Assembly (NCBI RefSeq): GCF_001267535.1
Contig: NZ_JRXE01000018.1
Span: 40,421-104,420, forward strand
DNA length: 64,000 nt
Direction: 5' to 3'
Source: Winslowiella iniecta
Lineage (GTDB): Bacteria; Pseudomonadota; Gammaproteobacteria; Enterobacterales; Enterobacteriaceae
Shown here: positions 1 to 64,000 of the stretch, in pieces
Position numbering within the stretch: the first letter of the stretch is position 1
Layout: every line of letters starts with the position of its first letter
Notes under the pieces: model-generated
Told to the model about the DNA's origin: nothing
Seen by the model: the letters and a program-made list of their open reading frames with translations, nothing else
Databases searched by the model: none
Position numbers and translations under genes: made by a program

Positions 1-605
1 CTGCCACACATGATGAAAACGTCATCTGGCATTCGCACGCGGTAACGCGTGCGGAACGGGAGACGCTGAACGGTCATCAGGGCGTGGTGTTGTGGTTTAC
101 CGGGCTTTCGGGCTCGGGTAAATCAACGGTGGCCGGAGCGCTGGAGCAGGCGCTGCACCAGCAGGGCGTCAGCACCTATCTGCTGGACGGTGACAATGTG
201 CGTCATGGACTGTGCAGCGATTTAGGCTTCAGCGATGACGATCGCAAAGAGAATATCCGTCGGGTCGGTGAAGTGGCAAAACTGATGGTGGATGCCGGTC
301 TGGTGGTCCTGACAGCGTTTATCTCTCCGCATCGCGCCGAGCGTCAGATGGTGCGTGATGCGCTTGGTGAAGGGCGCTTTATTGAAGTGTTCGTTGATAC
401 GCCATTAGCCATCTGCGAAGCGCGCGATCCGAAGGGATTGTACAAAAAGGCCCGCGCCGGTGAACTGCGCAACTTCACCGGTATTGATGCGGCTTACGAG
501 TCGCCGCAGCAGGCAGAAATCCATCTTGATGGTGAACAATTGGTAACAAAATTGATAGCGCAATTGTTAGACGTGCTGCGTGGTCGCGATATTATCAAGT
601 CCTGA
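1..605 (+). CDS. cysC: Adenylylsulfate (APS) kinase, 5'-truncated by window edge
   Basis: CysC phosphorylates adenosine 5'-phosphosulfate to PAPS with ATP in cytoplasmic sulfate assimilation. The reading frame is open from base 3 and already matches the E. coli N-terminal region ([13 protein letters not shown]), so the true start lies just left of the window and the GTG at 84 is internal. Seen: P-loop GLSGSGKST, the DGDNVRHGL segment, and [10 protein letters not shown] and [13 protein letters not shown], all characteristic of APS kinases. In relatives it ends the cysDNC operon; ygbE follows 126 nt later, as in E. coli. Confidence 0.97.
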
Positions 606-731
606 GATAGCTACGGCTAATCCGTCATTTTTCAGGTTGCAGGTCGGTTGGTTCGCCAACTGTCTGCGGCCCGAATAAATAAGGATTATTAACGCCAGAG
701 AGCGAGCCGACAACGCGTCAACAGGATACTT

Positions 732-1052
732 ATGCAGAACGTTACCCCCATGCTTGCTCGTAAAGATGAAGGTGATCAGGAAGAGCACGGCTGGTCATTC
801 CCCGGTGGGGTCATTGGCTTTGTTGCTTACTGGTTCGCGCTGGCGATTCCCTTTGTGCTTTACGGCTCCAACACGCTGTTTTTCTTCCTCTACACCTGGC
901 CTTTCTTTCTTGCTCTGCTGCCGGTTTCGGTTCTGGTGGGTATTGCGATGAATTTGCTTCTGCGCGGGCGTTTAATCTGGACGCTAATCCTTACTGCACT
1001 GCTGGTGGTATGTCTGTTCTGGCTGGTGTTTTCGTATCTGACCGGCTGGTGA
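732..1052 (+). CDS. ygbE: Inner-membrane protein YgbE (DUF3561 family)
   Basis: Small hydrophobic protein of 106 residues with about three predicted membrane segments (roughly 25-47, 52-75 and 82-103) after a polar N-terminus. Family and position directly after cysC match E. coli ygbE. No biochemical function is known for the family. In E. coli ftsB comes next; here a reverse-strand ABC transporter operon has been placed between them. Confidence 0.85.
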   Translation: MQNVTPMLARKDEGDQEEHGWSFPGGVIGFVAYWFALAIPFVLYGSNTLFFFLYTWPFFLALLPVSVLVGIAMNLLLRGRLIWTLILTALLVVCLFWLVFSYLTGW

Positions 1053-1120
1053 GTGCGATCAATTTTGTAAGGGCGACGTTCTCGCCGCCCCTGTGATGAC
1101 CCGTATTCGCCGTTACAGCG

Positions 1121-1843
1121 TTACAAAACTTTGCTGAGAAATGATGCGGTACGTGGGTTAACTGGCGCGCTGAACAGCTGCTCGGGATGACCCATTTCCT
1201 GAATCACGCCCTGATCGATAAACATCACCCGATCGGCCACTTCGCGGGCAAAGGCCATTTCATGGGTGACAATCACCATCGTCATCCCTTCCTGCGCCAG
1301 CGTTTTCATTACCGCCAGCACTTCACCGACCAGCTCAGGATCGAGTGCCGACGTCGGTTCATCAAACAGCATGATCTTTGGCTCCATCGCCAGCGCCCGC
1401 GCAATCGCCACGCGCTGTTGCTGGCCGCCGGACAAGCTGTTTGGCCAGGCGTCAATCTTGTCGCTCAGTCCGACTTTTGCCAGCAGCACTTTCGCCTGCT
1501 CGATAGCCGCCTTGCGCGACAGCTTGCGCAGCTCCATCGGGGCCATAATCAGATTTTCCAGCACCGTCATATGCGGGAACAGATTAAAGCGCTGAAACAC
1601 CATGCCGACCGATTCGCGCAGCTGGTTAATATTGGTTTTGACATCATGCACCGCAAAGCCGTTGACCTCAACGCTGCCGCCTTCAATGCTTTCCAGCCCG
1701 TTCAGACAGCGCAGAAACGTACTTTTGCCGGAGCCTGATGGGCCAATAACGCATACCACTTCCTGCGGATTAATGTCGCAGCTGATGCCACGCAGTACGA
1801 GGTTTTCACCAAACTGTTTCTGCAAATTATTAACGTGAATCAC
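1121..1843 (-). CDS. Polar amino-acid ABC importer, ATPase subunit
   Basis: ATPase of 240 residues in the GlnQ/ArtP/TcyN class. Walker [16 protein letters not shown] signature [15 protein letters not shown], Walker [15 protein letters not shown] and the switch histidine in VIVTHE are all present. It energises uptake through the permease encoded immediately upstream, whose 3' end it overlaps by 14 nt. It is the last gene of a three-gene operon (binding protein, permease, ATPase) on the reverse strand. The substrate cannot be told from sequence; glutamine, arginine and cystine are family options. Confidence 0.93.
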
Positions 1844-2594
1844 TTTTGCCGAACCTCTTTTCCATATGTTGAACCAGCAGCGAAAGCAGGAAGGTGAATA
1901 CCCAGTAAATCAGTGAAATCACCAGGTAGGGTTCCCAGTAAGTCGCATAGGCACCGGAAACGGTACGCGCGGCGTAGGCCAGATCGGCGAGGCCGATGGC
2001 GGAAGCCAGCGAGGAGTCTTTCACAATCGCAATGGCATTATTGCCCAGCGGCGGCAGCATGCGGCGGAACGCCTGCGGCAAAATCACTTTGCGCATGGTG
2101 CGACCATACGGCATACCGAGTGAACGGGACGCTTCCATCTGACCGCGGTCAATTGACTGGATACCGGCACGGAAAATCTCTGACACATAGGCACCGGCAT
2201 TCAGCGTAATCGCCACAATGCAGGAGAGAAACGCGCCGTAATCAGAACGCAGAGTACGCGCCACGTCAGATGACATCAGCCCGCTGGTCACCAGCAAGCC
2301 GTCGCGTGGATTGATAAACAGTGGAATTAGCGCGAAGTGCACCACCATAATCTGCACAAACAGCGGCGTACCGCGAAAGGCGCTGATGTAGATGCGTACC
2401 GGCCACTGAACGAAATAGCGCAGAATAAATTTCCACGGGCCATGCGGAGCCTGCGCCAGTCGGCCTAAGCCGAGGGTCAGACCCCAGAGCGTACCGGTGA
2501 TCACACAGATCAGCGTACATTTCAGGGTCATCATCGCGCCGTCGATAAACAGCGGCATATATTCCTGAATGATTTCCCAACGAAATCCTGTCAT
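1830..2594 (-). CDS. Polar amino-acid ABC importer, permease subunit
   Basis: Integral membrane permease of 254 residues of the HisMQ/GlnP type. It has about five hydrophobic segments and the EAA loop, visible as [21 protein letters not shown] near residues 160-180, where the ATPase docks. A single permease gene suggests a homodimeric channel. It lies between the binding-protein gene (51 nt gap) and the ATPase gene (14 nt overlap). The start is preceded by an AGGA ribosome site. Confidence 0.92.
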
Positions 2595-2645
2595 ACCACA
2601 ATCCTGTAAAGAGAATTCGCCGCACGCGGCGGCGAAAAAGAGAGG

Positions 2646-3407
2646 TTATTCTGCGGGCAGTACTGGTACGTTGCTGTCGAACCAGGCGCTGTAAATTTTG
2701 GCGTAAGTGCCATCGGCCACGATAGTTTTCAGACCAGCGTTAATTTTTTCACGCAGTGCATCGTTACCTTTGGCTACCGCAATACCGAAGTACTGGCGTT
2801 CAAATTTGGCGTCAGGCACCAGCTTAAACTGCTTTTCCGGGTGGGTTTTGATGTAGTACTTCACCACACCGACGTCGCCGACTGCGGCACCGATACCGTC
2901 TTCAAACAGCTCTTGCAGCAGCAGCGGAGTGTTATCAAAGCGTTTGATTGCGGTGCTGTTTTTGCCTAATACGTCGGAAACCACGATATCGCCGGTGCTG
3001 GAGTTCACCACGCCGACTTTTTCATTTTTCAACGCCGCCAGTGAGTCGATTTTTGAATCTTTTGGCACCACGATGGACTGTTCTGCCGGGAAGTAAGGCG
3101 CGGAGAAGTCCACCATCTGTTTACGTTTATCGGTGATGGTAATGCCGGAAATAATAATGTCGCGATCGCCGGAACCGAGAGTGGCGAAAATGCCTTCCCA
3201 TGGCGTGTTGATCAGCTTAACCTCAGCATTTTGCGCTTTGGCCACCGCTTTAATAATATCGATATCAAAGCCTTCCAGCTGTTTTTGACTATTCTCAAAC
3301 TCGAAAGGACGATAAGTACCACCTGAACCCACCACCCAGGTTTCCGCCTGAGCGGCAGAGGTCAGCAGCGCCAGCAGGGTGCCGATTAGAGCAAATCTTT
3401 TTAACAT
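2646..3407 (-). CDS. Periplasmic amino-acid-binding protein of ABC importer
   Basis: Solute-binding protein of 253 residues with a Sec signal peptide (MLKRFALIGTLLALLTSAAQA, cleavage after AQA). Family 3 binding-protein hallmarks are seen: GTYRPFEF near the mature N-terminus, GFDIDIIKAVAK, and DIIISGITITDKRKQMVDFSAPYF. It would capture a polar amino acid in the periplasm and deliver it to the permease. First gene of the reverse-strand importer operon; a 7-bp-arm palindrome lies 30 nt upstream. The operon is absent at this position in E. coli. Confidence 0.92.
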   Translation of the reverse strand: MLKRFALIGTLLALLTSAAQAETWVVGSGGTYRPFEFENSQKQLEGFDIDIIKAVAKAQNAEVKLINTPWEGIFATLGSGDRDIIISGITITDKRKQMVDFSAPYFPAEQSIVVPKDSKIDSLAALKNEKVGVVNSSTGDIVVSDVLGKNSTAIKRFDNTPLLLQELFEDGIGAAVGDVGVVKYYIKTHPEKQFKLVPDAKFERQYFGIAVAKGNDALREKINAGLKTIVADGTYAKIYSAWFDSNVPVLPAE

Positions 3408-3437
3408 GTGTTCCCCCGGTAATATAAATGTTCTTAC

Positions 3438-3458
3438 TTATGCATTTTAAGTGCATAA
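3438..3458. promoter_or_regulatory. AT-rich palindrome upstream of the amino-acid importer
   Basis: Perfect inverted repeat TTATGCA - 7 nt - TGCATAA, centred about 40 nt upstream of the binding-protein start. Size and position fit an operator for a dimeric regulator, but the regulator is not identifiable and no local regulator gene exists. Confidence 0.35.
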
Positions 3459-3600
3459 AAATACATTTTCATTAGCGGTCAGGCAAGCGCTGTTTGCAGT
3501 ACTTTTGGGCGCTGCTCTGATAAAGCAGTTCAATTTCGCCTGTGTAGTGGAGTCGGGCGAGAAGTTATGGGATGATTGAGCCGTTTTTCAGGGGGCGGGG

Positions 3601-3912
3601 ATGGGTAAACTTACGCTGTTGTTACTTGTACTATTAGGCTGGCTGCAATATTCGCTCTGGCTGGGCAAGAACGGCATTCATGATTATACGCGCGTCAATG
3701 AAGACGTCGCGGTGCAGCAGGCGAATAACGCCAAACTAAAAGCGCGTAACGATCAGCTCTTTGCCGAAATCGACGATTTGAACGGCGGTTCGGAAGCGAT
3801 TGAAGAACGCGCACGTAGCGAGCTGGGAATGATTAAACCCGGCGAGACTTTCTATCGCCTTGTGCCGGATCAAAACAGACGAAACGCGCAACAGGCTGCT
3901 CAAAACCAATAA
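3601..3912 (+). CDS. ftsB: Cell-division protein FtsB
   Basis: Bitopic division protein of 103 residues. It has a short cytoplasmic N-terminus, one membrane segment (residues 4-21), then a periplasmic coiled coil (about 28-65), with the conserved [16 protein letters not shown] segment near the end. FtsB forms the FtsQLB complex that activates septal peptidoglycan synthesis. It starts the ftsB-ispD-ispF-truD-surE-pcm run found throughout the Enterobacterales; ispD begins 10 nt after its stop. Confidence 0.96.
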
Positions 3913-3921
3913 CGATAAATA

Positions 3922-4629
3922 ATGACCAACATTGCAGGTTCCTTTCCGGACGTTATCGCCGTGGTTCCCGCGGCCGGTATCGGCAGCCGCATGCTGTCTG
4001 AGTGTCCCAAGCAGTATCTGACCATTGGCACGCAAACCATCCTTGAACACAGTATTGCCAGCTTGCTGGCACATCCGGCAGTCACGCGTGTGATTGTGGC
4101 GCTGAGTCCTGAGGATGTGCAGTTTCAGCAACTGGCGATTGCCGGGGATGCGCGCATTACTACGGTCACCGGAGGCTACCAACGTGCCGATTCGGTTCTG
4201 GCCGGACTTAACGCTGCCGGTCGCACCGAATGGGTGTTAGTGCATGATGCCGCACGACCTTGTCTGCATGCAGACGATCTGGCGCGCCTTTTGGCGATTG
4301 CGCCCCGCAGCCGCGTCGGGGGTATTCTTGCCGCGCCAGTGCGTGACACCATGAAACGCGCGGAGCCGGGCAACGCGGCGATTGCCCACACCGTCGATCG
4401 CGAGGCGTTATGGCATGCGCTGACGCCACAATTTTTCCCGCTTGAACTCCTGCGCAGTTGTTTGCTGCGCGCGCTCAATGAAGGCGCAACCATCACCGAT
4501 GAAGCGTCGGCGCTGGAGTATTGCGGCTATCATCCTGAGCTGGTGGTCGGGCGTAGCGATAATATAAAAGTCACGCGGCCAGAAGATCTGGCGCTGGCCG
4601 CGTTCTATCTGACTCAATTAAATAATTAA
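3922..4629 (+). CDS. ispD: 2-C-methyl-D-erythritol 4-phosphate cytidylyltransferase
   Basis: Third enzyme of the MEP isoprenoid pathway; it couples CTP to methylerythritol phosphate. The 235 residues show the nucleotide-binding start [11 protein letters not shown], the CPKQYLTIG segment, the DAARPC motif and [13 protein letters not shown] near the C-terminus. It is followed after 12 nt by ispF, the second next step of the same pathway. Confidence 0.97.
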
Positions 4630-4641
4630 GGAGAGCGCAAA

Positions 4642-5121
4642 ATGCGTATCGGTCACGGTTTTGATGTCCATGCTTTTGGTGGCGAAGGCCCGCTGATTAT
4701 GGGTGGCGTGCGAATTCCTTACGATCAAGGTTTGCTGGCGCATTCTGACGGCGATGTGGTGTTGCATGCGCTGACGGATGCGTTACTCGGCGCCGCGGCG
4801 TTGGGGGATATTGGCAAACTGTTTCCTGATACCGATCCGGCGTTTAAAGGCGCGGACAGCCGCGAGCTGCTGCGCGAGGCATGGAATAAAATTCAGCAAA
4901 AAGGCTATCGACTCGGTAATGTGGATGTGACCATTATTGCTCAGGCACCCAAAATGCTGCCGCATATTCCACAGATGCGTATCCATATCGCGGAAGATCT
5001 GGGCATCCATATGGATGACGTCAACGTCAAAGCCACCACCACCGAAAAGCTTGGTTTTACCGGGCGCGGTGAAGGCATCGCCTGTGAAGCGGTGGCGCTG
5101 CTTGTGAAGGCGCAGTCTTAA
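4642..5121 (+). CDS. ispF: 2-C-methyl-D-erythritol 2,4-cyclodiphosphate synthase
   Basis: Trimeric MEP-pathway enzyme that cyclises CDP-methylerythritol 2-phosphate and releases CMP. The metal ligands are visible in [10 protein letters not shown] (Asp8, His10) and the following [18 protein letters not shown] motif; the C-terminal [16 protein letters not shown] is also typical. Length 159 residues, normal for the family. Its stop overlaps the truD start (TAATG). Confidence 0.97.
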
Positions 5122-6170
5122 TGGATATGTTGAATCTGAGCCGGTTGCACGGTAAACCAGCAGCACGCGGTAAGCTGAAAGCCAACCCCGAAGATTTTGT
5201 GGTGATCGAAGATCTGGGATATACCCCGGATGGCGACGGCGAGCAGCTGCTGGTGCGCCTGCGCAAAACCGGCTGTAATACCCGCTTTGTTGCCGAAGCG
5301 CTGGCTAAATTTGCCGGTATTCATCCCCGTGACGTCAGCTTTGCCGGGATGAAAGATCGCCATGCGGTAACCGAACAGTGGTTCTGCCTGCGTCTGCCAG
5401 GTAAAGAGACGCCAGTGATGAGCACCTTCCAGCTGGAAGGCTGTGAAGTTCTGGAAAGCGCGCGCCATCGTCGCAAACTGCGAACGGGCGCGTTACAAGG
5501 CAATGCTTTTAAACTGATTCTGCGTCAGGTAAGCGATCGCGATGCGGTCGAACAGCGGCTGGAGCAGATTCGTCAGGCGGGTGTACCAAACTATTTTGGC
5601 CTGCAACGCTTTGGCCATGAAGGTAACAACCTGACGCTGGCGCGGCGCTGGGCGGCGGATGAAATTCGCGTGCGTGAGCGCAATAAGCGCAGTTTCTTGT
5701 TGTCAGCGGCGCGCAGTGCCATGTTTAATCAGGTTGTCAGTGAGCGCCTGGTGCAGCAGCAATCATTGTGTAAAGTGATGGCAGGTGATGCGTTACAGCT
5801 CACCGGCCGCGGCAGCTGGTTTGTCGCTGAAGAGACGGAATTTGAGACGTTGCAGCAACGCGTTGATAATAATGAATTGCGTATTACCGCGCCGCTGCCG
5901 GGCAGTGGCGAATGGGGAAGCCGTGATGCAGCACTGGCATTTGAACAACAGTGCCTGGCAGCAGAGGCAGAATTGATTACACTGCTTGAGCGTGAACGTG
6001 TTGAAGCGGCACGTCGTGCGATGTTAGTTATCCCGCGCGAGCTACGCTGGAACTGGTGGGATGATGTTACGGTAGAGCTGAATTTCTGGCTGCCGGCCGG
6101 TAGCTTTGCCACCAGCGTAGTGCGTGAAATCCTCGAACAAGAAGGTGACGATGCGGATATTGCTGAGTAA
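5121..6170 (+). CDS. truD: tRNA pseudouridine-13 synthase TruD
   Basis: Converts U13 of tRNA-Glu to pseudouridine. The 349 residues contain the catalytic aspartate in [14 protein letters not shown] (about residue 80), the [15 protein letters not shown] segment and [16 protein letters not shown], all signature TruD motifs. It starts at the last base of ispF and overlaps the beginning of surE by 20 nt, as in other enterobacteria. Confidence 0.97.
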
Positions 6171-6912
6171 CGATGATGGTATTCATGCGCCGGGCATTCA
6201 GGCTTTAGCCAAAGCTCTGCGTGAATTTGCTGACGTGCAGATTGTCGCGCCCGATCGTAACCGGAGCGGCGCATCAAACTCACTGACGCTGGAAACACCA
6301 TTACGCACTTTTCCTTACCCCAACGGTGATATTGCCGTGCAGATGGGCACGCCAACCGACTGCGTCTATCTGGGCGTTAATGCCCTGATGCAGCCGAAGC
6401 CGGATATTGTGGTGTCAGGCATCAACGCCGGGCCTAATCTGGGCGATGACGTGATCTATTCCGGTACCGTTGCGGCGGCAATGGAAGGGCGACATCTCGG
6501 TTTACCGGCACTGGCGGTATCGCTGGATGGTCATCAGCATTACGACACTGCCGCGGCGATTACCTGTTCAATTCTGCGCGCATTGCAGCGTGAACCGCTG
6601 CGCACCGGGCGCATTCTGAATATTAACGTGCCGGATCTGCCGCTCGATCAGATTAAAGGAATTCGCGTGACACGCTGTGGTAGCCGTCACCCCTCCGATC
6701 AAGTGATTCCGCAGCAGGATCCGCGCGGCAATACGCTGTACTGGATCGGCCCGCCTGGCGATAAGTTTGATGCCGGCCCGGATACCGATTTTGCTGCGGT
6801 CGATGCAGGTTATGTTTCGGTCACCGCGCTGCACGTCGATTTAACTGCGCACGGCGCGCAGGATGTGCTCTCCAGCTGGTTAACCAAAGCCGGAGTTAAT
6901 AAGGAATGGTGA
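6151..6912 (+). CDS. surE: 5'/3'-nucleotidase SurE
   Basis: Metal-dependent survival phosphatase that dephosphorylates nucleoside monophosphates and short polyphosphate. The chosen start gives [15 protein letters not shown] and 253 residues, the E. coli length; an upstream in-frame GTG at 6124 would add nine atypical residues. The metal-binding Asp-Asp of [16 protein letters not shown] and [20 protein letters not shown] are present. The gene overlaps truD and pcm at either end. Confidence 0.97.
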
Positions 6913-7532
6913 GCAAGCGTATTGATACGTTGCTGACGCAATTGCGTCAGCAGGGCATTGACGATGAGCGTTTGCTAAAGGCAATTGAAGAGGTGCCGCG
7001 TGAGCGTTTTGTCGATGAGGCTTTTGAACATAAAGCCTGGGAAAACGTGGCGTTACCGATTGGCTCAGGCCAGACCATTTCGCAGCCTTATACGGTAGCG
7101 AAAATGACCGCGCTGCTTGAGCTGACACCGACCTCGCGGGTACTGGAGATCGGCACCGGTTCAGGGTATCAGACCGCTATCCTCGCGCATCTGGTCGAGC
7201 ATGTCTGTTCGGTCGAACGGATTAAAGGTTTGCAATGGCAGGCCAAACGGCGGCTTAAGCAGCTTGATTTACATAATGTTTCCACCCGCCACGGTGATGG
7301 CTGGCAAGGCTGGCCGTCACGCGGACCATTTGATGCGATTATTGTCACTGCCGCGCCGCCGGAAATTCCGCCAGAACTGCTGGCGCAACTCGACGAAGGC
7401 GGCATTATGGTGTTGCCGGTGGGGGAAGAGCAGCAAGCGCTAAAGCGCATTCGACGTAAAGGCGGGGAGTTTATTGTCGATACTGTCGAGGCGGTGCGTT
7501 TTGTTCCACTGGTTAAGGGCGATTTGGCATAA
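6906..7532 (+). CDS. pcm: Protein-L-isoaspartate O-methyltransferase
   Basis: Repairs isoaspartyl damage in ageing proteins using S-adenosylmethionine. The 208 residues equal the E. coli length. Seen: [15 protein letters not shown] (substrate loop), the SAM motif [16 protein letters not shown], and the later [14 protein letters not shown] segment. It overlaps the last codons of surE by 7 nt, the conserved stationary-phase surE-pcm pair. Confidence 0.97.
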
Positions 7533-7635
7533 AGTTATGCGTCAGCCACCCTTCTCAGTATTTATACACAACTGCGTAATGGCACGGTGGTGTTGATATT
7601 GTTAGTATCCATTGTTATCTACCAGTTTGTAGATG

Positions 7636-7674
7636 CCGGGCAAACGCCACGCGTTGCGTGAGCCACCCGGTTTT
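7636..7674 (+). terminator. Possible terminator hairpin after pcm
   Basis: Nested hairpin: outer CCGGG/CCCGG arms, inner CACGC-gtt-GCGTG, followed by TTTT. It sits between pcm and nlpD and could end the surE-pcm transcript. The stem is interrupted, so strength is doubtful. Confidence 0.35.
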
Positions 7675-7715
7675 AAGCCAATAATTGGTCACAGTTTTGC
7701 CGTCACGGGGGATAA

Positions 7716-8765
7716 ATGAGCACGGGAAGCCCAGTTTTTAAATTAAGCCGTATTGCGGCCGTTTCACTTGTTGGTTTTTGGTTGGCAGGTTGCTCTAACG
7801 ACTCAACACAGGCCCCTATCAGCTCCGTAGGCAGTAACTCCGGTATGAGCAGCCAGCCTGCCAGCCGTGGTGGCATGATATCGGGAAGCGCGCCAGCCAC
7901 CCCGATGGCCTCATCCGGCGCCAATGTGCAGACGCAGAATGGTCGTATCGTCTATAACCGCGCTTACGGGAATATTCCCAAAGGTAGCTATAGCGGCGAC
8001 ACCTACACGGTCAAACGTGGCGATACGCTGTTCTATATTGCCTGGATTACCGGCAACGATTTCCGTGATTTAGCCCAGCGCAACAATGTGCCTGAACCTT
8101 ACAGCCTTAACGTTGGCCAGACCTTGCAGGTCGGTAACGGCTCCGGTTCACCGATTACTGGCGGCAATGCCATTACGGTTGCCGATGCAACGCAGGGCGG
8201 CGTGCAGACGCCACCAAGCGCAACGCAAATTAAAGCGCCAACGGTTGCACAGCAACCCGTTATTACGTATTCTGAGGATTCTGGTAAATCAAGTGGAGGC
8301 AAAATGTTGCCTTCGTCGGGAACAACTGTTGCAACGACAACAGCCCCGGTTACCGCTCCGACAGTCAGTAGCACCTCCAATAGTTCCACTCCGGTTGGAA
8401 CATGGCGCTGGCCTACTGATGGTAAGATCATCGACAACTTCTCTGCTTCCGAAGGTGGCAATAAAGGGGTCGATATTGCGGGGTCGCGCGGACAGCCTGT
8501 TGTGTCCACTGCCTCAGGGCGTGTGGTGTACGCAGGTAATGCTCTTCGCGGTTACGGTAATCTGATAATCATCAAACATAATGATGATTACCTGAGTGCT
8601 TACGCGCACAACGACACAATGCTGGTCCGTGAACAACAAGAAGTGAAAGCGGGACAGAAGATTGCGACGATGGGCAGCACAGGTACCAGTTCAGTTAGAT
8701 TGCATTTTGAAATTCGTTACAAGGGGAAATCCGTCAACCCGTTGCGTTATTTACCGCAGCGATAA
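7716..8765 (+). CDS. nlpD: Murein hydrolase activator NlpD (LysM/LytM lipoprotein)
   Basis: Outer-membrane lipoprotein that activates the amidase AmiC at the septum. The lipobox is WLAGC (about residue 26), followed by a low-complexity Ser/Thr/Gly linker. A LysM domain starts at [14 protein letters not shown] (about 93-137), a second Thr/Pro-rich linker follows, and a C-terminal LytM domain spans about 230-345. The metal site is degenerate (NKGVD where active LytM enzymes have HxGxD), as expected for a non-catalytic activator. rpoS follows after 57 nt; in E. coli the main rpoS promoter lies inside nlpD. Confidence 0.96.
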
Positions 8766-8822
8766 ACCGGCAGAACCCTGAAGATTGGTGTTCTGCCCTG
8801 GAATCACGGGTAGGAGCCGCTT

Positions 8823-9815
8823 ATGAGCCAGAATACGCTGAAAGTTAACGAGTTACACGAAGACGCGGAATTCGACGAGAACGGAGCTGAGATTTTTGAC
8901 GAGAAGGCTCTTGTCGGAAACGAACCTGGTGATAATGACTTAGCTGAAGAAGAGTTGATGTCGCAGGGTGCGACACAGAGAGTCCTGGATGCGACGCAGC
9001 TCTATTTAGGAGAGATTGGATATTCTCCGCTTTTAACGGCAGAGGAAGAAGTTTTCTTCGCTCGCCGTGCACTACGCGGTGACGTACCGTCTCGTCGCCG
9101 CATGATTGAAAGTAACTTACGTCTGGTGGTGAAGATTGCCCGTCGTTACAGCAATCGTGGTCTGGCGCTGCTGGATCTGATTGAAGAGGGTAACCTCGGT
9201 CTGATCCGCGCCGTTGAGAAGTTTGACCCGGAAAGAGGGTTCCGTTTCTCAACTTACGCCACCTGGTGGATTCGACAGACGATTGAACGGGCGATCATGA
9301 ATCAAACCCGTACCATCCGTCTGCCGATTCACATTGTAAAAGAACTGAATGTTTATCTGCGTACAGCACGTGAACTTTCTCACAAGCTTGACCATGAGCC
9401 GAGTGCGGAAGAGATTGCTGAACAGCTCGATAAACCTGTTGATGATGTCAGCCGTATGCTGCGTCTCAACGAACGCATTACTTCAGTCGATACACCGTTA
9501 GGCGGTGACTCTGAAAAAGCGCTGCTGGATATTCTGGCCGATGAGAAAGACAACGGTCCGGAAGACACCACGCAAGACGATGATATGAAACAAAGCATCG
9601 TTAAATGGCTGTTCGAACTGAACGCCAAGCAGCGTGAAGTACTGGCTCGTCGTTTCGGCCTGTTGGGCTATGAAGCGGCAACGCTTGAAGATGTGGGTCG
9701 TGAAATTGGACTGACCCGCGAACGTGTACGTCAGATTCAGGTTGAAGGTCTGCGTCGTCTGCGTGAAATTTTGCAGACACAAGGGCTGAACATTGAAGCG
9801 TTGTTTCGTGAGTAA
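8823..9815 (+). CDS. rpoS: RNA polymerase sigma factor RpoS (sigma-38)
   Basis: Master sigma factor of stationary phase and general stress. The 330 residues equal the E. coli length. Region 1.2/2 ([55 protein letters not shown]), region 3 and the region 4.2 helix-turn-helix ([20 protein letters not shown]) are intact, so it looks functional. A ribosome site (TAGGAG) precedes the ATG. The transcript ends at the terminator shared with mutS. Confidence 0.98.
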
Positions 9816-9850
9816 AACAGGCAGGCTTTAATCCACGATGAGTAAATGCG

Positions 9851-9880
9851 AAAAGCGGTGGTTAATCCCACCGCTTTTTT
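9851..9880. terminator. Bidirectional terminator between rpoS and mutS
   Basis: Perfect 11-bp stem AAAAGCGGTGG / CCACCGCTTTT with a 6-nt loop, T-run on the forward side and A-run on the reverse side. It serves the two convergent genes. Confidence 0.9.
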
Positions 9881-9900
9881 ATTGCCTGAATAAAACCTGG

Positions 9901-12456
9901 TCACACCAGAGATTTGAGTCGATAAATCCATTCCAGTGCCTGGCGTGGCGACAGAGAATCTGGATCCAGCGCCTCCAGCGCTTCAACTGCCGGTGAGGTC
10001 TCTTCCACCAACAGCGGCAACTGCGGGCCATCGGCACTGGATACTGACGCACTGCCTGATAACGTTTCCAGCTCCTTCAGCTTCTGACGCGCGCGTTTAA
10101 TCACATCTTTCGGTACCCCAGCCAGTGCCGCTACCGCCAGACCATAACTTTTGCTGGCCGCGCCTTCCTGCACACTGTGCATAAAGGCGATGGTATCGCC
10201 GTGCTCAATCGCATCCAGATGGACGTTAACCACCCCTTCCATTTTCTCCGGCAGGGTAGTCAGTTCGAAATAGTGAGTGGCAAACAGCGTCATCGCTTTA
10301 ATGCGATTGGCAAGGCTTTCAGCACAGGCCCAGGCCAGCGAAAGCCCATCGTAAGTTGAAGTGCCGCGACCAATTTCGTCCATTAACACCAGGCTGTATT
10401 CAGTGGCGTTATGCAGAATATTGGCGGTCTCAGTCATCTCCACCATAAAGGTGGATCGACCCGATGCCAGATCGTCAGCCGCACCGACACGGGTAAAAAT
10501 ACGATCGATAGGGCCAATGGTTGCCTGCTCCGCCGGTACAAAGCTGCCGATATATGCCATCAGCGCAATCAACGCGGTCTGACGCATATAGGTACTTTTA
10601 CCTCCCATATTCGGGCCGGTAATGACCAGCATCCGGCGCTGCGGTGACAGGGCAAGGGGGTTGGCAATAAATGGCTCTTTTAATACCTGTTCGACTACCG
10701 GATGACGGCCAGCAGTAAGTTTAATCCCGGTTTTATCACTCAGGGTCGGGCGGCTGTAATTCAGTGTCCAGGCGCGCTCAGCAAGGTTGGCTAAGACGTC
10801 GAGTTCGGCCAGCGCCGCCGCGCTGAGCTGTAGCGCTTCCAGATGCGGCAGCAGCAACTCGAACAACTCTTCATATAACCTTTTTTCCAGCGCCAGTGCT
10901 TTCCCTTTAGAGGTCAGCACTTTATCTTCGTACTCTTTCAGTTCAGGGATAATGTAGCGTTCGGCATTTTTCAGCGTCTGGCGGCGAACGTAATTGATCG
11001 GCACCAGATGGCTCTGTCCACGGCTGACCTGAATATAGTAACCATGCACGGCGTTAAATCCGACTTTCAGCGTATCCAGCCCGAGTTTTTCCCGTTCACG
11101 AATTTCCAGTCGATCGAGGTAATCGGTGGCGCCATCGGCCAGCGCTCGCCACTCATCCAGCTCAGCATTATAGCCGGGTGCAATCACACCACCGTCGCGT
11201 ACCAGCACCGGTGGTGATTCGATAATTGCGTGTTCCAGCAGGTCACGCAGCTCGTCAAACTCACCCATCTGCTCGCGGAGCGTCTGCAGATGTTTTACTT
11301 TGCTGGTTTCCAGTAACGCGCGTAAATCAGGAAGCTGCTGAAAAGCGTGGCGCATGCGCGCCAAATCGCGTGGACGGGCGGTACGCAAAGCCAGACGAGC
11401 CAGAATTCGCTCTAAATCTCCCACCTGACGTAATGACGGTTGCAGCTCTGAACCGCTTTCCAGCAGCGCTTCAATACTTTCCTGACGGTTATTGATCACT
11501 GCCGCATCGCGTACCGGCATATGCAGCCAGCGTTTAAGCATGCGGCTGCCCATTGGCGTTACGGTACGATCCAGCACTGAAGCCAGCGTATTTTCAATGC
11601 CACCGGCGAGGTTTTGTGTGATCTCGAGGTTACGTCGGGTCGCGGCATCCATAATGATACCGTCTTGCTGGCGTTCCATGGTCAGCGAACGAATATGCGG
11701 TAGCGAGGTACGTTGCGTATCTTTCACATATTGCAGTAAACAACCTGCCGCACGTAGCGCCATATGCGCCTGCTCAACACCAAAGCCACTGAGATCGCGG
11801 GTACCAAACTGCATGTTCAGCTGCTGACGCGCGGTATCCGGCTCAAATTCCCACAGTGGGCGGCGGCGCATGCCACGACGATTGTCGATCAGCTCCATCG
11901 CAGCAAAATCTTCCGGGTAGAGCAGTTCGGCCGGATTAGTGCGTTGTAACTCTGCTGCCATGGTCTCTTTATCGGTCGGTTCAGCCAGACGGAAACGGCC
12001 TGAACTGATATCGAGAGTGGCATAACCAAAACCGCGCGAACCTTGCCAGATTGCGGCCAGCAGATTGTCCTGGCGCTCCTGTAACAAAGCTTCATCACTG
12101 ATGGTACCTGGCGTGACGATGCGTACCACTTTACGCTCCACCGGCCCTTTACTTAACGCCGGATCGCCAACCTGTTCGCAAATGGCGACTGACTCACCCA
12201 GTTGAACCAGCTTGGCCAGATAGTTTTCCACCGCATGATAAGGCACACCCGCCATTGGAATCGGCTCACCTGCCGATGCACCGCGTTTGGTCAGAGAGAT
12301 TTCCAGCAGCTGCGATGCACGTCTGGCATCGTCATAAAACAGCTCGTAGAAGTCACCCATACGGTAAAACAGTAAGATATCCGGATGATCGGCCTTCAGG
12401 CGCAGGTACTGCTGCATCATTGGGGTGTGGGCGTCGAGTTTGTCAGTACTGTTCAT
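9901..12456 (-). CDS. mutS: DNA mismatch repair protein MutS
   Basis: Recognises mismatches and small loops and starts methyl-directed repair with MutL. Of 851 residues (E. coli 853), the N-terminal mismatch-reading motif is MGDFYELF (the Phe-x-Glu wedge). The ATPase domain has Walker [33 protein letters not shown] (Walker B) and FATHYFELT. The extreme C-terminus keeps the tetramerisation segment ([15 protein letters not shown]). It lies head-to-head against rpoS with only a terminator between; the variable genes found between mutS and rpoS in many relatives are absent. Confidence 0.98.
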
Positions 12457-12727
12457 AAGTTTACCGCTTCCAGTCCATTGAAATTAAAGTTAATTGTGAT
12501 TTCTTTGTCATCATTAGCAATCACAGTGTCCTGTCAAAAATTATTCAATTATACCGGTTGAGCAGTCATCATTCCGCTCAAGTAAATCAATCAGTTGGTC
12601 TATAAAGTGGAGCTTATCCGACAGGCAAAGCGGCTGGCAAATCTTTATCGTGCACAACGATCAATGATGAAGCCTGGAGGCAGAACCCGGCATCAGGCGC
12701 TAAAGCCTGGGTTCAGGCTACGCGCGC

Positions 12728-12862
12728 TATACTAGCCTGGGGAGCAATCGACTGTCACAGGTAAAAGCTGAAAGCATGCCGCAAAATTGAACTGTAAACA
12801 GTAAGGAGGAGACGAGTTAAAACCGGGGAAGAATAAAAAGCTCCCTGACGGCAGCTTTTTAT
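12728..12862 (+). ncRNA. Candidate small RNA with RpoS-like -10 and intrinsic terminator
   Basis: A GCGCTATACTAG element at 12724-12735 resembles a sigma-S -10 (CTATACT). About 120 nt later the hairpin AAAAAGCT...AGCTTTTT would end a transcript starting near 12740. There is no ORF in between, and a purine-rich GTAAGGAGGAGACG stretch lies at 12800-12814. No -35 hexamer is recognisable. It could equally be only the porin terminator plus chance. Confidence 0.25.
12835..12860. terminator. Terminator hairpin downstream of the porin gene
   Basis: AAAAAGCT / AGCTTTTT arms around a 10-nt loop (12835-12842 with 12853-12860), A-run on the left so it works for the reverse-strand porin. A second hairpin, GCCCCTC / GAGGGGC at 12871-12889, lies between it and the porin stop. 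Confidence 0.7.
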
Positions 12863-12899
12863 CTTGTCTTGCCCCTCCTGACGAGGGGCCGCTAATTTA

Positions 12900-14051
12900 T
12901 CAGAAGTCGTAGCGTACGCGCACCAGCGTCATATCACCGAGGTTGTCGGTGCTGGAGGTCAATACATGTTCGACATCAACGCGGAAGCCGTAATCAAACT
13001 GGACGGCGACACCCAGGCCATTATCAATACGCTGATAATCGCGGCCGTTGACGTACTCCAGACGATCGCCCATAAAGTAAGGCATAACGGATTTCACTGC
13101 ATACTGACCGACTGGTACGGCATAACCGGCAAAGTACTCGATTCCCCAGGCATCGCCAGCGAAAGAGTTAGCCACATCAGCCTTTTTCGTCGTCAGGAAG
13201 TTATTATACCAACCGCCGCCGATGCTCAGTGTCCAGTTGTCTGGCTTCCAGCTCAGAGAAGTACCGACGATGTTCTGGTCGTACTTTTTGCTGTTACTGT
13301 CCGCAGGGTTACGCATCTCTGCACGGGTGTAGTTCCACGCAGTACCCCAGCTCAGATCCGGCGTCAGGTGATAATTCACACCCAGTGAACCACCGCCTTT
13401 ACGCTTATAACGCAGGCCGTTGCCCGGCAGGTACTCATTGTCGCTGAACAGATAAGAGGCGTAGAGGTCGGCATCGCCAACACTGTTTTTATACTTCAGC
13501 ATTTTGCGTGAACGGTAAGAGCCGTCGTAATCACCATTAATACCGTTACCTGATGCCTGGGCGATCATATCGTAATCCCAGATATCAGTTTTAGCGCCAA
13601 CCACATCATAGTAAACGCTATTCTGTTGACCAAAGGTCAGCTGTCCCCAGGTATCACTTTTCAGGCCGGTATACAGCATACGGCGACTGGTATTGTTGGC
13701 ACCGTCGGCGTGGTGATTATCCCAGTCAAACAGTGCCGGAACATTGACGCCTAACTCGTAGTAGCTGACCCAGCTAATATCATCAAACAGGTAGTAGTCA
13801 GCGGCGAAGCGGAAGCGAGTACCGCCGTCGAAGCCGTTACGCTTGTATGAGCCTTTATCACCGTCACCGGTCATATTGTTGAACTGTGCGCGGATGCTGC
13901 CGCCGACGGTAAAGTTCAGACGGCTGAGCGGATCGCCAGCCTGCGGATCTTGCTTTAATACCGTGATTTCAGCCTGGGCTGCGAAAGAGGTGCTGCCAAC
14001 AACCAGGGCTAAACCTACTGCCTGGCTTAAAACGCGCAAATTCATTGCCAT
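12900..14051 (-). CDS. Outer-membrane porin-like beta-barrel protein
   Basis: 383 residues with a Sec signal peptide ending at AAQA (about residue 27). The rest is rich in alternating aromatic/polar beta strands and ends in RVRYDF, the C-terminal phenylalanine read by the BAM machinery. The LKSDTWGQLTFGQQNSVYYD segment resembles the GxLxxGRQ segment of general porins, and RMLYTGL precedes it. It should form a diffusion channel, but the substrate is not predictable. It stands alone with its own terminator. Confidence 0.75.
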   Translation of the reverse strand: MAMNLRVLSQAVGLALVVGSTSFAAQAEITVLKQDPQAGDPLSRLNFTVGGSIRAQFNNMTGDGDKGSYKRNGFDGGTRFRFAADYYLFDDISWVSYYELGVNVPALFDWDNHHADGANNTSRRMLYTGLKSDTWGQLTFGQQNSVYYDVVGAKTDIWDYDMIAQASGNGINGDYDGSYRSRKMLKYKNSVGDADLYASYLFSDNEYLPGNGLRYKRKGGGSLGVNYHLTPDLSWGTAWNYTRAEMRNPADSNSKKYDQNIVGTSLSWKPDNWTLSIGGGWYNNFLTTKKADVANSFAGDAWGIEYFAGYAVPVGQYAVKSVMPYFMGDRLEYVNGRDYQRIDNGLGVAVQFDYGFRVDVEHVLTSSTDNLGDMTLVRVRYDF

Positions 14052-14242
14052 TATTATACCTGTTAAACATTGCCATAATTAATAACGCACGGGCGTTAAT
14101 CTTTCAATTTAACGGGAAGGGGCCCCGCGGCGGCATTTTTATCATTATTGCGGTTAAATTAATTAACAAAAGACGTTATAACCATTTACGGACAGCACAT
14201 AAATGGCGTATTAACTCAAATTAAAATTAACATGGAGAATTA

Positions 14243-14809
14243 ATGAGCATGAAGGTGACTTTTATCATCGTGCCCGGCTATACCAATTCCGGGCCCGAGC
14301 ACTGGCAGTCTCACATTGAAAGAAAGTATCAGCGGGTGCTGAGGGTGCAGCAGGATGACTGGTTTTCACCAAAAAGGGAGCCATGGATGCAACGATTAAA
14401 TGAAACTATCGACAGTGTTGAGGGACCGGTATTCCTGATTGGTCACAGCTGCGGTGCTGTCACCATTAGCCAGTGGGCAGAAAAATATCACTGCGATCGC
14501 ATCACTGGCGCTTTATTAGTCGCTCCAGCCGATGTGGATAGTCCTGATATCCCTGAGGATATTATTGTTCAGCGCCCGCTTGCTTTTCAGCCACTGCCTT
14601 TTCCCACCACGGTGGTTTGCAGTGATAACGATGAGTTTCTTTCGTACCGCAAAGCCCGACAACTTGCCGAAAGCTGGGGGGCGAGTTTAATCACGCTTCC
14701 GGGGGCGGGTCATCTGCACACCGCCGCAGGATTCGGGGAATGGCCTGATGGCGAAGCATTGATTAATCGCCTTTCCGGCCAGCAGCTTATTGCGCGTAGT
14801 GATGCGTAA
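14243..14809 (+). CDS. RBBP9/YdeN-family alpha/beta hydrolase
   Basis: Small cytoplasmic serine hydrolase of 188 residues. The nucleophile elbow is GHSCGA (Ser at about residue 71), the acid is likely in SDNDEFLSY and the catalytic His in GAGHLHTAAG. The VPGYTNSGPEHWQSH N-terminus is typical of the RBBP9 (DUF1234/YdeN) family. GGAG lies 5 nt before the ATG at 14243. Physiological substrate unknown. It is divergent from the porin and convergent with the regulator that follows. Confidence 0.85.
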   Translation: MSMKVTFIIVPGYTNSGPEHWQSHIERKYQRVLRVQQDDWFSPKREPWMQRLNETIDSVEGPVFLIGHSCGAVTISQWAEKYHCDRITGALLVAPADVDSPDIPEDIIVQRPLAFQPLPFPTTVVCSDNDEFLSYRKARQLAESWGASLITLPGAGHLHTAAGFGEWPDGEALINRLSGQQLIARSDA

Positions 14810-14840
14810 TTTTCGGTAGCGAACGGTAAAGACAGGCAGA

Positions 14841-15230
14841 CTACACGTTATACCAGAGTTTACTGACATGGACGTTTTCTATCGAGTAACCCACCCCTTT
14901 GGTATAAACAATGAAATCAGCGGGGCAATTGAGGATGGCTATTTTACTTTTCAGGCTTTTAAACACCTGCCACATACGCTGACTGGACGAGCTCAGGTTG
15001 TTTTCATCCCAGACGTGCCTGAGTAAATCCTCTTTCTTGATGGTTTCGCCAAAACCGTTGCGCAGCAGATACTCTAACAGCAGTTTATTTGTCCCTTTCA
15101 GCTTAATCGAGGAGGTTTTTTTTTCCTCCAGCCGGATAAGACTGCCGCTATGACTGACAAAAATCATCGATATACCATTGTCAAAGATAATGTAGTAACC
15201 CAAAAATTGTTCAGACATGATATTGAACAT
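14841..15230 (-). CDS. Winged-helix (OmpR/ToxR-type) DNA-binding regulator
   Basis: 129 residues forming one transcriptional-regulator C-type winged helix (about 30-118). KLKGTNKLLLEYLLRNGF matches the first strands and helix, KEDLLRHVWDENNLSSSSQRMWQVFKSLKSKI the recognition region, and FIVYTKGVGYSIEN the wing. Unlike CadC/ToxR proteins it has no membrane anchor or periplasmic sensor, and no receiver domain. AGGTAA precedes the start at 15230. It is divergent from the fimbria/lipid operon across 643 nt, so it is the obvious candidate regulator of that operon (inference). Confidence 0.7.
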   Translation of the reverse strand: MFNIMSEQFLGYYIIFDNGISMIFVSHSGSLIRLEEKKTSSIKLKGTNKLLLEYLLRNGFGETIKKEDLLRHVWDENNLSSSSQRMWQVFKSLKSKIAILNCPADFIVYTKGVGYSIENVHVSKLWYNV

Positions 15231-15873
15231 ATTATTACCTGGCTATAAATTCGAATCCTATCTATAAAAAGTTAACCGATATAATAACGGCATGGATTAA
15301 TTAACCACTCTTTCAGGTGAACTTAATTAGAGCTGGGGCTTGGTGTTATTTAGTCTGGGTGACAGAGTATTGTCAATGAATTTTAATTAATTATTCCGGA
15401 TGGCCGCCTGTAACAGATGAAGTCAGCAGGCGGGAAATCCTGGTATAAAGTCTTTGATGGTTATTTTAAGACTTCTCTTATTATTAAAGATGAAAAAAAC
15501 CAAGGAAAAACTGATTTAACCAATTTTTGTATTATCTGAAATGTATTTTCTGGTCTTTTTTGCTGCAAAGGATATCTGTTCCTCTCTTTAAAGGTGAGTG
15601 GTAGGTGTTTAATCAGTTTTTTATGTTGTTTAGGCCGGGTTTGATCGCTTTTATGTTTAGTGCCGGTTGAGTTTTCCTGTTTCGCTGGCCTAGAATCCTT
15701 ACCGGCATCGGATAGCCAAAATACAAAGCATGTAGGTTCGATTAACCCGCGCATTGTTGCAGTATGAATCCAGCAAAAATTCTTGCTTGAATTATCAGGA
15801 AAGGATTTCTGGTGGATGTCATTTTTCAATGGTATCTCTGCAACCGCGACTAAATAAAATACAAGGATGAATG
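15231..15873. other. Long AT-rich intergenic control region of the fimbria/lipid operon
   Basis: About 640 nt without a credible gene, markedly richer in A+T than its neighbours. It should contain the promoters of the divergent regulator and of the fimbrial operon. A hairpin CCGCCTG / CAGGCGG (15404-15410 with 15427-15433) lies in it. No inverted-repeat pair flanking a promoter and no recombinase gene were seen, so fim-type inversion is not supported. AT-richness suggests H-NS binding (inference). Confidence 0.6.
15667..15696 (+). promoter_or_regulatory. Possible sigma-70 promoter of the fimbria/lipid operon
   Basis: TTGAGT and TAGAAT separated by 18 nt, about 180 nt upstream of the major subunit start. 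Both hexamers are one or two mismatches from consensus; other choices in this AT-rich region are possible. Confidence 0.35.
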
Positions 15874-16419
15874 ATGAAAAAAGTATTTACTACTCTTGGG
15901 GCGCTAGCGGCATTAGTAATGGCTCAACAGGCTTTTGCAGCAGACGGCACAGTTAACTTCACTGGTAGCATTGTTAATGCGCCATGTAATGTCATTATTG
16001 GTGATCTTAACCAGACAGTGCAATTGGGGCAGGTACGCACGGCAAAATTCACGGCAGTCGGCAGTAAATCCGACCCACAGCCGTTTAGTATCAAGCTGGA
16101 GAATTGTGATATTAGCGGTACTGATCCACTGACTAAGGTGACTATACAGTTCGACGGTGACCCGGTGCCGGGGCCAGGAACAGGTAACAGTACCTTGTTC
16201 GGTGTTGGACTGGCGACCAGTGCGGCGAAAAACGTTGGGGTAGAAATTGCCGATTACAGAACTAACACCCGAATTAATAATGGTGTGCCAAGTGCTGTAT
16301 TTGATCTTGCCCCTGGGCAAACAACATTACGCTTCATTTCCAGCTATGTATCCACCGCAGCTGCTGTTATTCCGGGTACCGGTAATGCTACAGCTCAGTT
16401 CAGCCTGGTCTATCAGTAA
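15874..16419 (+). CDS. Chaperone-usher fimbria major subunit (FimA-like pilin)
   Basis: About 181 residues: Sec signal peptide cleaved after QQAFA, then ADGTVNFTGSIVNAPCNVI, the pilin N-terminal donor strand and first cysteine. The disulfide partner is in LENCDI. The C-terminus is NATAQFSLVYQ, the penultimate-tyrosine beta-zipper motif bound by the chaperone. ATG at 15871 is also in frame, but the AAGGA site is better spaced from 15874. First gene of a fimbrial operon that runs on into lipid-synthesis genes; a stem-loop follows it. Confidence 0.93.
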   Translation: MKKVFTTLGALAALVMAQQAFAADGTVNFTGSIVNAPCNVIIGDLNQTVQLGQVRTAKFTAVGSKSDPQPFSIKLENCDISGTDPLTKVTIQFDGDPVPGPGTGNSTLFGVGLATSAAKNVGVEIADYRTNTRINNGVPSAVFDLAPGQTTLRFISSYVSTAAAVIPGTGNATAQFSLVYQ

Positions 16420-16453
16420 CCCGTGATGGTTTATTAGATTATCACTTTCGGTA

Positions 16454-16481
16454 AGGCCGGGCGGAATGTCCTTCCCGGCCT
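16454..16481 (+). terminator. Intercistronic hairpin after the major pilin gene
   Basis: Perfect 8-bp stem AGGCCGGG / CCCGGCCT with a 12-nt loop in the 90-nt gap between pilin and chaperone genes, with no U-tract. Such elements commonly stabilise or partly attenuate transcripts so the major pilin is made in excess. It is unlikely to be a full terminator. Confidence 0.6.
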
Positions 16482-16509
16482 GTATAATAATTATCTGATT
16501 GGATATATT

Positions 16510-17196
16510 ATGAGTATCTGGCGCAGCTCATTGTTTCTGTTCTCATTTCTCTTTGCTTCTGCCACTCTGGCGAATGGTATTTCGGTGGGGGCAACGCGTG
16601 TAATTTATGATGCCAGAAGTAAAGAAGCATCAATGACAGTGCTAAATAATTACAGTGCTGCTTATTTAATCCAGTCCTGGGTTGAAGATGAGAAGGGGGG
16701 AAAGAGCGATTCCTTTATTGTGACTCCGCCGCTTTTTCGCCTTGATGGCAAAAAAGAGAATATGTTGCGTATTGTCCGAGTCAAAGAGGAGATGCCTGGC
16801 GATCGCGAGTCTGTTTACTGGCTTAGCATTAAAGCCATTCCCCCGGCACCGGAGAGCGACAAAAATACCCTGCAGCTGGCAATTAAAACGCGGATGAAAC
16901 TATTCTATCGCCCAGAGGGTATTCCGGGTAAGCCTGAGGATGCTTATAGCAAGCTAATCTGGAAACTGAACGGTGACCAGTTACAGGTGATCAATGACAG
17001 TGCTTACGCAGTGGTGATTTCGCGGGTGACGGTTGATGGTGGGGAGATGGGGAAAGTCGACTTTGTCGCGGCTAAAGACACGTTAATTATACCGAATAGC
17101 AATAAAAAACTTATCAGGCGCGGGAGTGTTGTTAAATATGGCGTCATTAATGACTTTGGCGGGAATACGTCCGCTTATCAGGGCGTGGTTCAATAA
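16510..17196 (+). CDS. Periplasmic fimbrial chaperone (PapD/FimC family)
   Basis: 228 residues with signal peptide (cleavage near ATLA). Two immunoglobulin-like domains are expected; ISVGATRVIYDARSKEASMTVLNN is the domain-1 start with the conserved Arg. VYWLSIKAIPP is the family signature and RMKLFYRPEGI carries the conserved Lys of the subunit-binding cleft. It folds pilins by donor-strand complementation and delivers them to the usher encoded next (37 nt downstream). Confidence 0.95.
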   Translation: MSIWRSSLFLFSFLFASATLANGISVGATRVIYDARSKEASMTVLNNYSAAYLIQSWVEDEKGGKSDSFIVTPPLFRLDGKKENMLRIVRVKEEMPGDRESVYWLSIKAIPPAPESDKNTLQLAIKTRMKLFYRPEGIPGKPEDAYSKLIWKLNGDQLQVINDSAYAVVISRVTVDGGEMGKVDFVAAKDTLIIPNSNKKLIRRGSVVKYGVINDFGGNTSAYQGVVQ

Positions 17197-17233
17197 AAAT
17201 AAAAAAAGATAATATGCATCAAGGAATGATGAT

Positions 17234-19801
17234 ATGAAAGGCTTGTCTATCCCTGAACAGAGTCGATTTATACTTTCTCTGTTAGTTGGTTATATTGTTA
17301 TTTATGTGCCGTCACTGGCGGCGACACCGACAACGTATAACCCGAGTTTTCTGGAAAATATTAACGGCCAGAATGCAGTGGCGGATTTGAGCGCTTTCAC
17401 GCTCTCCCCCCAGGCACAGCTACCCGGTACCTATCGGGTCGCCGTTTATGTCAACGGAAGCTACAGTGGTTACACGGAGGAGTTCATTTTCAGCCACTCT
17501 GAAAACTCTGCCAATGATGAGTTGCAACCCTGTCTGAATCTGGCGCAATTAAAAAAGTTTGGCGTAATGGTCGAGGCTTTTGCAGCGCTCAGGGATGAAA
17601 AATACCAGCAGCAAGCCTGTGTCCCTTTTCAGAAAATCATTCCGCAATCTGCGGCTGAGTTTGTGTTTTCTCAGCAACGGCTTAATTTGAGCTTTCCACA
17701 GGCATCAATGATACGAACTGCCCGTGGTGAGGTCGATCCTTCACGCTGGGATGACGGTATTCCTGCCGCACTGCTCGATTACAGCTTTAGCGGGAGTGAA
17801 CAGCTAAAGCGCGAAAACAGCGGTAATGGCAGATCACAATATCTTAACTTACGCAGTGGCCTGAATCTTGGAGCATGGCGACTGCGCAATTATTCTACCT
17901 GGTATAACCAGCCACGGGGCGCCAGCTGGCAAACCATTAACAGTTATCTGCAACGCAATATTGTCGCGCTGAAGTCGCAACTCACGGTCGGTGATAGTTT
18001 TTCGCCGGGCGAGATTATCGACAGTATTAAGTTTCGCGGTGTGCAACTCGGTTCCGATGACAGCATGTATCCGGATAGTTTACGGGGGTTCGCGCCCGTT
18101 ATTCGAGGCATCGCTCAGACCAGTGCCCAGGTGACCATCCGGCAGAATAACTATGTTATTTATCAGACTTATGTCCCTCCCGGACCGTTTATTATTGCCG
18201 ATCTGTTTCCCACCTCTTCAAGTGGTGATCTGGATGTCACCATCACTGAGGCGGATGGCAAGGTTCAGCACTATATTCAGGCGTTTTCCGCCTTACCGAT
18301 TATGCAGCGTGAAGGGCGAATAAAATATAACCTGGCTGCCGGTGAGTATCGCGGAGGCAATGATCGTCAGAGCAGCAATTTCGCCCAGGGATCTCTGATG
18401 TGGGGCTCACCGCTGGGAATGACACTGTATGGCGGTGCGCTGGGGGCGGAGAAGTACCAGTCAGCGGTACTGGGGTTGGGCAAGAATTTCGCTTCTTTCG
18501 GGGCGCTTTCTTTTGATATCACCCAATCACTGGCCGATTTGCATAATAGTGACGGACGGCGTGACGGGCAGTCGCTGCGTTTCCTTTATGCCAAATCCTT
18601 TGCTGAAAGTGGCACCCACTTTCGCCTGCTGGGCTACCGCTATTCTACCGAGGGCTTTTATACCTTTGATGAAGCAATGAAGGCCAATGGGCGGCTGGAT
18701 CATCAGAATCCAAACACCTCCTCGTCTTATCGTAAACGCAGCCAGCTTCAGGGTTCGCTTAACCAGAGAGTCAGTGATAACGGTTCGGTATTTTTTAACC
18801 TCAGTCGTCAGGATTACTGGGATGGAAACCGCAACCAGCTGTCAATGCAGACCGGCTATAACGGCAACTGGCAGGGGATAAGCTATGCACTTTCTTACAG
18901 TCTTAGCCAGTCGTCGCGCAATGATGCCAGTAACGACAACATTGTGTCTTTTAGTATGTCGGTGCCGATTGATGATTTGCTGCGTCGACCGGTCTGGACC
19001 AACTATTCATTAACCCGCGGTGGTGGTCAGACAACACAGCAGGCAGGGGTTAGTGGCTCATTATTAGAAGATAACAATCTGAGCTATAGCGTGCAGCAAA
19101 GCTACAGTCATAACGGAAACGGTGCCAGTGGCAATGCTTCGCTGGCCTACAGCGGAACTCAAGGTAGCAGCCAGTTAGGTTATTACTATAACCCTAATCA
19201 GCAGCAATTCACCTATGGACTGCGTGGTGGCGTCGTGGGCCATGAGGATGGGGTCACCTTATCGCAGTCGCTGAATGAGACCGTTGCTTTGGTTAAAGCA
19301 CCGGGTGCCAGTCATCTGCGCGTCTTAAGTAACAGCGGGGTAAGCACCGACTGGCGTGGCTATGCAGTGGTTCCTTCGTCGGTTGCCTATCGCGAAACGC
19401 GTATCCGGGTTGATGCCACCTCACTGGATAATAACGCGGAGCTACTGGAAACGGCTAAAGATGTGGTTCCTACCCGTGGAGCAGTCGTCAGGGCCGAGTT
19501 TGCTACCCGTGTCGGACATCGTGTGATGATGCCTCTGCACCAATCTAACGGCAAGCTGGTGCCGTTTGGTGCCATGGTGTCGCTAGTCGATGATCGTGCC
19601 AAAGAGCCGCTGGCGGCCATTGTCGATGAACGCGGTCAGGTTTATCTCACCGGATTACCAGAAAAAGGGCAATTAAAAGTGAAGTGGGGGCAGGACAGGA
19701 CTCAGTCCTGTACGGTCAATTATCATCTGCCAGCGGAAATTAAATCATCAACACCGTTAATTACTCTGTCGCAGCAACAGTGCCAGCAGGGTCAGGAATA
19801 A
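17234..19801 (+). CDS. Outer-membrane fimbrial usher (FimD/PapC family)
   Basis: 855 residues. It has a signal segment, an N-terminal chaperone-binding domain (FLENINGQNAVADLSAFT...PGTYRVAVYVNG), and a 24-strand barrel with the plug and the conserved RGFAPVIRGIAQTSAQVTIRQN region (about 290-310). The C-terminal domains run to a C-terminal cysteine pair (QSCTVNY...QQQCQQ). It secretes and orders pilins. It is full length, with no frameshift seen, and is followed by the adhesin after 2 nt. Confidence 0.97.
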   Translation: MKGLSIPEQSRFILSLLVGYIVIYVPSLAATPTTYNPSFLENINGQNAVADLSAFTLSPQAQLPGTYRVAVYVNGSYSGYTEEFIFSHSENSANDELQPCLNLAQLKKFGVMVEAFAALRDEKYQQQACVPFQKIIPQSAAEFVFSQQRLNLSFPQASMIRTARGEVDPSRWDDGIPAALLDYSFSGSEQLKRENSGNGRSQYLNLRSGLNLGAWRLRNYSTWYNQPRGASWQTINSYLQRNIVALKSQLTVGDSFSPGEIIDSIKFRGVQLGSDDSMYPDSLRGFAPVIRGIAQTSAQVTIRQNNYVIYQTYVPPGPFIIADLFPTSSSGDLDVTITEADGKVQHYIQAFSALPIMQREGRIKYNLAAGEYRGGNDRQSSNFAQGSLMWGSPLGMTLYGGALGAEKYQSAVLGLGKNFASFGALSFDITQSLADLHNSDGRRDGQSLRFLYAKSFAESGTHFRLLGYRYSTEGFYTFDEAMKANGRLDHQNPNTSSSYRKRSQLQGSLNQRVSDNGSVFFNLSRQDYWDGNRNQLSMQTGYNGNWQGISYALSYSLSQSSRNDASNDNIVSFSMSVPIDDLLRRPVWTNYSLTRGGGQTTQQAGVSGSLLEDNNLSYSVQQSYSHNGNGASGNASLAYSGTQGSSQLGYYYNPNQQQFTYGLRGGVVGHEDGVTLSQSLNETVALVKAPGASHLRVLSNSGVSTDWRGYAVVPSSVAYRETRIRVDATSLDNNAELLETAKDVVPTRGAVVRAEFATRVGHRVMMPLHQSNGKLVPFGAMVSLVDDRAKEPLAAIVDERGQVYLTGLPEKGQLKVKWGQDRTQSCTVNYHLPAEIKSSTPLITLSQQQCQQGQE

Positions 19802-19803
19802 AT

Positions 19804-20835
19804 ATGTTATCTATTGCGAAAATATTATCAGGATTATTGCTGATGGCGATCAGTGCCCAGGCTTATGCTGGCGCTTGTAGCCCCGCCGGTGGAGTAAAGA
19901 GGTATGAGTTTGTTTATACGCCCAGCCTGACATCGCCGGATGATAACCGTCCCGGCCTTACTCTGCCGCCGCATGACTGGAGCGCCACCGGAGGTGAGTA
20001 CAGTATGCATTGCCTGTGTAACAGCGGTACATACTATGATGTTTATTACACGGCAAAAAGCACGCTGCCAGAGGGGTCGCCTGGGTACTATATCGTCCTC
20101 GATCAATACCTTGAAGCTGCGACTGAGATCTATGTAAAAGGTGGCTTGTTGGCCTACAAAGCGGTGCCGTTTACTAACCTGAGCAATCAATACAGTCAGG
20201 CTCCGGGTGCGGTTCCCCTGCGCTGTAACAGTGATGTCACCGGGTTTGAAACCGGCTCAAGAGGGACGATTACGCTGAGGTTTCTGAAAGCTTTTGTGGG
20301 CATACGTGATATCCCCCTTGTCGAACTGGCCAGAATCTACGCTGCGACTGACAATCAGGTTCCTGAAAATAACTCTGCGCTGGTTAGTGTCGTCACGATG
20401 AGAGGAAGAGTGACTGTGGTGCAAGGTTGTGATCTTCAGGGTAATCAGCTTAATGTTGATTTCGGCTCACTGCATGCCTCGAAGTTTAATCAACAGGGGC
20501 AGAAACCTGATGGATTTACTCCGCGTAGCTATTCGTTAACGTTTAATTGCAATAATATTGATAATGGAGCTACGCTGGAATTATATTTTGAAGCGCGTAA
20601 TGATTCCAGTTATCCGAATGCTATTGCTACCAATAACAGTAATATTGGCGTGGTGATCGAAAATGAACAGGGGGCGATTATTAAGCCGAACCAGGATCGT
20701 ATGCCGATTAATTTTGACTATCAGTCACAGGTTGCGAGCACAACCATTAAAACTTATCCCGTCAGTACCACAGGCGTAACCCCTGCTACCGGACCGTTTA
20801 ACGCGATGGCAACGCTTAAAATTGACATTCAGTAA
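19804..20835 (+). CDS. Fimbrial tip adhesin (two-domain, FimH-like)
   Basis: 343 residues starting MLSIAKILSG, signal peptide to AQAYA. The N-terminal half (about 20-185) has several cysteines and no pilin motif, consistent with a receptor-binding lectin domain. The C-terminal half, from VTVVQGCDLQGNQLNVDFG to ATLKIDIQ, is a pilin domain. Twice pilin length and last place in the fimbrial set suggest the tip subunit. The receptor is unknown. The stop is only 5 nt before the phosphopantetheinyl transferase gene, so fimbria and lipid genes appear co-transcribed. Confidence 0.85.
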   Translation: MLSIAKILSGLLLMAISAQAYAGACSPAGGVKRYEFVYTPSLTSPDDNRPGLTLPPHDWSATGGEYSMHCLCNSGTYYDVYYTAKSTLPEGSPGYYIVLDQYLEAATEIYVKGGLLAYKAVPFTNLSNQYSQAPGAVPLRCNSDVTGFETGSRGTITLRFLKAFVGIRDIPLVELARIYAATDNQVPENNSALVSVVTMRGRVTVVQGCDLQGNQLNVDFGSLHASKFNQQGQKPDGFTPRSYSLTFNCNNIDNGATLELYFEARNDSSYPNAIATNNSNIGVVIENEQGAIIKPNQDRMPINFDYQSQVASTTIKTYPVSTTGVTPATGPFNAMATLKIDIQ

Positions 20836-20840
20836 ATAAT

Positions 20841-21212
20841 ATGAATATTGGGATTGATATTGTCGAACATAGCCGGATATTACAGGCGGTATCCCGAAGT
20901 GGTGCTGGATTTATTGCGCGGGTATTAAGTGATGAAGAGCAGCAGAGATTGGGAGATGTGCACGAAAATATCCATCGTTTTTCCGGTGTATGGGCAGCCA
21001 AGGAAGCAGCGGTAAAAGCGCTGGGTAGCGGTTTCCGGGATGGTATATCTTTTTATGATATTCAGATTCAGCATAATGAAGATGGCGCACCTGCTTATCA
21101 TTTTAGTGGGGCGTTTAAGATTCGTTATTTACAATGCGGATATACACGTTCGGCACTTAGCATTTCACACTGCCAGAGCCATGCCGTTGCGGTTGCGGTA
21201 TTCACCCGTTAA
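20841..21212 (+). CDS. Holo-ACP synthase-type 4'-phosphopantetheinyl transferase
   Basis: AcpS-like protein of 123 residues. The metal/CoA motif MNIGIDIVEHSRI at the N-terminus and FSGVWAAKEAAVKALG (about 50-65) are the two AcpS signatures. It should transfer phosphopantetheine from CoA to the ACP encoded 1.4 kb downstream. Because the core acpS normally sits by era/pdxJ elsewhere, this is a dedicated second copy (inference). First gene of the lipid-synthesis section. Confidence 0.9.
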   Translation: MNIGIDIVEHSRILQAVSRSGAGFIARVLSDEEQQRLGDVHENIHRFSGVWAAKEAAVKALGSGFRDGISFYDIQIQHNEDGAPAYHFSGAFKIRYLQCGYTRSALSISHCQSHAVAVAVFTR

Positions 21213-21235
21213 TAAATGTCGACAAAGGATGTTGA

Positions 21236-21991
21236 ATGTCTGTTTACCCCGACTTATCAGATAAAAGCGTGGTTATTACTGGTGCTAATGGTGATATAGG
21301 CCTGGCAATCTGTGAAAAATATTTGAATCTCAATTGTCAGGTGTTCGCTGTGGCGCATAGTCACCAGAATATGCTGCAACAGCTTAAAAGCAGCCATCCC
21401 CGTGGCGATTATTTAATCATTAAAAGCTGTGATATTACGGATGCTGATCAGGTGCAGAAACTGGTTGCTGAATTAGAGCAGCAGATCCGTTGTGTGCATG
21501 TGCTGGTGAATAATGCCGGGTTATGCAGTGATAATCTGTTTAGCGCTATGAACTATGAACAGTTTGACCGTGTGATCAAGGTGAATCTGTACGGCACTTT
21601 TAACCTGTGTAAATCGCTGTTGGGGATGTTGCGCAGTGCCAGAGGTGCGACGGTGGTAAACGTCTCTTCTGTGGCTGGGGTGACCGCCAGTTTTGGTCAG
21701 GTTAACTACAGCGCGGCCAAAGCGGGAATAAATGGTCTGACGCGTTCTCTGGCGGCCGAATATGCAGCGAAAGGTATCCGGATTAATGCGGTAGCGCCGG
21801 GCATGATTGAGTCAAAAATGGTGAAAAAGGTGCCGCGTCAAATTGTGCAGACTGTTGTCTCTGCCACACCGTTAAAGCGCCTTGGGCGCGCAGAAGAGAT
21901 AGCCGATGCCATAGCTTTTTTAAGCTCTTCGGCTTCCGGATTTATCGTTGGTCAGACGCTGGTGGTAGATGGCGGTTTAGTGATGCGTTAA
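21236..21991 (+). CDS. 3-oxoacyl-ACP reductase (FabG-like SDR)
   Basis: Short-chain dehydrogenase/reductase of 251 residues. Seen: cofactor motif TGANGDIGLA, NNAG at about 92-95, catalytic Ser in VNVSSVAG, and YSAAKAG (Tyr-x3-Lys). The C-terminal GFIVGQTLVVDGG is typical of FabG. It would reduce beta-ketoacyl-ACP to 3-hydroxyacyl-ACP with NADPH, between the condensing and dehydrating enzymes of this operon. Confidence 0.92.
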   Translation: MSVYPDLSDKSVVITGANGDIGLAICEKYLNLNCQVFAVAHSHQNMLQQLKSSHPRGDYLIIKSCDITDADQVQKLVAELEQQIRCVHVLVNNAGLCSDNLFSAMNYEQFDRVIKVNLYGTFNLCKSLLGMLRSARGATVVNVSSVAGVTASFGQVNYSAAKAGINGLTRSLAAEYAAKGIRINAVAPGMIESKMVKKVPRQIVQTVVSATPLKRLGRAEEIADAIAFLSSSASGFIVGQTLVVDGGLVMR

Positions 21992-22007
21992 CTGATGAGG
22001 AATAAGG

Positions 22008-22589
22008 ATGTCCCGATTAGATAAGAGCCTGGTGTCGGCCAGTTTATTGCTTCAGATTGGTGCCTGGCGTGCACCCATATTTATGATTGATCGTATTGCC
22101 GATTATAAGCCTGGAGAGAATGCTTCGATTACTGTGGTTAAGCATGTGACGTTTAATGAGCCTTATATAACAGGGCATTATCCTGATAACCCGGTGATGC
22201 CAGGCGTGATGATTGCGGAAGTATTCAGTCAGGCCAGTGAATATTTAAGCCTGCTGAATGATTTTACCGATCGTTATCAAAACGAGTGGAGAAAAGCGCT
22301 GGTCAGTTTTGATGATGTGGCAAAAGCACTGACTACAGACAGTGGCGTCGCAACAATCATCGCTGAACGTAAGCGTATTATTGGTTATCTGGTTGCACAA
22401 AATATTAAGTTTAAACATGTGGTTTTTCCTGGGGATAGTTTATATGTCACCAGTCAGCTCACAGCCGTAGATGAAAAGGGGTTCTGTCATTATAACGTTG
22501 AGGCGCGCGTTGGGCGCCATATTGCCAGCTGCGGAAGGATTATTAATTACCGTAGCGAAAATAAACAGAGTGAGCGTTCGGGGCGTTAA
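22008..22589 (+). CDS. 3-hydroxyacyl-ACP dehydratase (FabZ-like hotdog protein)
   Basis: 193 residues, longer than core FabZ (about 151). The active-site motif ITGHYPDNPVMPGVMIAEVFSQASEYL has the catalytic His and, 14 residues on, the Glu of the FabZ/FabA fold. RFK-type segments such as KRIIGYLVAQNIKFKHVVFPGD follow. It would dehydrate 3-hydroxyacyl-ACP. A ribosome site (AAGGA) precedes the ATG, 16 nt after the FabG-like stop. Confidence 0.88.
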   Translation: MSRLDKSLVSASLLLQIGAWRAPIFMIDRIADYKPGENASITVVKHVTFNEPYITGHYPDNPVMPGVMIAEVFSQASEYLSLLNDFTDRYQNEWRKALVSFDDVAKALTTDSGVATIIAERKRIIGYLVAQNIKFKHVVFPGDSLYVTSQLTAVDEKGFCHYNVEARVGRHIASCGRIINYRSENKQSERSGR

Positions 22590-22618
22590 CATCAATAATG
22601 GATTAAGTAAGAGGTGAT

Positions 22619-22951
22619 ATGGAATATCAAAGCGAAATAGCAAAACGAAAAGTTGTGCTGGAGAAAATCAAGCTGGGGTTAATTGAGCGTCTTAACCTTT
22701 ATCAGCGCGTGGAACAAATTGATGATGATACACCACTGTTTGGTCATGGATTAAAACTGGATTCCGTTGATGCAACCGAGCTGATGGTTTTATTAGATGA
22801 GATGTTTGGAATTCGCGTTTCCGTTGGTGATGATCCTTCTTATATGCGCAGTGTCAATAGCCTGGCGTCATTTGTGTTACAGCACCAGCATGTAGCAGCC
22901 AGCCCGGCTGTTGCTCCATCACTGAATACTGCAAAGATTAATCAGGGATAA
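22619..22951 (+). CDS. Acyl carrier protein
   Basis: 110 residues with the phosphopantetheine site in GHGLKLDSVDATELMVLLDEMFGI (Ser of DSV). The four-helix ACP core is flanked by an N-terminal helical extension and an Ala/Pro tail. It would carry the growing acyl chain between the enzymes of this operon and is the presumed substrate of the AcpS-like protein. It differs clearly from housekeeping AcpP, which has the short acidic DSLDTVEL form. Confidence 0.92.
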   Translation: MEYQSEIAKRKVVLEKIKLGLIERLNLYQRVEQIDDDTPLFGHGLKLDSVDATELMVLLDEMFGIRVSVGDDPSYMRSVNSLASFVLQHQHVAASPAVAPSLNTAKINQG

Positions 22952-22957
22952 CTCGCT

Positions 22958-24163
22958 ATGAATAAACTTACTGCACTGCACCATGCTAACGGTGCCGTAA
23001 TGGGGCTGCGTAATCAGCGCACCATTCCTTTCCACTATGGTCAGCCGGACGCTGAGTATCAGGCTGTTCGTCAGAATATATTACTGACTGATTATTCACA
23101 TTTTGGTATTGCGCAGGTCGCCGGGGAAGATTGCTGGGAATTACTGAATTTATTGGTCTCGGCGGATGTTTCATCCATTCGTGATGAACAGGCGATTTAT
23201 AGTCTGATCCTTGATGAGCAAGGTTATATCGTCACTGACCTCTACATTCTTTGCGATGAAGACCGATTTATACTGTTATCCGAATGGTGCAGCGGTGAAG
23301 CCCTGTGCGAGATGATTAACCATATCTGGCAACAGCATCGCGAAAATTTACCTGAAATTGAACAGGTGCTGCCGCTGGATACTACGCTGGGCATGTTGCA
23401 CTTTGAAGGGCCCTACAGCTGGGAGCTACTGGGCGAGCTCTACGGTATCGATGTTATCGGGCTGCCTTTCCTTGAGCACATGCATACCGATGATATGTTG
23501 CTGCTGCGGGCGGGTAAACATGGTGAGTTCTCTTACAAATTAATCGGTACATTTGACCAACTGGCTGATGCCTGGCAGCGGGCCATCGTCGCCGGAGAAA
23601 AATATCAGTTACGCACCGGTGGAGTGGATTATCAACGACAGGTGCGGCTGGAAAATCCCTGCTGGCAACCGGAGGTATTGGCTCCTTTCAGCCGTTGCCC
23701 GGTCGAGCTGCAGATGCAGTGGATGTTGCGCTACAACAAAGGGGATTTTGTGGGTCGTGACGCGGTGTTGCAACGACTCGAGCAAGGGCCCGCTCAGCGC
23801 GCCATCGGCATCATAATCAAAGGGGAACCGTTAGCAGAGCAGCAGCCCAATCAGACTATTTTCTTCGATAATAAACCGGCAGGAAGCTTAATTACCGCTG
23901 CTTACTGTCCTGAATTAGAGGCGTCTGTTGGCAGGGTGATGCTAAACAGCGATGTCGCCTATGCCAACATTAACCACTTTATCCTTCAGGGTGAGTTTAC
24001 GGCGAGGGATGTCACCACCAGCGCCATACCTTTTATTCGCAACTTCAGTTTTATGGTTAACCCCGCTGAACATAGTTTTATCGATCCGGCGCGGCCAAAA
24101 AATATTCTCGAACAATCTCAATGGAAGCAACAGCAGGAAACCTGCGTAGTGCAGGCTGATTGA
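22958..24163 (+). CDS. GcvT-like (aminomethyltransferase-family) protein in lipid operon
   Basis: 401 residues with the glycine-cleavage T-protein fold: LTDYSHFGIAQVAGEDCWELLNLLVSADV at the N-terminus, then ILDEQGYIVTDLYIL with the conserved folate-site Asp. C-terminal motifs are FVGRDAVLQ and SLITAAYCPELEASVGRVML. Housekeeping GcvT sits with gcvH and gcvP, absent here, so another role is likely, perhaps a tetrahydrofolate-dependent one-carbon or amino-group chemistry on the ACP-bound chain (inference). It lies 6 nt after the ACP gene. Confidence 0.8.
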   Translation: MNKLTALHHANGAVMGLRNQRTIPFHYGQPDAEYQAVRQNILLTDYSHFGIAQVAGEDCWELLNLLVSADVSSIRDEQAIYSLILDEQGYIVTDLYILCDEDRFILLSEWCSGEALCEMINHIWQQHRENLPEIEQVLPLDTTLGMLHFEGPYSWELLGELYGIDVIGLPFLEHMHTDDMLLLRAGKHGEFSYKLIGTFDQLADAWQRAIVAGEKYQLRTGGVDYQRQVRLENPCWQPEVLAPFSRCPVELQMQWMLRYNKGDFVGRDAVLQRLEQGPAQRAIGIIIKGEPLAEQQPNQTIFFDNKPAGSLITAAYCPELEASVGRVMLNSDVAYANINHFILQGEFTARDVTTSAIPFIRNFSFMVNPAEHSFIDPARPKNILEQSQWKQQQETCVVQAD

Positions 24164-24241
24164 TCACCTTTTTTTAGCCATTATTATTTCTTGCTGCCCA
24201 CCGGATTGGGCAGCTTTTATTCTTGCCAGGGAGTAGCCGTT

Positions 24242-26803
24242 ATGACCCGGATACGTAAACGTGTGGTAATAACCGGTATGGGGCAATTATCGTCACTCGC
24301 GACCAATATCACAGACTTCAAAACTGCATTATTTGCGTTACGCTGCGGCATTAAACCCAGTGAGCGCTTCCGGCACCATTTTGCAGAAGCGAATGCTTCT
24401 GAGGTGCTGGCAGAGATTGAATACCCGGGAGTGGACGCCGGGCTTATCGCGCAACTCGATAAAGTCGCGCTTTGGGCGTTAAAAGTGGGCGATGAGGCGC
24501 TGTCGCTGGCAGCGATAAATGATGCCGGATTACGTGAAAAAATGGGGCTAACGATTGGGGTATCCTCGGCCGGAACTGAAGCCTGGTTACCCCTTTTTGA
24601 ACAACAGTTTGCTCGCTTTTCCCTGAAAAAAGCGCAAACCTGCGGCAGTTTTTTCTCGGTCAGTGCGATTATCTCCAGCCTGTTGGGACTGAAAGGCGGG
24701 TTTGAAATCGTCGCCACCGCCTGCACCGCCAGCACCAATGCAATGGGCATTGCTTACGATCAGATTCAGAATGGCAAAAATCCGGCGATGCTGGTGATTG
24801 GCACTGAACCGCTCTATCTGCCGACCTTTGCCGGCTTCTATGCGCTGAAAGCGATGAAACGCTCACCTTCCAGCCCGTTTTCCGGCGAACCGGGTATGTC
24901 AATTGGCGAAGGGGCGGGATCGCTGGTGCTGGAAGAGTACCAGCACGCGGTCGCGCGCGGTGCGACTATCTATGGCGAAATGCTCGCATATGCCACATCG
25001 GGTGATGCGCATCATGAAACCGCACCGGATCCACGCGCCGAAGGTGCGGTACAGGTGATGGTTAACGCGCTGGCGAACGCCAGGCTGCAACCCGAGAAAA
25101 TTGGCTACATCAATGCGCATGGTACCGGTACGGAAGCCAATGACCGTTGTGAAACGCTGGCGATGAAAAAGGTATTTAGTCATATTCATTCGATTGCGAT
25201 TAGTTCGACCAAAGCTTATATCGGTCATAATATTGGTGCAGCAGGTATTCTGGAGTTTATTGCCTGCTTATTGACCTTGCCTGAAAAACAGATCCCTCCA
25301 ACCTTAAACTTCGATACACCACGGCCAAATTGCGATTTAAATTATGTGCCGAACCATTTTATTCACGCCGATGTGCAGTTTTTTATGAAAAATAATTACG
25401 CCTTTGGTGGTAATAACTGCTGCATTATTGCCAGCCCACAGCTGGCGCAAATTCCGGCAAGCCGTTATCAACCCAAACGGGTGGCGATTGTCGGCATGGG
25501 GGCGGTGTCATCGTTGGGGCATGAATTATCGGTTATTTTGCAGAATATCCGCGCCGGAAAATGCGGTGGCAGTCGGGTGCCGCTGATGCAGAATGCGCAA
25601 ATATGTGAAGGGTTTACTGCGCTGGTCAATAATATTGTTAACGCGCATCCTGAATTAGCGCAGTTAACTACCGGGCCTTTTTCGCTGGATGATATCGGCA
25701 GCATGTCCGATAAGTCGGTGTGGCTGCACCAGGTTAGTGACTTAAATCCGCGCGACTATCTGCGCCGCTTCGACGACCGTAAAGCCAGTAATGTCAGCAC
25801 TTATGCCTTACTGGCGCTGACTCAGGCGATGAAAAGCGCCGGGCGTAAAATAAAGCGTGATGGCGAAAAGCTGGGAATGGTTCTCGGCATGTCGAAAGGG
25901 CCACAAACCACGGTTGAGCGCTACCTGAACAGCCTGTTTCCCGATCCGGGCAAAGCCAGAACCTCAGAATTTCCCGGTTCCCTGATGAATGCAGTTTCAA
26001 CCTTTTGCTCAATTGCCGAGGGAATTAAAGGCTATAACACCACGCTGGCGACCGGCACCAATGCGGCGTTCGGGGCGTTAGGTTACGGCTATGAGCTGGT
26101 GCGACAGGCTTTACAACCGCAGGTGATTGTCGGCGGCGCGGATGAGAATCTGAATAAGTTTGTGGTTTACATGCAGGCGATGAATCAGCAGTGGCGGCTG
26201 ACTGACGATCCGGCAGATTGCCAGATATACGCTCAGCAGGGCAGCGGTTATCTGATGGGCGAAGGGGCAGCCATGCTGTTTCTTGAGGATTATGATACTG
26301 CCCGCGCTCGTGGCATTCCGCTGCTGGCAGAGCTGTTGGGCTACGGCAAAGCTAACGACTGCTGCTACTTTGATCGCAGTCGACTGGACGAGCGCACCCA
26401 GGGGCTGGTCAGCGCCATCCGGCAGGCGCTGGATGAAGCCGCTATCACTACTGCACAGGTTGAGCTGATTTGTGGCACCAGCGATGGCACCGACGATGAT
26501 ACACAGATTGAGCTGGAAGCCATTCGCCGGGTGTTTACCGCGCGTAGTCGCGACATTCCCCTGGTGAACTATACCGCTTATTTTGGCGTGGTAGAGTCCT
26601 GTTACGGCATTCTGAATATGCTGGTGGTGCTGGATATGATGCAGCGCGGCGAGATTTTGCCGATTCCCTGGACCCGGCAATTCTGCGCAGATGATATCGA
26701 TTTTGTCACGGAGGTTCGCCAGCAGCCGGTGAGTATCGCCCTGGTGATTGGCGCCAGTGAAGGCGGTAATTATTACGCTTTCGTGCTGGGTAAACCGGTA
26801 TGA
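24242..26803 (+). CDS. Fused ketosynthase/chain-length-factor-like protein
   Basis: 853 residues comprising two thiolase-fold condensing domains. Domain 1 (about 6-400) is catalytically complete: Cys161 in TACTAST, His293 in NAHGTGT and His329 in YIGHNIGAAG. Domain 2 (about 412-853) has Thr606 where the Cys should be (LATGTNA), Cys744 for the first His (ICGTSDG) and Val783 for the second (YFGVVES). This matches the pairing of active KS-alpha with inactive KS-beta in type II synthases, here on one chain. ATG at 24242 is preceded by GGGAG; an ATG at 24191 lies upstream in frame. Its stop overlaps the next start (ATGA). Confidence 0.9.
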   Translation: MTRIRKRVVITGMGQLSSLATNITDFKTALFALRCGIKPSERFRHHFAEANASEVLAEIEYPGVDAGLIAQLDKVALWALKVGDEALSLAAINDAGLREKMGLTIGVSSAGTEAWLPLFEQQFARFSLKKAQTCGSFFSVSAIISSLLGLKGGFEIVATACTASTNAMGIAYDQIQNGKNPAMLVIGTEPLYLPTFAGFYALKAMKRSPSSPFSGEPGMSIGEGAGSLVLEEYQHAVARGATIYGEMLAYATSGDAHHETAPDPRAEGAVQVMVNALANARLQPEKIGYINAHGTGTEANDRCETLAMKKVFSHIHSIAISSTKAYIGHNIGAAGILEFIACLLTLPEKQIPPTLNFDTPRPNCDLNYVPNHFIHADVQFFMKNNYAFGGNNCCIIASPQLAQIPASRYQPKRVAIVGMGAVSSLGHELSVILQNIRAGKCGGSRVPLMQNAQICEGFTALVNNIVNAHPELAQLTTGPFSLDDIGSMSDKSVWLHQVSDLNPRDYLRRFDDRKASNVSTYALLALTQAMKSAGRKIKRDGEKLGMVLGMSKGPQTTVERYLNSLFPDPGKARTSEFPGSLMNAVSTFCSIAEGIKGYNTTLATGTNAAFGALGYGYELVRQALQPQVIVGGADENLNKFVVYMQAMNQQWRLTDDPADCQIYAQQGSGYLMGEGAAMLFLEDYDTARARGIPLLAELLGYGKANDCCYFDRSRLDERTQGLVSAIRQALDEAAITTAQVELICGTSDGTDDDTQIELEAIRRVFTARSRDIPLVNYTAYFGVVESCYGILNMLVVLDMMQRGEILPIPWTRQFCADDIDFVTEVRQQPVSIALVIGASEGGNYYAFVLGKPV

Positions 26804-28074
26804 CGGCGCAGGTTACCGATCGGGTCGCTATCAGCGGTCAGGGCTTTTACAACCATTATGCCGAAAATCCCCAGGCGCTAATCGCTCAGCTTGAGCAGGG
26901 GAAAGTGATCGCCAGTGAGCCTTTTTTCGCTCGGGACAGTGATGCGGAGACACTGAGTCTGCCGGTTAACCCGCGCTATGTGCCATTGCCGCACAGCAGT
27001 AAGTCGCCACACACGCCGAACGGTGAGAAGGTATTGTTGTTGCTGGAAAAGGTGGTCGGGCAGGCGTTAAACGACGCTGGCATGGCAGAGATATTATTGC
27101 AGGGCGAGCGCTCGCGTTGTTACATCGCCGGTAATGCCATGCGCGCCAATATTGCCGATTTTATCCATTATAAGCAGCATAACGATCCGCAGGATCTGCA
27201 GTTTTTCCGGCAGATCAAAGCGTTGCACAGTGACAGCTTTCGCCAGGACCGCCTGATAAACCGGCTTGCTGCCCGCTACGCATTACGCTGGCCGCCCGTG
27301 CAGATTTACACCGCCAGCAGTTCAGGACTGTCGGCGTTGCACCTCGCGCAGCAAAATATCGCGGCGGGCATCATTGATATTGCGCTGGTGGTCGGCTGGA
27401 TGGACCAAACCTTACAAGACCTGATGCTGCTCAGCGCTAAAAATATGCTGAGTGACGGCGATAATCAGCCGTTTTCCGCACAAAGTCAGGGCGTATTGCC
27501 CGTCAGCGGTGTGGTGGCATTCGTGCTGGAGAGTGAGCAGCATGCGCGTCAGCGCGATCGGCATCCGTGGGTTGGCATCAGCGCATCGGCCAGTGGCCAG
27601 CGCCGCGGCGGCCATGCTTTTGCTGCCGATTTTCGCGTGATGGCCAGTACGTTCAACCGGGCGCTGCAACAGGCCCGGCTGACGACCACGCAGATTGCGG
27701 CAGTGCTGCCGCACGGTAACGGCATCTGCTCCAGCGACAATGCTGAGGCGATGGCGATTGCCAATATCTGGGGGCCGGAGGCGGTGCCGGTGGTCAGTTA
27801 TAAATCGCAAATGGGCTATCTGTCGAGCTGTAGTGGACTGGCCGATGTGATTATTGCCACTGACGCATTGCGGCAGAGGCGGTTACTGGCTTTCACTGCT
27901 CATCTGCCGCTGGATAACCGTTCGAAGCTGTCGCTGCACAGTAATGCGACACCACTCAGTCTGAAGCAGCGGCATATCGTAAAATCGTCGTTCGGCCTCG
28001 GCGGAGCGGCACTGGCCTGCGTCATCTCTGCGTTCAGCGCGGAAGAATCTGGCGGTTTTCATGGTGTCCGCTGA
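26800..28074 (+). CDS. Degenerate beta-ketoacyl synthase homologue
   Basis: 424 residues with the condensing-enzyme fold but an altered active site: Ser173 replaces the catalytic Cys (YTASSSG), the first His is kept in LPHGNG (His305), and Tyr340 replaces the second (SQMGYLSS). It probably cannot elongate by the usual route; it could be a decarboxylase-like, priming or structural partner of the fused synthase. It overlaps the preceding gene by 4 nt and the next by 14 nt. Confidence 0.82.
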   Translation: MTAQVTDRVAISGQGFYNHYAENPQALIAQLEQGKVIASEPFFARDSDAETLSLPVNPRYVPLPHSSKSPHTPNGEKVLLLLEKVVGQALNDAGMAEILLQGERSRCYIAGNAMRANIADFIHYKQHNDPQDLQFFRQIKALHSDSFRQDRLINRLAARYALRWPPVQIYTASSSGLSALHLAQQNIAAGIIDIALVVGWMDQTLQDLMLLSAKNMLSDGDNQPFSAQSQGVLPVSGVVAFVLESEQHARQRDRHPWVGISASASGQRRGGHAFAADFRVMASTFNRALQQARLTTTQIAAVLPHGNGICSSDNAEAMAIANIWGPEAVPVVSYKSQMGYLSSCSGLADVIIATDALRQRRLLAFTAHLPLDNRSKLSLHSNATPLSLKQRHIVKSSFGLGGAALACVISAFSAEESGGFHGVR

Positions 28075-29125
28075 GGCGGTTCCGCCAGCGGCGGTATATG
28101 TCGTGGGTTTAAGCGTACTTCAGCCTGCCGCCGCGCCAGTTGCTTATCAGCCTGACGGATTGAATGCCTGGGAAAGCCAGCTCTGGTATCAGGCTCGTCG
28201 GCGCAGCGGTGTTTCGCAGTGGCTATTCAATCGCTTTGGTACCTCAACCGATAATGCTATTCCGGTCAGTGCCCGTCTGCGCGATGCGGACTGTCGCGCT
28301 TCTCTGCGCGCGATTGAGCAGGCTTGCTGCCAGGCGTTTGCCAGCCTGGATCGCCAGCAGAGGCAGCGCATTCGTTGCGAAAGAACGGCGCTGATCTATT
28401 TTGACTGCTGGGGAGAAAGCGCGCTGTTTGAAACGGATGTCAGCTGGCGTGATGCGCTCAGTCTTGATGTACTACCCGCCAGTATCGTGCGTGATTACAA
28501 CATTAAAGAGTTCTCCTGCAAGGTGCGCGGTGAACATCAGGGTTTCCTGCTGGCGCTGCGGGTGGCGATCGATCAGCTGAACAGTGGCAGTATCGATACC
28601 GTGTTGCTGTGCGGCCACTATCGTAGCTTACCGCTAATGGTGTTTTCTCAGCATAGCGCGGCCAGCGTCAGGGCGGCGAAAGGCACCACTCACATCAGCG
28701 TCGAACGTAGCGCGGCGCTGATTCTGCGCAAGGCGGCAGGCGAAGGCGCGGCTCTGCATCTCAGTGATTACTTTTTGTTGTCGGGTCAGCCGAAGCTGGC
28801 AGCACAGCAACTGGCGCAGCGCTGGCAGCGACACTGGACGCCCGGATGCTGCGCGTTGCTGGGAGCAACCCACACCAGTGCTGCAATGCTGACGCTGGAG
28901 CAGGCAGCGTTGAAAATCATGCCGCTACCCTGGCACGCCCTTACTACGACCTATGGCGATAGCGGCTGTATTAATCCGCTACTGGCATTGTTGCACCTGC
29001 CTTCGGTGCGCATCGCGGCAAACAATCAGCATCCGCAACTGCTGGTTAATGCCCTCGATGGTGCCGGAGCAGGCTGGCTGATGAGCATATGGCCCGATGC
29101 GCGGGAGAAATCATCATGGCGATAA
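28061..29125 (+). CDS. Strongly degenerate ketosynthase-like protein
   Basis: 354 residues, shorter than a full ketosynthase (about 410). The fold is recognisable from the helix after the nucleophile and the strand LNSGSIDTVLLCG, but the nucleophile region reads KVRGEHQGF with no Cys in place. The GH of the second His motif is GD (TTTYGDSGCINP). Likely a non-catalytic partner or scaffold. Start ATG at 28061; the end overlaps the ATPase gene by 10 nt. Confidence 0.65.
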   Translation: MVSAEAVPPAAVYVVGLSVLQPAAAPVAYQPDGLNAWESQLWYQARRRSGVSQWLFNRFGTSTDNAIPVSARLRDADCRASLRAIEQACCQAFASLDRQQRQRIRCERTALIYFDCWGESALFETDVSWRDALSLDVLPASIVRDYNIKEFSCKVRGEHQGFLLALRVAIDQLNSGSIDTVLLCGHYRSLPLMVFSQHSAASVRAAKGTTHISVERSAALILRKAAGEGAALHLSDYFLLSGQPKLAAQQLAQRWQRHWTPGCCALLGATHTSAAMLTLEQAALKIMPLPWHALTTTYGDSGCINPLLALLHLPSVRIAANNQHPQLLVNALDGAGAGWLMSIWPDAREKSSWR

Positions 29126-29814
29126 TTCCAGCCCGCCCCTTGCCGCTGGTGTCATTGCAGCAGGCTGGCAAATGCTATGGCAAAGGCGCGGGTAAGGTCC
29201 AGGCATTACAGGAGGTCACTGCCGGGATTTGGCCGGGAGAGTTTATTGCCCTGTGCGGCCCTTCCGGCAGTGGAAAAAGCACCCTGCTGAATCTGGTCGG
29301 CGGCATTGATTATCCCACTTCGGGAGAAGTATGGCTGATGGGGCGGAATTTACGCTTGCTCAGCGACAGGGAAACCGCCCGCCTGCGCGCGCAATCGGTC
29401 GGCTTCGTTTTCCAGTTTTTCAATCTGTTACCGGTGCTCAGCGTTTACGACAATATTTATTATCCGCTGATGCTGAACGGTTACAGTCGCAAACTGGCAG
29501 ATGAGCAGGTCATGGCGATGATCGAGAGGGTCGGGCTGATTAATCACTATCGCCGCCCGCCCGGCGAGCTGTCAGGCGGGCAGCAGCAGCGGGTGGCGAT
29601 TGCCCGCGCGCTGGTTAAACGTCCGGCGCTGGTGGTCGCTGATGAGCCAACCGGCAATCTCGATATGCGTACTGGCGAGGAAATTATTGAGCTGCTGCTG
29701 GAGATGAATGCGCAGTCAGACACCACTTTGGTGATTTCAACCCACTCGCCGCAGCTGCGTGCCAGCGCCAGACGGATACTGGAAATTGAAGACGGGAAGC
29801 TAAAAGATGATTAA
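29116..29814 (+). CDS. LolD/MacB-type ABC transporter ATPase
   Basis: 232 residues. Walker [15 protein letters not shown]-loop QFFNLLPVLSVYDNI, signature [15 protein letters not shown], Walker B LVVADEPTGNLD, H-loop STHS. The family powers extraction of lipoproteins or substrates from the inner membrane together with FtsX-type permeases, and such a permease is two genes downstream. Starts inside the previous gene; the ATG at 29116 gives MAIIPARPLP, a normal N-terminus. Confidence 0.92.
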   Translation: MAIIPARPLPLVSLQQAGKCYGKGAGKVQALQEVTAGIWPGEFIALCGPSGSGKSTLLNLVGGIDYPTSGEVWLMGRNLRLLSDRETARLRAQSVGFVFQFFNLLPVLSVYDNIYYPLMLNGYSRKLADEQVMAMIERVGLINHYRRPPGELSGGQQQRVAIARALVKRPALVVADEPTGNLDMRTGEEIIELLLEMNAQSDTTLVISTHSPQLRASARRILEIEDGKLKDD

Positions 29815-30478
29815 ACCGGGGTGTTTCATAGGGCTGCTGCTTAGCGGCTTGATACTGTTTGCGCTGCCGGTGTTAGCCGATATCGTCACCAGCCAGCGGA
29901 TGCTGGAGCAGCTCAGTCAGCTACGGCCTGGCGACAGCGGCGCACAGGCGATTGTCCAGCTGTATACCCGACAGCAGGTGCCGCAGGCGGTGGCCCGGCT
30001 TGAGCAACTCCTGGCACAAAGCCCGCAAGATCGCACGCTGAAAATCTATTTCGGTTACGGCCAGTTATTGCTGGCGGCGGAGTACTGGCGGCAGAAGAAC
30101 TATCTGCGGGCGGCTGAACTGGCGAAGCAGGGCTATTTTTATCTTGATGAAGCGGCCGAAAGCCCGCCGGATAACTGGCGCATCCGTTATCTGCGCGCAC
30201 GCTACGATGCTTTCCTTGCGGCATTTGAAGGGCGCTGTGTGATAGCGCTAAGCGATACTGGCTGGCTACAGCAGCAGGCTGAGGTTCCGCTGCGTTTACT
30301 GCCGATGATTTCATTGATGCAACTGCATGCGGCGACCACCTGCCATCAGCCGCAACAGGCCGCCATCGCCCGACTCGCGCTGGCACAGGCGGGTATCACT
30401 GCTGACGGCCGTTCGCCATTTATTACTTCGGCGGAGATCGCTGACGTGTTGCAACCCTTGCTGGAGCCAACGCGATGA
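29807..30478 (+). CDS. Exported helical-repeat (TPR-like) protein of unknown function
   Basis: 223 residues with an N-terminal signal peptide or anchor (residues 5-24, ending LPVLA) and then mostly helical sequence with repeated Ala/Leu heptads resembling tetratricopeptide units (e.g. AVARLEQLLAQSPQDRTLKIYFGYGQLLLAAEYWRQ). Probably periplasmic. It sits between the ATPase and permease genes, overlapping them by 8 and 4 nt, so it is likely an accessory subunit of that transporter (inference). Confidence 0.7.
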   Translation: MIKPGCFIGLLLSGLILFALPVLADIVTSQRMLEQLSQLRPGDSGAQAIVQLYTRQQVPQAVARLEQLLAQSPQDRTLKIYFGYGQLLLAAEYWRQKNYLRAAELAKQGYFYLDEAAESPPDNWRIRYLRARYDAFLAAFEGRCVIALSDTGWLQQQAEVPLRLLPMISLMQLHAATTCHQPQQAAIARLALAQAGITADGRSPFITSAEIADVLQPLLEPTR

Positions 30479-31800
30479 GCACGCTGCTGTTTTATCTTGC
30501 CAGCGCGATAATGCTCTATGCGCTGCTGCTGGTACTGTACTGTGCGATCCGGCGGCCTGTCGATCTGCGCTACACCTTTCTTAACCTGTTCCGCCAGCGT
30601 CGCCGTTCCGGCGTAACGCTGTTCGCGATTACCCTCGGCGGGGTGGCGGTGTTTATTTTTGGTGGCTTTGCTGATTACACCTTCTGGGCGCTGCGTGAAC
30701 AGACCATTCGCACCAATCTTGGTCATATCCAGTTGTATCAGAAGGGTTATCTCGCCAGCGGCTCGACCAACACGCTGCAATACACCATTACTGATTTTAA
30801 GCGGATTAAGCAGCAGCTGATGGCGGACAGCAGCATTGCCCCGCAAATCAAATCCATCACCGGTCAGCTGGAGTTCACCGGCATTCTCTCCCGTTATGAA
30901 AAGGGCGCATCAACGTTTTTTTCCGGCGTCGGAATTGAAGCGGAAAGCTCGTTAATCCTCGGTTCGCTTGACCATATTATTTCCGGCAGCGATTTGTCGC
31001 GTGTTCAGTCGCAGGCGATAACTCTTGGTGCCGGAGTGGCTTCCGCACTGGAGGCAGGCTATGGCGACTGGGTTGATTTGCTGGTAGTTAATGCCGAAGG
31101 GGGGCAAAACGCCATGTCAGCGCAGGTGCGAGGGGTGTTTCAATCCGGCGTGAAAGCCTATGACGATGCCACCATCAAGCTGCCGCTAAGCAAGGCACAG
31201 CAACTGCTGCAAACCGATGGGGTGAGCAAAATCATCATTCTGCTGAATGATACGGCGCAAACCCAGGCGGTATTGACGCGGATTAATCAGTTGTTGCAGC
31301 GCCATCAGTTGTCACTGGAAGCGCGGTCCTGGGATCAACTGGCGATTTTCTATCATCAGGTGGTGAATCTGTTTCAGGGAATCTTCTGGTTTATCAAAGC
31401 TATCGTCAGCGTGATCGTGATGTTTATGATTGGTAATACCCTGATGATGAATGTGGTGGAGCGCACGCGCGAGATTGCCACCTTACGTGCGCTGGGCTTA
31501 ACCCGGGGCTATATCAGCCGTCTGTTTGTGCTGGAAGGGGTCGTGATTGGGCTAATCGGTTGCGCGTGCAGCGTGCTGAGCGGGGTTGCGCTGGCGGCAT
31601 TAATCAATATTCATGGGGTGCCGATGCCGCCCTCGCCGGGTTACAGCCAGGGCTATCTGGCATTTGTGATGTGGGATCAGAATTTCCGGCTGTTCTGGTT
31701 CGCATGTGCGTTACCGCTGGTGACCGCGGTGATCGCCTCGATTATTCCTGCACATCGCGCCGGCAGGCAGGTGATTGCGCAGGCATTTCGTTTTGTTTAA
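30475..31800 (+). CDS. FtsX/LolC-type ABC transporter permease
   Basis: 441 residues. An N-terminal part with hydrophobic segments (about 5-22 and 41-62) is followed by a large periplasmic domain (about 65-290) and three C-terminal membrane segments (about 305-330, 350-380 and 405-425). NTLMMNVVERTREIATLRALGLTRGYI is the conserved FtsX-domain coupling segment seen in LolC/LolE/MacB. With the LolD-like ATPase it should extract a hydrophobic product from the inner membrane. Confidence 0.9.
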   Translation: MSTLLFYLASAIMLYALLLVLYCAIRRPVDLRYTFLNLFRQRRRSGVTLFAITLGGVAVFIFGGFADYTFWALREQTIRTNLGHIQLYQKGYLASGSTNTLQYTITDFKRIKQQLMADSSIAPQIKSITGQLEFTGILSRYEKGASTFFSGVGIEAESSLILGSLDHIISGSDLSRVQSQAITLGAGVASALEAGYGDWVDLLVVNAEGGQNAMSAQVRGVFQSGVKAYDDATIKLPLSKAQQLLQTDGVSKIIILLNDTAQTQAVLTRINQLLQRHQLSLEARSWDQLAIFYHQVVNLFQGIFWFIKAIVSVIVMFMIGNTLMMNVVERTREIATLRALGLTRGYISRLFVLEGVVIGLIGCACSVLSGVALAALINIHGVPMPPSPGYSQGYLAFVMWDQNFRLFWFACALPLVTAVIASIIPAHRAGRQVIAQAFRFV

Positions 31801-31821
31801 TCAGCTTTACAGGGAGAGAAG

Positions 31822-32577
31822 ATGAAGGGACAACGGGTGCTGATAACCGGCGCCGGACGAGGTATTGGTCTGGCGCTGGCGAATAAATTTGCTCAGGAAG
31901 GTTATGACCTGATTCTTAATTATCGCAGCGAGCAGGGTAAAAGCCGCGCCAATTTGCAGCGTTTTATCACTCGCGGGCTGGCAAACAACGTCAGCGTGAC
32001 GCTGGCGAAAGCGGATATGGGCGAGCCACGTGAAATTAGCGAGATGGTTAACGCCCTGAAAGATCAGGGCATCGGGCGCATCGATCATCTGATCCTTAAC
32101 GCCGCTTCGACACCGTTTAAACATTTTTCCGAGATGACGCGCAGCGACTGGAAGCTGCTGCTGAACGTCAATCTGATCGGCAATGTTGCCTGTGTTAATC
32201 AGGTCGTTCCGCTGATGAGCGCGGGCGGTACGCTGTGCGCGATATCCAGTCTTGGCAGCCGGCGGGTTTTACCAAAATACCCGCTGGGCGTCATGAAATC
32301 GGCGCTGGAGAGCCTGGTCAGCTATCTCGAAGTGGAGTTGTACGATAAGCGTATTCGGGTCAACGGCATCTGCGCCGGTATCGTCAACACAGATATGGTG
32401 CCGTTTTTAAAAGATTTGTGGCCGGAGATGTTTCGCCGCTACGAAAGCAATCCGCGTCGCTGGCTGGTGGAGCCGGAAGAGGTGGCTGATATTGCGCTGT
32501 TTCTGGCATCAGAGCGCTCCAGCGCTATTCGCGGCACTACCCTGACCGCCGATCTCGGCATCACGCTGCAACCCTGA
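31822..32577 (+). CDS. SDR-family reductase, FabL-like (possible enoyl-ACP reductase)
   Basis: 251 residues. TGAGRGIGLAL cofactor motif, NAAST in place of NNAG, SSLGS, and the active-site stretch YPLGVMKSALESLVSYLEVEL, which resembles the YTTVGVSK region of FabL enoyl reductases more than the YxxxK of ketoreductases (Tyr and Lys here are five residues apart). If it is an enoyl reductase, the operon encodes a full reductive cycle. A ketoreductase or other SDR role is possible. Confidence 0.7.
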   Translation: MKGQRVLITGAGRGIGLALANKFAQEGYDLILNYRSEQGKSRANLQRFITRGLANNVSVTLAKADMGEPREISEMVNALKDQGIGRIDHLILNAASTPFKHFSEMTRSDWKLLLNVNLIGNVACVNQVVPLMSAGGTLCAISSLGSRRVLPKYPLGVMKSALESLVSYLEVELYDKRIRVNGICAGIVNTDMVPFLKDLWPEMFRRYESNPRRWLVEPEEVADIALFLASERSSAIRGTTLTADLGITLQP

Positions 32578-32624
32578 TGGATCAACTGCCTGCCCGTCAC
32601 GGCAGGCAAATGGAAAGGACGACC

Positions 32625-33455
32625 ATGAATCAGCGTTTATCCGGCTTCCTGCTGCTACTGATAGCGGCAGGTAGCCATGCAGAACTGCCGCAGGCACTAA
32701 AATCGCTGGATCGTGCGCAGCTTGACGCCCTGATGCAAGACGATCAGGAAGCGCGGCGCATTATCCGGCTGGCCGATCGGGTGCGTGCGCCCGACAGCCC
32801 ATTCCGTTATACCCTGACGCTGCTGGAGCATAAAGACGGGCGGGATCTTACTGACCGCCAGCAGACCCTCGATATCTCAATGCGTTTTTATAAGCCTTCG
32901 GAAATTCACGAAAAAGGCGATGCACGGGCACTGGCGCGCTATATCTTACCGGCCAGAGACAAAGGGAAAGTCTTGCTCTCAGACCTCGATAAGATGTGGT
33001 ATTACGCGCCGGATCTCCGTCGCCCCATTCCGATCTCCCGCCAGCAGCGGCTGACCGGGCAAATATCCAATGGCGATGTGGTAGCGGCGGATTTTGACTA
33101 CTCCTATATCTCGACCTTAGTGGCTGAAGAAGCCTGCGGTAGTCAGCAATGCTACAAGTTAGCGCTGAAGCGTCGCTGGGCTTATGTCACTTATCCGGCG
33201 ATTGAATATTGGGTAGAAAAGCAGAGTTATCGTCCGTATCGTGCGGATTTTCTGGCCGCTGACGGGCGGCTTATCAAACGCGCATGGTATAAGGACTACC
33301 GCACTGCGTTGGGCACCTTTCGTCCTCACCAGATTGTGATTGTCGATGCGCTGCATAAGGACAATTACACCACCATGAATTACTCGAAGATGGTGCTGGA
33401 GTCGTTACCCGAAAGCTATTTCCAGAAAGAGTATTTGCTCAGGTTCAACGGATGA
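32625..33455 (+). CDS. LolA-like outer-membrane lipoprotein-sorting-family periplasmic protein
   Basis: 276 residues from MNQRLSGFLLLLIAAGSHA (signal peptide). The rest matches the outer-membrane lipoprotein-sorting-protein family (LolA/LppX-like half barrel): DISMRFYKPSEIHEKGDARALARYILPARDKGKVLLSDLDKMWYYAPDLRRPIPIS and later YPAIEYWVEKQSYRPYRADF. Such proteins ferry hydrophobic cargo across the periplasm and often occur beside FtsX or MMPL exporters. The ATG at 32625 has GGAAAGGA upstream; its stop overlaps the next start (ATGA). Confidence 0.82.
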   Translation: MNQRLSGFLLLLIAAGSHAELPQALKSLDRAQLDALMQDDQEARRIIRLADRVRAPDSPFRYTLTLLEHKDGRDLTDRQQTLDISMRFYKPSEIHEKGDARALARYILPARDKGKVLLSDLDKMWYYAPDLRRPIPISRQQRLTGQISNGDVVAADFDYSYISTLVAEEACGSQQCYKLALKRRWAYVTYPAIEYWVEKQSYRPYRADFLAADGRLIKRAWYKDYRTALGTFRPHQIVIVDALHKDNYTTMNYSKMVLESLPESYFQKEYLLRFNG

Positions 33456-34867
33456 AGCTGCAGCCAGTCTCCGGTCGGCCTGGATACTCAGGGCTGTGGT
33501 GGTCACTGCTGATGCTTATCACTCCCGCTGCCTGGGCGCTGGACTGCCAGTGGCAACGTGGCTTTATCGGTACTGAGGCCAGCAGCAAAAGCAACGGCAG
33601 TAGTGAATGGAATAATAGCCGCCACGGGTTTGGTGCCAGTCAGTCGGTCAACGGCTATCTCTCGACCAAAGCCGGTTGTGATATACAGCCCGGAATTAGC
33701 GCAACACTACAGGCGGGTGCTGAGTATGCGCGACAGTTTTCCCGACTCGGCGAGTTTGAGGGCGCGCGCCAGCAAGGTTTGCTGGTGGTTAATCAGGGCT
33801 ATCTTAGCTGGGCGATGCGCGACGATCTGGCGCTGGATATCGGGAAAATCCGTCGCAGCAGCGGTTATCTGCTCGCCATTTCACCGCTGGATGTGCTGCG
33901 TAATCCCGTCAGTTCTATGCGCAATGTGCAGGTTAATCCGTCCGGTGCCCGCTGGCGCAATTTCTATGATGAAGGCTCTTTAGGATTAAGTGCTTCGCTG
34001 TTTCGCGATGAGGGCACTTACGAACTGCTGGCTTTGCCACAGCTGACGCACGGCCGTAATCCGCGTCGTTCGGCCGCGGACTGGAAAATGCTGGAGCGCA
34101 CCAACGCCAGCGACCGCTACAGTCTTTCCTATACCTCCGGTGGTTTTGACCGCTTTAACCCGACGGTCGTGCTGCTCGCCGGGCAGACACCGGCACTGGC
34201 GCTTGGCGGCAGTAGCGCGCTAAATGACAAGATTATCTTTAACATTGAGGGCGCGCTGACGCAGGGACAAAAGTGGCGTCATCTTAATGGTCAGGTGGCG
34301 CAACAGCTGCAAAGTCAGCAACCGGTGGATAACCTTTTTCAGCAAAATAGCCAGCATATGGGGGCTGAGCTGGGCGTGGGGCTGCGTTATGCCGGTCAGT
34401 ATGAAACGGAATACGGCATTGAGTATTACGCGCAAAGCCAGGGCTACAGCCGCGCCGAATGGCGCACGATGTTTGATACTGCGAAGTGGGTGAATGGCGG
34501 TTATCAGCCACATATTCCCCCCGAATGGCTGACGCCGGAGCTGCGTGAGGGCTACCGACAGTACGCGCGCTGGATGGCAGCAGAAGTGGATAACAGCGGG
34601 CGTTACGGCTATCTGCAAGGCAAACACTATCTCTCTGCATGGATTAGCCGCCAGAACAGCGGGATACTGCGCCCCAGCATCACCTTATCGGGGCTGATGA
34701 ACCTGGTGGATGGCAGCAACATGATGACGCTACAGGTCAATTCATATTTAACCGAAGCGCTGGAAGGTTATGTCGGCACCCGAGCCGCGCTGGGATCGAC
34801 GCGTTCGGAGTTTGGCTTTTTTGGTGAAAAAGGCGTTTTCTATATGGGACTAAGGATGGTGTGGTGA
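33452..34867 (+). CDS. Predicted outer-membrane beta-barrel protein, unknown function
   Basis: 471 residues with a signal peptide ending near AAWA. The body has amphipathic beta-strand patterning and ends GVFYMGLRMVW, a C-terminal aromatic typical of BAM substrates. Position after the LolA-like carrier suggests an outer-membrane acceptor or exporter for the lipid product (inference). I do not recognise a named family; DUF1302-type barrels are the nearest analogues in similar gene sets. Confidence 0.65.
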   Translation: MKLQPVSGRPGYSGLWWSLLMLITPAAWALDCQWQRGFIGTEASSKSNGSSEWNNSRHGFGASQSVNGYLSTKAGCDIQPGISATLQAGAEYARQFSRLGEFEGARQQGLLVVNQGYLSWAMRDDLALDIGKIRRSSGYLLAISPLDVLRNPVSSMRNVQVNPSGARWRNFYDEGSLGLSASLFRDEGTYELLALPQLTHGRNPRRSAADWKMLERTNASDRYSLSYTSGGFDRFNPTVVLLAGQTPALALGGSSALNDKIIFNIEGALTQGQKWRHLNGQVAQQLQSQQPVDNLFQQNSQHMGAELGVGLRYAGQYETEYGIEYYAQSQGYSRAEWRTMFDTAKWVNGGYQPHIPPEWLTPELREGYRQYARWMAAEVDNSGRYGYLQGKHYLSAWISRQNSGILRPSITLSGLMNLVDGSNMMTLQVNSYLTEALEGYVGTRAALGSTRSEFGFFGEKGVFYMGLRMVW

Positions 34868-35928
34868 TGTTGCCTGATGCTTACCAATACTTCTGGCGCT
34901 GGTTAAAGGTCAGCGCAGTCAGATTGCTGCTGCCTTGCGCGCTGTTCAGCGCCTTGTTTGCCGGTAATGTTACCGCTGTTTCGCTGCAGCAACTGATAAT
35001 TGGCTCCGGTATTATTTGTGCGGCACTGGCATATATTGTGATACGCGACGCGTACAGCTACTGGTTTTATCTTATCCATGCGCTGAAAGTGACTCATCCT
35101 GTTGGTGTCAGCAGCAAAGAATTGCCAGACTGGTATTTATCGCCCTGGCTGGCTTCACTGCTGACATTTGCGGCAATGGCGGCCAGCTGCCTGCTGTTTG
35201 ACTGGCTGTTTTCCGCCTGGCGTTATCCGTTTATTTACCTCAGCGGTTTACTGTTGATGCCGTTACTTATCACTCTGGTGCTGGCCTGGGGGGTAAAAAA
35301 TTATGCCGCGCTGATAGCGGAAAAATCCTCAATCACCGTTGGTGGCAAACAGAAAACCGTCACTGATTATCTGGTGGCGGATCTTGTAGTTAGCCTGCTG
35401 ATTAACGCTGTCGTAGTGCTGCCGCTGGTGGAGAAACCGACTTTCAGCCTGCATAGCGGCTATCAGCCGCTGGGCTTTGCGTGGGCTTTTACCCTGCTGC
35501 TGACCATCGTGTTAACCATGATGCTGTTTTTTGGCCGGGTGAAGTGCGGTTATGTGATGCTGGGAGAGCGGCTGGCGGGCAATACCGCGGCTAATTTCAG
35601 CCGCATCCCGGCATGGTTGCCGCGTCATCCGGCACGCTATCTGATCTATCTGCTGCTGATTGTCGGCTGGGCGCTGTTTCTTAGCTATCTGGTCGCGGTT
35701 GCTGCTTTTCCTGTTAACTTTATTCCACTCTATTACACCGGTTTGCTGCCGGTGATGATGATCTGGTGGCTGGAGCGCTACCGGCGCATTACTGACAGCT
35801 ACCTGTTCGCCAGTGCGATCCATTGTCAGCTGGAGAGCAAAAGACTGCTGCTCTCACACTATCGGGCAATTACTGACGGTCGCCCACCCACACCACCATC
35901 ACCCGATCCTGTCCATGCTGGCGACTGA
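34867..35928 (+). CDS. Polytopic inner-membrane protein, unknown function
   Basis: About 353 residues with roughly eight hydrophobic segments spread along the chain, hence an integral membrane protein. ATG at 34867 overlaps the preceding stop (TGATG); two in-frame GTGs lie just upstream. No motif is recognised. The last 20 residues (DGRPPTPPSPDPVHAGD tail) are read from the antisense of malS, whose 3' end it overlaps by 59 nt, suggesting the original C-terminus or terminator was lost when this segment joined malS. Confidence 0.65.
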   Translation: MLPDAYQYFWRWLKVSAVRLLLPCALFSALFAGNVTAVSLQQLIIGSGIICAALAYIVIRDAYSYWFYLIHALKVTHPVGVSSKELPDWYLSPWLASLLTFAAMAASCLLFDWLFSAWRYPFIYLSGLLLMPLLITLVLAWGVKNYAALIAEKSSITVGGKQKTVTDYLVADLVVSLLINAVVVLPLVEKPTFSLHSGYQPLGFAWAFTLLLTIVLTMMLFFGRVKCGYVMLGERLAGNTAANFSRIPAWLPRHPARYLIYLLLIVGWALFLSYLVAVAAFPVNFIPLYYTGLLPVMMIWWLERYRRITDSYLFASAIHCQLESKRLLLSHYRAITDGRPPTPPSPDPVHAGD

Positions 35929-37933
35929 AAGCGTAGTAGTTTGTCCGTTGCTGAGATTGCTGCATGCCAGCGCCGATCGCCGGGTGGCGGGCGCGAAAGG
36001 TGCCCAGTTTCTGCCAGTGTTGCAGTAATGCCGCTTTGCTGCCTTGCAGTTCATCCCAGTTCATATCGGAGCGGGTGCCCTGCAAGGGATCGGAGCCAGT
36101 AGCGCCAAACGGACGGCCACTTTCATCACCATAATAAATCTGCACCGCGCCGGGGGCCAGCAGCAGCAAATCCGCCGCGCGCTGCTGCAAAGAGAGCGAC
36201 TGCCCGGCGTCATGGCTGAAAAACAGTCGGGTATCATGGGAGGAAATATAGCTCAGCACATTAAAGCGTTGTAACTTGTCCGCCATTTGCTGATAAGTAG
36301 CATCAATCGCGCTGAAGCAGTTCAGCGCCTGGGCGGCCCGATCCTGAAAATCGAAATTAATCATCGCGTCAAAGCCATGCTGATAATAATCACTCTCCAT
36401 TACGCCGTGGCCCCAGGCTTCACCGGTCATCCAGAACGGCGCGTTATCGACGGCTTGCTCAGGATGCTGCGCTTTCCATTGCGCCAGTGCCACGCCAGCC
36501 TGCTGCTTCAGCTGCGCCAGCGTCGCTTTTTCAACGTGTTTGGCGGTATCAACACGAAAGCCATCAATGCCATACTCGCGCACCCACTGACTCAACCAGT
36601 GGGTCAGATAATCACGTGGCGTCGCACCCGGAATTTCACGCGCGGCGCTATCAGGCTTGTGGCGATAAAACAGCGGCAGGCCGCTCGCGCCGGGCGCTTC
36701 GGTTTTGATATCCGGCAGGAAAGCCAGCGACATCGTCAGGTCATCATAACCCGGCGAGTCATAGTCGCCGATGTCGGTGCGAATCCAGTTTTTACCCCAC
36801 CACTGGCTCCAGCCGGTTTTGTCAGAGAAATTGATGTAGTCATTAAAGCTGTGCCAGTTTTGACCCGCAGCCGGTCGCCAGTCGCCCCAGTGTTTACCCA
36901 GGATTTCTTCGCGCTCTGCGCCTTGCAGATATAACGCGCCAAACTGCCAGGTCTGCATATCAGTGAGCGTGGCGTAGCCGACATGATTGACCACCACATC
37001 AAACAGCAGGCGGATGCCGCGTTTGTGTGCCTGTTCCACAAGGGCGCGTAGATCCTGCTCGTTGCCCATATTGGCATCAAGGCGCGTCCAGTCGAGAGTG
37101 TAATAGCCATGATAAGCATAATGAGGAAAGTCCCCCTTAGTGCCGCCGCCGATCCAGCCATGAATCTGCTCCAGCGGAGAGCTGATCCACAGCGCGTTAA
37201 CCCCCAGCTGTTGCAGATAATCGAGCTTTTGCGTTAATCCGGCCAGATCGCCACCGTGAAAGGTGCCAATTTCCTGCTGGCCATCGCTGCGGCGGCCATA
37301 ACTGTGGTCGTTAGTCGGATCACCATTAGCAAAACGATCGGTCAGCACGAAATAGACCGTGGCATTGTGCCAGTTAAACGGCGCTTTGTTTGCCGTGGCG
37401 GCGGATTCCAGCAGCAACAGCCCGCCGCTTTCTGCGGCCGGTTGCAGGGTGATTTTGCCCTGCGTGACGGTTGCCGTCTGGCCGGCGTAGAAGTCGCGAA
37501 CGGTTTCGCCTTCGGCAAAACTGCTGCTCACGTCAATGGTCACCGGTTTGCCATCCCAGCGCGGGCAGATCTGGCTGACGACAGCGCGGGTGAGTTGATC
37601 GTTGTTTTTCAGACTGAGTTGCAGTGTTGGCGTGCCGCTGCGGGTATCAATCCGCAACTGGTATTCGCCAGCGCGAAATTGCCGCCAGCTGACTGCTGGC
37701 GTATCGCCGCAGGGTTGCAGAGAGAGTGTCTGGTTCAGCCGGATCTGGCCCGCCGGTTGCCAGCACTGGTTATCCTGATACAGACGCAGCGGCAGCTGGC
37801 CTTTTGGCAGTCTGGCACTGCTGGTGAACAGTCCGTCTCCGGCGGCAGTGAAGGCGGGAAAGCTTTCCAGCGTCCAGCTGGCTGCGGCCAGCGGTGACAG
37901 CAACATCAGCAGCGAAAGAAGCAGGGTTTTCAT
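35870..37933 (-). CDS. malS: Periplasmic alpha-amylase MalS
   Basis: 687 residues (E. coli MalS about 676). Start at 37933 (MKTLLLSLLMLL, signal peptide to AAA) has GGAGAG upstream; an in-frame upstream ATG at 38005 would spoil the signal. Family GH13 motifs: DVVVNH, GFRVDTAKHVEK (nucleophile Asp), GEAWGHG (acid/base Glu), SSHDTR (transition-state Asp). It cleaves maltodextrins in the periplasm for the maltose system. MalT-like boxes lie upstream. It is convergent and overlapping with the last gene of the lipid operon. Confidence 0.95.
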   Translation of the reverse strand: MKTLLLSLLMLLSPLAAASWTLESFPAFTAAGDGLFTSSARLPKGQLPLRLYQDNQCWQPAGQIRLNQTLSLQPCGDTPAVSWRQFRAGEYQLRIDTRSGTPTLQLSLKNNDQLTRAVVSQICPRWDGKPVTIDVSSSFAEGETVRDFYAGQTATVTQGKITLQPAAESGGLLLLESAATANKAPFNWHNATVYFVLTDRFANGDPTNDHSYGRRSDGQQEIGTFHGGDLAGLTQKLDYLQQLGVNALWISSPLEQIHGWIGGGTKGDFPHYAYHGYYTLDWTRLDANMGNEQDLRALVEQAHKRGIRLLFDVVVNHVGYATLTDMQTWQFGALYLQGAEREEILGKHWGDWRPAAGQNWHSFNDYINFSDKTGWSQWWGKNWIRTDIGDYDSPGYDDLTMSLAFLPDIKTEAPGASGLPLFYRHKPDSAAREIPGATPRDYLTHWLSQWVREYGIDGFRVDTAKHVEKATLAQLKQQAGVALAQWKAQHPEQAVDNAPFWMTGEAWGHGVMESDYYQHGFDAMINFDFQDRAAQALNCFSAIDATYQQMADKLQRFNVLSYISSHDTRLFFSHDAGQSLSLQQRAADLLLLAPGAVQIYYGDESGRPFGATGSDPLQGTRSDMNWDELQGSKAALLQHWQKLGTFRARHPAIGAGMQQSQQRTNYYAFSRQHGQDRVMVVWVGDRQ

Positions 37934-38004
37934 CGCTCTCCTTATCAGGGCAGCAAACAGAATTTTCAGATATGCAGTTAATATGGACGCTGATGAAAAA
38001 AACA

Positions 38005-38038
38005 CCTCATCCTGTCACCTGAATCTGGGGGGATGAGA
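38005..38038 (-). promoter_or_regulatory. MalT-like boxes upstream of malS
   Basis: CAGGATGAGG on the reverse strand (38005-38014, 8/10 to GGGGAKGAGG) and GGGGATGAGA on the forward strand (38029-38038, 9/10), about 70-105 nt before the malS start. E. coli malS is MalT-activated, so these are likely operator sites. Confidence 0.5.
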
Positions 38039-38228
38039 GGCAAGGGGGAGGGATAAGTGGCGGATAAAAAACAGTTTTGATAGTGCGGGCAGAGCGTAAT
38101 CCGCATTTTATCCGTTGAAGAGGCTGTTCTTCCGGCGGTTAATCAGTGTAAAATGTACACATACAAACGTTGTGGTTTATGATTCACAAGGTTTTTAATT
38201 TTATTTAATTCAATTTTAAGGGGTTAAG

Positions 38229-38570
38229 GTGCAACAGTTACCAGAATGTCCAAAATGCAGCTCTGAATTTACCTGGCAGGAAGGTGAGCAACTTAACTGC
38301 CCGGAGTGCGGCCACGAATGGTCGGCAAACCCGTCGGCAGCGGCAGAAGATGAAGGGTTGGTAGTGCGTGATGCCAATGGCAATCTGCTGGCAGACGGTG
38401 ATGCGGTTACCGTAGTAAAAGATCTGAAAGTGAAGGGCAGCTCTTCAACACTAAAAATCGGTACTAAAGTGAAAAGCATTCGTCTGGTAGAAGGCGACCA
38501 CAATATCGATTGTAAAATCGATGGCTTTGGTCAGATGAAGCTGAAGTCAGAGTTCGTGAAGAAAAACTGA
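38229..38570 (+). CDS. yjdM: YjdM (PhnA-like zinc-ribbon protein)
   Basis: 113 residues. N-terminal zinc ribbon CPKC...CPEC (residues 7-29) followed by the compact PhnA domain ([42 protein letters not shown]). GTG start at 38229 with an upstream AAGGGG. The family is named from a phosphonate link that is not well established; function unknown. In E. coli yjdM is at another locus, so its presence here reflects the mosaic region. Confidence 0.93.
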
Positions 38571-38632
38571 TTGCGCGCGGCTTACTGCCGTTGCCACTTG
38601 ACGGTGGTACGGCAGTGGCGCGTTGCGGCGGG

Positions 38633-39535
38633 TTACCGCTCATTCTCCTCGGAAAATAACCGCTCGGCTGCCAGACACTGCTGTTCACTCAGCGCGCCGC
38701 CAGTATTGCGCGAGTCAGGCGTCATATAACCAAAACGGCGTGACACAGTAGTTTTGATGGCGCTAACGAAATCATCACCAATAGTATAAATCGCCATCAG
38801 TCTGCCGATGCGCTGTTGAATGCGCGTCAGTGCGGCTAAATCCTTGCGCTGCCACGCCTGCATTGCCGCGGCAAACAGTTCGGGAACCAGATTATTCAGG
38901 CCGGAGATAATCCCGGCGCCGCCAGCCAGCAGGTTGGGTAGCAGGTATTCATCATAACCCGACAGCACCGCAAAATCCGCCCGCACCTTTTGGGTCTCAT
39001 CTATCAATAAGCGATTGTGCGACAAGCAATCGGTGGTGTCCTTGATGCCAACAAATTTCGGCAGTTCCGCCGCCAGTTCCGCCACCAGGGCCGCGTCAAG
39101 ATCGCAGCCGGTTCGCGCCGGAAAGTTATAGGCAAACCACTTGCCCGGCAGGCGCTTATCCAGCTCGCGGTAGTAACTCAGCAGCTGTCGACGCGTCTGA
39201 GCATAATAATAAGGCGGTAACACCATTACGGCATCGTAACCCGATTGATCAGCCTGTTCAGCCAGCTGTACTATATCGGCGATGCAGGTGGAGGAAACAT
39301 TGGCGACCATCGGCAGCGCCGACATCGTGCGCGCTTCACGCAACAGTAACAGGCGCTCCTGCTGGCTTAGCGAGGCAAATTCGCCAATGCTGCCCATCAG
39401 TAATAGCGTATCAATGCCGGAAGCGGTCAAGCGGGCAAAGTGCTGGTTCAGTGCCGCAAAATCAATCCGGCCCTGACGATCAAATGGGGTCACGGAAGGG
39501 CACCAGACTCCACGAAATTCAGATTGGCTACTCAA
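38633..39535 (-). CDS. DapA/NanA-family class I aldolase or lyase
   Basis: 300-residue TIM-barrel protein. Schiff-base Lys in KFVGIKDTTD (about residue 165) and the Tyr of FAYNFPARTG match the dihydrodipicolinate synthase/N-acetylneuraminate lyase family. The substrate loop reads GSIGEFASL where DapA has GTTGE, so it is unlikely to be DapA itself and resembles YagE/YjhH-type keto-acid aldolases. Single gene with no catabolic neighbours, so the substrate is unknown. Confidence 0.85.
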   Translation of the reverse strand: MSSQSEFRGVWCPSVTPFDRQGRIDFAALNQHFARLTASGIDTLLLMGSIGEFASLSQQERLLLLREARTMSALPMVANVSSTCIADIVQLAEQADQSGYDAVMVLPPYYYAQTRRQLLSYYRELDKRLPGKWFAYNFPARTGCDLDAALVAELAAELPKFVGIKDTTDCLSHNRLLIDETQKVRADFAVLSGYDEYLLPNLLAGGAGIISGLNNLVPELFAAAMQAWQRKDLAALTRIQQRIGRLMAIYTIGDDFVSAIKTTVSRRFGYMTPDSRNTGGALSEQQCLAAERLFSEENER

Positions 39536-39660
39536 TGTATTCTCCCTGCGCGCAGAAAATGAAACGTTGTTTTAACGTAGTGCTGAATCGCGGTTGATGT
39601 CACAGCTGCTATTCTGATTCCCCGAGCTGGATCGCATTTTTATCCTATCGTGAGGTGTTT

Positions 39661-40434
39661 ATGAGTGACTGGAATCCCGATCTCTATCGTCAGTTTGAAG
39701 CGGAAAGAACGCGTCCGGCGCGGGAGTTAGTCGCGCGTATTCCGGCGATTGACGTCAGCAGGGCGACCGACCTTGGCTGCGGGCCGGGCAACAGCACTGA
39801 GCTGCTGTGGCGCGCCTGGCCGCAGGCGAAAATTACCGGGCTGGACAGTTCGCTGTCGATGCTGGAACAGGCGAAAAAACGCTTACCTGATTGCCATTTT
39901 ATGCCAGCGGATATCCGCAGCTGGCAGGCGACCGCGCCGCAGGATGTGATTTTCGCTAACGCCTCATTGCAGTGGCTGGATCAGCATCAACAGCTGCTGC
40001 CGCAGCTGGTTACACAGTTAGCACCTTACGGCGTACTGGCGATTCAGATGCCGGATAATCTGGACGAGCCTTCGCACCGCCTGATGCGCGACGTTGCGGC
40101 ACGCACGGAATGGCAACAGAAAATCAGCAGTCATGTCGCCGACCGTAAAAAATTGCTTACGGCGCAACAGTATTACGATGTGTTAAGCCAGGCGGGTTGC
40201 CGCGTGGATATCTGGCGCACCACTTACTATCATCTGATGCCGGATGCGGCGGCGATTATTGACTGGCTGAAGGCCACCGGTTTGCGTCCTTTCCTTGCTT
40301 CACTGAATGAAAAAGAGCAACAGACGTTTTTGCAGCACTATCTGACGGAAATCCGTCAGGCTTATCTGCCGCAAACCGACGGCAATGTGCTGCTGGCCTT
40401 TCCGCGCCTGTTTATCGTGGCACAACAGCGCTGA
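39661..40434 (+). CDS. tam: Trans-aconitate 2-methyltransferase
   Basis: 257 residues beginning [24 protein letters not shown] precedes this ATG, making it better than the GTG at 39655. SAM-binding motif [14 protein letters not shown] and the Tam-specific [43 protein letters not shown]. It methylates trans-aconitate, a by-product that inhibits aconitase. In E. coli tam lies elsewhere. Confidence 0.95.
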
Positions 40435-40600
40435 GCTGAATGCGGGGGTGCGCTTGAGTTTTATGCTGTGCGCCCCCATCTGTAGTTCTGAATACGTCTC
40501 GCAAAACCGGCACTTAGCCGTGTATAGCCATGAAAAACGCTACGCCTTCGCGCCACTTTATTGCTAACGTTGCCTCTTACCCGCAGCCAGGAAAATCGAT

Positions 40601-41110
40601 ATGACAGATGATCAACTCAATCAACTGAGCGCCGCTGTAGGCCGTCTTTTACAGCGCGATAACGCCACGGTAACCGCCGCAGAATCCTGTACCGGCGGCT
40701 GGATTTGTAAGGTGCTGACGGATATTGCCGGCAGTTCCGCCTGGTTCAATCGCGGCTTTGTTACTTACAGCAATGATGCCAAGCAGCAGTTGGTTGGCGT
40801 CAGTGGCGAATCGCTGGCGAAATGGGGCGCGGTCAGCGAACCGGTCGTTAATGAAATGGCGCAGGGCGCACTGCGCGCCGCCGATGCGCAGTTTGCGGTC
40901 GCGGTCAGCGGTATCGCGGGTCCTGACGGCGGCAGTGCAGAAAAACCCACCGGTACGGTGTGGTTTGGCTTTGCTGCGGCTGATGGCAGGGCGGTGGCCC
41001 GACGTCAGCTTTTTGCTGGCGATCGTGAAGCGGTACGCCGTCAGGCAACGGCTTACGCGCTGCAAACGCTGCATGATGAATTTCTCGAAAATAAACTTGA
41101 TACTGTATGA
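40601..41110 (+). CDS. pncC: Nicotinamide-nucleotide amidohydrolase PncC (CinA-C family)
   Basis: 169 residues. Catalytic Ser/Thr region TAAESCTGGWI, then WFNRGFVTYSNDAKQ and VSGIAGPDGGSAEKPTGTVWFG define the CinA C-terminal domain. It deamidates NMN to nicotinate mononucleotide in pyridine nucleotide recycling. Immediately upstream of recA as in E. coli (ygaD); its stop codon lies inside the recA LexA box. Confidence 0.95.
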   Translation: MTDDQLNQLSAAVGRLLQRDNATVTAAESCTGGWICKVLTDIAGSSAWFNRGFVTYSNDAKQQLVGVSGESLAKWGAVSEPVVNEMAQGALRAADAQFAVAVSGIAGPDGGSAEKPTGTVWFGFAAADGRAVARRQLFAGDREAVRRQATAYALQTLHDEFLENKLDTV

Positions 41111-41124
41111 CTATACAGTATAAT
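41097..41124 (+). promoter_or_regulatory. recA promoter with LexA (SOS) box
   Basis: -35 TTGATA (41097-41102) and -10 TATAAT (41119-41124), 16-nt spacer. The spacer is the LexA operator: TACTGTATGACTATACAGTA (41101-41120), with CTGT-N8-ACAG. It differs by very few bases from the E. coli recA operator and overlaps the pncC stop. Confidence 0.95.
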
Positions 41125-41178
41125 TACTGTCATTCGTATTACAGCAAAGCAACCTCGAGTGTGCTTTACCCTGCATGA

Positions 41179-42255
<1,077 letters not shown>

Positions 42256-42266
42256 TATGTATGTCG

Positions 42267-42332
42267 GGGCGGCACAGATGCCGCCCTGATTGCAGATGAT
42301 ATCAATATAAAGGCGGCACTCATGCCGCCTTT
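42267..42332 (+). terminator. Tandem hairpins after recA
   Basis: Two stem-loops of nearly the same sequence: GGGCGGCA-caga-TGCCGCCC (42267-42286) and AAAGGCGGCA-ctca-TGCCGCCTTT (42309-42332). They should end or attenuate recA transcription before recX. The remaining 215 nt up to recX show nothing else clear. Confidence 0.75.
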
Positions 42333-42546
42333 GCTCTATAAACGGGTTCGTATCGACGTCGCACCTGCTGTACTCACCCCGTTTTTACACACTTCCCGAC
42401 CTGTTTTCTGCGCGTAATCCAGCGGTTTCTGTTCGCTATTGCTCAACTTCCTTTGTTTCTGTATTGATTTCTCGTTACGCTCTGCTTGCCAGTAAGCAAT
42501 TATTGTCTGGTTAAGTATCAAAAAGTCCTTAACTGCCCGGAGTGTT

Positions 42547-43056
42547 ATGTCTGACGCCACCACCGCCCGTAACCCATTTTCTCGTCTGCTCGATCGCGCG
42601 ATGCGCATTCTGGCGATGCGCGACCACAGTGAAGCCGAGTTTCGACAGAAGCTGACGCTGTCTACGCAGCGTGCTGCACGTTTTCGTCAGGAAGAAGCGC
42701 CAGAAATCGCTGAAGAGGATATCGAAAAAGTGGTGGCCTGGTGTTATCAGCACGGCTGGCTGGATGATGCACGTTTTGCGGAACGTTTTGTCATAAGTCG
42801 TAGTCGTAAAGGTTATGGCCCACAACGTATCCGTATGGAGCTGGGGCAGAAAGGCGTAAACAGGGAGCTGACTGAAGCGACGTTAGGCGCTACAGAGATT
42901 GACTGGGCAGCGCGAGCCTTTGAGGTAGCTGAACGTAAGTTTGGTTTGCCACTGCCAACAGAATGGAAGGAAAAAGCTAAATTGCAGCGTCATTTGCTGT
43001 CGAAAGGCTTCTTTATGGAAGATATTCAGGCCATTTTCAGAAATTTTGATGATTGA
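42547..43056 (+). CDS. recX: RecA regulator RecX
   Basis: 169 residues of three-helix repeats. DRAMRILAMRDHSEAEFRQKL, AWCYQHGWLDDARFAERFVISRSRKGYGPQRIRMELGQKGV and RHLLSKGFFMEDIQAIF are the three RecX repeat motifs. It binds RecA filaments and inhibits their extension. Follows recA as expected and precedes alaS. Confidence 0.96.
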   Translation: MSDATTARNPFSRLLDRAMRILAMRDHSEAEFRQKLTLSTQRAARFRQEEAPEIAEEDIEKVVAWCYQHGWLDDARFAERFVISRSRKGYGPQRIRMELGQKGVNRELTEATLGATEIDWAARAFEVAERKFGLPLPTEWKEKAKLQRHLLSKGFFMEDIQAIFRNFDD

Positions 43057-43194
43057 CCTCCGATGGGATTTTACTTCGCACTGAAGAAAATTTATCTTAT
43101 TCCCACTTTTTGTTCGTGTATCACCGGGCTGCCACAGGGTGGGTCCGCGTCGTAAGATGCACGGAACGTTCGTTATCGTGATTCCAGGACAATT

Positions 43195-45822
43195 ATGAGC
43201 AAGAGCACTGCTGAGATCCGTCAGGCGTTTCTCGACTTTTTCCATAGCAAGGGACATCAGGTTGTAGCCAGTAGCTCCCTCGTACCCAATAACGACCCAA
43301 CGTTACTGTTCACTAACGCCGGGATGAACCAGTTTAAAGACGTTTTCCTTGGTCAGGATAAGCGTAGTTACACGCGTGCCACCACTTCGCAGCGTTGTGT
43401 GCGTGCCGGTGGTAAGCATAACGATCTGGAAAACGTCGGTTATACCGCACGCCATCACACTTTCTTTGAGATGCTGGGCAACTTCAGCTTTGGCGACTAC
43501 TTCAAACATGAAGCGATTGCCTTTGCCTGGGAGCTGCTGACCGGTGAGCAGTGGTTTAACCTGCCGAAAGATCGTCTGTGGGTGACCGTTTACGAAACTG
43601 ATGACGAAGCATTCGCCATCTGGGAAAACGAAGTGGGTATTCCGCGCGAGCGTATTATCCGCATCGGTGATAATAAAGGCGGTGCTTACGCGTCAGATAA
43701 CTTCTGGCAGATGGGCGATACCGGTCCTTGTGGTCCATGTACCGAGATCTTCTTTGACCATGGCGATCATATCTGGGGGGGCCCGCCTGGCTCACCAGAA
43801 GAAGATGGCGATCGCTATATTGAGATCTGGAATATCGTGTTTATGCAGTTCAACCGTCAGGCCGATGGCACCATGCTGCCATTGCCAAAACCATCGGTTG
43901 ATACCGGTATGGGCCTTGAGCGTATTACCGCAGTGCTGCAACATGTTAATTCCAACTATGAGATCGATCTGTTTGAGAAACTGATTAAATCAGTGGCTCA
44001 GGTGACAGGTGCTACCGATCTGTCGAATAAATCACTGCGCGTGATTGCCGACCACATCCGTTCTTGTGCTTTCCTGATTGCTGATGGCGTTATCCCGTCG
44101 AACGAAAACCGTGGTTATGTGCTGCGTCGAATTATTCGTCGCGCGGTGCGTCACGGAAATATGCTGGGCGCGACCGGCACTTTCTTCTACAAACTGGTTG
44201 CGCCACTGATTGATGTGATGGGCGCTGCGGGTGAAGAACTGAAAAATCAGCAGGCTCAGGTTGAGCAGGTGCTGAAAACCGAAGAAGAGCAGTTTGCCAG
44301 GACGCTGGAACGTGGTCTGGCGCTGCTGGACGACGAACTGGCTAAGCTGGAAGGCGACACGCTGGATGGCGAAACGGTTTTCCGTCTGTATGACACCTTC
44401 GGTTTCCCGGTGGATTTAACTGCGGATGTGTGTCGTGAGCGTAATCTGAAAATCGACGAAGCCGGTTTTGAGCAGGCGATGGAGGAGCAGCGCCGTCGTG
44501 CACGTGATGCCAGCGGTTTTGGTACTGACTACAACAATGTTATCCGTATTGATTCTGCTTCCGCCTTTAAAGGCTATGACCAGCTGGAACTGAACGCTAC
44601 CGTGACGGCGATCTTCGTTGATGGTCAGCAGGCAGACGAAATCACTGCCGGTCAGGAAGGGGTGATTGTGCTTGATGAGACGCCATTCTATGGTGAATCA
44701 GGTGGGCAGGTTGGCGATACCGGTGAACTGAAGGCAGCGGCTGCGCATTTCGCGGTGAGTGACACGCAGAAGTACGGTCAGGCGATTGGTCACGTCGGCA
44801 AACTGGTTTCAGGCCAGCTGCGCGTCGGCGAGCGCCTGGATGCTCAGGTTGATGAAGCACGTCGTGCACGCATCCGTCTGAATCACTCAGCAACCCATTT
44901 GCTGCATGCAGCACTGCGTCAGGTTCTGGGCGATCACGTCGCTCAGAAAGGCTCGCTGGTTAACGATAAATACCTGCGCTTTGACTTCTCACACTTCGAA
45001 GCGATGAAACCTGAACAAATTCGTCAGGTTGAAGATATTGTCAACGCGCAAATTCGGCGTAATCTGGCAGTAGACACCGATGTCATGGAACTGGAAGCGG
45101 CGAAAGCGAAGGGCGCAATGGCGCTGTTCGGTGAGAAGTATGACGACCATGTTCGCGTGCTGAGCATGGGTGACTTCTCTACCGAGCTGTGTGGTGGTAC
45201 TCACGCCAGCCGTACCGGTGATATTGGCCTGTTCCGCATTACTTCTGAATCCGGCACTGCTGCCGGTGTACGTCGTGTTGAAGCCGTCACTGGTGAAGGT
45301 GCACTGGCGCAGATGCATGCGCAGAGCGAGCAGCTGCAGGATATTGCGCATCTGGTTAAAGCCAATAACAGTAACCTGAACGAGAAAGTGCGTTCGGTGA
45401 TTGAACATGTACGACTGCTGGAGAAAGAGCTACAGCAGTTGAAGGACCAGCAGGCTGCGCAGGAAAGTGCTTCACTGAGCAGTAAAGCGGTTGAGATCAA
45501 AGGGGCAAAATTGCTGGTCAGCGAACTGAGCAATGTTGAACCCAAAATGCTGCGTACGATGGTCGACGATCTGAAAAATCAGCTCGGTTCCGCAATCATT
45601 GTGCTGGCAACAGTAGCAGAAGGTAAAGTATCCCTGATTGCTGGGGTGACAAAAGACCTTACCGACCGTGTTAAAGCGGGTGAGCTGGTTGGCGCATTAG
45701 CGCAACAGGTCGGCGGTAAAGGTGGCGGACGCCCTGATATGGCTCAGGCTGGCGGTACCGATGCACAGGCGCTGCCTGCTGCACTGGCTGGCGTCGAGTC
45801 ATGGGTTGCTGCAAAACTGTAA
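43195..45822 (+). CDS. alaS: Alanyl-tRNA synthetase
   Basis: Class II synthetase of 875 residues: catalytic core [38 protein letters not shown], the editing domain with [13 protein letters not shown] and the [13 protein letters not shown] zinc/editing motif, and C-terminal oligomerisation domain ending [16 protein letters not shown]. It charges tRNA-Ala and clears Ser/Gly mischarges. Complete and in the conserved recX-alaS-csrA order. Confidence 0.99.
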
Positions 45823-45847
45823 CGATAAAAAATGCAATGCCAGAGCG

Positions 45848-45871
45848 CGCCGGGGTAACAAAATCCCGGCG
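45848..45871 (+). terminator. Hairpin after alaS
   Basis: CGCCGGG / CCCGGCG 7-bp stem, 10-nt loop, no clear U-run; it may partly separate alaS from csrA. The next 200 nt up to csrA probably hold csrA promoters, which I cannot assign reliably. Confidence 0.4.
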
Positions 45872-46069
45872 ATCTTCCAGGTGCTGCGCACCCTGTAATC
45901 ATAAAGTCAGGTTGATGTAGTGTATTTCGGCTAAACTAAGTATCAGCAGAATGTATTGGCGTGATGATGCACAATGCGTTATTTGTCATAGTCTACGTTC
46001 AGCGTTATATGATGGATATTGCCGGGAGCCCTACAAACCCGACTCTTTTAATCTTTCAAGGAGCAAAGA

Positions 46070-46255
46070 ATGCTAATTCTAACTCGTCGAGTTGGTGAAA
46101 CCCTCATGATCGGTGATGAGGTGACTGTAACGGTGCTGGGGGTTAAAGGTAACCAGGTTCGCATCGGTGTGAACGCCCCTAAAGAAGTTTCGGTACATCG
46201 CGAAGAGATCTACCAGCGTATTCAGGCCGAAAAAACTCAGCCTACGAGTTACTAA
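46070..46255 (+). CDS. csrA: Carbon storage regulator CsrA
   Basis: 61-residue homodimeric RNA-binding protein, [24 protein letters not shown]...[12 protein letters not shown], essentially identical to E. coli through the RNA-contact residues (Leu4, Arg44). It binds GGA motifs in leader RNAs to repress glycogen, biofilm and other genes and to activate motility. Ribosome site AAGGAG 9 nt upstream. Confidence 0.99.
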
Positions 46256-46262
46256 CGGATCC

Positions 46263-46297
46263 AGCGCCTCGCTGTTTTAGCGAGGCGCTACCGGTTT
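46263..46297 (+). terminator. csrA terminator
   Basis: Perfect 11-bp stem AGCGCCTCGCT / AGCGAGGCGCT with a GTTTT loop, followed by a short T-run. Confidence 0.85.
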
Positions 46298-46460
46298 TTC
46301 CTGCTATTCCCCACGATTTCTTTCCTTACCTCGTAAAGTCAGCTTCCTGTTTATGTGAACTTTGTCAGCGCTTTTTTGTTGATAAATCACTCTTTTTGCG
46401 TTCAAAGTGCTCGAATTGACTGTGAATTGTGCAAACAAACAAATAGCTCAGAAAAATTGT

Positions 46461-46488
46461 TTGACTTATAAGTGCGGGAAAGTAATAT
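46461..46488 (+). promoter_or_regulatory. Promoter of the tRNA-Ser/tRNA-Arg array
   Basis: TTGACT, 16 nt, TAATAT, then a GC-rich discriminator (GTGCGCC), typical of stringently controlled stable-RNA promoters; the first tRNA begins about 60 nt downstream. Confidence 0.6.
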
Positions 46489-46551
46489 GTGCGCCACGCA
46501 GTGCCGATGAGCAGAAACAAGTTCAGCGGTGCAGTTCGAAAGAACGCGTAT

Positions 46552-46644
46552 GGTGAGGTGGCCGAGAGGCTGAAGGCGCTCCCCTGCTAAGGGAGTATGC
46601 GGTCAAAAGCTGCATCGAGGGTTCGAATCCCTCCCTCACCGCCA
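46552..46644 (+). tRNA. serV: tRNA-Ser (GCT)
   Basis: 93 nt including encoded CCA. Class II tRNA with long variable arm, GGTGAGG acceptor arm, GGTTCGAATCC T-arm, anticodon GCT at 46586-46588. Same first position as serV in E. coli. Confidence 0.97.
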
Positions 46645-46652
46645 TTACTGAT

Positions 46653-46729
46653 GCATCCGTAGCTCAGCTGGATAGAGTACTCGGCTACGAACCGAGCGGT
46701 CGGAGGTTCGAATCCTCCCGGATGCACCA
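46653..46729 (+). tRNA. argV: tRNA-Arg (ACG), copy 1
   Basis: 77 nt with encoded CCA; cloverleaf GCATCCG / CGGATGC acceptor, anticodon ACG at 46687-46689 (A34 becomes inosine). Eight nt after tRNA-Ser. Gene name by position relative to E. coli argV/Y/Z/Q; the copies cannot be told apart by sequence. Confidence 0.97.
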
Positions 46730-46837
46730 TACTACGACAGTAGTGTTTACTACTGAGTAGAAAGAATTTCGATATCGTGTTAGCAGCGCGTATCAAGGTG
46801 AGTAGTTGGCACCCTGCGTTATACAAGAAGTAGTTAT

Positions 46838-46914
46838 GCATCCGTAGCTCAGCTGGATAGAGTACTCGGCTACGAACCGAGCGGTCGGAGGTTCGAATCC
46901 TCCCGGATGCACCA
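46838..46914 (+). tRNA. argY: tRNA-Arg (ACG), copy 2
   Basis: Identical by eye to copy 1, 108 nt further on. Name by order only. Confidence 0.97.
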
Positions 46915-46967
46915 TTCTCTGGTATTCCCTCAGGTTAGTCGCATTATCTCCCAAACTGTTTTCCGAT

Positions 46968-47044
46968 GCATCCGTAGCTCAGCTGGATAGAGTACTCGGC
47001 TACGAACCGAGCGGTCGGAGGTTCGAATCCTCCCGGATGCACCA
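46968..47044 (+). tRNA. argZ: tRNA-Arg (ACG), copy 3
   Basis: Identical by eye to the other copies; preceded by TTTTCCGAT, also found before copy 4, so the repeat extends beyond the tRNA. Name by order only. Confidence 0.97.
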
Positions 47045-47086
47045 TCTTTGTAACAGGCAGTATCTTTTCAACAATGCTTTTCCGAT

Positions 47087-47163
47087 GCATCCGTAGCTCA
47101 GCTGGATAGAGTACTCGGCTACGAACCGAGCGGTCGGAGGTTCGAATCCTCCCGGATGCACCA
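47087..47163 (+). tRNA. argQ: tRNA-Arg (ACG), copy 4
   Basis: Identical by eye to the other copies; last tRNA of the array. The 220 nt that follow are pyrimidine-rich and hold no clear terminator or gene before yqaB. Confidence 0.97.
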
Positions 47164-47384
47164 TTCTTGAGCTTCACTCCTCTGCATTCTCTCTTTCGTA
47201 TCTTATTCCGCCACGCTCCTTGTTATCCTGGCTCCCATACCCATCCTGTTTTGCTTACCTCTCTTTTAGCTTCTTAGTCAATTCTCCATTACTTTCAAAG
47301 CATTTGCTGTTAATCGCTGACAGCGACAATCCGCACACTTTGCGATAAAGTAAATGGCTCATTGATTCAATGGCTGGAGAGAAC

Positions 47385-47951
47385 ATGTACGATCGTTATG
47401 ACGGCTTGATTTTCGATATGGACGGCACCATTTTGGACACGGAGCCGACGCATCGTAAGGCCTGGCATCAGGTGCTGGACCGCTACGGCATGACCTTTGA
47501 CGAAGCTGCAATGATTGGGCTTAACGGTTCTCCCAGCTGGCGCATTGCCGAGGTGATAATCGCCAGCCATCAGGCGGATCTCGATCCTTACGTACTGGCG
47601 GCGGAGAAAACCGCGGCGCTTGATGAGATGTTACTGGAGTCGGTCCAGCCGCTGCCTCTGGTTGAGGTGGTAAAGGCCTATCACGGAAGGCGGCCAATGG
47701 CAGTCGGCACCGGCAGTGAACATGCGATGGCCGACAGATTGCTGCGCCATTTAGGTATTCGCGACTGTTTTGATGTGATTGTGGGTGCTGATGATGTGAC
47801 GCGCCATAAGCCGGAACCCGATACTTTCCTGCGTTGCGCACAGCTGATGGGCGTCGAGCCGGGCAAGTGTGTGGTGTTTGAAGATGCTGATTTTGGTCTG
47901 CAGGCGGCAAAAGCTGCCGGTATGGACGTTGTTGATGTCCGTTTACTGTGA
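47385..47951 (+). CDS. yqaB: HAD phosphatase YqaB (fructose-1-phosphate/6-phosphogluconate phosphatase)
   Basis: 188 residues starting MYDRYDGLIFDMDGTILDTEP, with the nucleophile Asp of the DxDGT motif; VGTGSE (motif II), HKPEPDTFL and VVFEDADFGLQAAKAAGM (motifs III/IV) follow. The E. coli homologue acts on several sugar phosphates. The GAGAG before 47385 and similarity favour this start over an earlier one. The stop overlaps yqaA (GTGA). Confidence 0.94.
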   Translation: MYDRYDGLIFDMDGTILDTEPTHRKAWHQVLDRYGMTFDEAAMIGLNGSPSWRIAEVIIASHQADLDPYVLAAEKTAALDEMLLESVQPLPLVEVVKAYHGRRPMAVGTGSEHAMADRLLRHLGIRDCFDVIVGADDVTRHKPEPDTFLRCAQLMGVEPGKCVVFEDADFGLQAAKAAGMDVVDVRLL

Positions 47952-48376
47952 ATGAATGGCTGACTTACGGTTCGTTGTTTGCCAGTAGCTTTCTGAGTGC
48001 CACCTTGCTGCCGGGAAGCTCTGAAGTACTGCTGGTGGCGCTGTTGATTGCAGAAAAGTCATCAGTGGTGGGGTTGATTGGTATCGCCGCACTGGGAAAC
48101 ACACTGGGTGGTTTGACCAATATTGTGATTGGCCGCTTACTGCCGCAAAAGCAGCAAGGACGATGGCATGCCACCGCAATGACGTGGTTGCACCGGTTGG
48201 GGCCAGCAGCACTGTTATTCAGCTGGCTGCCGGTGATTGGCGACCTGTTATGCGTTATTGCTGGCTGGCTGCGCTTTTCGTGGTTCCCGGTAGTGCTGTA
48301 TCTGGCTATCGGTAAGACACTACGTTACATAGTAGTTGCGACTGCAACATTACAGGGCATGGAGTGGTGGCATTGA
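47948..48376 (+). CDS. yqaA: Inner-membrane protein YqaA (VTT/DedA-related)
   Basis: 142 residues with about four hydrophobic segments. LFASSFLSATLLPGSSEVLLVALL, GNTLGGLTNIVIGR, WLPVIGDLLCVIAGWLR and the C-terminal QGMEWWH match E. coli YqaA. Possible scramblase/transport-like fold; function unproven. GTG start coupled to yqaB. Confidence 0.93.
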   Translation: MNEWLTYGSLFASSFLSATLLPGSSEVLLVALLIAEKSSVVGLIGIAALGNTLGGLTNIVIGRLLPQKQQGRWHATAMTWLHRLGPAALLFSWLPVIGDLLCVIAGWLRFSWFPVVLYLAIGKTLRYIVVATATLQGMEWWH

Positions 48377-48448
48377 TTCTCGCTGATTCGGGGCTACGGT
48401 TAACATTATGCTGAACAATAATAATTTTTCTCTGAGCGGGAGGTCAAT

Positions 48449-50011
48449 TTGATCCCGGACGTATCACAGGCGCTTTCCTGGCTGGAAGCTCATCCCAACG
48501 CATTAAATGGCATTGGCCGCGGTATTGAACGTGAAACGCTGCGTGTCAGACCCGATGGTCATCTGGCAAATACTGGACATCCCGACTCACTCGGCTCAGC
48601 GCTGACCCACAAATGGATCACTACCGATTTCGCTGAGACGCTGCTCGAATTTATCACCCCGGTTGAGCAGGATATCGATCGCCTGCTGGCGTTTCTGCGC
48701 GATATCCATCGCCATGTGGCGCGTGATATTGGCGAAGAGCGGATGTGGCCGTTCAGCATGCCGTGCTTTATTGATGAAAGTGACAACATTGAGCTGGCCC
48801 AATACGGTCGTTCCAATATAGGTCGCATGAAGACATTGTATCGCCAGGGGCTGAAAAATCGCTATGGTGCGCTGATGCAAACTATCTCCGGCGTGCATTA
48901 TAACTTTTCGCTACCGCTGTCGTTCTGGCAAGAGTGGGCGGGCGTAAAAGACAGGGAAAGCGGCAAAGAGGCGATCTCAGACGGTTATCTGCGACTGATT
49001 CGTAACTACTACCGTTTCGGCTGGATTATTCCTTACCTGTTTGGTGCTTCTCCGGCAATCTGTTCATCATTCCTGCAGGGTAAAGAGAGTGCTTTGCCGT
49101 TTGAACGTGACGAGAAAGGTATGCTGTATCTGCCGTATGCCACGTCGTTGCGCCTGAGCGATCTGGGTTATACCAACAAATCACAAAACAGCCTGGGTAT
49201 TACCTTTAATAATCTGCCGGATTACGTGACCGCGCTGAAGAACGCGATTAAAACGCCTTCAGAACAGTATGCTGAAATTGGCCTGAAAGATGAAAATGGC
49301 GATTATTTGCAACTGAACACCAATGTGTTGCAGATCGAAAATGAACTGTATGCACCGATTCGTCCGAAACGCGTGACCCAATCGGGTGAAGCGCCTTCCG
49401 ATGCGCTGTTGCGCGGCGGTATTGAATATATCGAAGTGCGATCACTGGATATCAATCCGTTCTCGCCAATCGGTGTTGATGCCAACCAGGTGCGTTTCCT
49501 CGATCTTTTCCTGATTTGGTGTACTCTGGCTGACGCGCCGGAAATGAGCAGTGACGAGTTGCTGTGCAGCCGTCAGAACTGGAATCGTGTCATTCTGGAA
49601 GGGCGCAAACCGGGTCAGACTATCGGTATGGGCTGTGAGACTGCCCAACAGCCGCTGGTTGAGGTCGGTAAGCAACTGTTCCGCGACCTGCGTCGTGTGG
49701 CGGAAACGCTGGACAGTAATCAGGGCGATCGTCGTTATCAGGAAGTTTGCGATCGGCTGGTCGCATCGTTTGACGATCCTGAACTGACCTATTCAGCACG
49801 CATTCTGCACGCGATGAAGGAAAATGGCCTTGGCGGCAGCGGGCAGGCGCTGGCGGAACAATATCGTCAGTTGCTGGCAGAAGAGCATTTAGAAGTGCTG
49901 ACTGAACAGCAGTTTGCACAAGAAGCGGAGCGTTCGCGGGCGAGTCAGCAACAGATCGAAGAGAGCGATACGTTAAGCTTTGACGATTTCCTCGCCACGA
50001 AGGCGGGCTAG
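48449..50011 (+). CDS. gshA: Glutamate-cysteine ligase
   Basis: First, rate-limiting step of glutathione synthesis: joins glutamate and cysteine with ATP. 520 residues (E. coli 518), with [36 protein letters not shown] and [18 protein letters not shown]. The start is TTG, as in E. coli, preceded by GGGAGG. Its 3' end lies next to the micA sRNA gene on the other strand. Confidence 0.98.
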
Positions 50012-50016
50012 AAAAG

Positions 50017-50090
50017 AAAAAGGCCACATCACTGTGGCCAAATTAACATCTCTGTTGTCAGGGATGATGATAACAAAATGCGCGTCTTTC
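50017..50090 (-). ncRNA. micA: MicA small RNA
   Basis: Reverse-strand reading begins GAAAGACGCGCATTTTGTTA and ends in the stem GGCCACA / TGTGGCC plus a U-run, closely matching E. coli MicA and lying in the same gshA-luxS gap, antisense to the luxS leader side. In E. coli this Hfq-dependent RNA represses ompA and other envelope mRNAs. About 74 nt. Confidence 0.92.
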
Positions 50091-50095
50091 ACTTA

Positions 50096-50125
50096 TTCAG
50101 ACGCACGGCGACCAGAAAAGTTTCA
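50096..50125 (-). promoter_or_regulatory. Sigma-E type promoter of micA
   Basis: On the reverse strand GAAACTT (-35) and TCTGAA (-10) about 16 nt apart, just upstream of the micA 5' end; this fits the RpoE consensus, as known for E. coli micA. Confidence 0.75.
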
Positions 50126-50163
50126 TCTTTTTTAAAAAATTTTCTAAAACAGGAGGTGACTGT

Positions 50164-50679
50164 ATGCCACTGCTGGATAGTTTTACTGTTGATCACACGA
50201 TCATGGCCGCACCTGCGGTACGCGTTGCGAAAACCATGAACACGCCGCATGGCGATGCCATCACTGTTTTCGACCTGCGTTTTTGCAAGCCGAACAAAGA
50301 AGTGATGCCAGAGCGTGGTATTCATACGCTGGAGCATCTGTTTGCTGGCTTTATGCGTAACCACCTGAATGGCGACGGCGTGGAAATTATTGATATTTCA
50401 CCGATGGGATGCCGTACCGGCTTCTATATGAGCCTGATTGGTACGCCAGATGAGCAACGTGTTGCTGACGCCTGGAAAGCGGCGATGGGCGATGTGTTAA
50501 AAGTGACTGATCAGCGTAAGATCCCGGAACTGAACGAGTATCAGTGCGGAACTTACGAAATGCACTCACTGGACGAAGCACAGGAAATCGCGCGTCATAT
50601 CGTTGACAGCGAGATTCGCGTTAACCACAACGACGAACTGGCGCTGCCGAAAGAGAAGCTGCAAGAGCTGCATATCTAG
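50164..50679 (+). CDS. luxS: S-ribosylhomocysteine lyase (AI-2 synthase) LuxS
   Basis: 171 residues. Iron ligands in HTLEHLF (HxxEH), catalytic Cys in [11 protein letters not shown] and a further ligand His in the DHT segment near the N-terminus. It splits S-ribosylhomocysteine to homocysteine and DPD, the autoinducer-2 precursor. Strong AGGAGG ribosome site. Confidence 0.98.
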
Positions 50680-50720
50680 TTTTCTCTGAAAGAGAATGCC
50701 GCCCCTGTGAGACACACAGC

Positions 50721-50749
50721 AAAAAGGCGACCTGAGGGTCGCCTTTTTT
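50721..50749. terminator. Bidirectional terminator between luxS and corB
   Basis: AAAAAGGCGACC-tgag-GGTCGCCTTTTTT, serving luxS on the forward strand and corB on the reverse. Confidence 0.92.
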
Positions 50750-50764
50750 ATCCGTCTTATCCGG

Positions 50765-52051
50765 TTAAGAACCGACCGACTCTTTCAGCGGTTTCTGCGG
50801 GATGATTTTTATCTGCTTCACCATATTTTCCTGCACATCGAGGATATCGATAGCGTAGCCACCTAACTGAATGGTGGTACCGGCTGAAGGAATCTCTTCC
50901 AGCGCCTCCAGCAGCATGCCGTTGACGGTACGCGCTTCTTCTTCCGGCAGGTTCCAGTTAAACGCTTTATTCAGTTCGCGCACGTTCGCGCTGCCTTCAA
51001 CCAGCACAGAACCATCATTCTGCGGCATCACTTCTTCCGCCAGCGTCGGTGACATTGAAGTAGTAAAATCACCGACAATCTCTTCAAGAATATCTTCGAT
51101 AGTGACCAGCCCTTTAATATCACCATACTCATCAACCACCAGACCGGCTTTCTTCTTGTTACGCTGGAACTTCACCAGTTGCACATTCAGCGGTGTCCCT
51201 TCCGGGATATAGTAAATCTCGTCGGCGGCGCGCAGCAGGTTCTCTTTGGTAAACTCTTTTTTCTCGGTCATCATGCGGTAGGCTTCGCGCACGCGCAGCA
51301 TGCTGATCGCGTCGTCCAGCGAATCACGGTAGAGGACGATGCGGCCATGCGGCGAGTGGGTAAGCTGGCGCACAATGGCTTTCCAGTCATCGTTGACGTT
51401 GATGCCAACAATCTCATTGCGCGGCACCATAATGTCATCAACGCTGACTTTCTCCAGATCCAGTACCGACAGCAGCATGTCCTGGTTGCGACTCGACATC
51501 AGCGTGCGGGACTCATGCACAATGGTACGCAGCTCATCTTTGCTCAGTGCGGCGCTGATCGCCCCGTCAGCTTTCATACCGACCATACGCATCAGAATGC
51601 GCGTGATGGTGTTCAGCAGCCAGACCAGCGGCAGCATAATGATCTGTAATGGACCCAGCAGTAAACTGCTGGGAAAAGCCACTTTTTCCGGGTAGAGCGC
51701 CGCGATAGTTTTTGGCAGCACTTCGGCAAAGACCAGCACCACAAAGGTCAGAATACCGGTAGCGATGGCAACACCCGCATCACCGTACAGGCGCATCCCG
51801 ACGATTGTGGCCAGCGAAGAGGCGAGAATATTGACAAGGTTATTACCGATTAGCACCAGGCTTATCAGGCGGTCAGGACGACGTAACAGCTTCTCAACGC
51901 GGCGAGCGGCGCGATTGCCATTCTTCGCCTGATGCCTCAGGCGATAACGGTTGAGCATCATCATCCCGGTTTCCGAGCTGGAGAAATAGGCCGAGACGAG
52001 CACCATAATCACCAATGTGATGATCAGGGTAGTGGTTGAAACATGTTCCAA
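50765..52051 (-). CDS. corB: CNNM/CorB-type magnesium-transport-associated protein
   Basis: 428 residues from a TTG (LEHVSTTTLI, homologous to MEHISTTTLI in E. coli YfjD/CorB), with AAGGA 8 nt upstream; a longer in-frame ATG at 52111 adds residues absent from relatives. N-terminal membrane DUF21 domain (about 1-190), a CBS pair (VPRNEIVGINVNDDWKAI...VDEYGDIKGLVTIEDILEEIVGDF) and C-terminal CorC_HlyC domain. Linked to Mg2+/Co2+ efflux. Forms a reverse-strand pair with ypjD. Confidence 0.94.
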   Translation of the reverse strand: MEHVSTTTLIITLVIMVLVSAYFSSSETGMMMLNRYRLRHQAKNGNRAARRVEKLLRRPDRLISLVLIGNNLVNILASSLATIVGMRLYGDAGVAIATGILTFVVLVFAEVLPKTIAALYPEKVAFPSSLLLGPLQIIMLPLVWLLNTITRILMRMVGMKADGAISAALSKDELRTIVHESRTLMSSRNQDMLLSVLDLEKVSVDDIMVPRNEIVGINVNDDWKAIVRQLTHSPHGRIVLYRDSLDDAISMLRVREAYRMMTEKKEFTKENLLRAADEIYYIPEGTPLNVQLVKFQRNKKKAGLVVDEYGDIKGLVTIEDILEEIVGDFTTSMSPTLAEEVMPQNDGSVLVEGSANVRELNKAFNWNLPEEEARTVNGMLLEALEEIPSAGTTIQLGGYAIDILDVQENMVKQIKIIPQKPLKESVGS

Positions 52052-52076
52052 CGCGGGAATTCCTTGTGGTGAGAGG

Positions 52077-52865
52077 TCAGGACATGAGGTGTTGCAGGAC
52101 GCGGCTACCAAAATAGGCCATGGTCAGCAAAAGTGCGCCGCCGCAGTTAAACCAGACGACGCGACGACCACGCCAGCCCTCATGATAATGGCCCCAGAGT
52201 AAGACGATATAAACAAACCAGGCGATAATCGACAGCACCGCTTTGTCGACGTTTTCACGGCTGAACAGATCCTGCATAAAGAACAGGCCAGTGCACAGCA
52301 CCAGCGTCAGCAGCACTACGCCAACCTGGGTAATGTGGAACATTTTGCGCTCGATGACCATTAATGGTGGCATATCATTGCTGAATGCGAGCTTTTTATT
52401 TTTCAGCTGATAATCGATCCATGCCAGTTGCAGTGCATAGAGTGCGGCGATAATCAGCGTGGCATAGGCCAGCAGCGCCAGACCAATATGGATCATCATG
52501 CCTGGCGTGGTTTCCAGGTGAGTGATAAAGGCGTTGGGGACAAAAGTGGCAAAGGCGAGGTTAATCAGCGCGAAGCTGTAGATAATCGGTAGCAGCATCC
52601 AGCCACGATTGCGCGAGGCGACAATCGTCATAATGGTACAGATCAGTAAGCTGACCAGCGAGCCGATGTTCAGCAGGCTGAGGTTCTGCCCACCCTCCAT
52701 GCCAAATATCCGCTGCTCCAGCGCAACGCCGTGAGCAACCAATGCAACGCAGGCAGAAATAACCGCCAGACGTCGCCATGCACTGTTTTTACGGACCAGG
52801 CTTGGGATGATCAGGGCAAGGCTGAGTGAGTAGGCGAAAAGCGCCACAATCGCGAATACGAACAT
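52077..52865 (-). CDS. ypjD: Inner-membrane protein YpjD (CcsA-like cytochrome-assembly fold)
   Basis: 262 residues with eight predicted membrane segments. WGHYHEGWRGRRVVWF is the CcsA/cytochrome c assembly family signature; TTPGMMIHIGLALLAYATL is also conserved. Start chosen at 52865 (MFVFAIVALFAYSLS) by match to E. coli length; an upstream ATG at 52940 is in frame. Some reports link it with corB (CorE) to cobalt/magnesium handling; exact role unclear. Divergent from ffh. Confidence 0.92.
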   Translation of the reverse strand: MFVFAIVALFAYSLSLALIIPSLVRKNSAWRRLAVISACVALVAHGVALEQRIFGMEGGQNLSLLNIGSLVSLLICTIMTIVASRNRGWMLLPIIYSFALINLAFATFVPNAFITHLETTPGMMIHIGLALLAYATLIIAALYALQLAWIDYQLKNKKLAFSNDMPPLMVIERKMFHITQVGVVLLTLVLCTGLFFMQDLFSRENVDKAVLSIIAWFVYIVLLWGHYHEGWRGRRVVWFNCGGALLLTMAYFGSRVLQHLMS

Positions 52866-53033
52866 AAATGTTGTCAGGTACCGGCCGTTAAGAAAAACAG
52901 CAGTATAGCGCCAGCAGCAGCATGCACCAAACGATCTCATCGCTGATTGCAGAGATCGCCATCGCTTCGTGTTATAATCCGCCGAATTGTGTCGCCTGTG
53001 CGGCCTCTCTTATACGACGTTGAGCGAGAGACA

Positions 53034-54395
53034 ATGTTTGATAATTTAACCGATCGTTTGTCGCAGACCCTGCGCAATATCAGTGGCCGCGGAAGGCTGA
53101 CCGAAGAGAACATCAAAGAAACCTTGCGCGAAGTGCGCATGGCGCTGCTGGAGGCGGACGTTGCCCTGCCGGTAGTGCGTGACTTTATTAATCGCGTCAA
53201 AGAGCGCGCGGTAGGTCATGAAGTTAACAAAAGCCTGACGCCAGGCCAGGAATTCGTCAAGATCGTTAAGAACGAACTGGTCGCGGCGATGGGTGATGAA
53301 AATAATACCCTGAACCTGGCCGCACAGCCGCCGGCAGTAGTACTGATGGCCGGTTTGCAGGGTGCTGGTAAAACCACCAGTGTGGCAAAACTGGGTAAGT
53401 TCCTGCGTGAGAAGCATAAAAAGAAAGTGCTGGTGGTGTCAGCTGACGTTTATCGTCCGGCAGCAATCCGTCAGCTGGAAACGCTGGCCGAACAGGTTGG
53501 CGTCGATTTCTGCCCATCAGATCTGAGCCAGAAGCCCGTCGATATCGTCAACAATGCGCTGCAACAGGCAAAACTGAAATTCTACGATGTGCTGCTGGTG
53601 GATACCGCCGGTCGTTTACACGTCGACGAAGCAATGATGGACGAAATCAAACAGGTTCACGCCGCGATTAATCCGGTAGAAACCCTGTTTGTCGTCGATG
53701 CCATGACGGGTCAGGATGCGGCAAATACCGCGAAAGCGTTTAACGAAGCGCTGCCGCTGACCGGTGTGGTACTGACCAAAGTCGATGGTGATGCGCGTGG
53801 TGGTGCGGCGTTGTCGATTCGTCATATCACCGGTAAGCCAATTAAATTTATGGGTGTCGGCGAAAAAACCGAAGCCCTTGAGCCGTTCTACCCGGACCGT
53901 ATTGCTTCGCGCATCCTCGGCATGGGGGACGTGCTGTCACTGATTGAAGATATCGAAAGCAAAGTTGACCGCGAACAGGCGGAAAAACTCGCCAGTAAGC
54001 TGAAAAAAGGCGATGGCTTCGATCTGAACGATTTCCTTGAGCAGCTGAAGCAGATGCGTAACATGGGCGGTATGGCCAGCCTGATGGGCAAACTGCCGGG
54101 TATGGGTCAGCTGCCGGACAATGTGAAATCGCAAATGGATGACAAAGTTCTGGTGCGCATGGAAGCGATGATCAACTCCATGACACGCAAAGAGCGTGAG
54201 AAACCAGAAATTATTAAAGGTTCGCGTAAGCGCCGTATTGCGACCGGTTCCGGTATGCAGGTGCAGGACGTCAACCGCCTGCTGAAACAGTTCGACGACA
54301 TGCAGCGCATGATGAAGAAGATGAAGAAAGGCGGCATGGCAAAAATGATGCGCGGTATGAAAGGTATGATGCCACCAGGATTTCCTGGTCGCTGA
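53034..54395 (+). CDS. ffh: Signal recognition particle protein Ffh
   Basis: 453 residues, the E. coli length, from MFDNLTDRLSQTLRN. N-domain four-helix bundle, G-domain with GLQGAGKTTSVAKLG (P-loop), DTAGRLHVDEAMM, TKVDGDARGGAALS, and a Met-rich M domain (GMQVQDVNRLLKQF, repeated MMKKMKK). It binds 4.5S RNA and signal sequences for co-translational targeting with FtsY. Confidence 0.98.
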   Translation: MFDNLTDRLSQTLRNISGRGRLTEENIKETLREVRMALLEADVALPVVRDFINRVKERAVGHEVNKSLTPGQEFVKIVKNELVAAMGDENNTLNLAAQPPAVVLMAGLQGAGKTTSVAKLGKFLREKHKKKVLVVSADVYRPAAIRQLETLAEQVGVDFCPSDLSQKPVDIVNNALQQAKLKFYDVLLVDTAGRLHVDEAMMDEIKQVHAAINPVETLFVVDAMTGQDAANTAKAFNEALPLTGVVLTKVDGDARGGAALSIRHITGKPIKFMGVGEKTEALEPFYPDRIASRILGMGDVLSLIEDIESKVDREQAEKLASKLKKGDGFDLNDFLEQLKQMRNMGGMASLMGKLPGMGQLPDNVKSQMDDKVLVRMEAMINSMTRKEREKPEIIKGSRKRRIATGSGMQVQDVNRLLKQFDDMQRMMKKMKKGGMAKMMRGMKGMMPPGFPGR

Positions 54396-54489
54396 CAGGG
54401 CCCGAAACATCATGGCGTAAAACGATAGTGAGCTTTCGATTGCTTTTTGCGCCAAAATGAGTAAAATTTTCGGGCTTTTTATATTGCAG

Positions 54490-54520
54490 CCGGGCCCCGT
54501 TCCTCGATGGGGCCCGGTTG
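54490..54520 (+). terminator. GC-rich hairpin in the rpsP leader
   Basis: CCGGGCCCC / GGGGCCCGG 9-bp stem with a 10-nt loop, followed by TTGTTTT, only 24-50 nt before the rpsP start. It could be the ffh terminator or an attenuator controlling the ribosomal operon. Confidence 0.6.
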
Positions 54521-54543
54521 TTTTATTAACTAAAGAGGATGTT

Positions 54544-54792
54544 ATGGTAACAATTCGTTTGGCACGTCACGGCGCTAAAAAGCGTCCGTTCTATCAGGTA
54601 GTCGTCACTGACAGCCGTAATGCACGTAACGGTCGCTTCATCGAGCGCGTAGGCTTCTTCAACCCGATCGCTTCTGGTCAGGCTGAAGCACTGCGTCTGG
54701 ATCTGGACCGTATTGAGCACTGGGTTGGCCAGGGCGCAACGCTTTCTGATCGCGTTAACACGCTGATCAAGCAAGCTAAAAAAGCAGCTTAA
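54544..54792 (+). CDS. rpsP: 30S ribosomal protein S16
   Basis: 82 residues, [41 protein letters not shown], typical S16. First gene of the rpsP-rimM-trmD-rplS operon. The AAGAGG site lies just before ATG 54544; an upstream in-frame ATG would include leader sequence. Confidence 0.99.
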
Positions 54793-54810
54793 TCTGTCAC
54801 GGTGGTCAAC

Positions 54811-55359
54811 ATGAGCAAGCAACTCGCCGCCCGGCCCCCTGTTAAGCCGCTTATTCTCGGCAAGATGGGTGCGGCATACGGTATCCGTGGTTGGCTCAAA
54901 GTGTTTTCCTCCACCGAAGACGCCGAAAGCATTTTTGACTATCAGCCGTGGTTTATCCAACGTGCGGGTCAATGGCAGCTTATCGAGCTGGAAGGCTGGA
55001 AGCGCCACAATCAGGACATGATCATCAAAGTCAAAGGCATTGACGATCGTGATGCTGCGGGACTGTACACCAATTGCGAAATTGTGGTCGATTCCGAGCA
55101 ATTGCCAGAGCTGGATACGGGTGACTATTACTGGAAAGACCTTATCGGTTGCCAGGTTGTCACCACGAAAGGCTATGAGCTGGGTAAAGTCACTGAGTTG
55201 ATGGAAACCGGTTCAAACGACGTTCTCGTCGTGCAGGCAAACCTGAAAGATGCCTTCGGTGCGAAGGAGCGGTTAATTCCGTTTCTTGATGAACAGGTTA
55301 TCAAGAATGTCGATCTCACTACCGGCACCATTGAAGTAGATTGGGATCCTGGTTTTTGA
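54811..55359 (+). CDS. rimM: Ribosome maturation factor RimM
   Basis: 182 residues as in E. coli: [16 protein letters not shown] (N-terminal RimM domain) and C-terminal PRC barrel with [14 protein letters not shown] and [16 protein letters not shown]. It binds S19 and assists 30S head assembly. The start at 54811 is preferred to 54802 by homology. Confidence 0.97.
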
Positions 55360-55394
55360 CCTCCGAACAAAGCGGTAAGCAGGCGGCACCATCG

Positions 55395-56559
<1,165 letters not shown>

Positions 56560-56597
56560 GATACAGCTTACGCTGCATCCAAAAGTTAATAGCAAAC

Positions 56598-56631
56598 AAG
56601 GGGTTGACCGACTGGTCAGCCCCTTTTTTTT
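56598..56631 (+). terminator. rplS operon terminator
   Basis: AAGGGGTTGACC-gact-GGTCAGCCCCTT followed by a long T-run. Confidence 0.92.
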
Positions 56632-56700
56632 GTGTGGAAGTCACCGCTCAGTGCTGTCACATTAATGGCCACGACATCATTAACATCACTGAGGCTTTTT

Positions 56701-57408
56701 ATGCAGCGAACCAATCAGTACCAGCAACCCATTGGTGAAGCATTACCTGACTGGCAACCGGTGTTGTCGCCACCGCGAGCGGTGATCGCCGGACGCTATT
56801 GCCGGCTGGAGCCACTGGATATTAATAGTCACGCGAAGGATCTGTATGACGCTTATGCCAGTGCACAGGATGATCGCGACTGGACCTATCTGATGAGTCC
56901 ACGACCGGTTGATGTGGCGGCCTGTCGTGAGTGGATTGCCGACAAGGTGTCCGATTCTACCTTGGTACCGGTTGCTGTCGTCGATAATCTGACGGCAAAA
57001 GCGGTGGGAATGGCGTGTTTTATGCGTATTGATAACAGTAATGGCGTGCTGGAGCTGGGGCATCTGAGCTGGTCTCCCGCTATGCAGCGCACGGTTCTGG
57101 GTACAGAAGCGTTATGGCTGATGCTAAAAACCACCTTTGAGCTGGGCTATCGTCGCTGCGAATGGAAGTGCGATTCACTGAATGCACCCTCGCGCGTGGC
57201 GGCAGAGCGTCTGGGATTTCGCTGGGAAGGGCGATTTCGTCAGATGATGGCGCGCAATAATCGCAACCGCGACACGGACTGGCTGTCGATTATTGATAGC
57301 GAGTGGCCAGCGATTGATCTGGCAATCAGTACATGGCTCGATCCGCAAAACTTCAGTGCGGAGGGACAACAACTCCAGTCACTGCGGAGCCTGATGCCTG
57401 CGGCGTAA
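56701..57408 (+). CDS. GNAT-family N-acetyltransferase (RimJ/RimL-like)
   Basis: 235 residues. LELGHLSWSPAMQRTVLGTEALWLMLKTTFELGYRRCEWKCDSLNAPSRVAAERLGFRWEGRFRQ covers the GNAT acetyl-CoA region and C-terminal motif. Start ATG 56701 has GAGG upstream; an in-frame earlier ATG is inside the terminator region. Substrate unknown. It overlaps the next, oppositely oriented acetyltransferase gene by 30 nt. Confidence 0.85.
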   Translation: MQRTNQYQQPIGEALPDWQPVLSPPRAVIAGRYCRLEPLDINSHAKDLYDAYASAQDDRDWTYLMSPRPVDVAACREWIADKVSDSTLVPVAVVDNLTAKAVGMACFMRIDNSNGVLELGHLSWSPAMQRTVLGTEALWLMLKTTFELGYRRCEWKCDSLNAPSRVAAERLGFRWEGRFRQMMARNNRNRDTDWLSIIDSEWPAIDLAISTWLDPQNFSAEGQQLQSLRSLMPAA

Positions 57409-57906
57409 ATGATAGATAGCGGTATTCACCGGGCCGCTATCGAGAATGATCAAGCCATAACGCGTATCGATCAATTCTGCGCCACTGGCTGTGGCTACCG
57501 CGCGGCTGGCAAGGTTAGTTTCTGCCGCCAGAATTTCGATGGTGTTAATTTCCGGGCAGCGGAAAGCCTGCTCCGCCAGATATGCGACCGCCTGACGGGC
57601 AATGCCTTTGCGCTGCTGGCTGCTACGAACCCAATAGCCAATTGCCGGCAGGCAGGATTTATCACGCGCATAGCGCAGACCGGCCCCGCCTAACAGATGT
57701 CCGTTATCGTCGTAGATACCCAACTCATCCGCCTCACCTTTATTGCGCTGCATCTCAGTAAAGCTAAACCACTCACGTGCATTCTGTTCGCTGTAATCCG
57801 CATGCGCCCAGACCATCCACGGTAGCAGACTTTCCAGTGATTCATTCACCGCCTGTGCAAAAGCGGCGGCATCCTGCATGGCAAAAGGGCGAAGGTGTAT
57901 ATTCAT
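57379..57906 (-). CDS. GNAT-family N-acetyltransferase (RimL-like)
   Basis: 175 residues. MNIHLRPFAMQDAAAFAQAVNES is the RimL-type start; IGYWVRSSQQRKGIARQAVAYLAEQAF carries the (R/Q)xxGxG/A acetyl-CoA loop. The aligned region is IGYWV...G-I-A, typical of N-terminal or amino-acid acetylation enzymes. Convergent with its unrelated neighbour of the same superfamily; not found at this position in E. coli. Confidence 0.85.
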   Translation of the reverse strand: MNIHLRPFAMQDAAAFAQAVNESLESLLPWMVWAHADYSEQNAREWFSFTEMQRNKGEADELGIYDDNGHLLGGAGLRYARDKSCLPAIGYWVRSSQQRKGIARQAVAYLAEQAFRCPEINTIEILAAETNLASRAVATASGAELIDTRYGLIILDSGPVNTAIYHLRRRHQAPQ

Positions 57907-58046
57907 TAAAGCTCCATCGTAAATTATAGCGATTTGTCCGTCTTGCTTTACAGCATAGAGGGAAGTGAAAAGGATTTCGATAGTGATGCAGGTGACAGAT
58001 TTAAAAGCAGTTTTACCGGTCAGCAGGTCTCAGGAAAGCTTATTGT

Positions 58047-58197
58047 TGTAAACTAAAATGTACAGTAAATATGGTGTGCGTATTTATTTATTGCATTGAT
58101 TAATAACATATTTAATGTGATTTTTCGCCGCAATTTCACTAAGTGGTAAATAAAGTGTACATATGTGGATTGCAGGCTTTACGTTATATGGTAAAGT
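58047..58197 (+). promoter_or_regulatory. aroF control region with TyrR boxes and promoter
   Basis: A near-consensus TyrR box, TGTAAACTAAAATGTACA (58047-58064; TGTAAA-N6-TTTACA with one mismatch). A weaker box is TGGTAA-N6-TGTACA (58144-58161). A promoter is possible as TTGCAG (58170) and TAAAGT (58192) with a 16-nt spacer. These lie in the 351-nt gap after the acetyltransferase, which otherwise holds nothing recognisable. E. coli aroF-tyrA is TyrR-repressed. Confidence 0.6.
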
Positions 58198-58257
58198 ACT
58201 TCTCACCTCATTGAGGATCTTAACGAACGCATAAACGAGTGAGAAAGGATCAGGATC

Positions 58258-59337
58258 ATGCAAAAAGACGCGCTGAATAATGTTCATATCGCCGACGAAC
58301 AGATATTGATTACGCCGGAAGAGTTGAAAAAACAGTTTCCGTTAAATGCCCAGCTGGAAGCGCAGATTACCGCTTCTCGTCAGACCATTTCTGACATTAT
58401 CAGCGGCAAAGATCATCGCCTGCTGGTGGTCTGCGGACCTTGTTCTATTCACGATCCTGAAGCTGCGTTGGAATATGCCCGTTCCCTGAAAGATCTCTCT
58501 GAACAGTTGAAGGATCAGCTGTATATCGTTATGCGCGTCTATTTTGAAAAGCCTCGTACCACTGTCGGTTGGAAAGGGCTGATCAACGATCCTTATATGG
58601 ATAACTCGTTTGATATGGAAGCCGGTCTGCACATTGCGCGTCGATTGTTGCTGAATCTGGTGGAAATGGGGCTGCCGCTGGCTACCGAAGCGCTTGATCC
58701 TAACAGCCCACAATACCTTGGCGATCTGTTCAGCTGGTCAGCAATTGGTGCGCGTACCACGGAATCCCAAACTCACCGTGAAATGGCTTCGGGTCTGTCG
58801 ATGCCGGTTGGCTTTAAAAATGGCACTGACGGCAGCCTCGGTACAGCAATCAATGCGATGCGTGCGGCGGCGATGCCACACCGCTTTGTGGGCATTAACC
58901 AGGCGGGTCAGGTCTGTCTGTTACAGACGCAGGGTAATCCTGATGGACATGTGATTCTGCGTGGTGGCAAAGCGCCAAACTACGGCCCGGAAGATGTTGC
59001 GCAGTGTGAAAAAGAGATGCTTCAGGCGGGACTCCGTCCATCCTTGATGATAGATTGCAGTCATGGCAATTCAAATAAAGACTATCGTCGTCAGCCCGGT
59101 GTGGCTGAGTCTGCCATTGCGCAGATCAAGGATGGCAACCGTTCGATTATCGGTTTGATGCTGGAAAGCAACATTAATGAAGGCAATCAGTCATCTGAAC
59201 AGCCACGTAGCGCAATGCGCCACGGTGTTTCCGTTACCGATGCCTGCATCAACTGGGAAACCACCGTAACCTTGTTGCGTGAGATCCATCAAAGTCTGGA
59301 TGGAGTGCTGACGGCGCGTCTGTCACGAGAGGTTTAA
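58258..59337 (+). CDS. aroF: 3-deoxy-7-phosphoheptulonate synthase, Tyr-sensitive type
   Basis: First step of the shikimate pathway, condensing PEP and erythrose 4-phosphate. 359 residues starting [23 protein letters not shown], the AroF isoform N-terminus; [38 protein letters not shown] and [14 protein letters not shown] carry active-site residues. AroF rather than AroG/AroH by sequence and by linkage to tyrA, 2 nt downstream. Confidence 0.97.
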
Positions 59338-59339
59338 TT

Positions 59340-60461
59340 ATGGTGGCTGAACTGACCGCGCTACGCGATCAAATTGATGAAGTGGATAAAGCGCTGCTCG
59401 ATCTGCTGGCCAGACGGCTGGAGCTGGTCGCTGAAGTTGGCGAGGTGAAAAGCCGTTACGGTTTACCGATTTACGTTCCTGAACGCGAAGCCTCAATGCT
59501 GGCTTCGCGGCGTAAAGAGGCGGAAGCCTTGGGTGTACCGCCTGATTTAATTGAGGATGTATTGCGCCGTGTCATGCGCGAATCCTACTCAAGCGAGAAC
59601 GATAAAGGCTTTAAAACTCTCTGTCCTGAACTGCGTCCGGTGGTTATCGTCGGGGGGAAAGGGCAGATGGGGCGGCTGTTTGAAAAGATGCTGACCTTGT
59701 CGGGCTACCAGGTAAAACTTCTGGATAAAGATGACTGGGACCAGGCGGAAAGCATACTGAGTGATGCTGGCATGGTGATGATCAGCGTGCCGATTCATCT
59801 GACCGAGCAAGTGATTGCCGAACTGCCAAAACTGCCGGATGACTGCATCCTGGTGGATCTGGCTTCGGTAAAAAATCGTCCGTTGCAGGCGATGCTGGCG
59901 GCACATAATGGCCCGGTACTGGGGCTGCATCCGATGTTTGGTCCGGACAGCGGCAGTCTGGCAAAACAGCTCGTAGTATGGTGTGACGGTCGTCAGCCGG
60001 AAGCTTATCAGTGGCTGCTGGAGCAGATTCAGGTATGGGGCGCGCGCTTGCACCGTATCAGCGCTGTTGAGCACGATCAGAATATGGCGTTTATCCAGGC
60101 GCTGCGCCATTTCGCAACCTTTGCCTATGGTCTGCATCTGGCGGAAGAGAATGTCAATCTGGAGCAGCTGCTGGCGCTGTCGTCACCGATTTACCGCCTG
60201 GAACTGGCGATGGTCGGGCGTCTGTTTGCTCAGGACCCACAGCTGTACGCCGACATTATTATGTCTTCTGGTCGCAACCTTGAACTGATCAAACGCTATC
60301 ATCAGCGTTTTGGTGAGGCGATTACGCTGCTGGAGCAGGGCGATAAGCAGGCGTTTATCAACAGCTTCCGCCAGGTAGAGCACTGGTTTGGTGATTATGC
60401 CAAAAGCTTCCTGGTGGAGAGCCGTACGTTGCTGCGTCAGGCGAATGACAGTCGCCAGTAA
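59340..60461 (+). CDS. tyrA: T-protein: chorismate mutase / prephenate dehydrogenase
   Basis: 373 residues, the E. coli length. N-terminal AroQ chorismate mutase ([30 protein letters not shown], about 1-90) fused to NAD-dependent prephenate dehydrogenase with [11 protein letters not shown] and [10 protein letters not shown]. It makes 4-hydroxyphenylpyruvate for tyrosine. Operon with aroF; convergent with pheA. Confidence 0.97.
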
Positions 60462-60475
60462 GTCGCAACAGCAAC

Positions 60476-60504
60476 AAACAAACCGGGATTTTCCCGGTTT
60501 GTTT
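60476..60504. terminator. Bidirectional terminator between tyrA and pheA
   Basis: AAACAAACCGGG-attttt-like loop-CCCGGTTTGTTT (12-bp stem, 5-nt loop), placed between the two convergent genes. Confidence 0.85.
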
Positions 60505-60525
60505 ATTGGCTGAGACTGACGGCAA

Positions 60526-61686
60526 TTACTGTGGATCGACCGGCACCACGTTTTCACCTGGATAGCAGCCCAACACCTTCAGCGAACGGGTGATTGGCGT
60601 CAGCTCACGCAGCGCCTGCTGCATCTCTTCGGAACGCAGATTGCCTTGCACATCGATATAGAACATCTCTTCCCACGGATTACCGTTAATCGGGCGCGAT
60701 TCAAGCTTGCTCATTATCAGATTGTGCTGACGCAGTACCAGCAGCGCTTCAACTAATGCCCCCGCTTGCTGGCCGGTGGCCATAATCAGGGTGGTTTTCG
60801 CCGGCACCTGAGCAGAAACGTCAACCGGCTTACGCGCCAGAATAATAAAACGGGTAATATTCTGCTGTTGATTAGCCAGATCGCGTTCCAGTACCTGCAA
60901 GTTATACAGTTCACCGCCCGCTTCACTGCCTAACGCCGCGACTTTCGGCGAGTTCATCTCTGCCACTTTCTCCATCGCCGCGGCGGTGCTTTCGGTGTAC
61001 TCAATTTTCCACTGTGGGAAGCGATTAATAAACTGGCTGCACTGCTGGAACGGCTGCGGATGGCTGTAAACGGTTTCGATTTGCTGCAAATCTGTGGTGC
61101 CAGAGACCAGCACGCAGTGGTGAATCGGCACGGTCATTTCACCGACGATGGACAGGCTGGTTTGTTGCAGCAGGTCGTAAACGTCATTAATTGAGCCGGA
61201 GCTGGTGTTCTCAATCGGCAGCACGGCGTAATCGGCCTGACCGGTTTCAACCTGATTGATGATGTCATGAAATTTTAGACAACCGCTTTCAATAAACTGC
61301 TCGAAATGACGAGCGGCGTAGCGACGCGCGGCAAGATGCGAATAAGAGCCTTTAGGCCCAAGGAAAGCGATTCGCGCCGAATGCGCGTTGGTCTGATTCA
61401 GATGTTTTTGCAACAGTGCCTGTTGCGTCAGCACTGAGTCTTCAATGATTTGCTGAAACAGTCGAGTGATGTAATGCGCATCGAGCTGGTGGCTTTTGCC
61501 AAGGGTAATCAGGTGTTCCAGCAGATTGCGCTCACGGTCGATATCACGAATCGGCCGCTGCGTGGCCATTTTCGCCTTCGCCACTTCAATTGCCAGTCCG
61601 CGGCGTTCAGCAAGCAGCGCTAACAGTTTTTCATCAACGGCGCTGATTTTATCGCGCAGGGCTAACAGAGGGTTTTCGGTGTTCAT
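60526..61686 (-). CDS. pheA: P-protein: chorismate mutase / prephenate dehydratase
   Basis: 386 residues as in E. coli. N-terminal chorismate mutase ([30 protein letters not shown]), prephenate dehydratase ([34 protein letters not shown]) and a C-terminal ACT-type regulatory domain ([23 protein letters not shown]) that senses phenylalanine. Makes phenylpyruvate. Expression is under leader-peptide attenuation (pheL). Confidence 0.97.
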
Positions 61687-61708
61687 TATCGCTACCTGTC
61701 AGATGTCC

Positions 61709-61738
61709 AAAAAAAAAGCCTCCCGCTTGGGAGGCTTT
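61709..61738 (-). terminator. pheA attenuator terminator
   Basis: On the reverse strand AAAGCCTCCC-aagc-GGGAGGCTTT followed by a U-run, between pheL and pheA. It is the terminator arm of the phenylalanine attenuator. Confidence 0.92.
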
Positions 61739-61784
61739 GTTGTTCGTCTTCGCATTCATTCTCACACGACGAATTGCCTCCCGT

Positions 61785-61832
61785 TCAGGGGAAGGTAAAA
61801 AAGAATGCGAAGAAAAACGGGTGTAGTTTCAT
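61785..61832 (-). CDS. pheL: phe operon leader peptide PheL
   Basis: 15-residue peptide [15 protein letters not shown] with seven phenylalanines, nearly the same as E. coli PheL ([15 protein letters not shown]). Ribosome stalling at the Phe codons when tRNA-Phe is uncharged prevents the downstream terminator from forming. Confidence 0.95.
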   Translation of the reverse strand: [15 protein letters not shown]

Positions 61833-61860
61833 GGTGATTTCCGTGAGTGCTGAGCATTAA

Positions 61861-61889
61861 CAGTAACCGCTGCAATTTATTACTGTCAA
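61861..61889 (-). promoter_or_regulatory. pheLA promoter
   Basis: Reverse strand TTGACA (61884-61889), 17-nt spacer, TTACTG (61861-61866), about 30 nt before pheL. The -35 is consensus, the -10 weak. Confidence 0.6.
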
Positions 61890-61890
61890 T

Positions 61891-61914
61891 AAAAAACGCG
61901 CCCGCAGGCGCGTT
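61891..61914 (-). terminator. raiA terminator
   Basis: AACGCGCC-cgca-GGCGCGTT with an A-run on the left (U-run for the reverse strand), 14 nt after the raiA stop and directly next to the pheLA -35. Confidence 0.85.
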
Positions 61915-61927
61915 GATTATGAGTTGA

Positions 61928-62263
61928 TCACTCTTCCTGCTCGACAACGCTCAGGTCTTTAACACTGGCAACCGCGCGGCGTGCTTCGCCTTTATGCTGT
62001 ACTTTATTCAGCTGGCGCTCCAGTTTGTTAATCAAATCATTGATTGCCGCATACATATCTTCATTTTTAGCGCTGGCAATCAGTGGACCATTTGGCGTGT
62101 TTATGGTGGCATCAGCGACAAATTCTTTCGGTTCCTTTGACAGAACAATGTGCGGATTAATCAGATGAGTTTGCCACTTTTCAAGTTTGGCGAGACGGTC
62201 TTCGACATGCTGGCGGATGGCCGCCGTGATATCCATTTGCTTGCTGGTAATGTTCAGAACCAT
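61928..62263 (-). CDS. raiA: Ribosome-associated inhibitor RaiA
   Basis: 111 residues from [74 protein letters not shown] completes the beta-alpha fold. It binds 70S ribosomes in cold or stationary phase and blocks translation. AGAGAGG precedes ATG 62263; the longer in-frame ATG at 62323 is unlikely. Confidence 0.97.
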
Positions 62264-62491
62264 AGTACTTACCTCTCTGTCATTTCCGTCTTGGTGAGTC
62301 CAGCATAGCGCGAAAAGGAGCAAGATGTGTGATTGAGATCACGAAAATTTGTCACTTTTTGTCAATCAACATAAATCTGTGATGTTGGCTGATTAATGTG
62401 GTAACAGGGCTTGCCGGGGCGGTTTTAACGGGGCATTATTGGTGGGTTAACCCGGCTGATAAATGTCACGTTTGATGTTTTTATAGCCAAA

Positions 62492-62521
62492 AAAAATGGC
62501 AGCCAACTGGCTGCCATTTTT
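62492..62521 (-). terminator. bamD terminator
   Basis: AAAAATGGCAGCC-aact-GGCTGCCATTTTT (13-bp stem), 12 nt after the bamD stop on the reverse strand; symmetrical A/T runs. Confidence 0.9.
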
Positions 62522-62532
62522 GTCTCAACGAT

Positions 62533-63264
62533 TTATGCCGGGTTAGCCGCAATTAATTTTGCGACTTTATCCGCTTCAGCGGTTAACTGCAGCTGACGGT
62601 AGGCATTTTCCATCAACGGCAGGGCGGTGCGGGTCGCCTCAGTGTCCGGATAATCTTTCATCATCTGCTCTACGCGATTAACCACAGCGACATATGCCCC
62701 ACGCTTGGTATAGAATTGCGCCACAGAGAGTTCGTATTTAGCCAGACGATCTTTCAGATACACCAGACGCTTGCGTGAATCCGCGGCATACTGGCTGTTC
62801 GGATAGCCGCGCAGCAGTTGTGAGAAGTCACGGAAAGCATTACGTGCATGCTCAGGATCGCGGTCAGAACGATCAACACCAAAGAAGCCTTGCAACGCGG
62901 AATCATCCAGAGCCATATCCGTCAGACCTTTCATATAAATGACATAGTCGATGTTCGGATGGGTAGGATTCAGGCGCATAAAGCGATCGATAGCAGCCTG
63001 CGCCAGCGGTAAATCGGCATTTTTGTAGTAAGCGTAGATCAGATCTAGCTGAACTTGCTGGGAGTAAGGGCCGAACGGATAGCGGTTATCGAGCGCTTCC
63101 AGTTGCGTTATTGCTCCTTTAAAGTTACCGTCCTGCAGTTTTTGCTGGGCCGTAGCGTAAAGCTCAGATGGTGGACTGTCAGGAACCACATCCTTGGAGC
63201 TGGAACAACCAACCAGTGCCAGGCTCAACGTGGCTGCAGCCACCAGATATTTCATACGCGTCAT
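62533..63264 (-). CDS. bamD: Outer-membrane assembly factor BamD
   Basis: 243-residue lipoprotein: signal and lipobox [10 protein letters not shown] (Cys about residue 20), then five tetratricopeptide-type repeats, with [42 protein letters not shown] and [40 protein letters not shown]. Essential member of the BAM complex that inserts beta-barrels, which would include the porin and usher of this window. Divergent from rluD. Confidence 0.98.
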
Positions 63265-63394
63265 GACGATTTGATTATCCTCAGAGTGTTATTGCGGAAG
63301 CTGTCCGTTAAGCTCCCTTTAGTGACCAGGTACGATAGCACATTATATTAAACGGCATCGCCGTGAAAACCCAACGTTAACGAAGAAGCTGTTT

Positions 63395-64000
63395 ATGGCA
63401 CAACAAGTACAACTCACCGCAACGGTGTCCGAATCACAACTCGGACAACGCTTAGATCAGGCTTTAGCGGAAATGTTCCCTGATTATTCACGTTCTCGCA
63501 TAAAAGAGTGGATCCTTGACCGTCGCGTGATGGTTAACGGCAACGTGGTCGATAAGCCAAAAGAAAAAGTGCTGGGTGGCGAAAAGGTCGCTATCAACGC
63601 TGAGATAGAAGAAGAAGCACGCTGGGAAGCGCAGGATATCGCGCTGAACATCGTCTATGAAGATGATGACATCCTGGTCATTAACAAACCACGCGATCTG
63701 GTGGTTCACCCGGGTGCGGGCAATCCTGACGGCACGGTATTGAATGCGTTACTGCATTATTATCCGGCCATCGCCGATGTGCCGCGTGCCGGTATTGTGC
63801 ACCGTCTCGATAAAGATACTACCGGTCTGATGGTCGTAGCGAAAACCGTCCCGGCGCAGACGCACCTGGTGGAAGCGCTGCAACTGCGTGAAATCACCCG
63901 TGAATATGAAGCGGTGGCGATTGGTACGATGACAGCAGGCGGTACGGTTAACGAACCTATCAGCCGTCACTCGACCAAACGTACTCATATGGCGGTGCAT
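63395..64000 (+). CDS. rluD: 23S rRNA pseudouridine synthase RluD, 3'-truncated by window edge
   Basis: First 202 codons: S4 RNA-binding domain (GQRLDQALAEMFPDYSRSRIKEWI) and catalytic domain with the active-site Asp in GIVHRLDKDTTGLMVVAKT. Makes pseudouridines 1911, 1915 and 1917 in helix 69. ATG 63395 gives MAQQVQLTATVSESQLGQRL, the E. coli-like N-terminus. Open to the end of the window. Confidence 0.97.
   Translation, partial: MAQQVQLTATVSESQLGQRLDQALAEMFPDYSRSRIKEWILDRRVMVNGNVVDKPKEKVLGGEKVAINAEIEEEARWEAQDIALNIVYEDDDILVINKPRDLVVHPGAGNPDGTVLNALLHYYPAIADVPRAGIVHRLDKDTTGLMVVAKTVPAQTHLVEALQLREITREYEAVAIGTMTAGGTVNEPISRHSTKRTHMAVH

Follow-up and report, generated by a model that had tools for sequence, protein, structure and literature searches.

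We hypothesize that a lipid cassette found in Winslowiella iniecta is a self-contained unit that was placed, and then inherited, behind operons for exported adhesins, such that an outer-membrane lipid would be co-expressed with exchangeable adhesins; we hold this reading to be somewhat better than an even bet, with a probability of roughly 0.56. The cassette, which is type II fatty-acid/polyketide-like, comprises about 15 genes including a Lol-like export set and adjoins an LpfC-like chaperone-usher fimbria. It is a candidate outer-membrane lipid pathway for which we recognised no description in the open-access literature, as judged from titles and the openings of abstracts, and its KS gene is carried by about 7% of the complete genomes of E. 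coli (370/5426) and occurs in many other genera.

The locus lies in a window (the whole stretch of DNA that was analysed, 64,000 nucleotides) in which 19 intact genes, none with an internal stop, occupy the + strand between 15874 and 35928, next to a divergent gene on the other strand:

14841..15230, - strand: winged-helix (Trans_reg_C) regulator gene (Pfam PF00486, 6.3e-07), divergent from the fimbrial genes
15874..16419, + strand: fimA-like major pilin (Pfam PF00419, 1.8e-22; best NCBIfam match LpfA, under cut-off)
16510..17196, + strand: periplasmic chaperone (PapD_N, 5.6e-42; best NCBIfam match LpfB, under cut-off)
17234..19801, + strand: outer-membrane usher, LpfC-like (Usher, 1.7e-193; NCBIfam LpfC 961 bits, cut-off 1271)
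19804..20835, + strand: tip adhesin, LpfD-like (Fimbrial, 1.5e-24; best NCBIfam match LpfD, under cut-off)
20841..21212, + strand: AcpS-like phosphopantetheinyl transferase (ACPS, 6.5e-20)
21236..21991, + strand: SDR1, ketoreductase type (adh_short_C2, 2.4e-57)
22008..22589, + strand: FabA/FabZ-like dehydratase (PF07977, 2.4e-16)
22619..22951, + strand: acyl carrier protein (PP-binding, 1.7e-06)
22958..24163, + strand: GcvT-like protein (folate-binding aminomethyltransferase fold), signature gene of the cassette (GCV_T, 8.6e-30; T-protein structures, 1.1e-18)
24193..24214, + strand: terminator-like hairpin (8 pairs, 6 G-C), then TTTTATTCTT
24242..26803, + strand: KS-KS, two ketoacyl-synt domains (Pfam; FabF structures, 1e-71)
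26800..28074, + strand: KS3, divergent ketosynthase-like (ketoacyl-synt, 8.2e-15)
28061..29125, + strand: KS4, very divergent, possibly thiolase-fold (no Pfam match)
29116..29814, + strand: ABC ATPase, LolD-type (ABC_tran, 5.2e-33)
29807..30478, + strand: predicted periplasmic protein, possibly TPR-like (no Pfam match; N-terminal signal-like stretch, by eye)
30475..31800, + strand: FtsX/LolCE-type permease (FtsX, 4.3e-19, FtsX/MacB_PCD; LolCE, 8.5e-33, under cut-off; LolE structure, 2.9e-20)
31822..32577, + strand: SDR2, FabL-like, enoyl reductase type (NCBIfam FabL, 5.9e-51, under cut-off; FabL structure 3oic, 2.9e-36)
32625..33455, + strand: LolA-like periplasmic lipid carrier (PF17131, 3.5e-39; LolA-superfamily structure 3buu, 3.2e-35)
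33452..34867, + strand: predicted outer-membrane beta-barrel protein (no Pfam match; AlphaFold model pLDDT 85.8)
34867..35928, + strand: predicted multi-helix inner-membrane protein, distant YcdU homologue (no Pfam match; model pLDDT 88.9)

The tip adhesin stop at 20835 and the AcpS ATG at 20841 are separated by 5 nt, and overlaps follow at the KSKS/KS3/KS4/ABC/periplasmic/FtsX junctions (4, 14, 10, 8, and 4 nt, in order) and at the LolA/barrel/TM junctions (4 and 1 nt). The coordinates reproduce what the preliminary description had reported, namely 19 same-strand genes, a 5-nt gap between adhesin and AcpS, and overlaps of 1–14 nt. The divergent winged-helix gene is a possible regulator of the locus, as suggested by its position.

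The preliminary description had also named a strong terminator splitting the fimbrial from the lipid genes as evidence that would count against their union, and none lies between the adhesin and AcpS. A weaker terminator-like hairpin (20887–20907; 7 pairs, 3 G-C) is located 46 nt inside AcpS, and a promoter-like match (20822–20849, 10/12) lies over the AcpS start. Further downstream, the 78-nt gap between the GcvT-like gene and KS (24164–24241) folds at −20.1 kcal/mol; its hairpin at 24193–24214 is the top-listed terminator-like element of the scan, with a promoter-like match ahead of it (24160–24187, 9/12). Over the whole scan, 21 terminators (21.1 in shuffles) and 28 promoters (21.3 in shuffles, sd 4.8) were predicted, totals so close to the shuffles that no single site is significant. 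With short gaps on one side and the hairpin and promoter-like matches on the other, the assignment of all 19 genes to one operon is putative and unproven. Hairpins are predicted between the GcvT-like gene and KS in many loci, but by eye their sequences differ, and the idea of a conserved RNA element there was dismissed. The step in GC content from the GcvT-like gene to KS was likewise ruled out as the mark of a recent join because relatives have it as well (median +0.04 in 21 TPS and 19 no-adhesin loci, each at least 21 kb).

The cassette encodes the parts of a type II synthase: a discrete ACP with the attachment Ser, a KS with the Cys-His-His triad and a ketoreductase, SDR1, with the conserved Tyr and Lys, each in 66/66 scored loci, while the K-E-K residues of the AcpS-like protein are kept in 64–65 of 65. 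The triad resides in the N half of KS-KS, which is probably a catalytic FabF-type ketosynthase; the C half, where the aligned active-site position is never Cys (66/66 loci), is probably chain-length-factor-like. KS3 in the window also has no active-site Cys, and the aligned residue is Ser in 63, Cys in 1 and a gap or no match in 3 of 67 loci. No relative of KS4 was found among solved structures, and weak ACP_syn_III matches (best 0.011) came from 5 of 17 relatives. The GcvT-like protein contains a GCV_T domain in which an Asp, presumably the catalytic Asp of the glycine-cleavage T-protein family, is aligned in 65 of 67 loci, with Glu in the remaining 2. An acyltransferase (MAT) is present in 13/13 comparators and absent from the window. 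KS-KS further matched 28 phage records, five of them, among the matches listed, at 28–31% identity.

Homology to a putative Lol-like export extends to both the LolA-fold carrier and the LolCE-type transporter, the latter below the curated cut-off; the ABC ATPase is called LolD-type because its gene partners the FtsX permease. Pfam gave no match for four of the cassette genes. Among these, the periplasmic protein (29807..30478) has weak TPR matches (best 1.6e-4) in 5/17 relatives, and the beta-barrel model resembles porin and AlgE-type barrels in a fold search (E 1e-12 to 1e-9; TM-scores 0.39–0.51, normalised by query). The multi-helix protein (34867..35928) is related to E. coli YcdU by 25% identity (40.8 bits) and a matching position, and its model has no PDB fold match at E ≤ 0.001.

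From the gene families, conserved residues, adjacency and recurrence we infer a route whose catalytic steps, product, co-transcription and surface role are all putative. AcpS would activate the dedicated ACP, the catalytic KS would extend the acyl chain while its Cys-less KS-like partners set chain length or specificity, and SDR1 and the FabZ-like protein would reduce and dehydrate the chain, which the FabL-like SDR2 could saturate in the clade of the window. The GcvT-like protein may act on an intermediate of the cassette in a one-carbon or related step that depends on folate. The product might then be handed over or flipped by the YcdU-like membrane protein, extracted from the inner membrane by the ABC/FtsX pair, ferried across the periplasm by the LolA-like carrier and placed in or through the outer membrane with the help of the beta-barrel. 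Made together with an adhesin (the fimbria here, a TpsA filament elsewhere), such a lipid would tune the same surface.

All 13 comparator loci mapped across the full cassette kept it, with some gene losses, and the mix of upstream neighbours described below marks it as a conserved unit in its own right. Apparent frameshifts occur in three comparators (FtsX in G052, ACP in G053, and KS-KS in L015), so that not every copy need work. Nor are the export parts universal, since 5/5 TpsA-only loci have no matches to LolA and the barrel, and the distant loci L079 and L080 have none to the ABC/FtsX/LolA set in the DNA examined. The 52 named loci were found by two GcvT peptide patterns, by which distant relatives would be missed; ordinary GcvT genes (22–28% identity, in most genomes) matched too and were excluded from cassette counts. 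The larger set of 67 loci includes repeats of the same species, and its map is unreliable for the presence of SDR2 because SDR1 cross-matches.

For the 52 named loci, all from one scan, what lies directly upstream of the cassette was classified by tblastn (above 50 bits with four fimbrial and five TPS queries, 12 kb to 1.5 kb upstream). TpsB, mostly with TpsA, was found in 23 loci and TpsA alone in 4, giving 27/52 with TpsA and/or TpsB, whereas the same fimbria type as in the window was found in 2. No adhesin was detected in the other 23, a class that would include adhesin kinds outside the queries and of which one locus is unjudgeable; L073 has no upstream DNA, and L035 and L080 have only about 5 kb. 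The gap between TpsB and AcpS has a median of 14 nt over the 23 loci, and in Morganellaceae TpsA adjoins the cassette without TpsB. The TPS-linked cassettes form one side of a FastTree phylogeny of 57 loci (10 loci left out) and span many genera. The lipid-adhesin pairing gains independent support from this unrelated TPS system, because it occupies the same position with such a short gap. The preliminary description had proposed that fimbria and lipid are co-expressed and act on the same surface; this is partly supported, in that the fimbria union is real and TPS takes the same slot, but the union with a fimbria is not the normal state of the cassette. A lipid bound to the fimbria or altering hydrophobicity, as also suggested there, is speculative. 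Since no adhesin was detected at 23 of the 52 loci, the lipid needs none in cis.

The fimbrial gene set itself comprises pilin, PapD-type chaperone, usher and adhesin, and falls below the curated NCBIfam Lpf cut-offs (LpfC 961/1271 bits, LpfA 130/221, LpfB 207/360, and LpfD 201/412). Edaphovirga cremea and Enterobacteriaceae bacterium B14 also have this fimbria type joined to the lipid genes, so the union is not unique to the window. Among 198 family genomes, the usher closest to that of the window is the cassette-linked one of Edaphovirga (60%), and the three cassette-linked ushers group with one unlinked usher (G583) as one clade of 24 with support 0.927, in a tree that left out low-scoring or fragmentary PF00577 matches of the three genomes. 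The hypothesis that the fimbria link arose once is not rejected (p-AU 0.149; quick IQ-TREE of 31 rows, from which four near-duplicates and the majority of the TPS rows were omitted). By a rough estimate, any one gene would have a same-strand usher in the 6 kb upstream of it in about 0.2–1% of genomes, and chance adjacency was rejected given the recurrence with one usher clade. The adjacency, whose conservation the preliminary description had wanted checked, is thus seen again in two other genera, where the fimbria is related, and fails as a general rule, as 2/52 named loci show the link; conversely, the two halves are mostly apart in relatives, though not always so.

The E. coli cassette resides between pga and the serX tRNA, a region called heterogeneous in the source consulted (PMC4951805), and its TPS partners contain TPS, haemagglutinin-repeat and ShlB domains. 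In K-12, ymdE and ycdU correspond, at 97.9% over 2095 columns, to the 3′ end of MAT together with the complete final gene of the cassette in E. coli, so K-12 keeps only the 3′ end, with IS3D at the junction. By this alignment, ymdE-ycdU is the relic 3′ end of a cassette, which accounts for where these two K-12 genes, so far uncharacterised, came from. Both were reported as core to a mastitis E. coli clade (PMC4951805), and such a mastitis pathotype is disputed in the title of a later paper (PMC5422975).

Alternatively, cassette and adhesin operons might simply gather in the same variable regions, with transcription running side by side or starting from separate promoters, and the lipid working alone. 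The loci without a detected adhesin, the heterogeneous pga-serX region (PMC4951805) and the promoter-like match over the AcpS start would all fit such a neighbourhood without function, as would the close relative of the linked fimbria in G583, a genome not among the 29 listed with a cassette when at most four first-look candidates were scored per genome, a limit in the family and order samples by which copies could be missed. However, two unrelated adhesins hold the same position and orientation, the loci with the TPS link make up one side of the tree, belong to many genera and have gaps near 14 nt, and one usher clade carries the fimbria link in three genera, which makes this explanation rather unlikely. 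We therefore favor a cassette inherited behind adhesin operons, and the data suggest that, in bacteria, adhesins that can be swapped for one another are paired with a custom-made lipid at the surface, a pairing that is directly testable via one small ACP gene.

A bolder version, which we put forward tentatively, is a new surface system in which the dedicated lipid, built by its own synthase and exported by its own Lol-like line, serves as anchor, lubricant or coat of exported filaments, with pili and TpsA exchangeable; if so, laboratory E. coli K-12 carries its broken remains as ymdE-ycdU. A physical bond between the lipid and the filament or its secretion pore, by which an anchor or acylation would hold TpsA or the pilus at the surface, is improbable. 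The exchange of two filament types at one slot, TpsA proteins with no C-terminal effector domain recognisable by eye, and the Morganellaceae arrangement would agree with such a joint, but many genomes keep the cassette without detected adhesins, no lipobox or obvious acceptor was seen by eye on pilin or TpsA, and inspection by eye and with Pfam turned up neither a conserved acceptor residue nor a protein acyltransferase.

Aryl polyene (APE) clusters, some of which contain an ammonia lyase, offer one comparison with known systems. The E. coli CFT073 cluster apeA-R is described as having a type II KS with a KS-type chain-length partner, KR, DH, ACP and a LolA-like carrier, and as sending its lipid to the outer membrane (PMC8253772); the cassette has the same set of parts, and we propose the same destination for its product. 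On account of this common core, and of six TpsA-linked comparators without SDR2 whose chain could therefore stay unsaturated, the cassette might be regarded as an APE-like pigment cluster with a different exporter. We give this little credence: the window has a FabL-like gene, and APE has an acyl-ACP synthetase, RND exporter, acyltransferases and glycosyltransferases (PMC8253772), whereas in the cassette Pfam, with four genes unmatched, recognised neither an acyl-ACP synthetase nor an ammonia lyase that would activate an aryl starter, no RND-type exporter and no glycosyl- or lysophospholipid acyltransferase. Filing as an APE cluster was accordingly rejected for want of starter activation and RND exporter. 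The cassette differs further by its ABC/FtsX pair, GcvT-like gene, Cys-less KS half, KS3, KS4, beta-barrel and linked adhesins.

With LolCDE-LolA lipoprotein export, the cassette shares an FtsX-type permease, an ABC ATPase and a LolA-fold carrier, but has one permease, under the NCBIfam LolCE cut-off, instead of LolC plus LolE; a LolB-like protein was not recognised by Pfam, and a beta-barrel is added. Lpf-type fimbriae have the same fimA-chaperone-usher-adhesin order and provide the best NCBIfam matches (LpfA-D), whereas the set in the window scores under all curated cut-offs and runs on into lipid genes. Finally, the E. coli partners share TPS, haemagglutinin-repeat and ShlB domains with FHA-type two-partner secretion loci, and differ from other such loci in that a lipid cassette starts within about 14 nt of the TpsB gene.

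The window is chromosomal; mutS stands at one side and, at the other, recA, alaS and a tRNA-Ser/tRNA-Arg array (gene names read from translations). The preliminary description had 19 genes on one strand, 5 nt between the adhesin and AcpS and many overlaps, and this was borne out: all 19 genes at 15874-35928 are intact and lie on a single strand, with short gaps and seven overlaps.

15874-35928, one strand, genes 1-4 of 19: fimbrial set, best NCBIfam matches LpfA, B, C and D, each under its curated cut-off
From 20841, starting 5 nt past the adhesin stop: AcpS, SDR1 (ketoreductase type), FabZ-like protein, ACP, GcvT-like protein, double ketosynthase (KS-KS), the divergent KS-like protein KS3, and the very divergent KS4, possibly of thiolase fold
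Following these: ABC ATPase, predicted periplasmic protein, FtsX/LolCE permease, SDR2 and LolA-like carrier
End of the cassette: predicted outer-membrane barrel, then a multi-helix membrane protein (YcdU-like)
35870-38005, minus strand: convergent amylase-family ORF, overlapping the final 59 nt of the YcdU-like gene (35870-35928)

There is a GC step, from 0.47 to about 0.56, across 24164-24241, the gap that separates the GcvT-like gene from the KS gene. The step is smaller in relatives (median +0.04 in TPS-linked and no-adhesin loci), and there is none in four TpsA-only loci.

The Cys-His-His triad in the N half of the KS-KS is kept in 66 of 66 scored loci, and the aligned position in its C half is never Cys (66/66), Glu being the commonest residue (23), while KS3 has Ser at the aligned active-site position in 63 cases and Cys in one. 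These residues form the pattern of a single catalytic KS accompanied by chain-length-factor-like partners; KS4 is too divergent to place. FabL is the closest relative of SDR2. An alignment of about 310 residues links the GcvT-like protein to T-protein, and the aligned Asp is retained (D in 65 and E in 2 of 67 loci); that the protein has a role in the cassette we infer. Among the export proteins, the permease matches LolE (2.9e-20) and LolF, and the carrier matches a LolA-superfamily structure (3.2e-35). The barrel model (pLDDT 85.8) matches MOMP, AlgE and OprD-type barrels (query-normalised TM-score 0.39-0.51 among the 50 matches listed), suggesting a porin-like barrel and nothing closer.

We propose that an acyl or polyketide-like lipid would be built on the cassette's own ACP, carried to the outer membrane along a Lol-like route and, where an adhesin is linked, made in step with the exported adhesin. 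To the reading that lipid and adhesin work together at the surface we assign a probability a little above one half.

For the survey of other genomes, 14 GcvT-like proteins were aligned and two peptide patterns were scanned over 84,980 species (one genome each). The 52 loci that this yielded belong to Enterobacterales, Pseudomonas, Paraburkholderia, Acinetobacter and Desulfatitalea, and to some uncultured genomes. Wider sampling found the GcvT-like cassette gene in 6/37 genomes of the genus, 29/392 of the family and 6/394 of the order, the window's genome counted. Gene order is kept in the 13 comparators mapped across the whole cassette, except for a Proteus locus without the LolA-like, barrel and SDR2 genes, an Enterobacter locus (L014) whose last gene is identified from position alone, and apparent frameshifts in FtsX of genome G052, ACP of genome G053 and KS-KS of locus L015. 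A FabD-like acyltransferase gene is present in all 13 and missing from the window (site 34867); SDR2 is present in the seven comparators without adhesin and absent from the six with TpsA. A gene for a secreted-looking protein of ~260 residues follows KS4 in Edaphovirga, Serratia silvae, Cedecea and two others, and is absent from the window and, on maps, from Enterobacteriaceae bacterium B14. Two loci have the TPS-linked cassette on a large plasmid: L014 (Enterobacter bugandensis pEC105227L), where an IS6-family transposase gene stands on either side, and L015 (Rahnella sikkimica plasmid). The distant Desulfatitalea loci L079 and L080 keep the synthase genes, and the DNA available for them gave no match to the ABC, FtsX or LolA genes of the export set, which counts against coupling of lipid and adhesin.

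Directly upstream of the cassette, TpsB was found in 23 of the 52 loci (TpsA also matching in 21), TpsA alone in four and a fimbria in two. No adhesin was detected upstream in the other 23, including the unjudgeable L073, and these loci are likewise counted against coupling. The median TpsB-AcpS gap is 14 nt (range -47 to 23; 23 TPS loci, longest-ORF starts). A tally from locus maps of the 29 cassette-bearing family genomes, which overlap in species with the 52 loci, gives 3 with fimbria, 15 with TPS, 1 with TpsA only, 9 with none and 1 unjudged at a contig end. In the 57-leaf cassette tree, the 31 TPS and TpsA-only leaves share one side, as do the nine such rows in the smaller tree (support 100). 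In five loci of Proteus, Providencia and Morganella (L016, L053, L060, L061, L081) TpsA adjoins the cassette with no TpsB match. LolA-like and barrel genes also gave no matches in these 5/5 TpsA-only loci, a further point against coupling.

The union of fimbria and lipid genes highlighted in the preliminary description held in part: it recurs in Edaphovirga cremea (L072) and B14 (L047), but a fimbria stands upstream in only 2/52 loci. In both relatives, AcpS is directly preceded by genes for pilin, chaperone, usher, adhesin, a second pilin and a LuxR-type regulator, the last lying 43 nt from AcpS in E. cremea and 349 nt in B14; the window has neither second pilin nor regulator before AcpS. Regulator genes before AcpS are located as follows.

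L047, 6858-7445: LuxR-type regulator gene, fimbria-linked locus
L072, 7101-7712: LuxR-type regulator gene, fimbria-linked locus
L039, 7092-7883: LuxR-type regulator gene under the Pfam cut-off, Erwinia locus without fimbria

The usher tree held 24 sequences: the three linked ushers, 20 others from the same three genomes, and that of G583, a genome in which the cassette was not found. The linked ushers and G583 form one clade (0.927), within which the window groups with Edaphovirga (0.998) and B14 with the unlinked G583 (0.936). Besides the window's own, the only ushers at E<=1e-250 in 198 family genomes (at most 4 candidates scored each) were those of Edaphovirga (60%) and G583 (51%). In the cassette trees, the window and Edaphovirga are sisters (1.0; 99) and B14 is placed next to Paraburkholderia (0.995; 88). 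One fimbria-linked cassette clade was not rejected (p-AU 0.149). Taken together, these trees and the p-AU value indicate that the union was inherited in at least one lineage, and one or two origins are possible.

As to transcription, the 5-nt adhesin-AcpS gap contains nothing resembling a terminator. One weak terminator-like site (7 pairs, 3 G-C) lies 46 nt into AcpS, and a promoter-like match at 20822-20849 (10 of 12) spans the AcpS start, so that transcription from there would start within AcpS. The hairpin listed first, which is followed by a T-run (24193-24214, perfect 8-pair stem), is in the 78-nt GcvT-KS gap; immediately 5' of it is a promoter-like match scoring 9 of 12. This hairpin and the promoter-like matches count against coupling; scan totals are near shuffle level (terminators 21 vs 21.1; promoters 28 vs 21.3, sd 4.8), and individual matches therefore prove little. 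Predicted hairpins occur in the GcvT-KS gap of many relatives with differing sequences, a recurrence that fits an attenuator.

Among 5426 complete E. coli genomes, 370 have the KS-KS gene and 369 TpsA, whereas 2638 have the last gene, ycdU, so that at least 2268 carry ycdU without a KS-KS match. One annotated copy of the cassette sits between pgaABCD and the serX tRNA, and a TpsB pseudogene precedes it. A Pfam check of one E. coli TpsA and TpsB recovered their domains (TPS 3.3e-41, ShlB 7.5e-70). The K-12 stretch from the IS3D end through ymdE and ycdU (NC_000913.3 1095490-1097583, equal to L088 3491-5584) aligns at 97.9% with that annotated cassette, covering the acyltransferase gene's 3' end and the complete last gene. 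By this alignment, ymdE-ycdU looks like a deletion relic of the cassette 3' end, with IS3D at the junction. PMC4951805 reports the pair as uncharacterised and as belonging to the core specific to mastitis strains of phylogroup A, and PMC5422975 gives ymdE as malonyl-CoA-ACP transacylase.

No description of the cassette turned up in full-text searches of one open-access library. Aryl-polyene clusters resemble it in the synthase and the LolA-like carrier, but it lacks the features that define them in the feature table of PMC8253772. Given this likeness without the defining features, and no published description found, we consider the cassette a new version within the known outer-membrane lipid clusters, the surprising part of which is the exchange of partners between two adhesin systems.
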